The notes under the pieces: generated by a model | What the model was told of the DNA's origin: nothing | Database searches by the model: none | The model's input: only the letters and a program-made list of their open reading frames with translations | Translations under genes and position numbers: made by a program | Shown here: piece after piece, positions 1 through 64,000 of the stretch | Layout of the letters: every line of letters begins with the position of its first letter | Position numbering within the stretch: the stretch's first letter is position 1 | Origin: Vogesella oryzae | GTDB taxonomy: Bacteria > Pseudomonadota > Gammaproteobacteria > Burkholderiales > Chromobacteriaceae | Direction: 5' to 3' | Length of the DNA stretch: 64,000 bases | Assembly: GCF_902829295.1 (NCBI RefSeq) | Contig: NZ_CADEPL010000009.1 | Location: 1-64,000, forward strand

Positions 1-126
1 GTAGCGCAGCGCCTCGCCATCGATGCCCGTCGCGTAGATTGCCCCCACTACGCTGCCGGCACCAGCGCCGGCAGCGTAGTGGGGGCAATCTACGCGACGG
101 GCATCGATGGCGAGGCGCTGCGCTAC
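1..126. repeat. Perfect 60-bp-arm inverted repeat at the contig end (fold-back)
   Basis: Bases 1-60 are the exact reverse complement of 67-126, with a 6-base spacer (61-66). The right arm is the normal coding sequence of a patatin-like gene just after its GTSAGS motif, so the left arm is a mirror copy of coding sequence. A perfect hairpin starting at the first base of the window is typical of a fold-back artefact at a contig end. A real palindrome of this size would be unstable. Bases 1-60 should not be trusted as genome sequence. Confidence 0.9.
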
Positions 127-732
127 CGCGCGATGGGCATCGACGAGAGCCAGCTGCGCGACTTCACCTTTTCCACCACCGGTTTTCTCAAGGGCGAGAA
201 GTTGGCCGCATTGGTGAACCGGCAGGTAGACGGCAAGAAGATCGAGCAGATGGTGCGCAAATTCGGCGCGGTGGCCACCAATCTGGATACCGGCGCGCGG
301 GTGGTATTCCGCAGCGGCGATACCGGCACCGCGGTGCGTGCCTCGGCGGCCATTCCCAATGTATTCCAGCCGGTGAGCATCGCCGGCAAGCGCTATGTCG
401 ACGGCGGGCTGGTGAGCCCGGTGCCGGTCAGCGCGGCGCGCGAGATGGGCGGCGACGTGGTGATCGCGGTGGATATTTCCGCCAAGCCGGTAGGCAAGGC
501 GGCGGACAGTTTCTTCAGCCTGCTGGACCGCAGCCTGAGCATCATGAACATGGCGGCGCTGGCGCAGGAACTGAAGCAGGCTGACGTGGTGATCCGTCCC
601 AATGTGCTGACCATCGGCGCCGCCGATTTCGACGAGCGCAGCAGCGCCATCGCCGAAGGCGAGAAAGCCGCCCGCGCCGCGCTGCCGCAGATCAGGGCGG
701 CAATCAGCCGCTGGCAACAGCAGCATGGCTAA
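61..732 (+). CDS. Patatin-like phospholipase, 5'-truncated
   Basis: C-terminal part of a patatin/RssA-family serine acyl hydrolase. These enzymes cleave acyl esters with a Ser-Asp dyad. The nucleophile motif G-x-S-x-G (GTSAGS) lies at the fold-back point (from base 58), so everything before it, including the glycine-rich oxyanion loop, is missing. The later Asp of the DGG motif is visible in YVDGGLVSPVPV. The protein is closely similar to the product of the next gene, which starts 8 bp before this stop codon (ATG at 725), so the pair looks like a tandem duplication translated together. Without its N-terminus it cannot be told whether this copy also carried a lipoprotein signal. Confidence 0.85.
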   Translation, partial: TSAGSVVGAIYATGIDGEALRYRAMGIDESQLRDFTFSTTGFLKGEKLAALVNRQVDGKKIEQMVRKFGAVATNLDTGARVVFRSGDTGTAVRASAAIPNVFQPVSIAGKRYVDGGLVSPVPVSAAREMGGDVVIAVDISAKPVGKAADSFFSLLDRSLSIMNMAALAQELKQADVVIRPNVLTIGAADFDERSSAIAEGEKAARAALPQIRAAISRWQQQHG

Positions 733-1714
733 ACTGCGCCTGCTGCTGGCAACGTTGGCCGCTGCCGTGCTGGCCGCTTGCACTACGCCGCAACCGCCAA
801 CCAGCCCGGCGCTGCCGGCAGTCGCTTCCGCTCCCGCCGCAGCCAGCAGTCCGGTGGCCAGCGTGCCACCGCCGGCGGCCGCGCCTAAAGCTGCGCCGCC
901 GCTGGCCCGCCCGCCCGTGCGCGCGCCGCGTATCGCGTTGGCGCTGGGCGGTGGCGCCGCCAAGGGGTTTGCCCATGTCGGGGTGATCCGCGTGCTGGAG
1001 CAGGCCGGCATCCGCCCGGAAATCATCGCCGGCACCAGTGCCGGCAGCGTGGTGGGGGCGATCTACGCCTCCGGCATCAGCGGCGAGAAGCTGTACCGCC
1101 GCGCGCTGGCGCTGAACGAGGACGAACTGAAGGATTTCACCCTGTCGGCCAACGGCTTCCTGAAAGGCGACAAGCTGCAGGACTTCGTCAATCGCCAGGT
1201 TGGCCGCCGACCGATCGAGGCCTTGCCGCGCAAGTTTGCCGCGGTGGCCACCAACTTCGACAGCGGCGAGCGCTCGGTTTTCCGTAGCGGCAACACCGGG
1301 CAGGCAGTACGCGCCTCGGCGGCGATTCCCAATGTGTTCCAGCCGGTCAGCATCAAGGGGCGGCGCTATGTGGATGGCGGGCTGGTGAGCCCGGTGCCGG
1401 TGGTGGCGGCGCGCGAGATGGGCGCCGACATCGTGATCGCGGTGGATATCTCGGCCAAGCCGGTACAGCGCAAGAGCGGGCTGTTCGGCAATCTGGACCA
1501 GAGCCTGACCATCATGAATCAGGCGGCGCTGGCGCTGGAGCTGAAACAGGCCGACGTGATTCTGCGGCCGCGGGTGCTTGCCCTGGGGGCCGCCGACTTC
1601 GACCAGCGCCGGCTGGCGATACGCGAAGGCGAAAAGGTTGGCCGCGAGGCGTTGCCGGTGATCCGCCGCATTGTGGCGGCCTGGCAGCAGCGCGCGCAGC
1701 TGGCCAGCCGCTGA
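725..1714 (+). CDS. Patatin-like phospholipase lipoprotein
   Basis: 329 aa. The N-terminus is a lipoprotein signal peptide with lipobox LAAC (Cys19), followed by a Pro/Ala-rich linker to about residue 65. The patatin domain then shows the oxyanion loop GGGAAKG (about residue 75), the nucleophile motif GTSAGS (Ser about 105) and the catalytic Asp in DGG (about 217). The gene overlaps the preceding paralogue by 8 bp, and the two share long nearly identical blocks such as AIPNVFQPVSI and YVDGGLVSPVPV. Inference: an envelope-anchored esterase/phospholipase. The substrate is unknown. RssA-like proteins of proteobacteria are the nearest named family. Confidence 0.9.
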   Translation: MAKLRLLLATLAAAVLAACTTPQPPTSPALPAVASAPAAASSPVASVPPPAAAPKAAPPLARPPVRAPRIALALGGGAAKGFAHVGVIRVLEQAGIRPEIIAGTSAGSVVGAIYASGISGEKLYRRALALNEDELKDFTLSANGFLKGDKLQDFVNRQVGRRPIEALPRKFAAVATNFDSGERSVFRSGNTGQAVRASAAIPNVFQPVSIKGRRYVDGGLVSPVPVVAAREMGADIVIAVDISAKPVQRKSGLFGNLDQSLTIMNQAALALELKQADVILRPRVLALGAADFDQRRLAIREGEKVGREALPVIRRIVAAWQQRAQLASR

Positions 1715-1905
1715 GAGCATGTTCACGATCTGCTGCGCTTCGGCGATACGGCGTTGCATTCGACTCGGCGATGCGCATTGATGCCATGTCACAGCGCGCC
1801 CCTCAGTTTTCGTCTTGTCTCGCTCTAGCTCGCTAGATCGTGAACGCGCGCTAAGCGGCACGCACCAACCCCCTGATCCTGCCTTACACCGCCAGACGCC
1901 ACCGC
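1715..1905. repeat. Intergenic stretch with an 11-bp inverted repeat
   Basis: No gene seen. GTTCACGATCT (about 1720-1730) is repeated inverted as AGATCGTGAAC (about 1832-1842), separated by about 100 bases. The ends, just after a stop codon and before a convergent gene, would suit a small non-autonomous repeat or a long hairpin acting between the convergent genes. There is no target-site duplication that I can identify and no transposase. Confidence 0.35.
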
Positions 1906-2991
1906 TTAGCCGGTGGCGTTGTCGTTGGTGGTGATATCGAACAGCTGCAACTGTTGCGGCACGCGCTGCGCCTCCTGCAGCCGCACCCCGACCCCCAGTA
2001 AACGCACCGCACGGTTGCCGCGGGCAAAGCCGGTGGCCAGCAGGCCGTCGATCACCGCCTCGTCCAGTAATTGCGCCACGGTTTCCACCGTGGTCTGGCT
2101 GAAGTCGGCAAACTTGATCTTGATGTTGACGCCGCGAAACGGCGGATCGCCGGCACGGCGCAGGCGGTCACGCAGCCGCTGCAGCAGCGCCGGCAGTTCG
2201 GCGCGACAGGCGGCGAGGTCCGGCAGGTCGCGGGTGTAGGTTTCTTCCACGCTCACCGATTTGCGCTCGTGGTCGTTATGCACCGCGCGATGGTCGATGC
2301 CGCGTGCCAGCTCGTACAGGTTTTTGCCGAACTTGCCGAAGCGGCGCAGCATGTCCAGCAGCTCCAGCTGTTGCAGGTCGCCGCAGGTATGAAAGCCCTG
2401 CTGTTTGAGCTTGGCGGCGGTCACTTCGCCCACGCCCCAGATCTTTTCCACCGGCAGCACGCGCACGAAGTCGGCAACATCCTCTGGTCGTACCAGAAAC
2501 TGGCCGTCCGGTTTGTGCCAGTCGCTGGCGATCTTGGCGAGGAATTTGTTGGGGGCGATGCCGGCGGATGCGGTGATGCCGACCTCGCTGCGGATGGCGT
2601 CGCGGATCTCGGCCGCCATCAGGCTGGCGCTGCCCTGGCAGTGCGGCTGGCCGCTGACATCCAGATAGGCCTCGTCCAGCGACAGCGGTTCGATCAGGCT
2701 GGTGAAGCGCTGGAAGATGGCGTGCACCGCCTGGCTGGCGGCGCGGTAGCGGGCAAAGTCGGACGGCACGATCAGCAGTTCCGGACACAGCCGCAGCGCC
2801 AGCGACGATGGCATGGCGCTTTTCACGCCGTAACGGCGTGCCAGGTAGTTGCAGGTGGAGATCACGCCGCGCTGGCCCGGCTGGCCGCCCACCGCCAGCG
2901 GGATGTCGCGCCAGGCCGGGTTGTCGCGCATTTCCACCGCCGCGAAAAAACAGTCGCAGTCGATATGGATAATCTTGCGTTGCACTGACAT
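1906..2991 (-). CDS. dinB: DNA polymerase IV
   Basis: 361 aa, the usual length for Pol IV, a Y-family translesion polymerase that extends mismatched or damaged primer ends. The palm motif near the N-terminus (HIDCDCFFAAVE, metal-binding Asp) and the second acidic motif SLDEAYLDVS with catalytic Asp-Glu are intact, followed by a helix-hairpin-helix region (EKIWGVGEVTAAKLKQ) and the little-finger domain. The C-terminus (LQLFDITTNDNATG) holds a QLxLF-type clamp-binding motif (LQLF). It starts 18 bp after the stop of the Rdx-like gene, so the two are probably co-transcribed. No LexA box is visible in that short spacer. Confidence 0.95.
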   Translation of the reverse strand: MSVQRKIIHIDCDCFFAAVEMRDNPAWRDIPLAVGGQPGQRGVISTCNYLARRYGVKSAMPSSLALRLCPELLIVPSDFARYRAASQAVHAIFQRFTSLIEPLSLDEAYLDVSGQPHCQGSASLMAAEIRDAIRSEVGITASAGIAPNKFLAKIASDWHKPDGQFLVRPEDVADFVRVLPVEKIWGVGEVTAAKLKQQGFHTCGDLQQLELLDMLRRFGKFGKNLYELARGIDHRAVHNDHERKSVSVEETYTRDLPDLAACRAELPALLQRLRDRLRRAGDPPFRGVNIKIKFADFSQTTVETVAQLLDEAVIDGLLATGFARGNRAVRLLGVGVRLQEAQRVPQQLQLFDITTNDNATG

Positions 2992-3009
2992 GGTGCGGCC
3001 AACCCTGGT

Positions 3010-3312
3010 CTAGCTGGCGGGCTTGTCGCTGTGGCCCAGCGATTTTTCCGGCGCCACGCGGTCGCGTACCCGCTGTTTCAGTTCCTTGATGTCGGGAAAG
3101 CCGCCATCGCGGGCGCGATCCCAGATCAGCGCGCCGTCGATGCTGACCTGGAACACGCCGCCGCTGCCCGGCTGCAGTGCCACTTCGGCGACGTCTTTTT
3201 CAAAGGTGGTGAGCAGCTCCTGCGCCATCCAGGCAGCGCGCAACAACCAGCGGCAGCCGGTGCAGTAACGGATGGCAATACGGGGCAGAGTGCTGGAAAC
3301 GGGATCGCTCAT
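3010..3312 (-). CDS. SelT/SelW/SelH-family (Rdx) small redox protein
   Basis: 100 aa. The N-terminal CxxC in IRYCTGCRWLLRA, the following helix and the GGVFQVSIDGALIWDRARDGGFPDIKELKQ segment are the hallmarks of the Rdx family of thioredoxin-like proteins; eukaryotic relatives carry selenocysteine, and here both residues are cysteine. The start chosen (MSDPVSST, ATG at 3312) fits the family length. A longer in-frame reading to 3642 adds 110 residues of low-complexity sequence without family character. The function in bacteria is not established. It sits directly upstream of dinB on the same strand. Confidence 0.8.
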   Translation of the reverse strand: MSDPVSSTLPRIAIRYCTGCRWLLRAAWMAQELLTTFEKDVAEVALQPGSGGVFQVSIDGALIWDRARDGGFPDIKELKQRVRDRVAPEKSLGHSDKPAS

Positions 3313-3684
3313 GACAGGTTGGCCGCAATGAAAAGGCGATGGTACTGGCCGCTGGCGATACTGGAAACTGGGATGTGCTATCGGGGGGAATGCTGGATGG
3401 GGAAGAACCCCGCGGGGGACGTTGCACCGTCGCCTTGTTCCGCTTGATGTCTGTATTGTGTCTGTTGTGGCCCATGCTGAGCTTGTCTCTCCTCCATCAC
3501 CCGGTCTTTGGTAAACCTGGCGCAGTGCTGGAGGCGGCAGTGCAACGTGAGGGGCAGTGTGCATCATGTTGGCGCATCGGGGAAGCACAAGCGGCAACTG
3601 TCTGACAATGTTGCACTGCACGATGTGACATCGCTGCAACAATTCGTTGCAATTTTTATAACGTTCTGTCGAGAAATGCCGCTG
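3313..3684. other. 372-bp gene-free region with a compact palindrome
   Basis: Lies between the c-di-GMP gene stop and the Rdx-like start, both on the minus strand. No convincing gene. 3621-3633 is a perfect 13-bp palindrome (CGATGTGACATCG), flanked by TGTTGCA (3609-3615) and TGCAACA (3635-3641), with another TTGCAA just beyond. This would suit a regulator-binding site for the Rdx-dinB unit. One copy of the TTGGCCGC word lies near 3316. Confidence 0.4.
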
Positions 3685-6480
3685 TTATGCCCGCAGCGGC
3701 AATGGTCTTGCCGCGGCCAGGAACTGCTCCAGCGCCGGAGCCGCCAGCGGCCGGCTGATCAGGTAGCCCTGGGCAAAATCGCAGCCGTGCTGCGCCAGGA
3801 AACGCGCCTGTTCGATGTTCTCGATGCCCTCGCCGGTGACCGATGCGCCCAGGGTGTGGCCCATGGCCACGATCATGCGCACCAGGTTGCTGCTGCTGTC
3901 GTTCTCCGGCACATGGTCGAGGAACTGCTTGTCGATCTTCAGCTTTTCCACCGGGAAGCGGCGCAGGTAGCTGAACGAGGCGTAACCGGTGCCGAAATCG
4001 TCAATGGCGATGGCGATGCCCAGTGCGCGCAGCAGCTGCAGGTTGCTGTCGATGGCCGGCGTGTTGCGCAGTGCCAGGCCTTCGGTCACTTCCAGTTCCA
4101 GTGCCTCGCCCGGCAGGTGGTAGGTGGCCAGAATCGCCGCCACCATCTCGGCAAAGCGGGCATCTTCCAGTTGCAGCAGCGAGATGTTGATGGAAATGAC
4201 AAAGTTGCTCAGGTAATGCTGGCGCCACTGCACGGCATGGCGGATGCCTTCCTGCAGCACCCATTCCCCCAGCGCGTGGATTACGCCGGATTCCTCGGCC
4301 AGCGGGATGAAATCCACCGGCGGAATCAGCCCCAGCTCCGGGTGCTGCCAGCGGACCAGTGCTTCGGCACCGGCCACCTTGCCGGACTTCAGCGACACAT
4401 ACGGCTGGTAGTTCAGCAGCAGCTCGCCGCGGGATACCGCCTGGCGCAGGTCGGCCTGCAGCCGGTTGCGCCGGCGCCAGTTACTGTTGATCTCCGGATG
4501 GAAGCGCACCCAGCTGCCCGGGCTTTCGCGCGACAGCAGCAGCGCGGCCTCGGCATTGTCCAGAATCGCCTCGGCTTCGTCGCAGTCGTGCGGGTAGATC
4601 GCCAGCCCGACGCTGAGGCGCAGGAACAGTGGCTGGCCCTGCACCTCCAGCGGCTTGGCCAGCTGGCTGGTGATGTCATCCACCCGGCGCGACAGCTGCT
4701 CTTCATCCTGCCCCAGCAGCTGCAAGGCGAAGCGGTTGTCGGCACAGCGCGCCACCATTTCGCCATTGCCGATACTGCTTTCCAGCCGGCGTCCCAGCTC
4801 GCGGATCACCAGGTCGCCGTTGTCGCGGCCGAACAGCTCGTTGATGTTGGCCAGCCCCTCCACTGCCATCATCATGCAGCCCACCGGCTGCGCCTCGCGC
4901 TGGCTGCTGTGCTGGCGCTGCTGCAACAGCTCGTCCAGCTGCATCAAGAGGCGGGTGCGGTTGGGCAGGCCGGTAAAGCGGTCGTAGTAGAACTGGCGGT
5001 ACAGCTCGCCTTCGGCATGCAGCCGGGCGCGTGACTCCATGACCAGGGCGATCACGTTGGCCGCAGCGGTGATGAAACCGATCTCGTCCGCTTGCCATTC
5101 GCGGCGCGGGGTTTGCGACTCGGCGCACAGCACGCCCTGATGCATGCCGCCGACCACAATGCTGGCATCCAGCAAGGCGGTGACGCCGCGGGAATACAGG
5201 TACTGCTGCAGCGACAGCAGCCGCGGGTCGTCCTGCGGCTGGTTGCTGGCCAGTACCTGTTCGCTCTGCAGCGCCTGCAGGTAGTCATCGTGCTTGCTCT
5301 CGTCCAGCGTCTCGCCACCAAGGCGCTCGCCGGTGAGGGTGTTGATGCCGGCGATGCATTGCAGCTCCTTGCGGTCAGTGCTGAATTGCCAGACGCTGAC
5401 CCGCGAGATGCTCAGGGTTTGCGCCAGCAGCGGCAGGACATCCGCCAGGTAATCGTCCAGATCCTGCTGGTCGTCGTGGCGCAGGTTCATCAACTGCTGC
5501 AGGGTGTTGCCGTGCTGCCGCTGCCGTTCCGATTGTTGCTGTTGCCGTTGCTGCAGATGGCGCGAGCCGCGGATCACCAGCATGCTGAGCAGGAACACGC
5601 TGCCCAGCAGTATCAGGCTTTGCGGCAGTACCCGTTGCAGTAATGCCTGGCCCGGACTCTGCCTGGGCCAGCTCAGATAGGCCAGGTTCTGGCCGCTATT
5701 GTTCTTCAGCGGCAGCACGTCCTCCAGTGCCGGATCGCTGATGCTGAAGTTGAGCGTCAGCCTGGGCAGGCCATAGGCCGTGGCGATCTGTTGCAGCAGG
5801 CTGCTGTCCAGATGCCGGGCGAACAGCAGATAGCGTGGCACCGGCCCCGGCAGTTTCTGCGGGTCTTCCGGCGAGATGCGCTGCAGCGACAGCATCAGCA
5901 GCCGCGATTCGGGCTGTCCCGATTGCGGGTTCAGTGCGTTGTACTGCAGCAGCTGGCTGAATGGCTGGTCGTACTGGTTGGCCGCAGCATAGCGGTCGGC
6001 GTTGCGCATCAGTTGCTGCCACTGCGCGGTCGACAGCGGCAGCAGCTGCGCCGGCTTGTCGACCAGTACGCCGTGCTGGCGGCCGACCAGCACGCCGCGT
6101 TCCTTGTCGACCAGCAGGGCCAGCTGTACGCCCAGGTTGTGGTAGATGGACGGGGTGAGGTTGTCGTTGAGCCAGAGCAGGTCGGGTTGCAGCGCGTTGA
6201 CATGGGTAGCCATGTCATCCCAGATCGCGTAGTCGGCCAGATTGGTGGCCAGCTGGCGACGCTGGCGCAACAGCTCCTGCTCCAGCCCCTGCTGCACCAG
6301 CTGGTGGGCGGCATTGTCCAGTTCGCTGGCGGCACTGCGGGCAATCTGCCAGATGCCGGCCAGGCCGAGCAGCAATAGCAGTAGCAACAGAAGGGATGAG
6401 CGGTAGCGGGTGTTGAGCATGCGCGGCGCCGAGGGTGCGGCCAGGGTCGATGAGGCAATAAGCATAGCAGGACAGCGCAT
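3685..6480 (-). CDS. Membrane c-di-GMP protein, CHASE4-GAF-GGDEF-EAL
   Basis: 931 aa. A transmembrane helix (about 30-48) is followed by a periplasmic CHASE4-like sensor domain (DYAIWDDMATHVN is the typical signature), a second helix near 285-300, a GAF domain (about 345-480), a GGDEF domain (about 490-650) and an EAL domain (about 670-925). The GGDEF signature is replaced by CADNRF, so diguanylate cyclase activity is unlikely. The EAL domain keeps EALVRW, SINISLLQL, LEVTEG, DDFGTGYASFSYL, KIDKQF and the EGIE loop, so it should be an active c-di-GMP phosphodiesterase. Expected role: lowering c-di-GMP in response to a periplasmic signal. Three in-frame starts exist (6480, 6465, 6420); 6480 is used because the others lack a better ribosome-binding site. 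Confidence 0.9.
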   Translation of the reverse strand: MRCPAMLIASSTLAAPSAPRMLNTRYRSSLLLLLLLLLGLAGIWQIARSAASELDNAAHQLVQQGLEQELLRQRRQLATNLADYAIWDDMATHVNALQPDLLWLNDNLTPSIYHNLGVQLALLVDKERGVLVGRQHGVLVDKPAQLLPLSTAQWQQLMRNADRYAAANQYDQPFSQLLQYNALNPQSGQPESRLLMLSLQRISPEDPQKLPGPVPRYLLFARHLDSSLLQQIATAYGLPRLTLNFSISDPALEDVLPLKNNSGQNLAYLSWPRQSPGQALLQRVLPQSLILLGSVFLLSMLVIRGSRHLQQRQQQQSERQRQHGNTLQQLMNLRHDDQQDLDDYLADVLPLLAQTLSISRVSVWQFSTDRKELQCIAGINTLTGERLGGETLDESKHDDYLQALQSEQVLASNQPQDDPRLLSLQQYLYSRGVTALLDASIVVGGMHQGVLCAESQTPRREWQADEIGFITAAANVIALVMESRARLHAEGELYRQFYYDRFTGLPNRTRLLMQLDELLQQRQHSSQREAQPVGCMMMAVEGLANINELFGRDNGDLVIRELGRRLESSIGNGEMVARCADNRFALQLLGQDEEQLSRRVDDITSQLAKPLEVQGQPLFLRLSVGLAIYPHDCDEAEAILDNAEAALLLSRESPGSWVRFHPEINSNWRRRNRLQADLRQAVSRGELLLNYQPYVSLKSGKVAGAEALVRWQHPELGLIPPVDFIPLAEESGVIHALGEWVLQEGIRHAVQWRQHYLSNFVISINISLLQLEDARFAEMVAAILATYHLPGEALELEVTEGLALRNTPAIDSNLQLLRALGIAIAIDDFGTGYASFSYLRRFPVEKLKIDKQFLDHVPENDSSSNLVRMIVAMGHTLGASVTGEGIENIEQARFLAQHGCDFAQGYLISRPLAAPALEQFLAAARPLPLRA

Positions 6481-6593
6481 TGCCCCGCCGTGCTTTCCGT
6501 CGCAATGGCGGCTACACCGGCCCGCCGGCGGGGGCTGGCTGTTGCAGGAAGCGGAATTTCCCCTGCCGGCAGCCGCGGATGGCGTGCCGGCAA

Positions 6594-6619
6594 TAAAAAA
6601 AGGCCACCGCAGTGGCCTT
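6594..6619 (-). terminator. Intrinsic terminator of the copper chaperone gene
   Basis: Stem AAGGCCAC/GTGGCCTT (6600-6607 with 6612-6619), 4-base loop, followed on the minus strand by a run of T (6594-6601 as A on the plus strand). It sits 15 bp after the stop of the minus-strand gene. Confidence 0.85.
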
Positions 6620-6634
6620 GCGCCGTGACGGCAA

Positions 6635-7114
6635 TTATTGCGGCATTTTCATGCCATCGTGCTGCATCGGCATGGCGCCGCCATCTTCCACCTTGACCTC
6701 GACATTGATCTCGCCGGCCTTGTCGAACTTCAGCGTCAGCGGGAATTTGTCGCCGGCATGCGGCTGCTGTTTCACCCCCAGCAGCATCACGTGCAGGCCG
6801 CCGGGTGCCAGCGTCACGGTTGCGCCTGCCGGCACGGCAATGCCGCCCTCGATCTGGCGCATGCGCATCACGCCGTTGTCGTTCTGGTGGCTATGCAGTT
6901 CCACGCTTGCCGCCAGCGGGCTGCTGGCGCCCAGCAGCTTGTCGGCGGTTTTACCGTTGTTGCTGATGGCGAAGAAGGCGCCGGTGGTCGGGGCCATCGG
7001 CGGCATGGCGCGGCTGTACGGGTGGGCGATCTTCAGCGCGCCCAGGGTGTATTCGTGCGCGGCGGCAGGCAGGGCGATCAGGGCGGCTACGGCAATGGCA
7101 AGCAGGGAACGCAT
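6635..7114 (-). CDS. Periplasmic copper chaperone, PCuAC family
   Basis: 159 aa. Signal peptide MRSLLAIAVAALIALPAAAHA-type ending near AAAHE, then a cupredoxin-like PCuAC (DUF461) domain. Copper ligands expected for the family are visible: His and Met in VELHSHQNDNGVMRM and the H-x-M motif in GGLHVMLLG. The tail is Met/His-rich (MPMQHDGMKMPQ), which could add copper sites. Family members carry Cu(I) in the periplasm and help metallate the CuA site of cytochrome oxidase. The start at 7114 is preferred over 7159 because it begins the signal peptide and has AAGGAT upstream. It is transcribed away from the GFA gene and ends at its own terminator. Confidence 0.9.
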   Translation of the reverse strand: MRSLLAIAVAALIALPAAAHEYTLGALKIAHPYSRAMPPMAPTTGAFFAISNNGKTADKLLGASSPLAASVELHSHQNDNGVMRMRQIEGGIAVPAGATVTLAPGGLHVMLLGVKQQPHAGDKFPLTLKFDKAGEINVEVKVEDGGAMPMQHDGMKMPQ

Positions 7115-7288
7115 GGACAATCCTTGGACAACGGGTTGAATCGGTAAGTTGGCCGCCACGCTATCACGTCACGGCGGGCGGCGGCAGTGACAAAGTGTCG
7201 CAGGGGCGGTGGCGACGCGAACAGTGTGTTTGCGCAGCGCAGGGCGCGACTATGCCAGAATCGCGCTTTTTGCGGCGGGAGAGGGACT

Positions 7289-7753
7289 ATGCAGCAGTTC
7301 GAAGGCGCTTGCCAGTGCGGCCAGCTACGTTACCGGGTGCGCGGTACGGTGGCGGCGCTGTTTGCCTGCCATTGCCGCGATTGCCAGCGCCAGTCGGCCA
7401 GTGCCTTCGGTATGGCGCTGTGGCTGCGCGACGCCGAGCTGACCCTGCTGCAGGGAAGCACGGCCTGCTGGGCGCGGCATACCCCCGGCGGGCGGGTAAC
7501 GGATTGCCGGTTCTGCCCGCAGTGCGGCAGCCGCTTGTTCCACCAGAACCGCGATACCCCGCAGTTTCTCAGCATCAAGCCGGGCTCGCTGGACGATACC
7601 TCCTGGTTGCGGCCGGCGGCGCATATCTGGACGCAGAGCGCCCAGCCATGGCTGCCGTTGCCGGCGGAGGTGCCGGGCTGGCCCGGCAACCCGGACGATT
7701 TCGCCGAATTGATGGCGGCCTGGCAGGCCGCGCCGCATGATTGCCGCGGCTGA
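7289..7753 (+). CDS. GFA/CENP-V family zinc protein
   Basis: 154 aa, a typical length. Three cysteine motifs characteristic of the family bind zinc: CQCGQLRY near the N-terminus, CHCRDCQ, and CPQCGSRLF in the second half. The family was named for a glutathione-dependent formaldehyde-activating enzyme, but most members have no proven activity, so the substrate is left open. ATG at 7289 follows GAGAGGG and gives the family start; the frame is open further upstream without family sequence. It lies 55 bp before azlC and may share its transcript. Confidence 0.85.
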   Translation: MQQFEGACQCGQLRYRVRGTVAALFACHCRDCQRQSASAFGMALWLRDAELTLLQGSTACWARHTPGGRVTDCRFCPQCGSRLFHQNRDTPQFLSIKPGSLDDTSWLRPAAHIWTQSAQPWLPLPAEVPGWPGNPDDFAELMAAWQAAPHDCRG

Positions 7754-7808
7754 GGCAGATGGCCCGGTCGCTGCTGGCAAGCGGCGGCCAACCTTGTGGA
7801 GATAAAAC

Positions 7809-8525
7809 ATGTCTGACCGTGTTACCGCGCTGCTGGCCGGCAGCCGCGACACCATTCCGATGCTGGTGGGCGCCGCGCCGTTCGGCGTGATTTTCGGCAC
7901 GCTGGCCATCGCCAGTGGCATTCCGGCCTGGGCCACGCTGGCGTTGTCGGCGCTGGTGTTCGCCGGCTCGTCGCAATTCGTTGCCGTCGGCCTGATCGGC
8001 GGCGGTGTGGCGTTGCCGGTGCTGTGGCTGACCACCTTCGTGGTCAACCTGCGGCATGCCTTGTATAGCGCCACGCTGCTGCCGCATGCGCGGCATCTGC
8101 CGGCGCGCTGGCGCTGGCCGCTGGCGTTCTGGCTCACCGACGAAACCTTTGCCGTGGTGGAGCACCGCCTGCGCGAGCATGGCGACGATATGGCCGGTGC
8201 TTGGTACTGGCTGGGCTCCTCGCTGGCGATGTACCTGAACTGGCAGCTGTGGACCATCGCCGGCGTGCTGCTGGGCAAGAGCGTGCCAGGCCTGGCCGAG
8301 CTGGGGCTGGATTTCGCCATGGTGGCTACCTTTGCCGCCATCGTGGCGCCGCAGCTGCGGCAGCGGCCGGTGTTGCTGGCGGCGCTGCTGGCCGGCACGG
8401 TGGCGCTGCTGGCGCGGCATTTGCCGTACAAGCTGGGGCTGATGCTGGCGGCGCTGGCCGGTGTGGCCGGCGGCATGCTGGCGGAAAGGTTGGCCGCAGG
8501 CACGGTCGCGGAGGAACAGGCATGA
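7809..8525 (+). CDS. azlC: Branched-chain amino acid exporter, large subunit
   Basis: 238 aa, multi-helix membrane protein of the AzlC/YgaZ family. The conserved N-terminal half ([42 protein letters not shown]) is present. Together with the small AzlD/YgaH subunit it exports branched-chain amino acids (and azaleucine in Bacillus). Its stop codon overlaps the azlD start by 4 bp (ATGA), indicating translational coupling and a two-subunit transporter. Confidence 0.93.
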
Positions 8526-8851
8526 ACCTGACGACACAGCAATTGCTGCTGGCGATCGCCGGCATGCTGGCGGTGACCTACGGCATCCGCCTGAGCTTTC
8601 TGGTGTTCGGCCACCGGCTGGCGTTTCCGCACTGGCTGGAGCGCAGCCTGCGCTACGTGCCGGCGGCGGTGCTGACCGCGCTGATCGTGCCGATGGCGCT
8701 GGCACCGCAGGGCGACATCGCGCTGAATCTGAGCAATGCCTACCTGCCGGGGACCGTGGCCGCCGGCGTGCTGGCGTTCTATACCCGCCAGACGCTGCTG
8801 GCCATCATCGGTGGTTTCGTGGTGTACGGACTGTGGCGCTGGCTGCTGTAG
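8522..8851 (+). CDS. azlD: Branched-chain amino acid exporter, small subunit
   Basis: 109 aa with about four hydrophobic helices and the family start [12 protein letters not shown] followed by [15 protein letters not shown]. It is the AzlD/YgaH partner of azlC, starting inside the azlC stop codon. No terminator is obvious in the 9 bp before the convergent minus-strand gene. Confidence 0.92.
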
Positions 8852-8860
8852 CGTTGCCGT

Positions 8861-9235
8861 TTACGGTGCCTGCAAGTCCGTGGCGGCATCGCTGAGCAGT
8901 GGCCATAGCCGTTCGGCATCGGCCGGATCGAAGTCGGCGTGTTTGTGCTTTTTGATGCCGTGATCGGATAGTTCGATGCAGCGGTCGGCGCGAATGCCGG
9001 CCTGCAGCAGACAGCCCTGTACGCAGGCCAGCGGGCAGCCGTCCAGCGCCAGGATGCGGCGGCCGCTGCGCGCCAGCCGCAGCAATGCCGGCACCTGGCC
9101 GCCGACGCCGGCGATGCACGACATCTCGGCCAGACCGGCGCGGGTCAGGCGTAGCGCGAAGTGGTTGGCCAGCTGCGCGGCACTGGAACAGCCGGAGCAG
9201 GAATAGACCAGCGGCAGGGCGGGATCGGGCTTCAT
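8861..9235 (-). CDS. DGC-domain putative zinc-binding protein
   Basis: 124 aa. The sequence has the CSGCSSAAQ motif near the N-terminus, a second Cys in MSCIAGVGG, and the family-naming motif DGCPLACVQGCL. The arrangement fits the DGC family of small cytosolic proteins thought to bind zinc through conserved cysteines. Biochemical role not established. It follows rodA on the same strand but is separated from it by a terminator. Confidence 0.8.
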   Translation of the reverse strand: MKPDPALPLVYSCSGCSSAAQLANHFALRLTRAGLAEMSCIAGVGGQVPALLRLARSGRRILALDGCPLACVQGCLLQAGIRADRCIELSDHGIKKHKHADFDPADAERLWPLLSDAATDLQAP

Positions 9236-9292
9236 GCTGGCAAGGCTAGCGCTGCCAGATTGCCACGGCTATTGGCCGGGTGGACTAGGCCA

Positions 9293-9330
9293 AAAGACGA
9301 TGCGGCCAACCCGAGAGGTTGGCCGCATCG
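9293..9330 (-). terminator. Terminator of the mre-rodA cluster built from an inverted TTGGCCGC pair
   Basis: 14-bp perfect arms (9298-9311 and 9317-9330) with a 5-base loop, starting 15 bp beyond the rodA stop. Each arm contains a full GGTTGGCCGCAT word in opposite orientation. On the minus strand the stem is followed by TCTTTTG. This copies the way DNA uptake sequences are used as terminator stems in Neisseria and Haemophilus. Confidence 0.8.
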
Positions 9331-9344
9331 TGTGGTGTGTAGGC

Positions 9345-10439
9345 TTAGCGGTTGCGGTTGCCGATACTCATCAGCATGCCCAGCGCCACCGCCAGTGACA
9401 CCGTGGCGGTACCGCCGTAGGACATGAACGGCAGCGGTACGCCGACCACCGGCAGGATGCCGGCCACCATGCCCATGTTGACGAAGGCGTAGACGAAGAA
9501 CGACAGCGTGATGGCGCCGGCCAACAGGCGGCCGTACAGCGTCTGGGCACGGGCGGTAATCAGCATGCCACGGCTGATGATGCACAGGTACAGCACCACC
9601 AGCGTCAGGTTGCCGATCAGGCCGAACTCTTCGGAGTACACCGCGAAGATGAAGTCCGTCGTCCGCTCCGGGATGTAGTCGAGGTGGGTCTGGCTGCCGT
9701 TGAGCCAGCCCTTGCCCCACGGCCCGCCGGAGCCGATGGCGATCATCGACTGGATGATGTGGTAGCCGTCGCCCAGCGGGTCCTGCATCGGGTCGAGCAG
9801 CGTCAGCACGCGGCGGCGCTGGTAATCGTGCATCATGTTCCACACTACCGGCAGGCTGGCGGCGAACGCCACCAGGCCGCCGATGATCACCTTCCACGAC
9901 AGGCCGGCAAAGAACAGCACGAAGAAGCCGGCGCTCATGATCAGCACCGCGGTGCCGAGGTCCGGCTGCTTCAGCACCAGCGCGCCCGGTACGGCGATCA
10001 GCAGCGCGGCCACGATGTAGTGTTTCCAGTTGAGCGTGGTCTCGTATTTCTGGAAGTACCACGCCAGCATCATCGGCAGCGCGATCTTCATGATTTCCGA
10101 GGGCTGGATGCGCACGATGCCCAGGTTCAGCCAGCGTTGCGAACCGTTGACGATCACGCCGAACAGCTCCACGCCGACCAGCAGGATCACGCCGATCGCG
10201 TACAGCGGCGGGGCAAAGTTCATGATCGCCTGCGGCCGCGCCTTGGCCAGCACCCACATGACGACCAGCGACAGCAGGGTATAGACCAGCTTGTTGTCGA
10301 GCTTGTACCAGCTCTGGTTGGAGGCGGAGTACAGCACCAGCAGGCTGAGCAGGAAGATGCCGCCGAGAAACGCCATCAGCCAGCCGTCAAACGGCTCGGC
10401 AATCGCGTCCCAGATGCGCTTAGCGAGCGGCTGATGCAT
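9345..10439 (-). CDS. rodA: Peptidoglycan glycosyltransferase RodA
   Basis: 364 aa SEDS-family polytopic membrane protein that polymerises lipid II for side-wall growth together with PBP2. Conserved SEDS segments are visible: NGSQRWLNLG, QPSEIMKIALP, KQPDLGTA, GDGYHIIQSMIAIGSGG, LDYIPERTTDFIFAV and the C-terminal PFMSYGGTA. It overlaps the end of mrdA by 20 bp and is the last gene of the minus-strand mreBCD-mrdA-rodA cluster. Confidence 0.96.
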   Translation of the reverse strand: MHQPLAKRIWDAIAEPFDGWLMAFLGGIFLLSLLVLYSASNQSWYKLDNKLVYTLLSLVVMWVLAKARPQAIMNFAPPLYAIGVILLVGVELFGVIVNGSQRWLNLGIVRIQPSEIMKIALPMMLAWYFQKYETTLNWKHYIVAALLIAVPGALVLKQPDLGTAVLIMSAGFFVLFFAGLSWKVIIGGLVAFAASLPVVWNMMHDYQRRRVLTLLDPMQDPLGDGYHIIQSMIAIGSGGPWGKGWLNGSQTHLDYIPERTTDFIFAVYSEEFGLIGNLTLVVLYLCIISRGMLITARAQTLYGRLLAGAITLSFFVYAFVNMGMVAGILPVVGVPLPFMSYGGTATVSLAVALGMLMSIGNRNR

Positions 10440-12375
10440 CGCGTACTCCTTGATCCGGTTTCTTGCTCGAGGGGATGGTCAGCAGCTGCCCTTCCAGTTC
10501 CGGCGGTACCTTGCCGGTGAGTGCATAGTCGGTCACCGCACGGGCGATCGGTGCCGCACTGGTGGCGCCGAAGCCGGCGTTTTCCACGATCACCGCAATG
10601 GCAATGGTGGGGTGCTCCACCGGTGCGAAAGAGATGAACCAGGAGTGGTCACGGTACTGCTCGGCCAGCGCGCCGGCGTTGTATTTGGCGCCCTGCTTGA
10701 TCTGCACCACCTGCGCGGTACCGGTCTTGCCGGCCATGTTGTAGCTCAGGCCGACACCGATACGGGCGGCGGTACCGCCGGCCTGCAGCACGGCATGCAT
10801 GCCCTCTTTCACCGTGGCGAAGTGCTCCGGCTTGAAGGCAAGGGTTCGTACCGGTTCGGAATCGACCAGCCGCACCTTGTTGCTGGTGGCATCGACAATT
10901 TTTTCTACCAGGTGCGGAGTGAATGCCTTGCCGTCGTTGGCCAGGATGGCGGTGGCGTTGGCCATCTGCAGCGGCGTGTAGGCGTTGAAACCCTGGCCGA
11001 TACCGACGCTGACCACGTCGGCCGGATACCAGCGGCCAACCTCGGGGCGGGCCTTGGCAAAGCGCTTGGCTTTCCACTCCTTGCTGGGCAGCACACCGCT
11101 GGCCTCGTTATCCAGGTCGATGCCGGTCTTGCTGCCCAGACCGAACTGCGCCACCAGCGGGTGGATGCGGTCGATGCCCATCTCCCACGCCAGACGGTAG
11201 AAATAGGTATCAGAGGAGACTGCAATGGCTTTGGCCAGGTTCACCATGCCGTGGCCGCTGGGCACCGAGTCACGGAACTGGTGGCTGGAGCCGGGCAAGG
11301 TGAAATAGCCGGGCGCCGGGCGCAGTTCGTTGGGATTGAGCGCGCCGGATTCCAGCCCCGCCATGGCAAAGAACGGCTTGAAGGTGGAGCCCGGTGGATA
11401 CAGGCCGCGCAGTGCGCGGTTCACCAGTGGTTTCTGCCAGTCTTCGTTCAGGTTTTTCCAGGTGGCCGTGTCGATGCCGTCGATGAATACGTTGGGGTCA
11501 AAGCCCGGCTTGGAGACAAAGGCAAGCACGCCGCCGGTCTGCGGGTTGATGGCCACCAGCGCGCCGCGGCGCGTGCCGAACAGCTTGTCGGCGATTTCCT
11601 GGATGCGGATGTCCAGCGCTAGTTGCAGGTTGTTGCCGTGCACCGGTGGCGTGCGGCGCAGGCTGCGTACCGCGCGACCGCCGGCATCGGTTTCCACTTC
11701 CTCGAAGCCGTTCTTGCCGTGCAGTTCGTTCTCGTAGGTGGCTTCCAGCCCCAGCTTGCCGATATGGGTGGCACCGCGGTAGTTGGCCAGCGTGCCTTCC
11801 TCTTCCATCTGCTTCTGGTCACGCTGGTTGATACGGCCGATATAGCCCAGCACGTGGCTGGTCAGCTCCTTGTACGGATAGTCGCGGAACAGCCAGGCAC
11901 GCACCTCGACGCCGGGGAAGCGCCAGATGTTGGCCGCCAGCCGTGCGGCTTCTTCTTCCTTCAGTTTGAGCTTGAGAGGTACCGGCTCGAACTCCTTGCT
12001 CTCGGCGAGGAATTTGCGGAAGCGGCGTTCGTCACGCGGGGTGATTTCCACCAGCTGGCCCAGCGCCTTCACAGTGGCATCCAGGTCCGGAATCTTGTTC
12101 GGCACCAGTTCCAGCGTGTAGGCCGCGTGGTTCTGTGCCAGCACGATGCCGTTGCGGTCGAGGATCAGGCCGCGGTTGGGCTGCACCGGCACCAGCGAGA
12201 TACTGTTGTTCTGGGCCAGCGTGGAGAAGTGGTCGTATTGCAGTACTTGCAGCCAGACAAAGCGTGCGGCCAACAGCAACAACATCAGCACCATGAAGCC
12301 GAAGGCAATCAGCAGCCGTAGCTGGAACTGGTTTTCTTCGGACTGCGGGTCTTTCAGACGGGCGTGACGTGACAT
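10420..12375 (-). CDS. mrdA: Penicillin-binding protein 2
   Basis: 651 aa class B PBP, the elongasome transpeptidase. One N-terminal membrane anchor (about 25-45) is followed by the pedestal region starting NRGLILDRNG, then the transpeptidase domain with SxxK in GSTFKPFF, SxN-equivalent SSDTYF and the KTGTA box. Acts with RodA in the MreBCD elongasome in the inner membrane, active site in the periplasm. The C-terminus overlaps rodA by 20 bp; mreD lies immediately upstream. Confidence 0.97.
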   Translation of the reverse strand: MSRHARLKDPQSEENQFQLRLLIAFGFMVLMLLLLAARFVWLQVLQYDHFSTLAQNNSISLVPVQPNRGLILDRNGIVLAQNHAAYTLELVPNKIPDLDATVKALGQLVEITPRDERRFRKFLAESKEFEPVPLKLKLKEEEAARLAANIWRFPGVEVRAWLFRDYPYKELTSHVLGYIGRINQRDQKQMEEEGTLANYRGATHIGKLGLEATYENELHGKNGFEEVETDAGGRAVRSLRRTPPVHGNNLQLALDIRIQEIADKLFGTRRGALVAINPQTGGVLAFVSKPGFDPNVFIDGIDTATWKNLNEDWQKPLVNRALRGLYPPGSTFKPFFAMAGLESGALNPNELRPAPGYFTLPGSSHQFRDSVPSGHGMVNLAKAIAVSSDTYFYRLAWEMGIDRIHPLVAQFGLGSKTGIDLDNEASGVLPSKEWKAKRFAKARPEVGRWYPADVVSVGIGQGFNAYTPLQMANATAILANDGKAFTPHLVEKIVDATSNKVRLVDSEPVRTLAFKPEHFATVKEGMHAVLQAGGTAARIGVGLSYNMAGKTGTAQVVQIKQGAKYNAGALAEQYRDHSWFISFAPVEHPTIAIAVIVENAGFGATSAAPIARAVTDYALTGKVPPELEGQLLTIPSSKKPDQGVRDASAAR

Positions 12376-12380
12376 GCGGC

Positions 12381-12884
12381 TTACACGCTATGGTGACGGT
12401 AGGGCAACAGCAGCAGCTTGTTGAGCAGCGGCCACAGCAAGGCGCCGATCAGCGGCGGCAGGAAATAGCCCCAGCCGATAAAGGCGGCACCGCTGGCCAG
12501 CCGTACCAATACCATGATCAGCTGGTTGGCCTGCAGCAGCGCGAGGATCACCAGTGCCTGCTGTCCCAGGTTGAACATCACCAGCTGGTTCTGGCGCAGT
12601 TGCACCAGATAGGCGGTGATGCAGTAGGCCAGCGCGTGCTGGCCGAACAGGCCGGCGGTAGTGACATCGGCAATCAGGCCGATCAGGAACGCCATGCCGA
12701 CGCCGATGCGCCGCGGCTGGTTGATCGCCCAGTACAGGATCAGCATGGCGACCAGATCCGGCAGCCAGCGGGTGGAGCCTACCGGCAACGGCAGCAGTTC
12801 CATCAGCAGGGCGACGGTGAACGTCAGGGTGATGAAGCGGCGGCGTATCGGCTTGAGCAGTTCTTGCGGGCGGTCGTAGCTCAT
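12381..12884 (-). CDS. mreD: Rod shape-determining protein MreD
   Basis: 167 aa inner-membrane protein with about five hydrophobic helices and the family pattern of an N-terminal RRRFITLTFTVALLMELLPLP and PRRIGVGMAFLIGLIADV. ATG at 12884 is chosen: it gives the family length, and the longer reading from 13028 would run through the mreC end. It starts 2 bp after the mreC stop and ends 5 bp before mrdA, so translation is probably coupled. Confidence 0.93.
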   Translation of the reverse strand: MSYDRPQELLKPIRRRFITLTFTVALLMELLPLPVGSTRWLPDLVAMLILYWAINQPRRIGVGMAFLIGLIADVTTAGLFGQHALAYCITAYLVQLRQNQLVMFNLGQQALVILALLQANQLIMVLVRLASGAAFIGWGYFLPPLIGALLWPLLNKLLLLPYRHHSV

Positions 12885-12886
12885 GT

Positions 12887-13795
12887 CTAGCCAGCATCCT
12901 CGTCGGTGGTTTTTTTCTTCTTCTTGACGGCCGGTTCCGGTGCCGGAGCCGGTTCCGGCGGCATGGCGGAACGGGCCGGCAGAATCAGCACGTAGCGGCT
13001 GGACTGCACCCCGGCCACGCTCTGGCACAGCACGCGGGCAAAGGCGGCACCTGCCGGGCGGTCGACGCGGGTGACCCGTGCTACCGGAATGCCTTCCTGG
13101 TACAGATCATCGATGCCGGAGGTGACCAGTTGGTCGCCCGGACGGATGTCGGAACCGGATGACAGGTAGCGTACCTCGACCCCGCCGCCATAGCCGTACA
13201 GCAGCGTGCGCTGGCCGGTGCGCAGGTTGACCACCGGCACCATCTGGTTCTTGTTGATGATCAGGGTGATTTCCGAGGTCAGCGGCTGCACGCGGGTGAT
13301 CTGGCCGATCAGCCCCTGCTCGTCGATGACCGGCAGCCCAGGCTTGACGCCGGCGTCCAGGCCCTTGTCGATGATGATCTTGTAGCTGAACGGATCGCGC
13401 GCGGTATACAGCACCTCTGCCAGTTGGCCGCGGTCGCTGCGGCCAACCTTGAGCTGGTTCAGCGCCTTGAGCTGTGCCAGTTCGCGTTCCAGCATCTGCA
13501 GCCGCATCAGGCGGCCGGACTGCGCCAGTTCCACGCTGCGCAGGCGGTCGTTTTCCTGTTTCAGTTCTGCCTGGGTGACGAAGAAATCGCCAATATGGCG
13601 GCCGGCCGTCAACGGCAGGTTGACCGCGCGCTGTATCGGGTAGAGCAGGACGGAAATGGCATCGCGGGCGCGATCCATCAGGCCGAAATGGCTATCCCCC
13701 ACCAGCAGCGCCAGCGAGGCGAGCACGCACAGAATCAGACGCGCACCCGGACCCAGACCCTGGCTGGTGAAGCTCGGTGTATTGGCAAAGTTCAT
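12887..13795 (-). CDS. mreC: Rod shape-determining protein MreC
   Basis: 302 aa. One N-terminal transmembrane helix (about 18-38), a coiled coil (about 70-115) and the periplasmic beta-domains with the typical DKGLDAGVKPGLPVIDEQGLIGQI. MreC scaffolds PBP2/RodA. The last 30 residues are a Pro/Ala/Lys-rich tail ending in five lysines and acidic residues, beyond the conserved fold. The coding sequence contains an inverted pair of the TTGGCCGC word (13424-13431 and 13439-13446). Confidence 0.95.
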   Translation of the reverse strand: MNFANTPSFTSQGLGPGARLILCVLASLALLVGDSHFGLMDRARDAISVLLYPIQRAVNLPLTAGRHIGDFFVTQAELKQENDRLRSVELAQSGRLMRLQMLERELAQLKALNQLKVGRSDRGQLAEVLYTARDPFSYKIIIDKGLDAGVKPGLPVIDEQGLIGQITRVQPLTSEITLIINKNQMVPVVNLRTGQRTLLYGYGGGVEVRYLSSGSDIRPGDQLVTSGIDDLYQEGIPVARVTRVDRPAGAAFARVLCQSVAGVQSSRYVLILPARSAMPPEPAPAPEPAVKKKKKTTDEDAG

Positions 13796-13851
13796 GCGAC
13801 CGCACGCCGCCCGTGGCCGGGCGGCGTCTCATCAATGAGAAGCAGGATTGA

Positions 13852-15113
<1,262 letters not shown>

Positions 15114-15401
15114 ATGTCGCTGACTCATGAGGATGTTGCGCGGATTGCGCGTTTGTCCCGCATCGCTGTAACCGACGCCGAAATCGAGGCCGTCGGCAAG
15201 CAGCTGAACAATATTCTTGGCCTGATCGAACAGATGCAGGCCGTCAACACCGATGGTATCGAGCCGATGGCGCACCCGCAGGATGTAAGCCTGCGCTTGC
15301 GCGAGGACGCGGTTACCGAGCCGGACCGCCGTGAAGTCTGCCAGGCGGTGGCGCCGCAGGTGGAAAAAGGCCTGTTCCTGGTGCCCAAGGTTATCGAATA
15401 A
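15114..15401 (+). CDS. gatC: Asp/Glu-tRNA amidotransferase subunit C
   Basis: 95 aa. Small GatC subunit with the family core [19 protein letters not shown] and the C-terminal FLVPKVIE. It wraps around GatA and stabilises the GatCAB complex that converts misacylated Asp-tRNA(Asn) and/or Glu-tRNA(Gln) to the amides. First gene of gatC-gatA-gatB. Confidence 0.96.
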
Positions 15402-15474
15402 CGCGACCTGTGCTGGTCGCTCCGCACTGCCGCAGTCATGCGGTTATGTCATTCCGGACGGAAATCAATACACA

Positions 15475-16926
15475 ATGATTAACGCCACGCTGAAACAGCT
15501 ATCCGCGCAACTGGCCGCCGGTCAGGTTAGCGCTGTCGAGCTGGCTGCTGCTTATCTCGACCGTATCGCGCTGCTCAATCCGCAGCTCAATGCCTTTATC
15601 ACCGTTGACCGCGCCAAAACCCTGGCCGAGGCCGCTGCCGCCGATGCGCGCCGCGCTGCCGGTAATGCCACGGCGCTGACCGGTGTGCCGATCGCGCACA
15701 AGGACATCTTCTGCCAGCAGGGCTGGAAGACCAGCTGCGGCTCGAAGATGCTGGACAACTTCATCTCGCCGTACAGCGCACATGTGGTGGAGCAGTGTGC
15801 CGCCGCCGGCATGGTGACGCTCGGTCGCGCCAATATGGACGAGTTCGCCATGGGCTCCTCCAACGAGAACTCGTTCTACGGTGCAGTGAAGAATCCGTGG
15901 GACTTGAACGCCATTCCCGGCGGCTCTTCCGGCGGCTCTGCCGCTGCGGTAGCGGCCCGTCTGGCACCGGCAGCAACGGCTACCGATACCGGCGGCTCCA
16001 TTCGCCCGCCGGCCAGCCATTGCGGCGTGACCGGGATCAAACCGACTTACGGCGCGGTGTCGCGCTTTGGCATGGTGGGCTACGCCAGCTCGCTGGATCA
16101 TGGCGGCCCGATCGCGCAGACCGCCGAGGACTGCGCGCTGATGCTGAACGTGATGGCCGGCTTCGACGAACGTGATTCCACCAGCCTGGAGCGCGCCAAG
16201 GAAGACTACACCCGCGAGCTGGACCAGCCGCTGGCCGGTCTGCGTGTCGGCCTGCCGCGCGAATACTTTGCCGAAGGTCTGGCCAGCGACGTTGGCCGCA
16301 TCATCGACAGCGCCGTGGCCGAGCTGAAGAAGTTGGGCGCCGAGGTGGTGGAAGTCAGTCTGCCCAATACCCAGCTGTCGATCCCGGCTTACTACGTGAT
16401 CGCGCCGGCGGAAGCCTCTGCCAACCTGTCGCGCTTCGACGGCGTGCGCTACGGTCATCGCGCCAGCGAGTACAAGGACCTGGTGGACATGTACGAGAAG
16501 ACCCGCGCCGAAGGCTTCGGCAGCGAGGTGAAGCGCCGCATCATGGTGGGTACCTATGTGCTTTCCCATGGTTACTACGATGCCTACTACATCAAGGCAC
16601 AGAAGATCCGCCGCCTGATCGCCGACGACTTCAAGGCCGCTTTTGCCGGTTGCGACGTGATTCTCGGCCCGGTGGCGCCGACCGCCGCCTTCAATCTGGG
16701 CGAGAAATCCGGCGATCCGGTGCAGATGTACCTGTCGGACATCTACACCCTGTCGGTGAACCTGGCCGGTCTGCCGGCGATGAGTGTGCCGGCCGGCTTT
16801 GCCGACAACGGCCGTCCGGTGGGGCTGCAGATCATCGGCAACTACTTTGCCGAAGCCAAGATGCTTAATGTGGCGCACCAGTTCCAGCAGGCGACCGACT
16901 GGCATACCCGCGCTCCGGCGCTGTAA
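15475..16926 (+). CDS. gatA: Asp/Glu-tRNA amidotransferase subunit A
   Basis: 483 aa amidase-signature enzyme that releases ammonia from glutamine for the GatCAB reaction. The catalytic Lys is in IAHKDIFC, and the Ser-cisSer pair is in the glycine/serine-rich [11 protein letters not shown] and [12 protein letters not shown] segments. ATG at 15475 matches the family start MINATLKQL; the open frame to 15331 overlaps gatC and is not family sequence. 73 bp after gatC. Confidence 0.97.
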
Positions 16927-16941
16927 TCGCGATCAATGTAC

Positions 16942-16965
16942 AGGTTGGCCGCATGCGGCCAACCT
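16942..16965. repeat. 24-bp perfect palindrome made of two GGTTGGCCGCA words
   Basis: Bases 16942-16965 read the same on both strands and consist of two head-to-head copies of the window-wide word, in the 66-bp gatA-gatB spacer. There is no T-run after it, so it is not a standard terminator. It could form a small hairpin in a gatCAB mRNA. Confidence 0.85.
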
Positions 16966-16992
16966 TCTGAATAGAAAAAGGATTTTCCAATC

Positions 16993-18420
16993 ATGAAATG
17001 GGAAGTCGTTATCGGTCTTGAGGTGCATGTGCAGCTCAACACTGTTTCCAAGATTTTCTCCGGTGCCAGCACCGCCTTTGGCGCCGAGCCGAATACCCAG
17101 GCTTCGCTGGTGGAGCTGGCGCTGCCGGGTGTGCTGCCGGTGATGAACAAGGCGGTGGTGGACAAGGCCATTCGCCTGGGTTTGGCGCTGGACGCCGACA
17201 TCAACCAGAAGAACGTGTTCGCACGCAAAAACTACTTCTACCCCGACTTGCCCAAGGGCTACCAGATCAGCCAGATGGATCTGCCGATTGTCGAGCATGG
17301 CAAGCTGGCGATTCTGGTGGGTGACGAAGAGAAGGTGATCCGCGTTACCCGCGCGCACATGGAAGAAGATGCCGGCAAATCGCTGCATGAAGACTTCCAT
17401 GGCATGACCGGTATCGACTTGAACCGTGCCGGCACGCCGCTGCTGGAAGTGGTGTCCGAGCCGGACATGCGCTCGCCGGAAGAGGCGGTGGCCTACGCCA
17501 AGGCGCTGCACACGCTGGTGACCTGGCTGGGGATCTGTGACGGCAACATGCAGGAAGGCAGCTTCCGCGTGGATGCCAACGTGTCGGTACGCCCGTTCGG
17601 TCAGGCCGAGTTCGGTACCCGCCGCGAGATCAAGAACCTGAACTCGTTCCGCTTCCTGGAGCAGGCGATCAAGTACGAGATCCAGTGGCAGATCGACACC
17701 ATCGAGGATGGCGGCAAGATCCAGCAGGCTACCGTGCTGTTCGACCCGGACAGCGGCGAAACCCGCATGATGCGCAGCAAGGAAGACGCGCATGACTACC
17801 GTTACTTCCCGGATCCGGATCTGCTGCCGGTGCGCATCAGCGACGAGCAAATCGCGCGCATTCGCAGCGAAATGCCGGAACTGCCGGGGCAGATGAAGGC
17901 GCGTTTTGTCGAGCAGTTCGGCGTTTCCGCTTACGACGCGGCGCTGCTGACTTCCAGTCTGGCGCTGGCGCAGTATTTCGAGGCGGTGGCGACGGCAACC
18001 GGTCAGGGCAAGCTGGCGGCCAACTGGCTGGGCGGTGAGGTGGCGGCACGTCTGAATCGCGAAGGGCTGGATATTGCTGATTGCCCGATCCCGGCCGAGC
18101 GTTTGTCTGGCCTGATTGCGCGCGTTGCCGATGGCACGCTGTCCAACAAGCTGGCCAAGCAGGTGTTCGATGCATTGTGGGAGAGTGATCTGAGCGCCGA
18201 TGCCATTATCGAGCGCGATGGCCTGAAGCAGGTGTCCGATGTCAGCGCCATCGAGAAGATGGTGGAAGAAGCCATTGCGGCCAACCCCAAGGCGGTGGAA
18301 GAGTTTCGTGCCGGCAAGGAAAAGGCACTTAACGCACTGGCAGGTCAGGTGATGAAGGCCTCCAAAGGCAAGGCCAATCCGGCGCAGGTGCAGGAAATCC
18401 TGAAGCAGAAGCTGGCCTGA
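16993..18420 (+). CDS. gatB: Asp/Glu-tRNA amidotransferase subunit B
   Basis: 475 aa, full length. Starts with the family signature [13 protein letters not shown], contains [13 protein letters not shown] and the Mg/ATP-binding region with NRAGTPLLE and VDANVSV, and ends with the YqeY/GatB C-terminal helical domain ([14 protein letters not shown]). It phosphorylates the misacylated tRNA and transfers ammonia received from GatA. AAAAGGATTTTCC precedes the start; a strong terminator follows. Confidence 0.97.
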
Positions 18421-18442
18421 TCCGGCGGTGGTCTGGTTGCTG

Positions 18443-18475
18443 GCGGCGCACCCGGGTGGTGCGCCGCAGTTTTTT
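18443..18475 (+). terminator. Intrinsic terminator after gatB
   Basis: 10-bp stem GCGGCGCACC/GGTGCGCCGC (18443-18452 with 18458-18467), 5-base loop, then A-G and a run of six T. It separates gatCAB from the dcw cluster. Confidence 0.92.
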
Positions 18476-18616
18476 GGGGTGTGACCAATCGTGCCAATGG
18501 CATGATTTGACACCCTTTCTTGGGTTGTTTCTGTAAGCCGCTGATTTGCCTACATTTCCCGCTTTAAACAAACCGGTAAGTCATTGTCGCCAAAGGCTAA
18601 TTGCCTTTTTTCGATG

Positions 18617-18678
18617 TTGACCGGGTAAAACCGTTTCCCTATAGTGGCGAAAAGTGGGGTGAAGTGGGTAATTGTGGG
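18617..18678 (+). promoter_or_regulatory. dcw promoter with MraZ-type operator repeats
   Basis: A sigma70 promoter TTGACC (18617-18622), 17-bp spacer, TATAGT (18640-18645). Downstream GTGGG occurs at 18654, 18664 and 18674, with a degenerate GTGGC at 18644 over the -10 box: four elements exactly 10 bp apart. In E. coli and other bacteria MraZ binds direct TGGG-type repeats spaced by 5 bases just upstream of its own gene. The arrangement implies self-repression of the cluster by MraZ, which is encoded 40 bp downstream. Confidence 0.88.
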
Positions 18679-18717
18679 GCGATGGCCCCTAACTTCTAGG
18701 CGAAGTGTCCAAGCAAA

Positions 18718-19164
18718 ATGATCGGCGGCGTAAGTCTTGTCTCTCTTGATGCCAAGGGGCGTCTGGCCATTCCGGCCAGGCACCGCGAGACACTGCTGTC
18801 CGCATTCGGCCACAAGCTTGTCGTTACCCTCGAATCCTCCGATCACCTGCTGATCTACCCCGAACCCAACTGGAAGCCCGTCGAGCAGCGCCTGCTGGCT
18901 CTGCCTAGCGGTAACCCCATGCTGAAAAGCTACCAGCGTCTGGTGCTTGGCCATGCCGAAACGCTGGAAATGGACTCTGCCGGCCGCATCCTGCTGCCAG
19001 CCCGCCTGCGCGAGCTGACCCGGCTGGACAAGGATGTGGCACTGGTGGGAATGGGAAACCGCTTTGAACTGTGGGATGCCGCCGGCTGGGACAACCAGAC
19101 CACCGCGGCACTCGACATTGATCCTGCTGACCTTGCGCAGCATCTTGGAGATTTCACGCTTTGA
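18718..19164 (+). CDS. mraZ: Transcriptional regulator MraZ
   Basis: 148 aa, two SpoVT/AbrB-like beta domains, each with its signature: [14 protein letters not shown] and [15 protein letters not shown]. Forms ring-shaped oligomers that bind the direct repeats in its own promoter. First gene of the division and cell-wall cluster. Its TGA overlaps the TTG start of rsmH. Confidence 0.96.
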
Positions 19165-20120
19165 CCGACGCAGTTTTTGTTCACCGCACGGTGCTACTCG
19201 ATGAGGCCGTCGCGGCCCTCGCCATTCGTCCGGATGGCGTTTACGTCGATTGCACCTTCGGGCGCGGCGGCCACAGCCGGTTGATCCTGTCCCAGCTCGG
19301 GCCGCAGGGTCGCCTGATCGCATTCGACAAGGATCCGGAAGCCATCGCCGTAGCCACTGCGCTGGCGGCGGCGGATCCGCGTTTCACCATCGTGCACAAC
19401 GGTTTCGAAACCTTTGCAGCCGAACTGTCTGCGCTCGGCGTAGACAAGGTGGACGGCGTGCTGATGGATTTGGGTATTTCCTCGCCGCAGATCGACGATG
19501 GTCGTCGCGGCTTCAGTTTCCGGTTCGATGCGCCGCTGGACATGCGCATGGACACCACTCGCGGCATGACGGCGGCCGAATGGCTGGCAACTGCCGACGA
19601 GGCCGACATTGCAGAGGTAATCAAGACTTATGGTGAAGAGCGGTTTGCTCGCAAGATCGCAGCAGCCATTGTTGCGCAAAGGGCTGAGCGCCCCCTCGAG
19701 ACGACGCGTGAGCTCGCCTTGCTCGTTGGGAAGAACGTCCGCACTCGGGAACCAGGTCAGGACCCCGCGACGCGAACCTTCCAAGCGATAAGGATTTACA
19801 TCAATCGCGAGCTGGATGAGCTGAAAGCAGTGCTGCCGCAGGTGGTATCCCAGCTGGCGCCGGGCGGCCGCATGGCGGTAATCAGCTTCCATTCGCTGGA
19901 AGACCGTATCGTCAAGAATTTCATCCGCGCTGCCAGTACTACTGACACCTTGCCGTCCTGGGTGCCGGTCCGTGCTGCCGATATCGCCGAGGCGGCGATC
20001 AAGCCGGTGGGCAAGGCGATTCGCGGTAGCGAGGAAGAGGTTGCGGCCAACCCACGGGCGCGCAGTGCCATTATGCGCGTGGCCGAGCGTACTGCCGGCG
20101 AATGGAAGGGGGCGCAGTGA
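19161..20120 (+). CDS. rsmH: 16S rRNA (cytosine-1402-N4)-methyltransferase
   Basis: 319 aa. SAM-binding motif [15 protein letters not shown] near residue 30, [15 protein letters not shown] and the C-terminal [14 protein letters not shown] are family hallmarks. Methylates C1402 of 16S rRNA. The start is TTG inside the mraZ stop (TTGA), giving the family N-terminus. A central stretch (about 19621-19806) uses codons foreign to the rest of the gene (several CTC, AGG, ATA, CCC, CGA), although the protein there looks normal (see findings). Confidence 0.96.
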
Positions 20121-20395
20121 GCATTAACAAGCTCAATGCCGCCTTGCTGGTGGCCGTGATCGGGTGTGCGATGTCCGTGGTGACTTCGCAGCACGTGTCG
20201 CGCCACCTGTACAACGAGCTGGAAAAGCAGCAGAAGCTGTCGCGCCAGCTGGATGTCGAGTATGGCCAGCTGCAGCTGGAGCAGAGTACCTGGGGCGCGC
20301 ATGCCCTGATCGAGAAGTCCGCCACTAGCCGTCTTGGCATGCTGACACCCAGTCAGCGCCAGGTATACGTCATTACGCCGGAGGGTGTGCGATGA
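20117..20395 (+). CDS. ftsL: Cell division protein FtsL
   Basis: 92 aa. A short cytoplasmic N-terminus, one transmembrane helix ([20 protein letters not shown]), then a periplasmic leucine-zipper-like coiled coil ([20 protein letters not shown]). FtsL forms the FtsQLB complex. GTG at 20117 overlaps the rsmH stop (GTGA); an ATG at 20102 would extend it 5 codons inside rsmH. Its end overlaps ftsI by 4 bp. Confidence 0.93.
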
Positions 20396-22140
20396 GCCGC
20401 GTGTACTCGCCGCCGATCCGTAACACCGTCAAACCGCATATGCGGCTGGCGCCGGGCCGTGTGGCCGTGGTGCAGCTGGTGCTGGGCCTGCTGTTGCTGG
20501 GCCTGCTGTCACGCGCCATCTATCTGCAAGTGGTGCAACAGGATTTTCTGGTCAACCAGGGCGAGGCACGCTTCCGCCGCAGCATGGTGCTGGAAGCCAA
20601 CCGCGGCGTGATTACCGATCGTAACGGCGAGGTGCTGGCGATCAGCACCCCGGTGCAGTCCATCTGGGCCAGTCCGATGGATATGAACCCGGTGCCGGCC
20701 GACAAGTTGGCCGCATTGTCGCGCCTGCTGGAGTTGCCGCTGGCGGAGCTGCAGCAGAAGTTTGCCGACAAGAAGCGTGAGTTTGTGTATCTGAAGCGCC
20801 AGATCAGCCCGCAGCTGGCGGAGCAGGTAATGGCGCTGGGCATTCCCGGCATCGCCAAGCAGCAGGAATATCGCCGCTATTATCCGGCTGGCGAGATGCT
20901 GTCGCACGTGATCGGCTTTACCGGGGTCGACGGCAAGGGCCAGGAAGGGCTGGAGCTGACCCGCGAAAAGATGCTGGCAGGCCGTTCGGGCAGCCGTACA
21001 GTACTGAAAGACCGTCGCGGTCACATTATCGAGGACGTGACCGCTATCGAGCCGCCACGCGACGGCCAGACACTGGCGCTGTCTATCGACAAGCGCATCC
21101 AGTACCTGGCCTACCGCGAGCTGTCGGCGGCGACCGAGGCCTTCAAGGCCAAGGCCGGCGGGGTGGTGGTGCTGGATGCCCAGACCGGCGAAGTGCTGGC
21201 GCTGGCCAATACCCCGTCGTACAACCCCAACAACCGTGCGGTGCTGGAGCCGGAAATGCGCCGCAACCGTGCGGTGGTGGACATGTTCGAGCCGGGCTCC
21301 ACCATGAAACCATTCACGGTGGCGATGGCGATTGACGCCGGTCGTATTAACCCGAATACCGTTTTCGACACCCGTCCGTACATGATCGGGCCGGCCACGG
21401 TGCGCGACTCGCACTCCAACCCGACACTGACTGTGACCGGCATCATCCAGAAATCCTCCAACGTCGGCGCTTCCAAGATCGCGGCGATGTTCAGTCCGGA
21501 GCAGATGTGGACCTTCTACCGCCAGAGCGGTTTCGGCCAGAGCCCGCAGTCCGGCTTTCCCGGTGAGTCCAGTGGCCGCCTGCGCGACTGGCAGACCTGG
21601 CGTCCGATCGAGCAGGCCACCATGTCTTTCGGCTACGGCGTAACCGTCAGTCTGCTGCAGCTGGCCCGCGGCTACACCATCTTTACCCACAATGGCGCCT
21701 TGTTGCCGCTGTCGTTTACCCGACTGGCGGTGCCAAACCCGGGGCGTCAGGTTGTGAAGCCGGCCACCGCCAAGGCCATGAGCGAAATGATGATGACGGT
21801 TACCGAGGAAGGCGGCACGGCGGTGCGTGCACAGGTGCTCGGCTATCACGTCGCCGGCAAGTCCGGTACCGCCCGCAAGCTGGTGGGCGGCCATTACGCG
21901 CCGGACAAGCATATCGGCCTGTTTGTCGGCTTCGCGCCGGCAACCCGGCCACGGTTGATCGTGGCAGTGATGATCGATGAGCCGAGTGTTGGTGGTTACT
22001 ACGGCGGCACAGTATCGGGCCCTGCCTTCTCCAACATCATGGCCGGCAGTTTGCGCATTCTGGGGGTCGAGCCGGATGCTCCCTCCAATAACCAATTGAT
22101 TCCGGAACAGCAGATTTCGGAAGTGCGGGAAGAAACATGA
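20392..22140 (+). CDS. ftsI: Penicillin-binding protein 3
   Basis: 582 aa class B PBP, the septal transpeptidase acting with FtsW. N-terminal membrane anchor (about 23-43), pedestal starting [15 protein letters not shown], catalytic SxxK in [10 protein letters not shown], SxN in KSSNVGASK and the KSGTA box in [13 protein letters not shown] overlaps the ftsL stop, and its stop overlaps the murE start (ATGA). Confidence 0.97.
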
Positions 22141-23627
22141 AAACCACTCTGGTCAATCTGCCGGACTGGGACCCTGCCATGCTGCAGGGTCTTGGCGTAG
22201 CCATGAGCCGCGTCGAAACCGACAGCCGGCGCGTGCTGCCGGGCGACCTGTTCCTGGCCTGTCGCGGCGAGTACACCGACGGCCGCGACTTCATTCCGGC
22301 CGCGCTGGCAAAGGGCGCGGCAGCGGTGCTGTGGGACAGTGCCGACGGTTTCAGCTGGAACCCGGCCTGGCAGGTGCCAAATCTGCCGGTGCCGGACCTG
22401 CGTGCCAATGCCGGCATCGTGGCGGCCCACGTTTACGGCCAACCCAGCCGCGATATGGCGGTAATCGGCATTACCGGCACCAACGGCAAGACATCGATCT
22501 CGCACTGGCTGGCGCAAGCCTACGCGCTGCTGGGCGAGAAGGCGGCGCTGATCGGTACCGTCGGCAACGGCTTCTATGGCGAGCTGACCGAAACCACCCA
22601 CACCACGCCGGACCCGGTCACCGTGCAGCAGAAGCTGGCCGAATACCGTCGCCAGGGCGCCAGCGTGGTGAGCATGGAAGTCTCCAGCCACGGGCTGGAC
22701 CAGTTCCGCGTTAACGGCGTGACCTTCCGCTCGGCCGTGTTCACCAACCTGACCCGTGATCATCTGGACTACCACGGCAGTATGGAAGAGTACAGCGCCT
22801 CCAAGGCCAAACTGTTCCACTGGCAAGGTCTGCAGCACGCGATCATCAATGCCGATGACGCTTTCGGCCGTACCCTGGCCGCCGGCATCGATAGCAGCAA
22901 GACCCGGGTGATTACCTACGGGCTGGAGCAGGGCGATGTGCGCCCGCTGAGCCTGGCGGCCAACCTGGATGGGCTGCAGCTTGCCGTTACCACGCCGTGG
23001 GGCGATGCAGTGATCAAGAGCCCGCTGCTGGGGCGTTTCAATGCGGCCAACATGCTGGCTTGCCTCGCGGTGCTGTGTGTCAACGGCGTGGCGCTGGAAG
23101 ATGCTGCCCGCGTGCTCGGCAAGATTCAGCCGGCGCGCGGCCGCATGCAGCGCATCGGCAGCAGTCTGGAGCCGCTGGTGGTGGTGGATTACGCCCACAC
23201 GCCGGATGCGCTGGACAAGGCGCTGGCCACGCTGGCGGAGATCCGTCCCGCCGGCAGCAAGCTGTTCTGCGTATTTGGCTGTGGCGGCGATCGCGACAAG
23301 GGCAAGCGTCCGCTGATGGGCGGGATCGCCGAGCGCATTGCCGATGTGGCGGTGGTCACCAGTGACAACCCGCGCAGCGAAGATCCGCAAGCCATCATCA
23401 ATGACATCCTGGCCGGCATGCAGGCGCCGGGCCATATCGAAATCGACCGTGCTGCCGCCATTCATTGGGCGGTGCTGCAGGCGCGTGTCGGTGATGTGAT
23501 CCTGATCGCCGGCAAGGGCCACGAGGAATACCAGGACATCGCCGGGGTAAAGCACCCGTTCTCCGATTTCCGCGTTGCCGAAGACGCACTCACCGCCTGG
23601 GGGGCCAAGCATGCTGCTGCTGAGTGA
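22137..23627 (+). CDS. murE: UDP-MurNAc-tripeptide synthetase
   Basis: 496 aa Mur ligase. The ATP loop [11 protein letters not shown] and the substrate motif DNPRSEDP are seen. DNPR is the recognition signature for meso-diaminopimelate (lysine enzymes differ there), so this peptidoglycan is of the usual Gram-negative type. Adds DAP to UDP-MurNAc-L-Ala-D-Glu. Ends 17 bp inside murF. Confidence 0.97.
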
Positions 23628-24978
23628 GGCCGCCCACATCCTGTCCGGCACACTGGCCGGCAGCGATGCCGAGTTCCTGCGCGTGGTGACCGATAGCCGC
23701 GCGGTGCAGGCCGGCGACCTGTTCGTGGCGCTGAAGGGCGACAACTTCGATGCCCACGACTTCGTGGCCGACGTACTGGCCAAGGGTGCTTTCGCCCTGG
23801 TGCGCCGTGACTTTGCCGCCAGCAGTGGCAGCGTGATCCGTGTTGACGACACCCGGCTGGCGCTGGGCACCCTGGCCGCAGCCTGGTGCGCGCGGCTGGA
23901 TGTGAAGCGTATCGGCATCACCGGCTCCAACGGCAAGACCACGGTCAAGGAAATGGTGGCGGCCATCTTGCGTGCCCATGCCGGTGACGCCGCGGTGCAT
24001 GCCACCGCCGGCAACTTCAACAACGACATCGGCCTGCCGCTGACGCTGTTGGCGTTGCGCCCGGCGCACCGCTACGCGGTGATCGAGATGGGCATGAACC
24101 ACTTTGGCGAGATCCGCTACCTTTCCGGGCTGGCCCGGCCGCAGGTGGCGCTGGTCAACAATGCCATGCGCGCGCATCTGGGCGGCGGCTTCGACAGCAC
24201 CGCCGACATCGCCCGCGCCAAGAGCGAGATTTTCGAAGGACTCACCGCCGACGGCGTAGCCATCATCAATGCCGACGATGCCCAGCTGGACATCTTCGCC
24301 GCCGCTGCCGGCCAGCATCGCCAGCTGCGTTTCGGCCTGAACGCTGCGGCCAACGTTCGCGCCCGTGACATCGTCGCCAGCGCCACCGGCAACCATTTCA
24401 CCCTGGTGTGCTCGCAAGGCGAGCAAGCGATCGAGCTGCCGGCTGCCGGCGAGCACAACGTGCGCAACGCGCTGGCTGCCGCTGCGGTAGCGCTGGCGCT
24501 GGACGTGCCGCTGGCTGCCATCGCTGCCGGTCTTGCTGCCTTCGGTGGCGTGAAGGGCCGGCTGCAGCTGAAGCAGGCCGCCTGTGGCGCCACGGTGATC
24601 GATGACAGCTACAACGCCAATCCGGATTCGATGAAGGCCGGTATCGATGTGCTGGCGGCCTATCCGGCGCCGCGCATCTTCGTGATGGGGCAGATCGGCG
24701 AATTGGGCGACACCGCGCCGCAACTGCACGCCGAAGTGGGCGCGCATGCCCGTGCCCGCGGCATCGAGCAGTTGCTGTGCCTGGGCGAACTGGCCCGCCA
24801 TGCGGCCAACGCCTATGGTGCCGGTGCGCAGTATTTCGACGATCTGCCGGCGCTGTTGGCCGCGCTGGATCAGCAAGTCACCGCCGGTAGCACCGTGCTG
24901 GTGAAAGGGTCGCGCTTCATGCGCATGGAACGGGTGGTCGACCACCTGCAAACACAACAAGAACACGGGAAGGATTAA
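23611..24978 (+). CDS. murF: UDP-MurNAc-pentapeptide synthetase
   Basis: 455 aa. Mur ligase with [29 protein letters not shown] and [15 protein letters not shown], all typical of MurF. Attaches D-Ala-D-Ala to the tripeptide precursor. ATG at 23611 gives the family start [13 protein letters not shown] and overlaps murE by 17 bp; the frame is open to 23575 without family sequence. Confidence 0.96.
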
Positions 24979-24980
24979 AC

Positions 24981-26066
24981 GTGCTGCTACTGCTGGCCGA
25001 TCTGCTGCGCGAACACATTCGCGCCTTCAATGTACTGAACTACGTCACCCTGCGCGCGGTGATGGCGGCGCTGACCTCGCTGGCCATTTCGCTGTGGATG
25101 GGGCCGTGGGTGATTGCCAAACTGACCGAACTGAAAGTCGGCCAGGCAGTACGCAAGGATGGTCCGCAGACCCATCTGGTCAAAACCGGCACCCCGACCA
25201 TGGGCGGTACGCTGATCCTGCTGGCGATGACGGTGACCACTCTGCTGTGGGCCGACCTGTCGAACCTGTATGTATGGATTCTGCTGCTGGTAACGCTGGG
25301 TACCGGCGCACTGGGTTTCTACGATGACTGGCGCAAGGTGGTGTACAAGGACCCGAAAGGCGTCTCCGCCCGCTTCAAGATGATCTGGCAGTCCACCATT
25401 GCCATTGCCGCCGGCGTGTTCCTGCTTACCACCGCCAAGCTGCCGGCCTCTACCGAATTCATCGTGCCGTTCTTCAAGAACATCGTCTATCCGCTGGGCG
25501 GCATCGGTTTCTGCGTGCTGACCTATTTCGTGATCGTCGGCACTTCCAATTCGGTGAACCTTACCGATGGCCTGGATGGTCTGGCGGCGCTGCCGGTGGT
25601 GCTGGTGGCCGCCGGCCTGTCGATCTTCGCCTACGTGGCCGGTCACGCCGTGTTCTCCAAGTATCTGGGCATGCCGTTTGTACCCGGTGCGCACGAGGTG
25701 GTGGTGTTCTGTGCCGCCATCTGCGGTGCCTGCCTCGGCTTCCTGTGGTTCAACGCCTATCCGGCGCAAGTATTCATGGGTGACGTCGGCGCGCTGGCAC
25801 TGGGCGCCGCACTGGGTACCGTGGCAGTGATCGTGCGCCAGGAAATCGTGCTGCTGATCATGGGCGGCCTGTTCGTGATGGAAGCCCTGTCGGTGATGAT
25901 CCAAGTGGGTTCGTTCAAGCTCACCGGCAAGCGCGTGTTCCGCATGGCGCCGCTGCATCACCACTACGAGCTGAAGGGCTGGAAGGAAACCCAAGTGGTG
26001 GTGCGCTTCTGGATCGTGACCATGATGCTGGTGCTGGCCGGTCTGGCCACCCTGAAACTGCGTTAA
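24981..26066 (+). CDS. mraY: Phospho-MurNAc-pentapeptide transferase
   Basis: 361 aa, about ten transmembrane helices. Signature segments: [43 protein letters not shown] and the histidine triad [12 protein letters not shown]. Forms lipid I on the cytoplasmic face of the inner membrane. The start is GTG at 24981, 2 bp after the murF stop, preceded by GGGAAGGA. Confidence 0.97.
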
Positions 26067-26076
26067 GGACTACGTG

Positions 26077-27441
26077 ATGCGCTTCGATAACCGCCACATC
26101 ATCGTCATCGGCCTCGGCGACACCGGCGTTTCCGCCGCGCGCTGGCTGCTGGCGCATGGCGCGCGCGTCACCATCGCCGACAGCCGCGACAACCCGGCCA
26201 ATGCGGCCAACGTGGCCGCCGAGCTGGGCGTGGCCCTGCGCCTGGGCGCGTTCAGCGACGCCACTTTCGCCGACGCCGACCTGCTGATGGTGAGCCCGGG
26301 CGTCAGCTGCCGTACACCGGCCATTGCCGCCTTTGCTGCCCGCGGTGGCGAGGTGGTGGGCGATGTCGAGCTGTTCTGCCGTGCCATCGCCGGCAATGGC
26401 AGCAAGGTCATCGCCATTACCGGTTCCAATGGCAAGAGCACGGTGACCAGCCTTGTTGGCCACCTGTGCGAGGCCGCCGGGCTGGATACCGTGGTGTGCG
26501 GCAACATCGGTCTGCCGGTATTGACCGCGCTGGCCGAGCGCGAAGCCAGCGGCAAGCAGCCGGACGTGTACGTGATCGAGCTGTCCAGCTTCCAGCTGGA
26601 CACCACCAGCAGCCTGCGCGCCGATGCCGCCACGGTGCTGAATATTTCCGAAGACCATCTGGATCGCTACAACGATCTGCTGGATTACGCGCATAGCAAG
26701 ACCGCCATCTTTGCCGGTGCCGGCGTGCAGGTGCTGAACCGCGACGATGTGTTCTGCCGCGCCATGGTGCGCCCGGGCCGGCCGCTGCGCTGGTTCTCGC
26801 TGCGCGAGCAGACCGATTACGCTCTGCAACAGACGGATGGCCGCTACCTGCTTACTATCGCCGGCCAGCCGGTTTTCGACTGCGCCGATATGCCGTTGCA
26901 GGGGCTGCACAATGCGGCCAACGCCCTGGCGGCGCTGGCACTGGTAGAGGCGATCGGTGTCGATCGCGCGTTGCTGTTGCCGGCGCTGCAGACCTTCCGT
27001 GGCCTCGCGCATCGCGTGGAGTTCGTCGCCGAGTTCGGCGGTGTGATGTTTATCGACGATTCCAAGGGCACCAATGTCGGCGCTACCGAGGCCGCGCTGA
27101 ACGGCATGACCCGCAAGGTGGTGCTGATCGCCGGCGGTGATGGCAAGGGGCAGGATTTTGCGCCGCTGGCAGCCGCCTGCGCCCGCATTGCCCGTGCCGT
27201 GGTGCTGATCGGTCGCGATGCGCCGGCCATCCGCGCCGCGCTGGCCGCCAGCGGTGTTGCGTTGACCGACTGCGCCACGCTGGAAGACGCCACCCGCACC
27301 GCCGCCAAACTGGCACAAGCCGGTGACGTGGTGCTGCTGTCGCCGGCTTGCGCCAGTCTGGACATGTTCAAGAACTACGCGCATCGCGCCCAGGTGTTCA
27401 TCGATACCGTGGCGGCGATCCGGGCCGAGGGGGCGTACTGA
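26077..27441 (+). CDS. murD: UDP-MurNAc-L-Ala-D-Glu ligase
   Basis: 454 aa. N-terminal Rossmann-like domain ([17 protein letters not shown]), ATP loop [17 protein letters not shown], and the C-terminal [13 protein letters not shown]. Adds D-glutamate to UDP-MurNAc-L-Ala. GTG at 26074 and ATG at 26077 are adjacent; ATG is preferred because AAGGAC lies 5 bp ahead of it. The stop shares its last base with the ftsW start. Confidence 0.96.
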
Positions 27442-28601
27442 TGGTCAGCCTCGGGCAGCGTTCATCGGTCACCGCCATCACCGTGCTCGACGAAGCACTG
27501 ATGTGGGCGATTGCGCTGCTGCTGTCGATCAGCCTGGTAATGGTGTATTCGGCATCGATTGCCTATGCCGAGGCCGATCCGGCCACCAACAACCGCTACT
27601 TCTACCTGCAGCGCCACATGATCTTCATGACCATTGGCCTGGTGGGTGCCTGGGTGACCTTCCAGGTGCCGACCCGACTCTGGCAGCAGTATGCGGGCAA
27701 GTTTTTCCTGCTGGCGGGTTTCATGTTGCTGCTGGTGCTGATTCCGGGCATCGGCAAGGTGGTGAACGGTTCGCGGCGCTGGATCAACCTGCTGGTGCTG
27801 AACCTGCAGCCATCGGAAGTGATGAAGTTGGCCGCGGCGATTTACGCCGCCGATTACACGGTACGCAAGGCGGCCAAGCTGCACAGCTTCCGCCAGGGGT
27901 TTTTGCCAATTCTGGTGGCCATCGTGTTTGTGGCCATGCTGTTGCTGCTGGAGCCGGACTTCGGCGCGCTGATGGTGGTGATGAGCATCACCATGGGCAT
28001 CGTGTTTCTGGGCGGCATCAACCTGCGTATTTTCGCCGGTCTGGCGGCGATGGCGGTGGTGGCGATCGCGTTGTTGATCATTACCTCGCCGTACCGGCTG
28101 AAGCGGGTGCTGGGCTTCCTCGATCCGTGGGATGACCCGTACGGCAAGGGCTATCAGCTTAGCCACTCGCTGATCGCTATCGGTCGCGGCGAATGGTGGG
28201 GCGTGGGGCTGGGCGGCAGCGTGGAAAAACTGTTCTACCTGCCGGAAGCGCATACCGACTTCATCATGGCGGTGATTTCGGAAGAGTTCGGTTTTATCGG
28301 CATCTGTGTGGTGCTGGGGCTGTATGCCTGGATTGTGCGTCGCGCCTTCCACATCGGCGTGGAAGCAAAGAAGCTGGAGCGTTACTACCAGGCGCTGGTG
28401 GCGCAGGGGATCGGCATCTGGCTGGGGATCCAGACCTTCTTTAACGTCGGCGTGAACATGGGTTTGCTGCCGACCAAGGGTCTGACCCTGCCGCTGATGT
28501 CGTTCGGTGGTTCGGCGATGCTGTGCAACCTGGCGTCGCTGGCCGTACTGCTGCGCGTGGATTATGAAAACAGGCGCTTGATGCGGGGCTTCAAAGTTTG
28601 A
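27441..28601 (+). CDS. ftsW: Septal peptidoglycan glycosyltransferase FtsW
   Basis: 386 aa SEDS protein, partner of FtsI. Conserved segments: [84 protein letters not shown] and [14 protein letters not shown] at 27441 overlaps the murD stop (TGATG). It is followed by an unusual 223-bp spacer before murG. Confidence 0.96.
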
Positions 28602-28824
28602 AGCACCGCATGGCTCCGCAAGGAGCTCGAGCGCAGCGAGCAGGCGCCTGTTTGCCCGAGCCGTAGGGCGAGTGGAGCGAAGCGTCAGGCGTTGATTTGC
28701 CCGCGCGCGTAGCGGCGAAGGAAAAACAGGCAGTGAGGCTCCACGGTTTAACGGAAAACGCTGCGGCCAACGTTGGCCGCAGAGATAGCAACAACGGGCA
28801 AGGCCCACGGTAGGGAAAGCAGAG
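28602..28824. repeat. Spacer with imperfect direct repeats and a 22-bp palindrome inside the dcw cluster
   Basis: 223 bp in a cluster whose genes otherwise overlap or nearly touch. About 28625-28660 and 28661-28705 are imperfect copies of a unit rich in AGCGA and AGGCG and ending in TTTGCCCG. CCTGTTT (about 28646) is repeated inverted as AAACAGG (about 28725). At 28761-28782 lies a perfect palindrome made of two TTGGCCGC words. No gene and no good promoter seen. It may be a small mobile repeat. Confidence 0.6.
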
Positions 28825-29916
28825 ATGGCAAAGCGTACGGTCATGGTGATGGCAGCAGGCACGGGTGGACACATCGTCCCCGGCATCGCCGTGGCGCGCG
28901 AGCTGCAAGACCGTGGCTGGAGCGTGGTGTGGGTCGGTACCGAGCGCGGCATGGAAAACAAGCTGGTGCCGCCGGCCGGCTTCCCGCTGGTGCGGCTGCC
29001 GTTCCACGGTGTGCGCGGCAAGGGCCTGCTCGGGTCGATCAAGGGCGTGTTGCAGCTGGGGCTAGCTTTCCTGCAGAGCCTGAAACTGATGTTCGAGCAC
29101 CGTCCGGACGTGATCCTCGGCATGGGCGGTTATGTCTGCCTGCCGACCGGTCTCGCCGGCGCGCTGCTGTGGAAGCCGCTGGTGATGGTGAATGCCGACG
29201 CCGGCCTGCTGCTGAGCAATAAGGCGCTGCTGCCGTTTGCCGACCATCTGGCCTGCGGTTTCGACGGCGAAGCCGCCAAATTGCAGAAAGCGGTGGTGAC
29301 CGGTAACCCGGTACGCGCCGAGATCGAACAGATGATGCCGCCGGCGGAGCGTTTCGCCGGCCGTCAGGGGCCGCTGCGCGTACTGGTGGTGGGCGGCAGT
29401 CTGGGCGCCAAGGTGTTGAACGACACCCTGCCGCTGGCACTGGCCGCGATGCCGGCGGACGCGCGTCCGCTGCTGACGCACCAGACCGGCGAGAAGAATT
29501 TTGATGCCGTGCAGCAGGCGTATGCCGCTGCCGGGCTGAAGGTTGGCCGCGATGTGACGCTGCTGCCGTTCATCGACAACATGGCGGCGCTGCTGGCCGA
29601 ATGCGACGTGATCCTGTGCCGGGCCGGCGCGATCACCGTCAGCGAACTGTGTGCCGCCGGCGTGCCGGCGATTCTGGTGCCGCTGGTGGTATCCACCACC
29701 TCGCACCAGCGTGATAACGCGGAGTGGATGGCAGCCAATGGCGCGGCGATCCACCTGCCGCAAAAAGAGATGAATCCGCAGCAACTGGCAACCCTGCTGG
29801 GCGGTCTTACTCGCCCGCAGCTGCAGCAGATGGCCGAACAGGCGCGCCTGCTGGCCAAACCGGCGGCGGCGGCCAAAGTGGCCGATCTGTGCCAGGCACT
29901 GGCGGATAGCGAATAG
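28825..29916 (+). CDS. murG: Lipid II synthase (GlcNAc transferase MurG)
   Basis: 363 aa GT-B glycosyltransferase. Glycine-rich loop [15 protein letters not shown] at the N-terminus, [23 protein letters not shown] and the C-terminal [23 protein letters not shown] that binds UDP-GlcNAc. Converts lipid I to lipid II on the inner leaflet. Starts 223 bp after ftsW. Confidence 0.97.
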
Positions 29917-29954
29917 GACAGGGGCCCGACGGGACCCGAGCAAGAGAAGACACA

Positions 29955-31349
29955 ATGAAACATCGAGTCAAACATATTCACTTTGTCGGCATCGGCGGTG
30001 TCGGCATGTGCGGCATTGCCGAGGTGCTGCTGAACCTGGGCTATACCGTGTCCGGTTCCGACATGGCCGACAATGCCGCCACCAAGCGCCTGACCGAGCA
30101 GGGTGCGCGCATCCATTTCGGTCACGACGCCACCTATATCCAGGGTGCCGACGTGGTGGTGACCTCCACCGCGGTGAAGGCGGACAACCCGGAAGTGATG
30201 GAAGCGCAGGCGCGCCACATCCCGGTGATCCCGCGCGCGATGATGCTGGCCGAGCTGATGCGCTTCAAGCAGGGCATCGCCATTGCCGGCACCCACGGCA
30301 AGACCACCACCACCAGCCTGACCGCGTCGGTGCTGGGTGCGGCCAACCTGGACCCGACTTTCGTGATCGGCGGCAAGCTCACCGCGGCCGGCACCAATGC
30401 CCGCCTCGGCAGTGGCGAATACCTGGTGGCCGAGGCCGACGAATCCGACGCCTCTTTTCTGCACCTGCAGCCGGTGATGGCGGTGATCACCAATATCGAT
30501 GCCGACCACATGGACACCTACGAGCACAGCTTCGACAAGCTGAAGCAGGCGTTTATCGATTTTGTGCACCGTTTGCCGTTCTACGGTCGTGCCGTGCTGT
30601 GCGTGGACGACGAGCACGTCCGCAGCATCGTGCCGGCGCTGAAAAAGCCGGTCACCACCTACGGTCTGGACGACAGCGCCGACATCTACGCCGAGAACGT
30701 GACTGCCGACGCCGGCCGCATGCATTTCGACGTGGTGGTGAAGGCCGAAGGCCTGCGCTTCCCGGTCACCCTGAATATGCCGGGCCGTCACAACGTGCTG
30801 AACGCGCTAGCGGCCACCGCCATCGGGCTGGAGTGTGGTGCCGATGTCGCCGCCATCCAGCAGGGTCTGGCCGAGTTTGCCGGTGTCGGCCGCCGCTTCC
30901 AGCGCTACGGCGAGGTGCCGGCCAAGGATGGCGGCAGCTACACCCTGATCGACGATTACGGCCATCACCCGGTGGAAATGGCGGCCACGTTGGCCGCGGT
31001 ACGCGGCGCGTTTCCGGAGAAGCGTCTGGTGCTGGCGTTCCAGCCGCACCGTTACAGTCGCACCCGCGACCTGTTCGAAGATTTCGTGAAAGTACTGTCC
31101 ACCGTGGACGCGCTGCTGCTGGCCGAGGTGTATGCCGCCGGTGAAGCGCCGATCGTTGCTGCCGATGGCCGCGCGCTGGCGCGGGCGGTACGCGTCGGCG
31201 GCAAGGTGGAGCCGCTGTTTGTCGAGCAGATTGCCGACATGCAGCAGACCATCAGCGATATCGCCCGCGATGGCGACGTGGTGATCACCATGGGCGCCGG
31301 TTCCATCGGCGGCATTCCAGCCAAGCTGGTTGCCGCCGCCAGGGCCTGA
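29955..31349 (+). CDS. murC: UDP-MurNAc-L-alanine ligase
   Basis: 464 aa. N-terminal [20 protein letters not shown] loop [26 protein letters not shown]-type motif and [15 protein letters not shown]. Starts the peptide stem by adding L-Ala to UDP-MurNAc. 38 bp after murG. Confidence 0.97.
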
Positions 31350-31400
31350 CATAGAGACAAGGTTGGCCGCATGCATCACATGCGGCAGCAAGGAAGCAAG

Positions 31401-32312
31401 ATGAAGCAGTTCGGCAAGGTAGCAGTAGTAATGGGTGGCAACTCGGCAGAGCGCGAAGTGTCGCTGATGAGCGGCGGCGGCGTGCTGGCCGCGTTGCAGA
31501 GCCAGGGCGTGGATGCGCATGCCTTCGATCCGGCGGAAAAACCGTTGGCCGCACTGAAGGAAGAGGGCTTTGTCCGCGTGTTCAACATCCTGCATGGCCC
31601 GTTTGGCGAGGATGGCACGCTGCAGGGCGCGCTGGAAGCGATGGGCATGCCGTACACCGGTTGCGGCGTACTGGCCTCGGCGATCTGCATGGACAAGTGG
31701 CGTACCAAGTTGCTGTGGAAGGGCGCCGGTTTGCCGATCCCGGCCTTCGAGCTGCTGAACGACAACAGCGATTTCGCTGCCATCGAACAACAGCTGGGCC
31801 TGCCGATTTTCGTGAAGCCGTCCACCGAGGGCTCCAGCATCGGCGTGACCAAGGTGAAAAATCCGGGCGAGCTGAAAGCCGCCTACGAGGAAGCCCGCAA
31901 GTACGACAGCATCGTGATCGCCGAGCAGTTCATCGGCGGCGGCGAGTACACCTGCGCGGTGATCGATGACAAGGCCTACCCGACCATCAAGATCGAGCCG
32001 GCTACCGAGTTCTACGACTACCAGGCCAAGTACTTCCGCGACGATACCGTGTACCGCTGCCCGTCCGGGCTGGCGCAGGAAACCGAGCAGCGTGCACGCG
32101 AGCTGGCGCTGCAGGCGTTCCGCGTGCTGGGTTGCCGTGGCTGGGCGCGGGTGGATTTCCTGATGGACGAGCAGGGTGGCATCTACCTGCTGGAAGTGAA
32201 TACCAACCCGGGCATGACCAGCCACAGCCTGGTGCCGATGGCGGCGCGTGCCGAGGGGCTGTCCTACGAGGAGCTGTGCGTAAAGGTGCTGGCGGCAGCT
32301 CATGTGGGATAA
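31401..32312 (+). CDS. ddlB: D-alanine-D-alanine ligase
   Basis: 303 aa ATP-grasp enzyme. [18 protein letters not shown] at the N-terminus, [14 protein letters not shown], and the C-terminal [16 protein letters not shown] are intact. Makes the D-Ala-D-Ala used by MurF. ATG at 31401 with AAGGAAG ahead gives the family start; a reading from 31371 adds ten residues. The spacer before it has a TTGGCCGCATG word and an 8-bp inverted repeat. It overlaps ftsQ by 11 bp. Confidence 0.96.
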
Positions 32313-33030
32313 CCATGCCGTATTGCGGGCAGTAGCCAATCTGCTGCTGACCGCGTCGTTATTGATGTTGTTGTATGCCGGGGGCTTCTGGCTGACGCAC
32401 TCGCCACTGTTCCCGGTGAAGCGGATCCACATCGGTGGAGAAGTGAACAAGGTAACGCCGGTGCAGTTGAAGTACATCGCGCAGAACGAGCTGACCGGCA
32501 CGTTTTTCACGCTGGACATCGACAAGACCCGGGCCGCGTTCGAAAAGCTGCCATGGGTGAGCAAGGTGCAGGTAAGGCGCACCTGGCCGGACCGGCTGGA
32601 TATCACGGTCGGCGAGCATGTGGCGCTGGCGCGGTGGGGAGACTCCGGTCTGATCAGCACCGAAGGGCGCTGGTTCGATGCCGCCAGCGACCAGCCGCTA
32701 CCGGTGCTGTTCGGGCCGGCAGCGAGCGAGAAGGAAATGGTGAAGATGCTGCAGGCCGCAAGGCAGCAGCTGATGCCGGTACACCTCCAGCCAGCCCGGT
32801 TGTGGCTGTCGGAACGGGAGGCGTGGCGGATGGAACTGGATAACGGGATCACGCTGGAACTGGGTAGCGGCCCGGTCATGGAAAGGTTGGCGCGCTTCGT
32901 GCTGCACTGGCCGAAAAGCCTAGCCACGCTGCCCTACTACATCACGTATGTGGATATGCGTTACCCCAATGGATTCGCCGTGCGGATGCCTGATTACAAG
33001 GCACCGCCGGTGGCAGGAAAGAAGCTTTGA
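32302..33030 (+). CDS. ftsQ: Cell division protein FtsQ
   Basis: 242 aa. A short cytoplasmic N-terminus, one transmembrane helix (about 14-32), the POTRA domain starting [20 protein letters not shown] with [19 protein letters not shown], and the beta domain ending in [19 protein letters not shown]. Forms the FtsQLB complex regulating septal synthesis. Overlaps ddlB at its start and ends over the possible ftsA TTG. Confidence 0.95.
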
Positions 33031-33044
33031 GCTTGGAGCGACAG

Positions 33045-34283
33045 GTGAGCAAACCTAAGGAAAGCAAGAACATGCTGGTCGGCCTGGACATCGGCACCTC
33101 GAAGATCGTGGCGATCGTTGCCGAGGTGCTGGAAGAAGGCCAGATCAATATCGTCGGCATGGGCCAGGTGCCTTCGCGCGGCCTGAAGCGCGGCATGGTG
33201 GTGAATATCGAATCCACCGTGCAGGCGATCCAGCGCGCGCTGGAAGAGGCCGAGCTGATGGCCGACTGCAAGATCAACGAGGTGTTTACCGGAATCGCCG
33301 GCAGCCACATCAAGAGCGTCAACTCGCACGGCATGGTGGCGATCAAGGATCGCGAAGTCACCCAGATGGATATCGACCGCGTGATCGAAACCGCGCGTGC
33401 GGTGTCGATTCCGCCGGATCATCAGGTGCTGCACATCCTGACCCAGGAATACAGCATCGACGGCCAGGAAGGCGTGCGCGAGCCGCTGGGCATGAGCGGT
33501 GTGCGGCTGGAGGCCAAGGTGCATATCGTTACTGGCGCGGTATCCGCGGCGCAGAACGTGGCCAAGTGCGTGCGTCGCTGCGGGCTGGAAGTGTCCGACC
33601 TGGTACTGCAGCCGATGGCGTCGGCCAACGCGGTGCTGTCGGAAGACGAGAAAGAACTGGGCGTGTGCCTGATCGATATCGGTGGCGGTACCACCGATAT
33701 CGCGGTGTATGCCAACGGCGCCATCCGCCATACCGCGGTGATTCCGATTGCCGGTGACCAGATCACCAACGACATCGCCATGGCGTTGCGCACCCCGACC
33801 AAAGAGGCCGAGGACATCAAGATCCAGCATGGCGTGTCGCTGGTGGGCCTGGCCGATCCGTCGCAGATGATCGAGGTGCCGGGCGTGGGCGAACGCGGTC
33901 CGCGCCAGATGTCGCGCGCCACCCTGGCCGAAGTGATCGAGCCGCGGGTGGAAGAGTTGTTCCAGCTGGTGCAGCAGGAGCTGCGCCGTAGTGGCTTCGA
34001 GGAAGTGTTGTCCTCGGGCATGGTTTTGACCGGTGGTGCCAGCCTGATGCCGGGCATGGTGGAACTGGCCGAAGAAGTGTTCCACATGCCGGTACGCATT
34101 GGCGTGCCCAAGTATGTGGGTGGCCTGTCGGAAGTAGTGAAGAATCCGCGCTTTTCTACCGGCGTGGGTCTGCTGCTGTACGGCAAGGACCAGATGCAGC
34201 CCCGTATCGGCCACAAGTCTGACGCCGCCGGTGTAGGGCAGATGTTCCAGAAGATGAAGGCGTGGTTCGCCGGCAACTTCTAA
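33045..34283 (+). CDS. ftsA: Cell division protein FtsA
   Basis: 412 aa actin-like protein that tethers FtsZ to the membrane. VGLDIGTSKIVAIVAE at the N-terminus, LIDIGGGTTDIAVY, and LTGGASLMPGM; the C-terminus is an amphipathic membrane-targeting helix (MFQKMKAWFAGNF). GTG at 33045 is preferred, with TTGGAG 7-10 bp upstream. A TTG at 33027 inside the ftsQ stop would add six residues. Confidence 0.95.
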   Translation: MSKPKESKNMLVGLDIGTSKIVAIVAEVLEEGQINIVGMGQVPSRGLKRGMVVNIESTVQAIQRALEEAELMADCKINEVFTGIAGSHIKSVNSHGMVAIKDREVTQMDIDRVIETARAVSIPPDHQVLHILTQEYSIDGQEGVREPLGMSGVRLEAKVHIVTGAVSAAQNVAKCVRRCGLEVSDLVLQPMASANAVLSEDEKELGVCLIDIGGGTTDIAVYANGAIRHTAVIPIAGDQITNDIAMALRTPTKEAEDIKIQHGVSLVGLADPSQMIEVPGVGERGPRQMSRATLAEVIEPRVEELFQLVQQELRRSGFEEVLSSGMVLTGGASLMPGMVELAEEVFHMPVRIGVPKYVGGLSEVVKNPRFSTGVGLLLYGKDQMQPRIGHKSDAAGVGQMFQKMKAWFAGNF

Positions 34284-34335
34284 GTAGGTAAGCGATTCGT
34301 CCGTCAACAGCTCATCTTTTTACAGGAGAGGAAAA

Positions 34336-35520
34336 ATGAGCGGCATGGTATTCGAAGTAATGCAAGAAACTGCCAATGCGGCAGTGATCAAGGTGATCGG
34401 TGTCGGCGGTGGCGGCTGCAACGCTATCGACAACATGATCGACAGCAAGGTGGCCGGCGTGGAATTCATCTGTGCCAACACCGATGCACAGGCCCTGCAA
34501 CGCAACAAGGCGGGCCTGAAACTGCAACTGGGCAATAATCTGACCCGTGGTCTGGGTGCCGGTGCCAATCCGGAGGTTGGCCGCAGTGCCGCGCTGGAAG
34601 ACCGCGAGCGCATCGCCGAGATGCTGCGCGGTGCCAACATGGTATTCGTGACTGCCGGCATGGGTGGCGGTACCGGTACCGGCGCCGCGCCGGTGGTGGC
34701 CGAAGTGGCCAAGGAACTGGGCATCCTGACCGTGGGCGTGGTTACCCGTCCGTTCGAGCACGAAGGCCGCCGCCTGCGCGTAGCCGGTGATGGTATCGAC
34801 CTGCTGAAAAAGCATGTCGACTCGCTGATCGTGATCCCGAACGAAAAGCTGATGGCGGTGCTGGGTGAGGATGTCACCATGCGTGAAGCCTTCCGCGCTG
34901 CCGACGATGTGCTGAAGGGCGCCGTGGCCGGTATCTCGGAAGTGATCACCTGCCCGGGTCTGATCAACGTCGACTTTGCCGACGTGCGCGCGGTAATGGG
35001 CGAAATGGGCCTGGCAATGATGGGTTCCGCCTACGCGGCCGGTATCGATCGTGCCCGCGTGGCTGCCGAGCAGGCCGTGGCCAGCCCGCTGCTGGACAAC
35101 ATCACGCTGGAAGGCGCCCGCGGCGTGCTGGTGAACATTTCCACCGCACCTGGCTGCCTGAAGATGAGCGAATACCGCGAAATCATGAGCATCATCCGTC
35201 AGTATGCCGACGAAGATGCCCAAGTGAAGTTCGGTACCGCCGAAGTGGAAGACATGCCGGAAGACACCATCCGCGTGACGCTGATCGCCACCGGCCTGGG
35301 GCAGAAGCCGCAGACTGGCCGCACCGAGCGTCCGGATTACATCAAGGTGCTGAAAACCGGTACCGACAATGTCGCGATGGAAGTGAACTACGCCGACCTG
35401 GAAAAGATGCCGGCGATCAGCCGTAGCAATCGCCGTACTCCGGTTGCCGCCGACTTCAGCGATCCGGGCGTTAGCGAGTCCTACGATATTCCGGCGTTCC
35501 TGCGCAAACAGGCTGACTGA
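34336..35520 (+). CDS. ftsZ: Cell division protein FtsZ
   Basis: 394 aa tubulin homologue. N-terminal IKVIGVGGGGCNAIDNM, tubulin signature GGGTGTGAAP, and the conserved C-terminal peptide SYDIPAFLRKQAD that binds FtsA and ZipA-type partners. A strong ribosome-binding site (ACAGGAGAGG) precedes ATG. GTP-dependent polymer forming the Z-ring. 52 bp after ftsA. Confidence 0.98.
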   Translation: MSGMVFEVMQETANAAVIKVIGVGGGGCNAIDNMIDSKVAGVEFICANTDAQALQRNKAGLKLQLGNNLTRGLGAGANPEVGRSAALEDRERIAEMLRGANMVFVTAGMGGGTGTGAAPVVAEVAKELGILTVGVVTRPFEHEGRRLRVAGDGIDLLKKHVDSLIVIPNEKLMAVLGEDVTMREAFRAADDVLKGAVAGISEVITCPGLINVDFADVRAVMGEMGLAMMGSAYAAGIDRARVAAEQAVASPLLDNITLEGARGVLVNISTAPGCLKMSEYREIMSIIRQYADEDAQVKFGTAEVEDMPEDTIRVTLIATGLGQKPQTGRTERPDYIKVLKTGTDNVAMEVNYADLEKMPAISRSNRRTPVAADFSDPGVSESYDIPAFLRKQAD

Positions 35521-35573
35521 TAGCCTTGGCTTATTGATTGCGGCAGATGAATCAATCAGGGCCGAAAATGCCC

Positions 35574-35584
35574 TGTGATAAAAT
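35574..35584 (+). promoter_or_regulatory. Possible extended -10 promoter for lpxC
   Basis: TGTGATAAAAT carries an extended -10 (TG-n-GATAAA) 30 bp ahead of the lpxC ATG. There is no good -35. Just upstream, CAGGGC/GCCCTG (35557-35562 with 35570-35575) can form a short hairpin that may weakly terminate ftsZ transcripts. Confidence 0.35.
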
Positions 35585-35614
35585 TGCCGTCATCAAACAA
35601 GTCAGGGACGCATC

Positions 35615-36529
35615 ATGATCCTGCAGCGCACGCTGAAACAGACGATCAGCGCAACCGGCGTTGGTCTGCATTCCGGCGAGCGGGTGAAACTCACCCTGCA
35701 CCCGGCTGCGCCCGATACCGGTATCGTCTTTCGCCGCACCGACCTGCCCGAGCCGGTCGAGGTGGCGGCACAACCGTCGCTCGTGAACGACACGCGCCTC
35801 TCCTCGACGCTGGTGACTGACACCGGCGTGCGTGTCGGCACGATCGAGCATCTGATGTCGGCTTTTGCAGGGCTGGGTATCGATAACGTGGTTGTGGATG
35901 TAACGGCGGCAGAGATTCCCATCATGGATGGCTCTGCCGCTCCGTTCATCTTTCTGTTGCAGACGGCTGGCATCGAGGAACAGGCCAGACCGAAAAAATT
36001 CATCCGGGTGAAGCAGCCGGTGGAGGTGGTGGAAGGTGACAAGTGGGTGAAGCTAGTGCCACACGAGGGCTTCAGCGTCGAACTGTCCATCGAATTCAAC
36101 CATCCGGCATTCAACCGCGCACCGCAGACGGTGCACATCGATTTCGCGTCGCGTTCGTATATCGACGAGATCAGTCGCGCACGTACCTTCGGCTTTATGC
36201 ACGAAGTGGAGTACATGCGTCAGCATGGTCTGGGACGTGGCGGTAATCTCAATAACGCCATCGTGATCGATGACGAGTACGTACTGAATCCGGAAGGGCT
36301 GCGCTTTCCGGACGAATTCGTGCGCCACAAGATTCTGGATGCCATCGGCGACTTGTACATCGTTGGCCACCCGCTGATTGCCGCATTCAGCGGCCACAAG
36401 TCCGGCCATGCACTGAATAACAAGCTGTTGCGGGTATTGCTGGCTACGCCGGATGCCTGGGAGTTTGTTTCTTTCTCCCAGACCGACGAGGTGCCGTCGA
36501 GCTTCCATCGCCTGCCGGAAGTGATCTGA
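35615..36529 (+). CDS. lpxC: UDP-3-O-acyl-GlcNAc deacetylase
   Basis: 304 aa zinc amidase, the committed step of lipid A synthesis. Zinc ligands are recognisable as His in [17 protein letters not shown] and His/Asp in [10 protein letters not shown]; the catalytic His is in [15 protein letters not shown]. Follows ftsZ by 94 bp at the end of the dcw cluster, as in many proteobacteria. Confirms an LPS-containing outer membrane. Confidence 0.97.
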
Positions 36530-37166
36530 TATTAACTGTTGGCCGCAAAGAAAAAGCCGCGATAAGGATCGCGGCTTTTGTGCTTACAGGCGGGAGGTAC
36601 AGCTTGCGCTCTTTTTCCCGTTGCGGTGTACGGTCGATGTTGCCCGCTTTGTTCAGATTAAGACGGAGTTCCTCCAGCGTGGGGGGGGTCCAGCCCTTAG
36701 GACACATATCTTCCATCAGCTCGCGTCTTATCCAGTCATTAGCGGCAATACCGCGCCAGTCGCTATTTTGTGCTTCTATCCAGCGCTTGTTGACCGTATC
36801 GCCATAAGCGTAACTACGCAGTTGACGCTTGATGCAGTAAAGGCCTTCCCGGCTGATGTTCTCGATGCCGCTACTGCTTAGCTGGCGCAAGGTGTACCGA
36901 ATTACTTCGTCTTCGCCCAGTTGCAGATCTGAGATGTCGACAAATACCTTGGGGCGTACACTGGCGGGCATCGGCAGTTCCAGCCATTGCGGGGCAGTCG
37001 CGTATGGAGGCAGAGTCTGCGATTTTTCCTGCCAGACAAAATCCTCGGTATATGGGTTGACTGGCAGCTTGCGCGGGCGGTCTTTGCCTGACAGGTCGGC
37101 ATGGGCGAGGTTGGCCGCAAGCAGTAGCGCCAGCGCAAAGGGAAGTTGTTGCAAGAGTCGTTTCAA
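36444..37166 (-). CDS. CNP1-like periplasmic protein with an overlong C-terminus
   Basis: 240 aa as read. Signal peptide [23 protein letters not shown], then a domain resembling the CNP1-like family of Neisseriales/Burkholderiales ([43 protein letters not shown]). The conserved part ends near KERKLYLPP. The remaining ~45 residues read through a strong terminator and 86 bp antisense into lpxC. An out-of-frame TAA lies at 36584-36586, and an 8-C run (minus strand, 36681-36688) is in the gene, so a length change or frame error is possible. The start is TTG, 2 bp after the upstream stop. Function unknown. Confidence 0.65.
36552..36579. terminator. Bidirectional terminator after lpxC
   Basis: Perfect 12-bp stem AAAAGCCGCGAT/ATCGCGGCTTTT (36552-36563 with 36568-36579), AAGG loop, with A/T runs on both sides. 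It lies inside the nominal reading frame of the minus-strand CNP1-like gene, which argues that this frame should end before it. Confidence 0.9.
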
Positions 37167-37168
37167 AA

Positions 37169-37936
37169 TTATGTCCTGGGTTGTCCAATGCGCAGCTGGT
37201 AACGGCGGCGACCGGTTTCGCGACCGCCCATGCCCCAGCTGATTTCGGAAAAGCCGACATCGCCACGGGCATTGACGGTCAGCAGGGAAGAGGCGCGTGT
37301 ACCGTAGTCACGGCCTACGATAAATACAGGGGACAGCATTTTTTCCTGCGCCAGACCGACGCCGGTATTGGGAAGTTCCGCCACGTTGGCCGCAGTGCTG
37401 TCGCACAGCCAGGGCAGCACTTCTGCCTCTTGCGGCGGACGGCGCAGCGTACCCATGCGTTCGCGCAGACGTTCGCACTTGAACCACGGGGTATCCATGT
37501 CGGCATTGGCCAGCAGATGGATGCCGGGACTGACGCGGTTCAGCATGCCGGTGCGGCTGTTGAAGTGCAGCAGGTCATTGCTGGGACCGAACAGCAGATT
37601 GAACGGGCCGAATTCGTGGCGGTGCTCACGCAGCCAGGCGGCAAACGCCAGCGGTTCCTCGTTGCCGGAAACAAAGCGCTGCACCAGTTCGCCACGCGAA
37701 CGCGGAGCCATCTGCGGCCGGCCGTCGCGGATATGCGTGACGGCGGCCAACCTGCCGCGGGTGTCGATCGCCAGCCAGCTGCCGCCGGCCTGCAGATCGC
37801 GTCCACCCAGCGTTTGCGGCGCATCCTGCCAGTAATCCAGTGCGGCACTGGGGCGGCGGTAGTACTCGTCGCGGTTGGCGAGCAGTACCAGCGGGCCGAG
37901 CGCCGGCGTCTTGTAAGCCAGGGCAATCACACACAT
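37169..37936 (-). CDS. NRDE/TANGO2-family protein
   Basis: 255 aa. Begins with MCVIALAY and the family-naming NRDE motif in LLANRDEYYRRPS, with the following GGRDLQAGGSWLAI and FNLLFG. Cys2 would become an N-terminal nucleophile if Met is removed, as in other Ntn-type members. TANGO2 relatives have been linked to haem trafficking, but the bacterial role is not settled. Co-directional with the CNP1-like gene, 2 bp apart, and divergent from the tusA-like gene. Confidence 0.85.
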   Translation of the reverse strand: MCVIALAYKTPALGPLVLLANRDEYYRRPSAALDYWQDAPQTLGGRDLQAGGSWLAIDTRGRLAAVTHIRDGRPQMAPRSRGELVQRFVSGNEEPLAFAAWLREHRHEFGPFNLLFGPSNDLLHFNSRTGMLNRVSPGIHLLANADMDTPWFKCERLRERMGTLRRPPQEAEVLPWLCDSTAANVAELPNTGVGLAQEKMLSPVFIVGRDYGTRASSLLTVNARGDVGFSEISWGMGGRETGRRRYQLRIGQPRT

Positions 37937-38009
37937 GGTTGGGGTTTTGCGTCCAAGCTCATTTAAAATGACCGCTTTATTGTAGCGACTATGCGTGCAG
38001 GGAGCGACT

Positions 38010-38240
38010 ATGCAACCAGATCAACAGCTGGACCTCTCCGGGCTGAATTGCCCATTACCGATTCTGCGCTCCAAGAAGGCGCTGGCCACCATGGAGAGCG
38101 GCCAGGTGTTGTCGGTGCTGGCGACCGACCCTGGTGCGCCCAAGGATTTCGAGGCCTTCTGCCGGCAGACCGGTAACGCGCTGCTGGAGTCGTCCGTTAC
38201 CGCAGAAGGCAAGTTTTTGCTCGTTGTCCGCCGTAAATAG
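38010..38240 (+). CDS. TusA-family sulfur carrier protein
   Basis: 76 aa. Contains the CPxP motif in [19 protein letters not shown], the hallmark of TusA/YedF-type proteins in which the Cys carries persulfide sulfur. Residual part [22 protein letters not shown] is typical. ATG at 38010 has GGAGCGACT ahead; an upstream ATG at 37995 would add five residues. It could serve tRNA thiolation or molybdenum cofactor enzymes. TusA is the likeliest name, but paralogues are hard to tell apart. Confidence 0.85.
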
Positions 38241-38290
38241 CCGTTGCGGCCAACGTTTACCGGCTTTACCGCTTACCCGAGAGACCAATC

Positions 38291-39322
38291 ATGAAATTGA
38301 CCATTACCCGCCCGGATGACTGGCACCTGCACCTGCGCGATGGCATTGCCATGCAGGCGGTGCTGCCGGATACCTGCCGCCAGATGGGGCGCGCCATCGT
38401 GATGCCCAACCTCAAGCCGCCGGTGACCACGGTGGAAGCCGCCGCCGCCTACCGCGAGCGCATCCTGGCCGCGCGGCCGGCTGGCAGTCAGTTTGAGCCG
38501 CTGATGACGCTGTATCTGACCGAAACCACCACCGCAGAAGAAGTGCGCAAGGCCAAGGCCAGCGGTTTCGTGCATGGCATCAAGCTGTATCCGGCTGGCG
38601 CGACCACCAACTCCGATGCCGGTGTGCGCGATGTTGCCAATGCCATGGTGGCACTGGAGGCCATGGCGGAAGTCGGCATGCCACTGCTGGTACATGGCGA
38701 AGTGACCGATCCGAACGTGGATGTGTTCGATCGCGAGGCGGTGTTCATCGACACCGTATTCGAGCCGCTATTGCAGCGCCTGCCGCAGCTGCGCGTAGTA
38801 TTCGAGCACATCACTACCCGCCAGGCTGCCGAGTACGTGGCTGCCGCGCCGGCCAACGTGGCGGCCACCATTACCGCCCATCACCTGCTGATGAACCGCA
38901 ATGCGCTGTTTACCGGTGGCATCCGCCCGCACCACTATTGCCTGCCGGTACTGAAGCGCGAGCTGCACCGCGAAGCGTTGCTGGCCGCCGCCACCAGCGG
39001 CAGCGACAAATTCTTCCTCGGCACCGATAGTGCGCCGCACGCACGCCACACCAAGGAAAACGCCTGCGGTTGCGCTGGCATGTACACCGCCAATGCCGCT
39101 ATCGAGCTGTACGCTGAAGCCTTCGAGCAGGCCGGTGCCCTGGACAAGCTGGAGGCGTTCGCCAGCTTTAACGGGCCGGCATTTTATGGTCTGCCACGCA
39201 ATGCCGATACCATCACTTTGCATAAGGAAAGCTGGCAAGTGCCGGCGGCACTGACCTATGGTGAAGAGGAGCTGGTGCCGTTACGTGCCGGCGAGCATGT
39301 GCATTGGCGATGCCAGCCATGA
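38291..39322 (+). CDS. pyrC: Dihydroorotase
   Basis: 343 aa class II dihydroorotase, third step of pyrimidine synthesis. Metal ligands are visible: HxH in [10 protein letters not shown], the carboxylated Lys in [17 protein letters not shown], His in LLVHGEVTD and ITAHHLL, and the catalytic Asp in [13 protein letters not shown]. 50 bp after the tusA-like gene, possibly co-transcribed. Confidence 0.96.
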
Positions 39323-39425
39323 GTCTTTTTCATGGCTTGGCATGAAAATGGCGTTTCTACCACAACCATATGAAGGAAATGCCACGTATTGATGCGGCTG
39401 TGGCGTGGTAAGCGCGTTTTGGCTC

Positions 39426-39454
39426 TTGTGACAGCTATGTCTGCTGTGCATAAT
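39426..39454 (+). promoter_or_regulatory. Likely oppA promoter
   Basis: TTGTGA (39426-39431), 17-bp spacer, CATAAT (39449-39454), about 90 bp ahead of oppA. It predicts a 5' leader of roughly 85 nt that contains the hairpin at 39497-39520. Confidence 0.6.
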
Positions 39455-39496
39455 GGCCTCGCCTTTACGTACTGTATACACAGATTGTTTTTCAGG

Positions 39497-39523
39497 ACGA
39501 CCTGCGCTTTTGCAGGTCGTTTC
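39497..39523 (+). promoter_or_regulatory. Leader hairpin before oppA
   Basis: 9-bp perfect stem ACGACCTGC/GCAGGTCGT (39497-39505 with 39512-39520), loop GCTTTT, followed by TTTCTT, then the AGGAGAGCAGGAG ribosome-binding region and ATG at 39547. It has the shape of an intrinsic terminator but stands inside the expected leader, so attenuation or sRNA control is possible. It may also end transcripts coming from pyrC. Confidence 0.55.
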
Positions 39524-39546
39524 TTGTTCAAGGAGAGCAGGAGAAT

Positions 39547-41163
39547 ATGAAAAAAACCATGACATTCAGCGTCGTTGCCGCATCCGTTGCCCTGGCCCTG
39601 GCCGCTCCGGTTGCCCTGGCCGCCAAGGTACCGGCCGGTGTCCAGCTGGACGCCAAGCAGGAACTGGTGCGTAACAACGGTTCCGAAGCCGAGTCGCTTG
39701 ATCCGGCTCTGGCCGAATCGGTTGGCGCCAACAACATCGCCCGCGACCTGTTCGAAGGTCTGACTGCCACCGACGCCGACGGCAAGGTTGTGCCGGGCGT
39801 GGCCGAGTCCTGGAAACAGACCGACGCGACGACCTGGGTATTCAAGCTGCGCAAGAACGCCAAGTGGTCCGACGGCACTGCCGTGACTGCTGACGACTTT
39901 GTTTACGGTATCCGCCGCTTCCTGGATCCGAAAACCGCTTCCCCGTACGCCACCACCTACGGCATTTTCCTGGTGAATGGCCAGGAAGTCGCCGAAGGCA
40001 AGAAGCCGGTGACCGAGGTGGGCGTAAAGGCCATCGACAAGTACACCCTGGAACTGAAGACCCCGTATCCGGTAGCGTTCATGCCGGAGCTGGTGTCCAA
40101 CACCCAGCTGGGCCCGGCACCGAAGGCCGCCATCGAGAAGTACGGCAAGGACTGGACCAAGCCGGGCAAACTGGTTGGCAACGGTGCTTTCATGCTGAAA
40201 GACTGGCTGGTAAACAGCAAGCTGGTGATCGAGAAGAACCAGAACTACTGGGACAAGGCCAACGTACAGCTGACCAAGGTGACCTACCTGCCGGTTGAAG
40301 ACGGTTTTGCCGACGTGAAACTGTTCCAGTCCGGCGAAAACGACTGGGTATACCAGCTGCCTCCGGGCACCTACGAGAAGTACAAGGCCGAACTGCCGAA
40401 AGACATCCGCAATGCGCCGATGCTGGGCCTGCGTTACTACTCCTTCAACGTGAAAGATCCGCTGCTGAAGGACGTGCGCGTGCGCAAGGCACTGTCGATG
40501 GTGATCGACCGCGACATCCTGTCCTCCAAGATCACCGCTGACGGCCAGGTTCCGGCTTACAGCGCCATCGTGCGCGGCACTGCCGGCGCCGACGTGACCA
40601 CCTACGACTGGGCAAAATGGCCGATGGCACAGCGCGTTGCCGAAGCCAAGAAGCTGCTGGCCGCTGCCGGTGTCCAGCCGGGCACCAAGATCAAGTTCAC
40701 CTACAACACCAGTGAATACCACAAGAAGATGGCGATCTTCGCCGCTTCCGAGTGGAAGTCCAAGCTCGGCCTGAACACCGACATGGAAAACATGGAGTTC
40801 AAGGTGCTGCTGAAGAAGCGTCATGACGGTGACTACCAGATCGCCCGTAACGGCTGGGTAGCTGACTACAACGACGCCACTTCCTTCCTGGCACTGATCC
40901 AGTGCGGCAACGACCAGAACGACAACGGCAACTGCAACCCGAAGGCAGACGAACTGATCAAACAGGGCAACCTGAGCAAGGATCCGGCCAAGCGCAAGCA
41001 GCTGCTGACCCAGGCTACCAAGATGATCATGGACGACTACCCGATGCTGCCGCTGCTGCAGTACACCGTTCCGCGTCTGGTTAAGTCCTACGTTGGTGGC
41101 TACTCCACCAAGAACCCGATGGACCGTTACCGCAACAAGGACCTGTACATCATCAAGCACTAA
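39547..41163 (+). CDS. oppA: Oligopeptide-binding protein OppA
   Basis: 538 aa extracytoplasmic solute-binding protein, family 5. Signal peptide with cleavage near VALAAKV; LVRNNGSEAESLDPALAES and DLFEGLTATDADGKVVPGVAESW are typical of OppA/MppA. Two cysteines near residues 456-466 (IQCGNDQNDNGNCNPKAD) match the disulfide of E. coli OppA. Captures peptides for OppBCDF. The codon use is very biased (few rare codons), suggesting high expression. Followed by a hairpin-rich spacer. Confidence 0.94.
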   Translation: MKKTMTFSVVAASVALALAAPVALAAKVPAGVQLDAKQELVRNNGSEAESLDPALAESVGANNIARDLFEGLTATDADGKVVPGVAESWKQTDATTWVFKLRKNAKWSDGTAVTADDFVYGIRRFLDPKTASPYATTYGIFLVNGQEVAEGKKPVTEVGVKAIDKYTLELKTPYPVAFMPELVSNTQLGPAPKAAIEKYGKDWTKPGKLVGNGAFMLKDWLVNSKLVIEKNQNYWDKANVQLTKVTYLPVEDGFADVKLFQSGENDWVYQLPPGTYEKYKAELPKDIRNAPMLGLRYYSFNVKDPLLKDVRVRKALSMVIDRDILSSKITADGQVPAYSAIVRGTAGADVTTYDWAKWPMAQRVAEAKKLLAAAGVQPGTKIKFTYNTSEYHKKMAIFAASEWKSKLGLNTDMENMEFKVLLKKRHDGDYQIARNGWVADYNDATSFLALIQCGNDQNDNGNCNPKADELIKQGNLSKDPAKRKQLLTQATKMIMDDYPMLPLLQYTVPRLVKSYVGGYSTKNPMDRYRNKDLYIIKH

Positions 41164-41365
41164 GTGCCTGATGGTAGGCGGGGAGGCTGGTTCTCCCCGT
41201 TGTTCAAGGCCGGGCCCCGTATCGCGGGCGCCCGGCTTATAGTTGTTATAAGTGCTGTCGGCGTGTCTGGTTCCGGCTGTCCCCACAAGGGACAGGCGGG
41301 TGCAGGGTTTCCTGCTGCACTCTACCGACCGGGCACTCACCCTCCCGACTTGGAGTATTCCCGTT
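41164..41365 (+). promoter_or_regulatory. oppA-oppB spacer with five consecutive hairpins
   Basis: 202 bp. Stem-loops at 41179-41199, 41210-41235, 41236-41252, 41277-41295 and 41302-41315, with stems of 5-7 bp. None has a T-run. Such 3' structures after a binding-protein gene usually protect the upstream mRNA from exonucleases, so that the binding protein is made in excess over the membrane parts. TTGGAG precedes oppB. Confidence 0.6.
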
Positions 41366-42286
41366 ATGTGGTCTTACGCTTTTCGCCGCGTATTGATGAC
41401 GATCCCCACTTTGCTGCTCGTCATCACTGTCTGTTACCTGATGTTGCACGCCACCCCCGGTGGCCCGTTCGATAGCGAACGCAAGATTTCCGCCGCAGTG
41501 CTGGCCAACTTGCAGGCCAAGTACCATCTGGATTTGCCGCTGTGGCAGCAATACCTCTATTACCTGAAGAGCCTGCTGCAGGGTGACCTCGGCGCCTCTT
41601 TCCGCTACGCCGACTGGAGCGTGAACGATCTGGTGGCCAATGCGCTGCCGGTATCGCTGGCCATCGGCGGCGGCTCGCTGCTGCTGTCGGTGTTCATCGG
41701 TGTTGGCCTCGGCATCATCGCCGCGCTGCGCCAGAACAGCATCGTCGACTATCTGGTGATGCTGATCGGCAACCTGGGTAGCGCCTTCCCGTCCTTCATC
41801 ATCGGCCCGGTGCTGATCATGATCTTTGCCATCTGGCTGAAAGTATCGCCGGCCGGTGGCTGGAACGACTTCCAGATCAGCTATATGGTGCTGCCGATGG
41901 CGCTGCTCACCTTCATCAATATCTCGACCATCGGCCGGGTGATGCGCGGCAGCCTGATCGAAGTGCTGAACTCCAACTTCATCCGTACCGCCAAGGCCAA
42001 GGGCCTGCCGATGAGCACCATCGTGTTCCGCCATTCGCTGAAGCCGGCGCTGATGCCGGTGGTGTCGGTACTGGGGCCGTTGGCCATTTCGTCGATTACC
42101 TCCGCGGTGGTGACCGAGTCGGTGTTCTCGCTGCCGGGTTTGGGCAAGCTGATCGTCAACGGTGCGGCCAACCGTGACTACACCCTGGTACTGGGTCTGG
42201 TGGTGCTGGTGACCGTGGTTGCCGTGGTACTCAACCTGCTGGTCGATCTGGCGTACGCGCTGCTTGACCCGAAAATCCGCTACTGA
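41366..42286 (+). CDS. oppB: Oligopeptide ABC permease OppB
   Basis: 306 aa. Six transmembrane helices, the N-terminal TIPTLLLVITVCYLMLHATPGGPF and the EAA-loop region FIRTAKAKGLPMSTIVFRHSLK that contacts the ATPases. Start at 41366 (MWSYAFRRVLMTIPT); the open frame back to 41252 is not family sequence. Forms the channel with OppC. Confidence 0.95.
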   Translation: MWSYAFRRVLMTIPTLLLVITVCYLMLHATPGGPFDSERKISAAVLANLQAKYHLDLPLWQQYLYYLKSLLQGDLGASFRYADWSVNDLVANALPVSLAIGGGSLLLSVFIGVGLGIIAALRQNSIVDYLVMLIGNLGSAFPSFIIGPVLIMIFAIWLKVSPAGGWNDFQISYMVLPMALLTFINISTIGRVMRGSLIEVLNSNFIRTAKAKGLPMSTIVFRHSLKPALMPVVSVLGPLAISSITSAVVTESVFSLPGLGKLIVNGAANRDYTLVLGLVVLVTVVAVVLNLLVDLAYALLDPKIRY

Positions 42287-42306
42287 GCATCGCAAGGAAT
42301 CCGAAC

Positions 42307-43221
42307 ATGTTGAGAAGTAAACAGAAAGCCGCAGCCGAAGCCATTGCGGCCAACGTCAGCGCCTTGCCGGTAGACGGTCGCAGCCCGTGGCGCGATGCGC
42401 GCGAGCGTTTCCTGCGTAACAAGGCCGCCGTAGTCAGCCTGGTAATCCTGGCGCTGATTACCCTGGCCTGTATCTTCGGGCCGATGCTGCTGTCGCACAG
42501 CTACGAAGACACCGACTGGGAGGCGATGAGCCTGGCCCCGACCATGCTCAACGGCCACTACTTCGGTACCGACGAGCTGGGACGTGACCTCTTGGTGCGT
42601 TGCCTGATCGGTGGCCGCATCTCGTTGATGGTGGGCCTCCTGGCCACCATCGCCTCGGTCACCATCGGTATCGTGTGGGGCGCCACTGCCGGCTTCCTCG
42701 GCGGCAAGGTGGATACCCTGATGATGCGTATCGTCGACATGATGTACGCCGTGCCCTACCTGCTGATCGCCATCCTGATGGTGACCCTGCTGGGCCGCGA
42801 GTTCTACCTGGTGGTGCTGACCATCACCGTGTTCTCGTGGATGGACATGGCACGCGTGGTGCGCGGCCAGACGCTGTCGATCAAATCCAAGGAATACATC
42901 GAAGCGGCGCGCGCCATCGGTGTCTCCACCAGCAGCATCATCTTCCGCCATGTGGTGCCGAACCTGCTGGGCATCGTGGTGATCTACACCACCGTCACGG
43001 TACCGGGCGTGATCCTGACCGAATCGGTGCTGTCCTTCCTCGGCCTTGGCGTGCAAGAGCCGATGACCAGCTGGGGCGTGCTGATCGAAGACGGCACCGG
43101 CGTGATGGAAACCACCCCGTGGATCCTGCTGTTCCCGGCCGCGATGCTGTCCATCACCCTGTACTGCGCCAACTATATCGGCGACGGCATGCGCGACGCG
43201 CTGGACCCGAAGGATCGTTGA
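42307..43221 (+). CDS. oppC: Oligopeptide ABC permease OppC
   Basis: 304 aa. N-terminal OppC-type domain SPWRDARERFLRNKAAVVSL, six helices and an EAA loop YIEAARAIGVSTSSIIFRHVVPN. Pairs with OppB. 20 bp after oppB. Confidence 0.95.
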   Translation: MLRSKQKAAAEAIAANVSALPVDGRSPWRDARERFLRNKAAVVSLVILALITLACIFGPMLLSHSYEDTDWEAMSLAPTMLNGHYFGTDELGRDLLVRCLIGGRISLMVGLLATIASVTIGIVWGATAGFLGGKVDTLMMRIVDMMYAVPYLLIAILMVTLLGREFYLVVLTITVFSWMDMARVVRGQTLSIKSKEYIEAARAIGVSTSSIIFRHVVPNLLGIVVIYTTVTVPGVILTESVLSFLGLGVQEPMTSWGVLIEDGTGVMETTPWILLFPAAMLSITLYCANYIGDGMRDALDPKDR

Positions 43222-43231
43222 GGAGCACACC

Positions 43232-44230
43232 ATGAGCCTGTTGCAAGTAAAAAACCTGGGGGTACAGTTCCAGACCCCCGATGGCTACGTGTATGCCGTC
43301 AACGGAGTGAACTTCGAGCTGGAAAAAGGCAAGACCCTGGGTATCGTCGGCGAGTCCGGCTCCGGCAAGAGCCAGAGCGTGCTGGCGATGATGGGCCTGC
43401 TGGCCAAGAACGGCAAAGCCACCGGCGAAGCGCTGTATAACGGCCAGAACCTGCTGACCATGAGCCCCAAGCAGCTCAACGGCATCCGCGGCGACCGCGT
43501 GTCGATGATCTTCCAGGACCCGATGACCTCGCTGAACCCCTACCTGACGGTAGAGCGCCAGATGACCGAGGTACTGCAGCTGCACAAGGGCATGACCCGT
43601 CGCGAAGCCAAGAAGCGCGCCATCGAGCTCTTGGAAGCGGTACGCATTCCGGAAGCGGCACGCCGCATCGACATGTACCCGCACGAGTTCTCCGGCGGTA
43701 TGCGTCAGCGCGTGATGATCGCCATGGCGCTGCTGTGCGAGCCGGAAGTGTTGATCGCCGACGAACCGACCACCGCGCTGGACGTGACCGTGCAGGCGCA
43801 GATCCTCAGCCTGCTGAAAGACCTGCAGCGCGATTTCGGCACCGCCATCATCATGATCACCCATGACCTGGGCGTGGTGGCCGGCCTGTGCGAAAACGTG
43901 ATGGTGATGTATGGCGGCCGCGTGATGGAGTACGGCAAGTCCGACGACCTGTTCTATCACCCGACCCACCCTTACACCATCGGCCTGTTGGGCGCGCTGC
44001 CGCGTCTGGATCACGATGGCGACACGCTGGTGAGCATCCCGGGCAACCCGCCGAACATGGCGCACATGCCCAAAGGCTGCCCGTTCTCCGAACGCTGCGC
44101 CCACGCCAATGCCCATTGCGCCGAAGTGCTGCCGCTGCTGGAAGCCGCCGGCAACCATTCCTCCGTGCTGCGGGCCTGTCACAAGCCGGTAGCTGAACTG
44201 CAGATCATCAAGGAGAAGGCGCATGTCTGA
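43232..44230 (+). CDS. oppD: Oligopeptide ABC ATPase OppD
   Basis: 332 aa. Walker [10 protein letters not shown], signature [12 protein letters not shown], Walker [13 protein letters not shown], and the C-terminal oligopeptide-transporter domain with [15 protein letters not shown], whose cysteines may bind an Fe-S cluster as in related ATPases. Overlaps oppF by 8 bp. Confidence 0.95.
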
Positions 44231-45209
44231 ACGCCAGCCCATCCTGTCGGTCCGCGATGTCAAGGTGCACTTCCAGGTGAAGAGCAACAATGCCTGGCCG
44301 TGGACTCCGAAGAAAACCCTGAAGGCGGTCGATGGCGTCAGTTTCGACCTGTATGCCGGTGAAACCCTGGGCGTGGTCGGCGAATCCGGCTGCGGCAAGT
44401 CCACCCTGGCGCGCGCCATCCTCAACCTGCACCCGGCCAAATCCGGCGAAATCGTGTGGATGGGCCGCGACCTGCGCAAAGGCACGGACAAGGACTGGCT
44501 GGCGGTGCGCAAGGACATCCAGATGATCTTCCAGGATCCGCTGGCGTCGCTGAATCCGCGCATGAACATCGGCCAGATCATCGGCGAGCCGCTGCGCGTG
44601 CATCGTCCGGAGCTGTCAGGTGCCGAGATCGACAAGCGCGTGCGCGCCATGATGGCCAAAGTCGGCCTGCGCGAGCAGATGATCAACCGCTACCCGCACG
44701 AGTTCTCCGGTGGCCAGTGTCAGCGTATCGGCATCGCCCGCGCGCTGATCCTGGAGCCGAAGCTGATCATCTGTGACGAGCCGGTATCGGCACTGGACGT
44801 GTCGATCCAGGCGCAGATCATCAACCTGCTGAAGGACCTGCAGCGCGAGATGGGTCTGGCGCTGATCTTCATCGCCCACGATCTGGCGGTGGTGAAGCAC
44901 ATTTCCGACCGCATCCTGGTGATGTACCTGGGCCGCGAGATGGAGCTGGCGGAGAAACACGCGCTGTACGATGCGCCTAGCCACCCGTACACCCGTGCGC
45001 TGCTGTCGGCGATTCCGATTCCGGATCCGAAGCTGGAGAAGAACAAGCAGATCCAGATCCTGCAGGGCGACCTGCCCAGCCCGATGAACCCGCCGTCCGG
45101 CTGCGTGTTCCGTACCCGCTGCCCGCAGGCGCAGGAACGTTGCGGCAAGGAAGACATCGTGCTGCACGCGGTCAGCGACAAGTCGCAATCGTCCTGCCTG
45201 CTGGTGTAA
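44223..45209 (+). CDS. oppF: Oligopeptide ABC ATPase OppF
   Basis: 328 aa. Walker A GESGCGKSTLARAI, signature FSGGQCQRIGIARAL, Walker B IICDEPVSALDV, and the C-terminal GCVFRTRCPQAQERCGKED. Second ATPase of the heterodimer. Last gene of the operon, with a strong terminator after it. Confidence 0.95.
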   Translation: MSERQPILSVRDVKVHFQVKSNNAWPWTPKKTLKAVDGVSFDLYAGETLGVVGESGCGKSTLARAILNLHPAKSGEIVWMGRDLRKGTDKDWLAVRKDIQMIFQDPLASLNPRMNIGQIIGEPLRVHRPELSGAEIDKRVRAMMAKVGLREQMINRYPHEFSGGQCQRIGIARALILEPKLIICDEPVSALDVSIQAQIINLLKDLQREMGLALIFIAHDLAVVKHISDRILVMYLGREMELAEKHALYDAPSHPYTRALLSAIPIPDPKLEKNKQIQILQGDLPSPMNPPSGCVFRTRCPQAQERCGKEDIVLHAVSDKSQSSCLLV

Positions 45210-45245
45210 GGCGCTCAAGGTTGGCCGCATGCGGCCTGCTGACAG

Positions 45246-45270
45246 AAACCCCGCTACGGCGGGGTTTTTT
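45246..45270 (+). terminator. Intrinsic terminator of opp
   Basis: 8-bp stem AACCCCGC/GCGGGGTT (45247-45254 with 45259-45266), stable TACG loop, then more T (45265-45270). Copies of the TTGGCCGC word stand on each side (about 45221 and 45286). Confidence 0.92.
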
Positions 45271-45309
45271 CTTGCCGCTATTCTGGTTGCGGCCAACCTT
45301 GCTGGATCT

Positions 45310-46134
45310 TCAACCCAGTTGCGGGTAGCTCAGCAGCGCCAGATGCAGGCTGTTGAGCGCGCCATGCGCCAGGATCGCCCACCCTAGCTGCCCGCTGGCA
45401 CGGTAAATCAGCGCATAGCCGAGGCCGGCCAGACTGGCAGACATCACCCATACCGGCCCGCCGGCAGCATGGGCGACACCGAACAGCAGGCTGCAGGCCG
45501 ACATCTGCACCAGCGGCGGCCAGCTGGCGGGGAGCAGTTGCGGCAGGGTGCGGCGGAACAGCGCTTCTTCGGCGATACAGGTCAGCAGCAGGTTGCCGGC
45601 CAGCCAGTACGGCCACCACGTCGGCCATTTCACATCGATGCGTACCAGCCCCAGTAGCAGCGCGCTGGCGAGTGCCAGCAGCAGCAACAGCAGGGCCGAC
45701 GCCAGCTGCGGCCAACGTTGGCCGCGCAGCGCCGGCCGCCAGTCGTCAAACGCCAGTAGCAACAGCGCGCCGGCCAGCGCCTTGTCCAGCCCCCAGCGCA
45801 GCAGGTAGGGGCTGCTGTCGGCCGCCAGCCGGCCCTGCCATAGCGTCACGGTGTTGAACCCCGGCAACAAATGCAGCCCGAGCAGCAGCGCCAGCAACAG
45901 CAACAACCCGCGCGGGGCAGGTCGCTGCGGCTGGCGCAGCTGCCAGTACAGCAGCGCTGCGGCCAACAGCAGCACGGGCAAGGCGGAGAGGGTCAGCAAG
46001 CCGGCGGCTAGCGCGGCGGGCAGGGCGGCGATGAGCAGGCCGCAAGCGGCAGGGCGCTGGCGGGCCAGCAACAGCAGGCCGGCGGTGGCGAGCAGGGCGA
46101 AGGCAAGCAGTTGCAGCGGGGCGAGTGCAGGCAT
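45310..46134 (-). CDS. CPBP-family intramembrane metalloprotease
   Basis: 274 aa, strongly hydrophobic, about seven to eight helices. The three conserved CPBP (CAAX/Abi) motifs are visible in the C-terminal half: EExxxR in AEEALFRRTL, FxxxH in FGVAHAAGG, and HxxxN in HGALNSLHLALL. These form the catalytic Glu-His metalloprotease site in the membrane. Substrate unknown. The gene contains a perfect 18-bp palindrome of the TTGGCCGC word (45708-45725). It reads convergently with opp and follows secA on the same strand after a terminator. Confidence 0.88.
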   Translation of the reverse strand: MPALAPLQLLAFALLATAGLLLLARQRPAACGLLIAALPAALAAGLLTLSALPVLLLAAALLYWQLRQPQRPAPRGLLLLLALLLGLHLLPGFNTVTLWQGRLAADSSPYLLRWGLDKALAGALLLLAFDDWRPALRGQRWPQLASALLLLLLALASALLLGLVRIDVKWPTWWPYWLAGNLLLTCIAEEALFRRTLPQLLPASWPPLVQMSACSLLFGVAHAAGGPVWVMSASLAGLGYALIYRASGQLGWAILAHGALNSLHLALLSYPQLG

Positions 46135-46154
46135 GGCGGGATTTCGTCGGGCGT

Positions 46155-46183
46155 AAAAAAACCGCCAACGGCTGTTGGCGGTT
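46155..46183 (-). terminator. Intrinsic terminator of secA
   Basis: 10-bp stem AACCGCCAAC/GTTGGCGGTT (46160-46169 with 46174-46183), GGCT loop, then a T-run on the minus strand (46155-46161 as A). Confidence 0.92.
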
Positions 46184-46200
46184 AGTTATCGCGGCAAGGC

Positions 46201-48909
<2,709 letters not shown>

Positions 48910-49116
48910 CTTGTGGACATCCAGCGGCCAACGGCCGAATCGAAAAATGGGCCAGAGTTTAACACAGGCGAATCCCCAGTTAATGGGGGCGAGTTTGCAG
49001 CTAATCAAGAGCTGTGCTAACGGTCAGGCAATAAACCCTGGCCGGAACGTGGCAATCGGTATGGCTGGCGGGCATTTGGGCTACACTACACGCCGATTGT
49101 TTCGTCTTGTAAGCAC

Positions 49117-49542
49117 ATGAGCAGCCAACTCTTCAGCCACTTCGGCAAGAAGGACCAGCAACTGGCCGACCTGACCGCCGCGGCGCAGGCCATCCTGGCG
49201 CTGGACCGCGCCTTCAAGCGCCTGTTGCCCGGCCGTCTGGCCGAGCAGTGCCAGGTTGCCTGCGTGCGCGGTGGCGAACTGGTGGTGTTCGCCCACAACG
49301 GCACGGTCGCCGCGCGCCTGCGCCTGCTGGGCAATAGCGTGGTGGCGCCGCTGGCGCGCCAGGGCTACCCGCTGACCACGTTGCGGGTGAAGGTGCTGCC
49401 CACCCCGCCGCGCAAGCCGCGGCAGAAATCGTTTTCCCTGTCCGATGCCGGCATCGATGCCTTTGCCCGCGCCGCCGACGAAGTGCGCAATCCGGTAGTC
49501 AAGGGTGCGCTGCAGAAGCTGTTGCGCCACCACAAGGGCTGA
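49117..49542 (+). CDS. DciA-like (DUF721) protein
   Basis: 141 aa. N-terminal two-thirds match the DUF721/DciA pattern (LPGRLAEQCQVACVRGGELVVFAHNGTVAARLRLL...). DciA is the ancestral loader of the DnaB replicative helicase in bacteria without DnaC. The basic tail ends in LLRHHKG. Divergent from secA, a common arrangement in Neisseriales and Burkholderiales. The assignment to DciA is from family pattern only. Confidence 0.75.
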   Translation: MSSQLFSHFGKKDQQLADLTAAAQAILALDRAFKRLLPGRLAEQCQVACVRGGELVVFAHNGTVAARLRLLGNSVVAPLARQGYPLTTLRVKVLPTPPRKPRQKSFSLSDAGIDAFARAADEVRNPVVKGALQKLLRHHKG

Positions 49543-49718
49543 CATCCGCACCACCGTTACAGCCATCTTGTTGTCATCCCTGTAGGGCAGCATGCCGCTA
49601 GCTGGCAGGCTTGTTGCATCACTACCGCCACGGGTAAGCTGCCCGCCAGCAGCCGCAGAGCTGCCCGTGGGCCTGTGCCGCTTATCGGCGCCGGTCCGGA
49701 AACCAGGGATACCGGAAC

Positions 49719-51002
49719 ATGATTACGCTCAAGACACACCCGCTGCGCCGCAGCCTCAATGACGAGGCGCACGCGCGGCCGCCGGTGGCGATTCCGTCGC
49801 CGGCCAGACTGACCACCCTTACCTTGTTCTTCGATGAAGCCGAAGCCGAGCAACGCGCGGCCATGCACGATCTGGCCAACCGGCTGGGCTTGCCGCTGCC
49901 GGATGCCGGCCAGGTGCACTACACCGGCGTGGCCGGCGACCTGACCGTGCGCTGGGCGCTGCATACCGAGTTCGCGCGCTACAGCTTTGTGCTCAGTGGC
50001 GACTTTGTCGAACCGTTCGACCGTACCGCGCTGGATCGCCTGCCCGGCGACTGGCTTAACCAGCTGCCGGGCGAGCTGATGGTGGCGACCCATGCCGTGC
50101 TGCTGCCGGCCGAGCAGGAAGCGCCGGCGGCGGAGATCGCACAACGCTGGTTCGGCGGCCACGACCTGATCGGCGCCGAGATCGGCGATGGCAACGGTGT
50201 GGCCTATACCGACCTGCGCCTGCACCCGGACCCGCGGCTGGCGGAAGGCTTCAGCCGCTTCGTGCTGATCGACCGCGACATGGGGCCATCGCAGTCCGGC
50301 CGCATGGTGCAGCGGCTGTTCGAAATGGAAACCTATCGCCTGCTGGCCTTGCTGGCGCTGCCGGAAGCCAAACGCCAGATGCGCGAGCTGGACCGGCTTG
50401 GCACCTTGCTGCGCCGGGTCACCCAGCGCATGGCGCAACCGCAGGGCCACGACGCCGGCATGCTGGACGAGCTGACCGACCTGTCGGCACAGGCCGAGCA
50501 GCTGATCGCGCAGAGCCAGTACCGCTTCGCCGCCGCGCGCGCCTACTACCAGCTGGTAGGGCGCCGTATCGGCGAGCTGCGCGAACGGCGCCTGTCCGGT
50601 TTGCAGCCGTTTCACGAATTCATGGAACGGCGGCTGGGGCCGGCGATGGAAACCTGCGCCACCGCGGTGCGGCGCCAGGAACGGCTGATGACCCGGCTGC
50701 AGCGCAGCACCGCCTTGCTGCGTACGCGGGTGGAAGTGGTGCACGAGGAGCAGAACCGGGCACTGCTGGCCAGCATGGATCGCCGCGCCGCCTTGCAGCT
50801 GCGGCTGCAGGAAACGGTGGAAGGGCTGTCGGTGGGCGTGCTGACCTATTACGCGGTCAGCCTGCTGGGCTATCTGTTCAAGGCAGTTAAGGCCGCCGGC
50901 CTGCATCTCAATGTCGAACTGCTGACCGGGCTGTCGATCCCGGCGGTGGCTTTCAGCGTGTGGCTGGGCATGCGGCGGGTGAAGCGCGGACTGCAGCACT
51001 GA
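49719..51002 (+). CDS. DUF3422-family membrane protein
   Basis: 427 aa. N-terminal HPLRRSLNDEAHARPP is the family signature, with a long alpha-helical C-terminal part (about 250-370) and two hydrophobic segments at the end (VGVLTYYAVSLLGYLFKAV and LLTGLSIPAVAFSVWLG). The shape recalls a cytosolic domain plus coiled coil plus C-terminal membrane hairpin. The function of DUF3422 is not known. 176 bp separate it from the dciA-like gene. Confidence 0.85.
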   Translation: MITLKTHPLRRSLNDEAHARPPVAIPSPARLTTLTLFFDEAEAEQRAAMHDLANRLGLPLPDAGQVHYTGVAGDLTVRWALHTEFARYSFVLSGDFVEPFDRTALDRLPGDWLNQLPGELMVATHAVLLPAEQEAPAAEIAQRWFGGHDLIGAEIGDGNGVAYTDLRLHPDPRLAEGFSRFVLIDRDMGPSQSGRMVQRLFEMETYRLLALLALPEAKRQMRELDRLGTLLRRVTQRMAQPQGHDAGMLDELTDLSAQAEQLIAQSQYRFAAARAYYQLVGRRIGELRERRLSGLQPFHEFMERRLGPAMETCATAVRRQERLMTRLQRSTALLRTRVEVVHEEQNRALLASMDRRAALQLRLQETVEGLSVGVLTYYAVSLLGYLFKAVKAAGLHLNVELLTGLSIPAVAFSVWLGMRRVKRGLQH

Positions 51003-51179
51003 TCCGTGTGACGGCGCTTTTCGGCAATGGCCGGCGTGGCGACGCCGGCCATTTTTGCTGGTCTTGTTTAACGAAATCATTAAGCATTTGATGAAAAACA
51101 ACAACACAGATGCTTTAAGATTGCGGCCTTTGCTGCAAAGCGGCAAGAATGCGGTTTTTGCCTGTTCAGTGGTTTGAGG

Positions 51180-52808
51180 ATGTCGATTCCGTTTACGCGC
51201 CAACTGCGCCCCTTGTTGCTGTCTTTCATCGTTATCACGGTCACCCTGCTGCTGCTGCAAAGCGTCGGTGTCAGCGTCAGTCTGCAGCGGGTACTGGCCA
51301 GCAGCCAGCACGAGCATGCGGTCACCAGCAAGCTGACCGACAACATGAGCAGTCTGCGTTTCCACGTGGTGCAGATCCAGCAGTTCCTGACCGATGTCAG
51401 CGCCACCGGCGAGCGTGATGGCTTTGCCGATGCAGACGAGCACTACCATGCCGGGATGCAGAACCTGGACGCCATTGCGGCGCTGTCGCCGGAGCTGGGG
51501 CGCGATCTGGAGACGACGCGTCCGGCGCTGCAAGGCTTCTACGAGGTCGGCAAGCAGATGGCCGAGACCTATCTTGCCAGCGGTCGCGAGGCCGGCAACC
51601 AGCTCATGAAAGCCAGCGGCAGCGGCTTCGACGATCGCGCCGCCGCGCTGACCCGGGTGCTGGACAAGTTGCAGGCCGATGTGGCGGCCAACAATGCCCG
51701 GGCGGTGGCCGATAGCGAGGCGACGATAGAACACTCGCACCAGATTCTGCTGATTAGCGGCGTGCTGCTACTGGTGATGGTTGCCGGCGGCGGCTTGCTG
51801 CTGTATCGCCGGGTGTTCGGCACGCTGGGCGGCGAGCCGCTGGAGGCGATGAGCCAGACCCGCCACATCGCGGCCGGTGACCTGAGCCGCAGCCTGGCGG
51901 TGCCGGCCGGCCGGCAGGAAAGCCTGCTGGGCGCGCTGGTGGACATGCAGGACAAGCTGCGCGGCATCACCGGTCATATCCGCGAGTTGGCCGCACAGAT
52001 GCACGGCAATGCCCGGCTGCTGAGCAGTTCGGCGCAAGGGGTGCAGCAGGCATCGCACACCCAGGGCGAAGCTTCGCGCGCGATTGCGGTGTCGGTGGAG
52101 GAGGTGCTGCAAAGCATCGGCCAACTGTCCGACCAGCTGGAGCAGGTGAAGCAGGAGGCCTACGAGGCCGATGGCGCAGTGGTGGACTGTGCCACACTGA
52201 TCCACCATTCCGCCGACGGCATCAACGGTATCGCCGGCCATATCGCCACTGCCGCGCAGGCGCTGGAAGGGTTGCGCGAGCAAACCGCCACCATCGCCAC
52301 CATTACCCAGACCATCCACGATATTGCCGACCAGACCAATCTGCTGGCGCTGAATGCCGCCATCGAGGCGGCGCGGGCCGGCGAAACCGGCCGCGGCTTT
52401 GCCGTGGTGGCCGACGAAGTACGCAAGCTGGCCGAGCGCACCAGCCAGGCCACGGTAGACATCAGCAGCCAGATCGATGCGCTGGGGCAGGGCATGAACA
52501 CCGTGGTGAGCCGGATGCAGAGCAGTGTCACCGCCACCCGCGATGGCGTGGAGCAAAGCCGGCTGGCCAGCGCTGCGATCGGCGGCATCCGCGACAATGC
52601 GCGCCGCATCAGCAGCCATATCGAGGCGGTGGCGCTGGCGCTGCACGAGCAGCAGCTGGCAGTGCAGGACATCGCCCAGCGCGCCGAGGTGATTTCGGCG
52701 ATGACCGAGTCCAACCAGGGCAGTGTGGATGCCACCGCCAGCTCGTCGCAGCAGCTGAGCAGCCATGCCGACAGCCTGCACGAGGCGGTGGCGGTGTTCC
52801 GGCTGTAA
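51180..52808 (+). CDS. Methyl-accepting chemotaxis protein
   Basis: 542 aa. TM1 (about 14-34), a periplasmic helical ligand domain (about 35-185) of the four-helix-bundle type, TM2 (about 190-210), HAMP region and the signalling hairpin with the conserved tip [21 protein letters not shown] and [16 protein letters not shown]. No CheR-docking pentapeptide (NWETF-like) at the C-terminus, which ends in AVAVFRL. Ligand unknown. ATG at 51180 follows GTTTGAGG. Confidence 0.92.
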
Positions 52809-52811
52809 GCC

Positions 52812-52833
52812 TTGCGGCCAACGTTGGCCGCAA
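52812..52833. repeat. 22-bp palindrome of two TTGGCCGC words
   Basis: Perfect palindrome at 52812-52833 directly after the chemotaxis gene stop, followed by a third copy of the word at 52850-52857 in CCAACGTTGGCCGCA. It is likely a combined terminator/word site, like that after rodA, with a short A-run on one side. Confidence 0.85.
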
Positions 52834-52854
52834 AAACCGCCCGCCAACGTTGGC

Positions 52855-52893
52855 CGCATAAAAAAAGACCGCCATTCCTCGACAATGGCGGTC
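52855..52893 (-). terminator. Intrinsic terminator of prpE
   Basis: 10-bp stem GACCGCCATT/AATGGCGGTC (52867-52876 with 52884-52893), 7-base loop, followed on the minus strand by a T-run (A-run about 52860-52866 on the plus strand). 35 bp beyond the prpE stop. Confidence 0.9.
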
Positions 52894-52927
52894 CCAAGGG
52901 AGCCGGCGGCCAGCGGCCGCCTTGCTG

Positions 52928-54829
52928 TTAGGCTGGTTTGACGGCCAGACGGATCTGCTCGATGCCGACCGGATCGTCCAGCGTGGTCAGGTCGCCCGGG
53001 TCGCGGCCCTCGGCCAGCGCCTGGATCGAGCGGCGCAGCACCTTGCCGGAGCGGGTTTTCGGCAGCTGGTTGACGAAGTACACCCGCGCCGGGTTGGCGA
53101 TCGCCCCCAGTTGTGCCGCCACCTGGGCGATGACTTCCTTCTCCAGTGCGGCACGCTGCGCCGGATCATCCAGCAGCGCCGGATTCTTCACCACGGCAAA
53201 CGCCTTCGGTACCTGGCCCTTGAGGCTGTCTTCCACACCCACCACCGCCACTTCGGCGATGGCGCTGTGGCTGCTGACCGCTTCCTCAATCTCGCGGGTG
53301 CCGAGGCGGTGGCCGGCGACGTTGATCACGTCATCGGTGCGGCCGAGGATGGTGAAGTAGCCGTCGGCATCCTTGATGCCCCAGTCGAAGCTGGAATACA
53401 CCAGTTTGTCCGGAAACAGGCTGAAGTAGGTATCGACAAAGCGCTGGTCCTGCTGCCAGATGGTGCTCATGCAGCCCGGCGGCAGCGGCGGGATCACGCC
53501 GATCACGCCTTTCTCGCCGGGACCGACTTCCTCGCCGCTGGCCTCGTTGAACAGCCGCACGTCAAAGCCGTACACCGGCAGGCCGGGGCTGCCGAGCTTG
53601 ACCGCCTTCGGCTCGACGCCGTTGCACAGCGTCAGCATCGGCCAGCCGGTTTCGGTCTGCCAGTAGTTGTCCAGCACCGGAATCTGCAGCTCGCCGGCAA
53701 TCCAGCTGGCGGTCGGTTCGTCCAGCGGCTCGCCGGCGAGGAACAGCGCGCGCAGGCTGGAGAGGTCGTACTTGTGCAGCCACGCCGGGTCCTGCTTCTT
53801 CAGCACGCGGATGGCGGTGGGTGCCGAGAACATCACCGTGACCTGGTATTTCTCCACCAGCTGCCACCAGATGCCGGCGTCGGGGCAGATCGGCAGGCCT
53901 TCGTAGACCAGCGTGGTCATGCCGGTGAGCAGCGGGCCGTACACGATGTAGGAGTGGCCCACCACCCAGCCGATGTCGGAGGTGGAAAAGAAGCATTCGC
54001 CCGGCTTGCCGCCGTAGATGTATTCCATGCTCGCCGCCAGCGCCACCGCGTAGCCGCCGGTATCGCGCTGCACGCCCTTGGGTTTGCCGGTGGTACCGGA
54101 GGTATACAGGATGTAGCTGGGATGGTTGGACTCCACCCACTCCACCTCGGCGCGGTCGTTCAGGTGTGCTTCGCGCAGGGTGTCGTAGTCCAGGTCGCGG
54201 CCCGGTTTCATCATCGGCGCTTCGGCCAGCCCGCGGTTGACCAGAATCACCTTGCCGGGCGCGCTGCAGCCGGCCAGCGTCAGTGCCTCGTCCACCAGCG
54301 GCTTGTACGGGATCAGCTTGCCGCCACGCAGGCCGGCATCGGCGGTCACCATCACTTTCGGCGCGGCATCCTCGATGCGGGTCGCCAGGCTGGCCGGGGC
54401 AAAGCCGCCGAATACCACCGAGTGGATGGCGCCCAGCCGCACTGTGGCCAGCATGGCGAACACCGCCTCCGGAATCATCGGCATGTAAATCAGCACGCGG
54501 TCACCCTTGCCCACGCCCTGCGCCTTGAGGATGGCGGCAAAGCGCGCCACTTCGGCATGCAGCTCGCGGAAGGTGTAGCCGGTTTCGATACCGGTTTCGG
54601 TGGAGACATAGGCCAGCGCGATCTGCTCCGGGCGCTCGGCCAGATGGCGATCCACCGCGTTGTAGCACAGGTTGGTCAGTCCGCCGGCGAACCACTGCCG
54701 GAAAGGCGGCTGGCTGTATGCCAGTACCTGGTCGCAGGGTTTGTGCCAGTGGATGCGGCCGGCCTGCTCGCCCCAGAAGGCTGCGGGTTGTTCGATGGAA
54801 TGGCGGTGGAACGCCTGGTAACTCGGCAT
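52928..54829 (-). CDS. prpE: Propionyl-CoA synthetase
   Basis: 633 aa, the PrpE length (acetyl-CoA synthetase is a little longer). Activates propionate (and often acetate) to the acyl-CoA. AMP-binding motif YTSGTTGKPKGVQRD, DIGWVVGHSYIVYGPLL, NYWQTETGWPM, FDWGIKDADGYFTILGRTDDVINVAGHRLGTREIE and the C-terminal acetylatable Lys in PKTRSGKVLRR are all present. These blocks match E. coli PrpE very closely. ATG at 54829 with GGAGACACC ahead is preferred over 54898. No prpB/C/D is in the window. Confidence 0.9.
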   Translation of the reverse strand: MPSYQAFHRHSIEQPAAFWGEQAGRIHWHKPCDQVLAYSQPPFRQWFAGGLTNLCYNAVDRHLAERPEQIALAYVSTETGIETGYTFRELHAEVARFAAILKAQGVGKGDRVLIYMPMIPEAVFAMLATVRLGAIHSVVFGGFAPASLATRIEDAAPKVMVTADAGLRGGKLIPYKPLVDEALTLAGCSAPGKVILVNRGLAEAPMMKPGRDLDYDTLREAHLNDRAEVEWVESNHPSYILYTSGTTGKPKGVQRDTGGYAVALAASMEYIYGGKPGECFFSTSDIGWVVGHSYIVYGPLLTGMTTLVYEGLPICPDAGIWWQLVEKYQVTVMFSAPTAIRVLKKQDPAWLHKYDLSSLRALFLAGEPLDEPTASWIAGELQIPVLDNYWQTETGWPMLTLCNGVEPKAVKLGSPGLPVYGFDVRLFNEASGEEVGPGEKGVIGVIPPLPPGCMSTIWQQDQRFVDTYFSLFPDKLVYSSFDWGIKDADGYFTILGRTDDVINVAGHRLGTREIEEAVSSHSAIAEVAVVGVEDSLKGQVPKAFAVVKNPALLDDPAQRAALEKEVIAQVAAQLGAIANPARVYFVNQLPKTRSGKVLRRSIQALAEGRDPGDLTTLDDPVGIEQIRLAVKPA

Positions 54830-55110
54830 GCTGGTGTCTCCTGTGTCTTCGGCGTGCGGGTGACGCTCTTTTTTATCAAGCGGTTGCTTGTCGGACAAAG
54901 TAATGGCAGCGGCGGGGTGTGGTCAATCCTGGCGTAGCGCATGGGGCGGCAAGGCGGGTGCGGCGTTGTACAAATCCCGATAAAGCAGGCACTTGGCGTC
55001 TTGCCGGCCTGCTCCGGCAGCCGGCCGGCTGCCGACAAACACTGGCAGAAACGGGGTGCTTTGCAGTACTCTGCGTTACATAACAACCGCCGCTGTCGCA
55101 GGACAAGACC
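54830..55110. other. prpE/proA divergent spacer with a 20-bp palindrome
   Basis: 281 bp without a gene. 55015-55034 is a perfect palindrome (CGGCAGCCGGCCGGCTGCCG) about 77 bp before the proA ATG. It is followed by an AT-richer stretch with TACATAAC (about 55077-55084), a possible -10. The palindrome may be a regulator-binding site or a hairpin; no T-run follows. Confidence 0.45.
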
Positions 55111-56370
55111 ATGGACATCAAGCATTACATGAACGTAGTCGGGCAGGCCGCCCGCAAGGCCAGCCGCTCGCTGGCCCGTGCCGATACCAACCAGAAAAAC
55201 AAGGCGCTGCATGCCATCGCCGATGCCATCGAGCGCGACATGGAGCGCCTGATTGCGGCCAACATGCAGGATCTGGCCGCCGCCCAGCAAAGCGGGCTGG
55301 AAGAGGCGCTGGGGGATCGCCTGACGCTGTCGGAAAAAACCGTGCGCGGCATGGCCGAAGGTCTGCGCCAGATCGCCGCGCTGCCGGACCCGGTCGGCGA
55401 GATGGACGACTTCACTTATCGCCCGTCCGGTATCCAGCTTGGCAAGATGCGCGTGCCGCTGGGAGTGGTGGGCATCATTTACGAGTCGCGCCCCAACGTC
55501 ACCGCCGATGCTGCCGGGCTGTGTCTGAAGTCCGGCAACGCAGTGATCCTGCGCGGCGGCTCCGAGGCCTTCCACAGCAACCAGGCGATTGCCGCCTGCG
55601 TGCACGAGGGCCTGCGCGTGGCCGACCTGCCGCAGCACGCGGTGCAGGTGCTGGAAACCACCGATCGCGCCGCGGTGGGCGAGCTGATCACCATGAGCGA
55701 GTTTGTCGATGTGATCGTGCCGCGCGGCGGCAAGGGCCTGATCGAGCGCATCAGCCGCGAGGCACGGGTGCCGGTGATCAAGCATCTGGATGGCAACTGC
55801 CATGTCTACATCGACGACACCGCCAACCCGGACAAGGCGTTCAACATCGCGCTGAACGCCAAGACCCACCGCTACGGCACCTGCAACACCATGGAAACAC
55901 TGCTGGTGCATACCGCGTTTGCCGAGTTCATCCTGCCGCGGCTGGCCGAGGCGTACTGGGAGAAGGGCGTCGAGCTGCGCGGTTGCGAACGCACGCGCGG
56001 CATCCTCGGCGATAAGGTGGTGGTGGCTACCGAGGCCGACTGGGAAACCGAATACCTGGCGCCGATCCTCGCCATCAAGGTAGTCGGCGGCATCGATGAC
56101 GCCATCGAGCACATCAACCACTACGGCAGCCACCACACCGACGCCATCGTCACCGATGACTACGGTCGCGCGCGCCGCTTCCTGCGCGAGGTGGATTCCT
56201 CCAGCGTGATGGTGAATGCCAGCACCCGCTTTGCCGACGGTTTCGAGTACGGGCTGGGCGCGGAGATCGGCATCTCCACCGACAAGATCCACACCCGCGG
56301 TCCGGTCGGCCTGCACGGCCTTACCAGCCAGAAGTGGGTGGTACTGGGGGACGGGCAGATTCGCAGCTGA
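55111..56370 (+). CDS. proA: Gamma-glutamyl phosphate reductase
   Basis: 419 aa. Aldehyde-dehydrogenase fold; the catalytic Cys is in [11 protein letters not shown], and the NADPH-binding region [17 protein letters not shown] is intact; [21 protein letters not shown] near the end is typical. Reduces gamma-glutamyl phosphate in proline synthesis. Alone here; proB is not in the window. A terminator follows. Confidence 0.96.
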
Positions 56371-56398
56371 GCATCGCCGCTGCTAGTCTGAGTTTACG

Positions 56399-56420
56399 CC
56401 CCGCCTTCCGGCGGGGTTTT
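56399..56420 (+). terminator. Intrinsic terminator of proA
   Basis: 7-bp GC stem CCCCGCC/GGCGGGG (56399-56405 with 56410-56416), TTCC loop, then four T. It lies in the spacer between proA and the GGDEF gene. Confidence 0.88.
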
Positions 56421-56459
56421 CATATCCAGCTGACCTGCCGTGCCGGAAAGGATCACCCG

Positions 56460-57665
56460 ATGTTGCTACCCGCCGTGCCTGCTGAACGCCACAGCCTGCA
56501 GCAGGAAGTGCAGGCGATCTGCATCAAGCTGGTGGCCCGCCGCGGGCTGGTGGCCGGGCTGACCGCGCCCAGTGCCGCCATCCTGCTGCACTTTGTGCTG
56601 GAAGAAGAGGGCGTACTGGCGCAAGTGCCGTTCTGGCCGTGGTTCGGCTGCCTGTGTCTGGCGCTGTTCCTGCAACTGCTGGTGGATGCGCGGGCACTAC
56701 TCGCCAGGGCCGATGCCGTCATGCTGCAACGTTGGCCGCTGCTCAATGCCGGCAGCCTGGTGCTGGTCGGGCTGGGCTGGGGCAGTGCTGCCTGGTGGCT
56801 GCAGTCGACGTCACCGCTTGCCACCATGATGCTGTATCTGGTGCTGGCGGCAGTGGGGGCGCTGGTGATGATCGTGCAGTCGGCATTCATGCTGGCGGTG
56901 GTCGCCTTCGAACTGGCGCTGCTGCTGCCGGGCATGCTGCACGGGGTGCTGGGGGTTGGCCGCATGGCGCAATACATCGGGGTAGCCAGCTTGCTGTATT
57001 TCGGCCTGCTATGCCTGTACGGCTGGGTGGTGCACCGCCAGCTGCGCCACGGCGTGCGTGCCAGCGTGCAGGCAACGCTGCTGAACACCGACCTGATGGC
57101 GGCCAACGTGCGCGCCGCCAATGCGCTGCAGGCGCTCAAGCGCGAGCACCAGCAGCTGCAGCAGGCGTTGCGCACCATCGAGCGCATGGCGCATGTCGAC
57201 GAACTGACCCAGCTGCCCAACCGCCGTGCGGCGATGGCGGAGTTGAAGCGGCTGGTGGAGGGCGATCTGGCGGCGACGCTGGTGTTACTGGATGTCGATC
57301 ACTTCAAGCAGGTCAACGACACTTACGGCCATCATGCCGGCGACGTGGTACTGCGCGGCGTGGCCGAGCGCCTGCTGTCCTGTCTGCGCCAGGAAGACCT
57401 GCTGGCGCGTTTTGGTGGCGAGGAGTTCGTGCTGATCCTGCCGGATACCGGGCCGGCCGATGCGCAGGCGCTGGCGCAGCGGCTGTGTGACACGTTGGCC
57501 GCACAGGCCTTGCCGGTAGAGGGCGCCAGCCTGATGGTGACCGCCTCGTTCGGCGTCACGCCGCATCATGCCGGCGAGGCGCTGCACAGCTGGCTGGCGC
57601 GCGCCGACGAGGCGATGTACCAGTCCAAGCATGCCGGCCGCAACCGGGTGACGCTATTGCCGTGA
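56460..57665 (+). CDS. Membrane diguanylate cyclase (GGDEF)
   Basis: 401 aa. N-terminal half has about six hydrophobic helices (about 25-190), followed by a short helix and a GGDEF domain (about 235-400). The active-site signature is intact (FGGEEFVL), with the Mg-binding Asp in LLDVDHFKQVNDTYGHHAGD. Expected to make c-di-GMP, in contrast to the phosphodiesterase-type protein at 3685-6480. ATG at 56460 follows GGAAAGGATCACCCG; the frame is open further upstream but runs into the proA terminator. No RxxD inhibitory site is evident just before GGEEF. Confidence 0.9.
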   Translation: MLLPAVPAERHSLQQEVQAICIKLVARRGLVAGLTAPSAAILLHFVLEEEGVLAQVPFWPWFGCLCLALFLQLLVDARALLARADAVMLQRWPLLNAGSLVLVGLGWGSAAWWLQSTSPLATMMLYLVLAAVGALVMIVQSAFMLAVVAFELALLLPGMLHGVLGVGRMAQYIGVASLLYFGLLCLYGWVVHRQLRHGVRASVQATLLNTDLMAANVRAANALQALKREHQQLQQALRTIERMAHVDELTQLPNRRAAMAELKRLVEGDLAATLVLLDVDHFKQVNDTYGHHAGDVVLRGVAERLLSCLRQEDLLARFGGEEFVLILPDTGPADAQALAQRLCDTLAAQALPVEGASLMVTASFGVTPHHAGEALHSWLARADEAMYQSKHAGRNRVTLLP

Positions 57666-57834
57666 CAGCCAGGCCGCAGGCCGCCAGCGCGTGGCCGATT
57701 TGCCACGCGATTAAAATAATTAACGTTTTTGTTCTGCATGGCGGAATGCGGTGCCTTTCTGCGAAACGACTGGCGCATAATCATGGCATAGGGCGCCAGC
57801 CGTGCGCCGTGAACCCGACCAGGAGAACAGTCTG

Positions 57835-59019
57835 ATGCAGCATCCCGTTCCCAGCGCCGAGCAGGCGCAGTGGCTGAGCGCCAACGACGTGCGCGATGTC
57901 GAGCTGGCGTTTGCCGACGTCACCGGCTTTGCCCGCGGCAAAACCCTGCCGGCCAAGGCTTTCGTCAAGGGACAGCAGCTGCGCATCGCGCGCGCCGTGG
58001 CCATCCAGTCCTGTGTCGGCGAGTTTCCGGATTACCGCTTCTACGGCGAGAACGATCCGGACGTGACCCTGCTGCCGGACATGGCCACGCTGCGCCCGGT
58101 GCCGTGGGCCGACACCCCGCGCGCGCTGGTGCTGTGCGACAACATCGATCACGACGGCAGCCTCAGCCCACTGGCGCCGCGCAGCGCGCTGAAGGCAGTG
58201 CTGGCGCGCTATGCCGCGCGCGGCTGGACGCCGGTGGTGGCACCGGAACTGGAGTTCTACCTGTTTGCGCCGGATGCCGATGCCGACGCGCCATTCCAGA
58301 GCCCTGCGCTGCGTGGCGCGCGGCGCGAGCGCGGCTTCGATTCCTTCAGCTTTAGTACGCTCAACGATCACGAAGCCTTCTTCGACGACATCTACCGCGG
58401 CTGCGAGCAGCTGGGCATCCACACCGATACCTGGGTGCACGAGATGGGCCCCAGCCAGTTCGAGATCAACCTGATGCACGGCGATGCGCTGGCGCTGGCC
58501 GATCAGACCTTCCTGTTCAAGACCCTGCTGAAGGAAACCGCGCTGCGCCACGGCCTGCGCGCGGTATGCATGGCCAAGCCGCTGGCCGGCGAGCCCGGTA
58601 GCTCGATGCACATCCACCAGAGCCTGGTGGATGCCGCCGGCCGCAACGTGTTCAGCCTGCCGGGCGGCGAGGCCAGTCCGGCGTTCCATCACTACATCGC
58701 CGGCCTGCAGCGCTATCTGGCCGAGCTGATGCCGCTGTATTGCCCCAGCCCCAACTCCTACCGCCGCTTCGTCAAGAACCTGGCGGCGCCGGTGAACCTG
58801 AGCTGGGGTATCGACAACCGCTCGGTCGGGCTGCGGGTGCCGGTGTCCGGCCCCGAGGCGCGACGGGTGGAAAACCGCCTGCCCGGCTGTGATGCCAACC
58901 CCTATCTGGCGTTGGCCGCCAGCCTGGGCGCCGGCCTGCTGGGGCTGGAGCAGGAACTGCAGCCGTCGGCGCCGGCGGTCGGCAATGTGTTCACCAGCGG
59001 CGATGACAGCAGCGAACTT
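57835..59019 (+). pseudogene. puuA: Glutamine synthetase-type (puuA-like) gene, C-terminus lost to an assembly artefact
   Basis: About 395 aa of real sequence. Glutamine-synthetase-family ligase of the gamma-glutamylpolyamine (PuuA) type: PELEFYLF, the ATP/metal region GEPGSSMHIHQSLVD, NSYRRFV and RVENRLPGCDANPYLALAASL are intact. Family members are about 440-460 aa, so roughly 50-60 residues are missing. From base ~59020 the frame runs into sequencing noise (a Ser/Phe/Leu-rich tail), so the gene itself is probably intact in the organism. ATG at 57835 is used, with AGGAGAACAG ahead. Other GlnA-like specificities cannot be excluded. Confidence 0.8.
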
Positions 59020-59216
59020 TCTACCACTCACTCACTGTACCCTTCCTTATCTTGCTCTGCTTTCCCTTTGCTAATCTTATCTTTGTTTCTTTTTTGTCTC
59101 CCTCTTCTTCCTTCCTCTTCTTTTGTTTTTTTTTTTTTTTTTTTTTAATGACCGGCCCCCCCCCGACTTCTCCACCCTGCATATCGTCGGCGGCGTCAGT
59201 TGTTTATAAGAGCCGG
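59020..59216. other. Untrimmed Illumina Nextera adapter read-through (assembly artefact)
   Basis: 59020-59125 is pyrimidine-rich noise, 59126-59146 is 21 T, and 59147-59216 aligns without gaps to the 70-base Nextera P5 + i5 index + read-1 + mosaic-end oligo (about 54 of 70 matches by eye). The index bases read CCTGCATA against S506 ACTGCATA. Read from the right, the order is insert, mosaic end, index, P5, poly-A, noise: the signature of a read that ran off a short insert. None of this is genomic. Confidence 0.93.
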
Positions 59217-59252
59217 GTCATGAAGCCATCAGCTCGCTGATGGCTTCATGAC
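59217..59252. repeat. 17-bp fold-back palindrome at the artefact edge
   Basis: GTCATGAAGCCATCAGC (59217-59233) and its exact reverse complement (59236-59252) with a 2-base spacer, directly next to the adapter. The right arm belongs to a real minus-strand gene start; the left arm is probably a fold-back copy. Confidence 0.7.
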
Positions 59253-59304
59253 CGCCGGCAACCGCTTCCTGACAGTCCTGGATAAAACGATCCTTGTTGA
59301 ACAT
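59236..59304 (-). CDS. Start of a truncated gene, possibly cupin/cysteine dioxygenase type
   Basis: About 23 residues before the artefact: MFNKDRFIQDCQEAVAGGHE. GGAGGG stands about 8 bp before the ATG (minus strand), so this is a real gene start. The beginning resembles some cupin-family (cysteine-dioxygenase-like) proteins from betaproteobacteria, but this is a weak memory-based guess. The rest of the gene is not present in the window. Confidence 0.5.
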
Positions 59305-59540
59305 GCTGCCATACCCTCCCGCGCCGGTTCATCCCGCCAAGGAAGACAGCTCGCAACAGGCTGCTTCTTTGGCCTCTGACCAAGGTATAGCCCAATCCTG
59401 TCCTTCGGGTTATGGCATCTATCTCGTTGATTATTAGCTAGAAGCTGCGCAAGTTGTCTTGTTGCGCACCGCTGCATGCCGGGGGTGAGCCAAATCGAGT
59501 CCTTGCCCAGCAACCGGCACCGTTGCGCGGCGTGGCAGGG
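59305..59540. other. 236-bp gene-free region
   Basis: Lies upstream of the truncated minus-strand gene and downstream of rcnR. An AT-rich part around 59420-59440 (TTGATTATTAGCTAG) may hold the promoter of the truncated gene. No terminator for rcnR is recognisable. Confidence 0.35.
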
Positions 59541-59816
59541 TTATTTCAGGTACGAGCGCAGGATGACGGTGATCTGCTCCAGCTCCTCGCCACGCTGCTG
59601 CGGATCGGTAACTGCCGGCCCCAGATGTTCGCGCATATGTCCTTCCAGCACCTCCACCATCAGGCCGTTCACGGCGCCGCGGATGGCGGCAATCTGCTGC
59701 AGGATTGCGCTGCAATCGGCCTCGCTTTCCAGCGCTTTTTCCAGACCTTCGGCCTGGCCCTTGATGCGGCGAATCCGCGTCAACAGTTGCTTCTTGCCTT
59801 TGACGGTATGTGCCAT
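59541..59816 (-). CDS. rcnR: Ni(II)/Co(II)-responsive repressor RcnR
   Basis: 91 aa, all-helical CsoR/RcnR/FrmR family. Metal fingerprint positions match RcnR exactly: His3, Cys35, His60, His64. FrmR lacks that full set. Family core ILQQIAAIRGAVNGLMVEVLEGHMREH is present. In E. coli RcnR represses rcnA until Ni or Co binds. It is divergent from rcnA with a likely operator between them. Confidence 0.92.
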   Translation of the reverse strand: MAHTVKGKKQLLTRIRRIKGQAEGLEKALESEADCSAILQQIAAIRGAVNGLMVEVLEGHMREHLGPAVTDPQQRGEELEQITVILRSYLK

Positions 59817-59841
59817 GGTTCTCTCCCCAGTTTTGTCTATT

Positions 59842-59864
59842 TAGTATAGTGGGGTATAGTATAT
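59842..59864. promoter_or_regulatory. Likely RcnR operator between rcnR and rcnA
   Basis: A G-tract (59851-59854) is flanked by two TATAGT hexamers 10 bp apart (59845-59850, 59855-59860) within an AT-rich stretch. RcnR/CsoR operators are characterised by a G-tract between TACT/AGTA-type ends; the AGTATAG...TATAGTA arrangement fits that idea but is not identical to the E. coli site. The -10 boxes for one or both genes probably overlap it. Confidence 0.6.
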
Positions 59865-59927
59865 TGAAAGACGCCGGCGGTCATGCCGGCCGCTACGATT
59901 TTCTGTCCAAATTACCGAAGGGCTGCC

Positions 59928-61124
59928 ATGCCGCCGATTGCCGACCTGATCCAGCAGGGCTCCACCAACCTGTGGCTGTTCATTCCCAGCGCCATCCTGC
60001 TGGGCGCGCTGCATGGCCTGGAGCCGGGTCACTCCAAGACGATGATGGCATCGTTCATCATCGCCATCCGCGGCACCATCGCGCAGGCGGTCCTGCTCGG
60101 GCTGTGTGCCGCGCTGTCCCACTCCCTGGTGGTCTGGGTGCTGGCGGCGGCCGCGCTGAAGTTTGGCAACCAGTTCATCGCCGAGCAGGCCGAGCCCTAT
60201 TTCATGCTGTTGTCCGGCGTCATCGTGATCGGCGTCGCCATCTGGATGTTCATCCGGGTGCGTTACGACGATCTGGCAGCGCGGGCGCAGCGTCATGCGC
60301 CGCATGGCGGCCGCGTGATCAATACCGGTCACGGCGTGGTCGAGCTGCAGGTATTCGAAGACGGCGTGCCGCCGCGCTTCCGTCTCTATGCGTACAACCA
60401 CCACATGCAGCCGCAGGCGTTCGACACCGGCGACAGCATCACGCTGGAAACGCTGCGCCCGGACGGCGAGCGGCAGTGTTTCCAGCTGGAAGCCTGTGGC
60501 GATTATCTGCAGTCGCGCGAGGAGATTCCGGAGCCGCATCAGTTCGAGGCCGTGCTCAGCATCGGCCATGGCGATCACGCCCACCGTTTCGAGGTGTCGT
60601 TCCGCGAACATGACCATGCGGAAGGTTGGCCGCAGGCCACTGGCCACCATCACGGCCACCACCATCACGGCCATGATCATGCGCATCACCACGATCACGA
60701 TCATCACCACGATCACGCGCACGCTCCGGCGGCAGGCGGCGAGTATCAGGATGCCCACGAGCGCGCGCATGCCGAGGATATCCAGCGCCGCTTTGCCGGG
60801 CGTCAGGTCACTACCGCGCAAATCGCCATGTTCGGCCTCAGCGGCGGCCTGATGCCGTGTCCGGCCTCGGTCACCATCCTGATGATCTGCCTGCATCTGA
60901 AGCGCTTTACGCTTGGCGCGGCGATGGTGGCATCGTTCAGCCTCGGGCTGGCGATTGCGCTGGTCAGCGTCGGGGTGATTGCGGCGTGGGGCACGCGCCA
61001 GGTCGGCAAGCGCTTTGGCAATCTGGGCGATCTCGCGCGCAAGATGCCGTATCTGTCCAGCTTGCTGATGATGGTGGTCGGTGCGGTAATGGGCATCCAG
61101 GGGCTGCTGCACATCGCCGCCTGA
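59928..61124 (+). CDS. rcnA: Nickel/cobalt efflux protein RcnA, long form
   Basis: 398 aa against about 274 in E. coli. N-terminal helices with LLGALHGLEPGHSKTMMASFI (the conserved HGLEPGHSKT metal-path motif), a large soluble insertion (about residues 125-285) and three C-terminal helices with GLSGGLMPCPASVTIL. The insertion includes a beta-rich segment (GVVELQVFEDGVPPRFRLYAY) and a histidine-rich run (about 236-266, with more than 15 His). Expected to export Ni(II)/Co(II). ATG at 59928 (MPPIADLIQQG) is preferred to 59883. Confidence 0.92.
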   Translation: MPPIADLIQQGSTNLWLFIPSAILLGALHGLEPGHSKTMMASFIIAIRGTIAQAVLLGLCAALSHSLVVWVLAAAALKFGNQFIAEQAEPYFMLLSGVIVIGVAIWMFIRVRYDDLAARAQRHAPHGGRVINTGHGVVELQVFEDGVPPRFRLYAYNHHMQPQAFDTGDSITLETLRPDGERQCFQLEACGDYLQSREEIPEPHQFEAVLSIGHGDHAHRFEVSFREHDHAEGWPQATGHHHGHHHHGHDHAHHHDHDHHHDHAHAPAAGGEYQDAHERAHAEDIQRRFAGRQVTTAQIAMFGLSGGLMPCPASVTILMICLHLKRFTLGAAMVASFSLGLAIALVSVGVIAAWGTRQVGKRFGNLGDLARKMPYLSSLLMMVVGAVMGIQGLLHIAA

Positions 61125-61145
61125 CCACGCGAGGCAGCAAACAGA

Positions 61146-61170
61146 AACCGGCCGTCACGGCCGGTTTTTT
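61146..61170. terminator. Terminator after rcnA, probably bidirectional
   Basis: 9-bp stem AACCGGCCG/CGGCCGGTT (61146-61154 with 61158-61166), TCA loop, then T (to 61170). It lies between the convergent rcnA and ABC permease genes. A short A-run on the left could also serve the minus strand. Confidence 0.88.
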
Positions 61171-61198
61171 CATGCCGTCGCCGCTGACGATGGCGGGG

Positions 61199-62320
61199 TC
61201 AGTCCAGCGTCTTGCGGAAGGTTTTCACCCCCACCGCCAGCACCGCCAGCATGAACAGCACAATCGGCCAGACGTGGGGCCACAGCAGGGTGATAGCGTT
61301 GCCCTTCAGCAGAATGCCGCGTACCAGAATCAGGAAGTGGGTCAGCGGCAGCAGGCTGCCGACATCCTGCGCCCACGCCGGCATGCCGCGGAACGGGAAC
61401 ATGAAGCCGGATAGCAGCATCGATGGCAGAAAGAAAAAGAAGGTCATCTGCATGGCCTGCAGTTGGTTGCGCGCCAGCGAACTGAAGGTGATGCCCAGCA
61501 CCAGGTTGGCACAGATGAACAGCAGCACCACGCCATACAGCAGCACCAGGCTGCCCAGCATCGGCACCCCGAATACCCAGCGTGCGGCCAACAGGATCAG
61601 CGTGACCTGCAGCAGGCCGATCAGGATGTAGGGCACGATCTTGCCGGTCATCACCTCGAAGGCGGTGGCGGGGGTGGCCAGCAGGTTTTCGAAAGTGCCG
61701 CGCTCGCGCTCGCGCGTCATCGCCAGCCCGGTCATCAGCACCATGGTCATGGTCAGGATCACCCCCAGCAGGCCCGGCACCACGTTATAGGCGGTTATGC
61801 CTTCCGGGTTATAGCGCTTCTGGATGCGCAGCTCGACTGCCGGTGTCGCCGGCACGCTCCGCCCCGGCAAATCCGCGGCGAATACTTCCCGCCCCAGATG
61901 GTTGAGTACCGAGATGGCGCCGCCCAGCGCCATCGGGTCGGTGGCGTCGGCCTGCACCAGCAGCACCGGCGGCGGGCCGCGCAGCAGATCGCGCTGGAAG
62001 CCCGGCGGGAAGGTCACCACAAACTGCACCTCGCCCATGTCCAGCAGGCGCTCGGCCTGCCGCTCATCGACACTGCCGGCGATGTCGAAATAGCCGCTGT
62101 TCTGCATCGCTGCCAGGTAGTCGCGGGCAAACGGGCCCGGCTCGGCCATCACCACCGCGGTGGGCATGTGCTTGGGGTCGGAGTTGATGGCAAAGCCGAA
62201 CAGCATCAGCTGCACGACGGGAATGCCGACGATCATGCCGAAGGTCAGGCGGTCGCGCCGCAGCTGGGTGAACTCCTTGATCATGATGCCCAGCCAGCGT
62301 TGCCAGGAAAAACGCGTCAT
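61199..62320 (-). CDS. ABC-2 type exporter permease
   Basis: 373 aa. One N-terminal helix, a large extracytoplasmic domain (about 45-175), then five helices typical of ABC-2 permeases of the YhhJ/YbhR type: GMIVGIPVVQLMLFGFAINSD at the start and MTRERERGTFENLLATPATAFEVMTGKI in the cytoplasmic loop. ATG overlaps the upstream ATPase stop by 4 bp. Acts with the ATPase and the HlyD-type protein as an exporter of unknown, probably hydrophobic, substrates. Confidence 0.9.
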   Translation of the reverse strand: MTRFSWQRWLGIMIKEFTQLRRDRLTFGMIVGIPVVQLMLFGFAINSDPKHMPTAVVMAEPGPFARDYLAAMQNSGYFDIAGSVDERQAERLLDMGEVQFVVTFPPGFQRDLLRGPPPVLLVQADATDPMALGGAISVLNHLGREVFAADLPGRSVPATPAVELRIQKRYNPEGITAYNVVPGLLGVILTMTMVLMTGLAMTRERERGTFENLLATPATAFEVMTGKIVPYILIGLLQVTLILLAARWVFGVPMLGSLVLLYGVVLLFICANLVLGITFSSLARNQLQAMQMTFFFFLPSMLLSGFMFPFRGMPAWAQDVGSLLPLTHFLILVRGILLKGNAITLLWPHVWPIVLFMLAVLAVGVKTFRKTLD

Positions 62321-63255
62321 GGCGTGGCTCCCGGCTGCCGGCGGCGGTAGTGCATCAGGTGGATGAAGGCGTCTTCCAGCGACGGCTCCAGCTGTTGCAT
62401 GGCCAGCTCACTGCCGGCCAGCGCCTGGCTCAGGCTGTGTTGCAGCAGCGTGCTGTCCTGGCCGCTGACATGCAGCGCGGTGCCGAAGCTGGCCACCAGC
62501 TCCACGCCCGGCAGCTGGCCGAGACGTTCGGCCAACCCCTGTAGCAACGGGCCGGTAATGCGCCAGGTGAACAGCTGTTGCGCCGCCACTACCTCGCTGG
62601 CGGTGCCGGACGCCAGCAGCTCGCCGTCGGCGATATAGGCCAGCCGGTGGCAGCGCTCGGCCTCGTCCATGTAGTGGGTGGAAACCAGCACCGTGATGCC
62701 GGCGGCGGACAGGCGGTGGATTTCTTCCCAGAAGTCGCGACGCGCCTTGGGGTCGACGCCGGCGGTCGGCTCGTCCAGCAGCAGCAGGCGCGGGCGGTGC
62801 AGCAGGCAGGAGGCCAGCGCCAGCCGCTGCTTCCAGCCGCCGGACAGCGTGCCGGCCAGCTGCTGCTGGCGCTCGAGCAGCCCCAGCTCGCGCAAGGTAT
62901 TGTCCACCGCCTGGCGGCGGTCGGCCATGCCGAACATGCGGCCAACGAAGTCCAGATTCTCGCGGATGGTCAGGTCTTCCCACAGCGAAAAACGCTGCGT
63001 CATATAGCCGACCTGGCGCTTGATGGCGCTGCTGTCTTGCAGCACATCCAGTCCCAGGCATTGCCCCGCGCCGCTGTCCGGGGTCAGCAGCCCGCACAGC
63101 ATGCGGATGGAGGTGGTCTTGCCGCTGCCGTTGGGGCCGAGAAAGCCGAAGATTTCGCCGCGGCGTACCTGCAGCGCCAGATCGCGCACCACGTGCTTGT
63201 CGCCGAAATGCTTGTTCAGGCCGCGCACGTCGATCACCAGATCTTCTTCGCTCAT
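62317..63255 (-). CDS. ABC exporter ATPase
   Basis: 312 aa. Walker A GPNGSGKTTSIRM, signature LSGGWKQRLALA, Walker B LLLLDEPTAGVDP and the switch His in STHYMDEAERC. The C-terminal ~80 residues are an extension outside the nucleotide-binding fold. ATG at 63255 (MSEEDLVID) is chosen because it overlaps the HlyD-like stop (ATGA); a reading from 63438 is inside that gene. Confidence 0.93.
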   Translation of the reverse strand: MSEEDLVIDVRGLNKHFGDKHVVRDLALQVRRGEIFGFLGPNGSGKTTSIRMLCGLLTPDSGAGQCLGLDVLQDSSAIKRQVGYMTQRFSLWEDLTIRENLDFVGRMFGMADRRQAVDNTLRELGLLERQQQLAGTLSGGWKQRLALASCLLHRPRLLLLDEPTAGVDPKARRDFWEEIHRLSAAGITVLVSTHYMDEAERCHRLAYIADGELLASGTASEVVAAQQLFTWRITGPLLQGLAERLGQLPGVELVASFGTALHVSGQDSTLLQHSLSQALAGSELAMQQLEPSLEDAFIHLMHYRRRQPGATP

Positions 63256-64000
63256 GGCTGCACCAGACGGATATCCAGCGGCAGCCCCGGCCGCAGCCGG
63301 CCGGCATCGGCGGCATCCGGCACCGCCTCGACGCGGAACAGCAGTTTTTCGCGGCTGCCCTGGCTGTAGATCACCGGCGGGGTGTATTCCGCCTGCGCGG
63401 CGATGAAGTCGACCGTGCCGTGCAGCGTCGTGCGGCAACCGTCACAGCGTGCCTCGATGCGTTGCCGCGGCTTGATGGCGGCCAACATGCCTTCCGGCAC
63501 AAAGAAGCGGATGCGGCGGCGCGCATCCGGCAGCAGGCTGGCTACCGGCGCGCCGGCCGGCACCCATTCGCCCGGCTGGTAGTAGGTGTCGGTGATTTCG
63601 CCGCTGTCCGGCGCCAGCACCTGCTTGTGCTGCAGCAGCCAGCGCTTCTGCGCGGTGAGGGCGTTGGCCGCGGCGTGGTCGGCGGCGGCCGCCTGCAGTT
63701 CGCCATTGCGACCGAGCGCCGCCTGATAAGTGTCGATCTGCTGTCGTAGCGCGTCCACTTGCGCCGCCGCCTGGTCGCGCGCGGCGCGGGCGGCATCCAC
63801 CGCCGCCTGCGACACAAACTGCTGGCGATACAGCGCCTGCTGTTGCTGCAACTGGGTGGCGGCCAATTGCAGGCTGGCCTGCGCCGCGCGCAGATTGGCC
63901 TGCAGGGTGGCGATCTCGCTGTCGCGGCGCGGCTGCTGCAGGTTGTGCAGCCGTGCCGCCGCGGCATCGGCCTGGGCCTGGGCTTGCGCCAGGGCCTGGC
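63252..64000 (-). CDS. HlyD-family periplasmic adaptor, cut by the window edge
   Basis: 249 residues of the C-terminal part are in the window; the start lies beyond base 64000. A long alpha-helical hairpin (about the first 110 residues seen) is followed by a lipoyl-like/beta-barrel segment (KQVLAPDSGEITDTYYQPGEWVPAGAPVASLL) typical of membrane-fusion proteins such as YhiI/YbhG. With the ATPase and permease it forms a probable tripartite exporter; the stop overlaps the ATPase start by 4 bp. Confidence 0.9.
   Translation of the reverse strand, partial: QALAQAQAQADAAAARLHNLQQPRRDSEIATLQANLRAAQASLQLAATQLQQQQALYRQQFVSQAAVDAARAARDQAAAQVDALRQQIDTYQAALGRNGELQAAAADHAAANALTAQKRWLLQHKQVLAPDSGEITDTYYQPGEWVPAGAPVASLLPDARRRIRFFVPEGMLAAIKPRQRIEARCDGCRTTLHGTVDFIAAQAEYTPPVIYSQGSREKLLFRVEAVPDAADAGRLRPGLPLDIRLVQP

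Follow-up and report, generated by a model that had tools for sequence, protein, structure and literature searches.

The genome of Vogesella oryzae is strewn with a word of about 12 bases that is very probably a tag for recognizing own-kind DNA during uptake and a relative of the DNA uptake sequence (DUS) of Neisseria, from whose core, hitherto regarded as fixed, it departs. We are confident that A[G/C]-GTTGGCCGCA acts as the DUS of Vogesella, with a homolog of the minor type IV pilin ComP as its most likely receptor. A preliminary description of the stretch analyzed here (the window, 64,000 nucleotides) had already proposed that the word behaves like an uptake sequence, and that proposal gains support from genus-wide enrichment, even spread without strand bias, inverted pairs in convergent spacers, competence genes, the ComP homolog, and sister words in related genera.

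Abundance and spelling of the word

The window holds 78 exact copies of TTGGCCGC, 40 on the plus strand and 38 on the minus strand, versus a third-order Markov expectation of 8.3 and a mean of 7.66 (maximum, 13) in 100 dinucleotide shuffles. The excess claimed in the preliminary description is real, but its figures (about 65 copies, with 4 to 5 expected) were both too low. Under the same Markov model, the longer forms GTTGGCCGC (75 observed, 3.0 expected) and GTTGGCCGCA (48 observed, 0.5 expected) stand out still more. Among the 78 copies of TTGGCCGC, position −1 is G in 75, position −2 is C or G in 58, position −3 is A in 51, and the base after the word is A in 48. The G/C before and the A after had been seen correctly, but because of these flank counts A[G/C]GTTGGCCGCA is a better spelling than the earlier GGTTGGCCGCA, and the word in full spans about 12 bases.

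The genome to which the window belongs (G000; 3,415,129 bases [3.4 Mb] in 58 contigs) contains 1,899 and 1,906 copies of TTGGCCGC on its two strands, versus 171 and 176 copies of the word read backwards. For GTTGGCCGC the count is 3,490 (1,756 and 1,734 by strand; backwards-read control, 46 and 33), which makes this a contiguous word of 10 to 12 bases far over composition, at about 1 copy per kb. Two words at the head of such counts were set aside: a 10-mer run of C in G000, mostly reflecting a contig-end run of G, and the top word of G033, a short tandem repeat. Codon usage fails as an explanation as well: in a 446-kb sample, 312 of 497 copies lie in genes, in both orientations, versus a mean of 36.1 and a maximum of 52 in-gene copies in 50 synonymous shuffles. 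The Markov and codon models thus both fail to account for the number of copies, and the enrichment extends over the whole genome; these are the two points on which the preliminary description had made its reading depend.

One alternative raised at that time was that restriction-modification or methylation maintains the word, as proposed for HIP1; TGGCCG does fit YGGCCR, and cyanobacteria have abundant words of the HIP1 kind. This fares worse than uptake, and we regard it as very improbable: the word is nonpalindromic and 10 to 12 bases long, its ending varies by genus (see below), and the YGGCCR class as a whole is not enriched, TGGCCA (405 versus 567) and CGGCCG (554 versus 879) both falling below expectation. 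HIP1, like the Vogesella word, is short and very abundant, but it is a palindromic octamer, and we know of no receptor for it and of no HIP1 dialects that change in step with a pilin.

A Chi-like motif had been considered too. A strand-directing motif of the Chi or KOPS type could be dense, genome-wide, and nonpalindromic, as this word is, but no strand polarity is seen: the two strands carry equal numbers genome-wide, 21 stretches of either GC skew from the 58-contig assembly show no consistent strand preference, and a polar motif would not concentrate in convergent spacers and inverted pairs. We give this reading almost no credence.

Placement in genes and inverted pairs

The even spread in both orientations that had been described is borne out, and no bias by position within the gene or by gene strand was seen. 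The inverted pairs reported between genes are likewise found in the window, and some pairs also lie inside genes (Table 1). The 446-kb sample has 47 close inverted pairs, 34 of them intergenic and 14 of these convergent; pairs are concentrated in convergent spacers and associated with gene ends, and 20 have one exact 18-base palindrome in common. The palindrome GCGGCCAACGTTGGCCGC occurs three times, identically, in the window. Such an arrangement would suit a transcription-terminator or hairpin element that multiplied in the form of inverted pairs and plays no part in uptake. We consider that explanation highly unlikely, given the many in-gene copies in both orientations, the fact that the 47 pairs hold less than one-fifth of all copies, and the statement, in the part of PMC3630211 drawn on here, that inverted pairs are typical of DUS as well.

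Gene models and coding counts are those of a codon-model caller, which replaced the counts of a greedy first caller that had picked many antisense ORFs. The codon-model caller leaves gaps at 23.6 to 25.0 kb and 27.4 to 28.8 kb, where from gene order we presume murF- and ftsW-like genes, so the intergenic counts are somewhat too high. The pair at 28763..28780 may sit at the end of an upstream gene that the caller probably overlooked. An extra plus-strand copy lies at 52850, beyond the last pair of the window.

Table 1. Features of the word array and the comP homolog in G000 (window positions unless a contig is named)
Feature	Position	Strand or order	Context
TTGGCCGC copies, the array itself	202..63866	both strands	78 exact, the last at 63859-63866; 75 as GTTGGCCGC, 48 as GTTGGCCGCA
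Inverted pair	9302..9326	− then +	spacer between genes 8861-9235 and 9345-10439
Inverted pair	13424..13446	+ then −	within gene 12887-13795
Inverted pair	16945..16962	+ then −	spacer between gene ending at 16926 and gatB-like gene (by eye) from 16993
Inverted pair, palindrome GCGGCCAACGTTGGCCGC	28763..28780	− then +	ahead of murG-like gene (by eye) at 28825
Inverted pair, palindrome GCGGCCAACGTTGGCCGC	45708..45725	− then +	within gene 45310-46134
Inverted pair	46234..46271	+ at 46234, − at 46264	within gene 46201-49008, close to stop
Inverted pair, palindrome GCGGCCAACGTTGGCCGC	52814..52831	− then +	convergent spacer, genes 51174-52808 (+) and 52928-54898 (−)
comP homolog (minor type IV pilin)	C22:14327-14743		adjoins aroB and pilOPQ genes

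Distribution across the family

All 13 Vogesella genomes searched carry 2,312 to 3,490 copies of the word, versus 57 to 313 in each of the other 48 of the 61 family genomes. Sister words, GTTGGCCGAA or GTTGGCCGAG, occur in genomes of six other genera. Each species has one constant word, dialects follow the clade, and the final two bases differ between genera, as in DUS dialects. In one genus (g2) the word is present in one genome and absent from nine, and in family f40 no word was found in 60 kb from two genomes, though a ComP-like pilin is there. The identical blind count, applied to Neisseriaceae-like genomes, recovered the known dialects in 7 of 8.

A ComP homolog as candidate receptor

ComEC, DprA, and PilQ are present together with the ComP homolog, as the uptake reading in the preliminary description would lead one to expect. 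The top PDB matches of the homolog, by sequence profile and by fold, are Neisseria ComP (2M3K, 5HZ7, and 2NBA), and by sequence it is a minor type IV pilin nearest to ComP, although the V. indigofera protein as sole query ranks major pilins higher. It shares with Neisseria ComP (PF16732) the minor-pilin fold and a stretch approximating LLENAxFxExxYxxxGxFKxTSTxWPxLP. It differs in having 24% identity over the aligned domain, in the position of its gene beside aroB, and in its cysteines: two disulfides are crucial in Neisseria ComP according to the portion of PMC12061091 consulted, whereas the homolog has one conserved pair only, C128 and C137. By eye, G220 (f43), which has the kingDUS word, likewise shows only a C-terminal cysteine pair. 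The same portion of PMC12061091 gives R78, K94, and K108 as basic DNA-contact residues; with sites placed by manual count and alignment, K94 corresponds to R in 13 of 13 Vogesella proteins, and R78 and K108 are not conserved.

PF16732 was rejected as a ComP marker. Its matches extend to all 61 family genomes, including pilins in genera without the word, and take in PilE-type pilins too; with a cut-off of 27.3 bits, the model gives the G000 protein 18.6 and the V. indigofera protein 46. Contig C21 carries the sole above-threshold match in G000, a PilE-type pilin encoded within a cluster of minor pilins, and the aroB-adjacent pilin was preferred. Across the family, with few exceptions, the presence of words tracks two features of the ComP homolog, namely an NxDxG motif and a Y/F-K/R residue.

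Relation to the Neisseria DUS and other tags

Eight DUS dialects are described in Neisseriaceae (Frye et al. 2013, PMC3630211), and the sections of that paper used here call CTG the invariant, essential core (restated in the parts of PMC12061091 and PMC7371117 consulted), and date the origin of DUS after the split from Chromobacterium violaceum. DUS have also been reported as missing from five Chromobacteriaceae genomes. Like DUS, the Vogesella word is a contiguous sequence of about 12 bases, present in thousands of copies on both strands, inside genes as well as in spacers, with inverted pairs at the ends of genes. In both systems a single word dominates in each species, dialects follow the clade, and the genome has a ComP. 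The family words and Neisseria DUS can be aligned gap-free in the same length, register, and strand, with a common frame of A-N-G-Y-N-R-N-C-Y-G-M-R, and AGGTTGGCCGAA is identical to mucDUS and simDUS at 9 of 12 positions.

Unlike DUS, hitherto of Neisseriaceae, the word occurs in Chromobacteriaceae, and the family words have CCG in place of CTG (GTTGGCCGCA in Vogesella, AGGCCGTCTGAA as the neisserial counterpart). G at position +5 of the Vogesella word occurs in none of the seven DUS dialects compared (wadDUS left out). The CTG version GTTGGCTGCA shows no excess in Vogesella (4 observed versus 2.7 expected), nor does the Neisseria-like version GCCGTCTGAA.

The missing CTG core would suit an uptake sequence of independent origin, read by another pilin such as a GspH-like one and resembling DUS by chance. 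The likeness to neisserial dialects was equalled by 237 of 20,000 permuted words for AGGTTGGCCGAA and by 1,626 of 20,000 for the Vogesella word, two of the three DNA-contact residues of ComP, as placed above, are not conserved, and a GspH-family pilin gene lies directly before comP in the Vogesella loci inspected. We nevertheless think an independent origin unlikely in view of the strong ComP homology in sequence and fold, the agreement with DUS in length, register, and strand, and the tracking of ComP features by the family words. In the eight other genera compared, moreover, the ComP homolog has PilX- or PilY1-like neighbors (by eye) instead of aroB, and in g9 a second pilin adjoins it.

The uptake signal sequence (USS) of Pasteurellaceae, AAGTGCGGT or ACAAGCGGT in the part of PMC12616744 consulted, is a genome-wide tag of the same type. 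The reverse complement of the Vogesella word, TGCGGCCAAC, has GCGG in common with the USS inner core, an overlap that is probably chance because GCGG is absent from the family's sister words.

Proposed mechanism and implications

By analogy with Neisseria, the ComP homolog would bind word-bearing double-stranded DNA at the pilus, retraction through PilQ and then transport by ComEC would bring it in, and recombination would replace homologous stretches. Copies that are better taken up may thus accumulate in the shared genome. We lean toward the view that the ComP-DUS system predates the split of Neisseriaceae and Chromobacteriaceae, with an ancestral word like AGGTTGGCCGAA and an essential core of C-Y-G rather than CTG, and that entire genera lost their words as the receptor changed in its Y/F-K and NxDxG stretches.

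As far as our literature searches show, DUS have been described in Neisseriaceae only. They found no report of these words, most subscription papers, preprints, and supplements lying outside their scope, in agreement with the earlier statement that no dialect with this core was known for Chromobacteriaceae. Three new dialects without CTG, together with homologous receptors, provide an outgroup for the co-change of receptor and word and a natural experiment for matching ComP residues to the bases that they read. They also offer a view of how an uptake-word system starts and is lost.

The word and its excess

The preliminary description had reported about 65 copies of an overabundant word where 4-5 were expected; the overabundance is borne out, with both figures too low, as the window holds 78 copies of TTGGCCGC, 40 on one strand and 38 on the other, where shuffled sequences average 7.66 and a third-order Markov model predicts 8.3. 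In the 446,060 bases of the window's genome (G000; the window and 20 further stretches) used for word statistics, the enriched unit is longer than TTGGCCGC, with 322 copies of GTTGGCCGCA where 3.5 are expected. One-change versions of GTTGGCCGCA at positions 3-11 reach at most 17 copies each, those at positions 10 and 11 being in slight excess and the others near expectation. The sole loose position is the last base, where C (83), G (75) and T (17) compare with 7.0, 5.3 and 3.8 expected. Upstream, A is preferred two bases ahead of the first G, as is G or C at the adjoining base. The enrichment extends across the same genome, which has 3,490 copies of GTTGGCCGC against 79 of this word read backwards.

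Placement along the genome

Of the copies in the 446,060 bases, 312 lie within genes, 179 between them and 6 at edges, according to a gene finder based on a codon model. Codon usage fails to explain the count, since 50 rounds of synonymous shuffling of these genes left a mean of 36.1 copies and a maximum of 52, against the real 312. Density is highest in convergent spacers (3.62 copies per kb), followed by tandem spacers (2.00), divergent spacers (1.13) and genes (0.89). The even spread in both orientations described earlier holds: copies in 111 4-kb windows have a mean of 4.46 and a variance of 3.42, more even than chance, and neither strand polarity nor a bias toward one half of genes was found in the sampled stretches. 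Copies per window rise with local G+C (Spearman 0.60). The inverted pairs noted between genes are likewise real, as neighbors at most 25 bases apart lie on opposite strands in 47 cases and on the same strand in 2; of the 47 pairs, 34 are intergenic and 20 are the palindrome GCGGCCAACGTTGGCCGC. Word-free gaps longer than 5.5 kb number two in the sampled genome (see the table), perhaps because strongly constrained codon choice in their genes leaves no room.

Coordinates of word-free gaps and homopolymer runs
Location	Feature	Context
L106:8720-15843 (G000)	Word-free gap	tuf and ribosomal-protein genes (named by eye)
L108:7247-14016 (G000)	Word-free gap	clpX and lon (named by eye)
Window 59126-59164	21 T in a row and, 9 bases later, 9 C	End of gene 57802-59148
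L060:952-960 (G000)	Run of 9-10 G	Immediately 5' of the GspH-like gene that precedes comP
L066:922-931 (G059)	Run of 9-10 G	Immediately 5' of the GspH-like gene that precedes comP

Sister words in the family

Among 61 genomes of the Chromobacteriaceae, GTTGGCCGC occurs 2,312-3,490 times in all 13 Vogesella and 57-313 times in the other 48. A blind 10-mer count covered 28 genomes (20-60 kb each, 446 kb for G000), 15 of them from other genera (g2-g10). The top word was GTTGGCCGAA or an overlapping word in G010 (g2), G037 (g6), G038 (g7), G045 (g9) and G046 and G048 (g10), and GTTGGCCGAG in both g5 genomes. The same count found no comparable word in G002 (g2), G017 and G024 (g3), G031 and G033 (g4), or G039 and G042 (g8), the sole comparable signal there being a single short tandem repeat in G033. 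Genome-wide, GTTGGCCGAR occurs 1,386 times in G010, 2,017 and 1,668 in g5, 744 and 2,223 in g6, 1,258 in g7, 1,872 in g9, and 1,152, 238 and 942 in g10; it occurs 24-59 times in Vogesella and at most 93 times in 36 other non-Vogesella genomes. The weak excesses in the g8 genomes G040 (154) and G043 (130) and in G047 of g10 (238) may be decaying remnants of an uptake system that was lost or is weakening. In 300 genomes of the order, only 9 of them from this family, the maximum was 254 for GTTGGCCGC apart from four Vogesella and 104 for GTTGGCCGAR apart from G010. The base after the word varies by genus, with G at +13 in 60-70% of L146-L148 (g7), L152-L157 (g10) and L164-L165 (G010), so dialects may go beyond 12 bases.

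As a positive control, eight genomes of family f43 yielded GCCGTCTGAA in five (only 5 copies in one of these), GCAGCCTGAA in one and GTCGTCTGAA in one, while the same count found no word in G146; because these are known dialect words, f43 was taken as Neisseriaceae. No word of this kind appeared in 31 genomes from other families (20 kb each, one 40 kb). The strongest there, in G205 (f20, L236), was part of a longer repeat around AAAGTCGGCGCTGRCGG, whose 8 copies in 20 kb lie on one strand only and are thus unlike an uptake word; two further candidates were local or tandem repeats on inspection.

Comparison with neisserial uptake sequences

Frye et al. (PMC3630211) describe eight DNA uptake sequence (DUS) dialects, each with CTG at +6 to +8; they report five Chromobacterium-group genomes as lacking a dialect and put the DUS origin after the split from C. 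violaceum, in which their BLAST search found no ComP. AGGTTGGCCGAA is identical to mucDUS and simDUS at 9/12 positions, on the same strand and in the same register, and seven neisserial dialects differ among themselves at up to 5/12. When permuted words were compared with any of the seven on both strands at seven offsets, 237 of 20,000 reached the 9/12 match of AGGTTGGCCGAA; the Vogesella and g5 words match at 8/12, which 1,626 and 1,250 of 20,000 permuted words attain. These results make common descent of the family's words and neisserial DUS likely, short of proof. At +7 the family's words have C, whereas all published neisserial dialects have T. The CTG core, held general for DUS, is missing from the Vogesella word, which is therefore classed as a variant rather than a standard DUS.

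A candidate receptor and the competence machinery

One copy was found of each of ComEC (188.8 bits) and DprA (254.8 bits), but of 14 control genomes, 10 and 11 also match these families, which makes their presence permissive evidence only. PilQ, PilP and PilO adjoin aroKB (by eye), and a pilin profile search returned contigs of Vogesella urethralis, alkaliphila, indigofera, margarita and fluminis. The best ComP-like pilin was taken from 54 of the 61 genomes, G011, G014-G016, G023, G040 and G043 having no full-length match among those listed. With positives defined by more than 2,000 GTTGGCCGC or more than 700 GTTGGCCGAR, an NxDx[G/D] motif is found in 21 of 22 positives, G045 being the exception, and in just one of the 32 negatives (G047, 238 copies); among these negatives, G039 and G041, without readable sequence, were scored as lacking it by default. 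K/R follows the conserved Y/F in every positive except G010, giving 21 of 22 (in G059 the K was read by eye, the automated pick being a neighboring residue), and in 1 of 32 negatives (again G047), 7 of which failed to match the Y/F-K/R pattern at all. Because independent lineages are few, this association is a lead for mutagenesis, not proof. In family f40, the pilins at L180, L184 and L185 share a portion of the ComP motif, two of them with NAQFMEKWY...AWPALP; no over-represented word was found in 60 kb.

The G run before the GspH-like/comP pair is shared by G000 and G059, sisters in the pilin tree, and was seen in none of the other 11 Vogesella; it could make competence phase variable.

By almost every measure available from sequence, the word is a genus-wide DUS of Vogesella; it probably works like a DUS and shares descent with it, and its reader is most likely the ComP homologue. 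Sister dialects are present in six further genera of the family.
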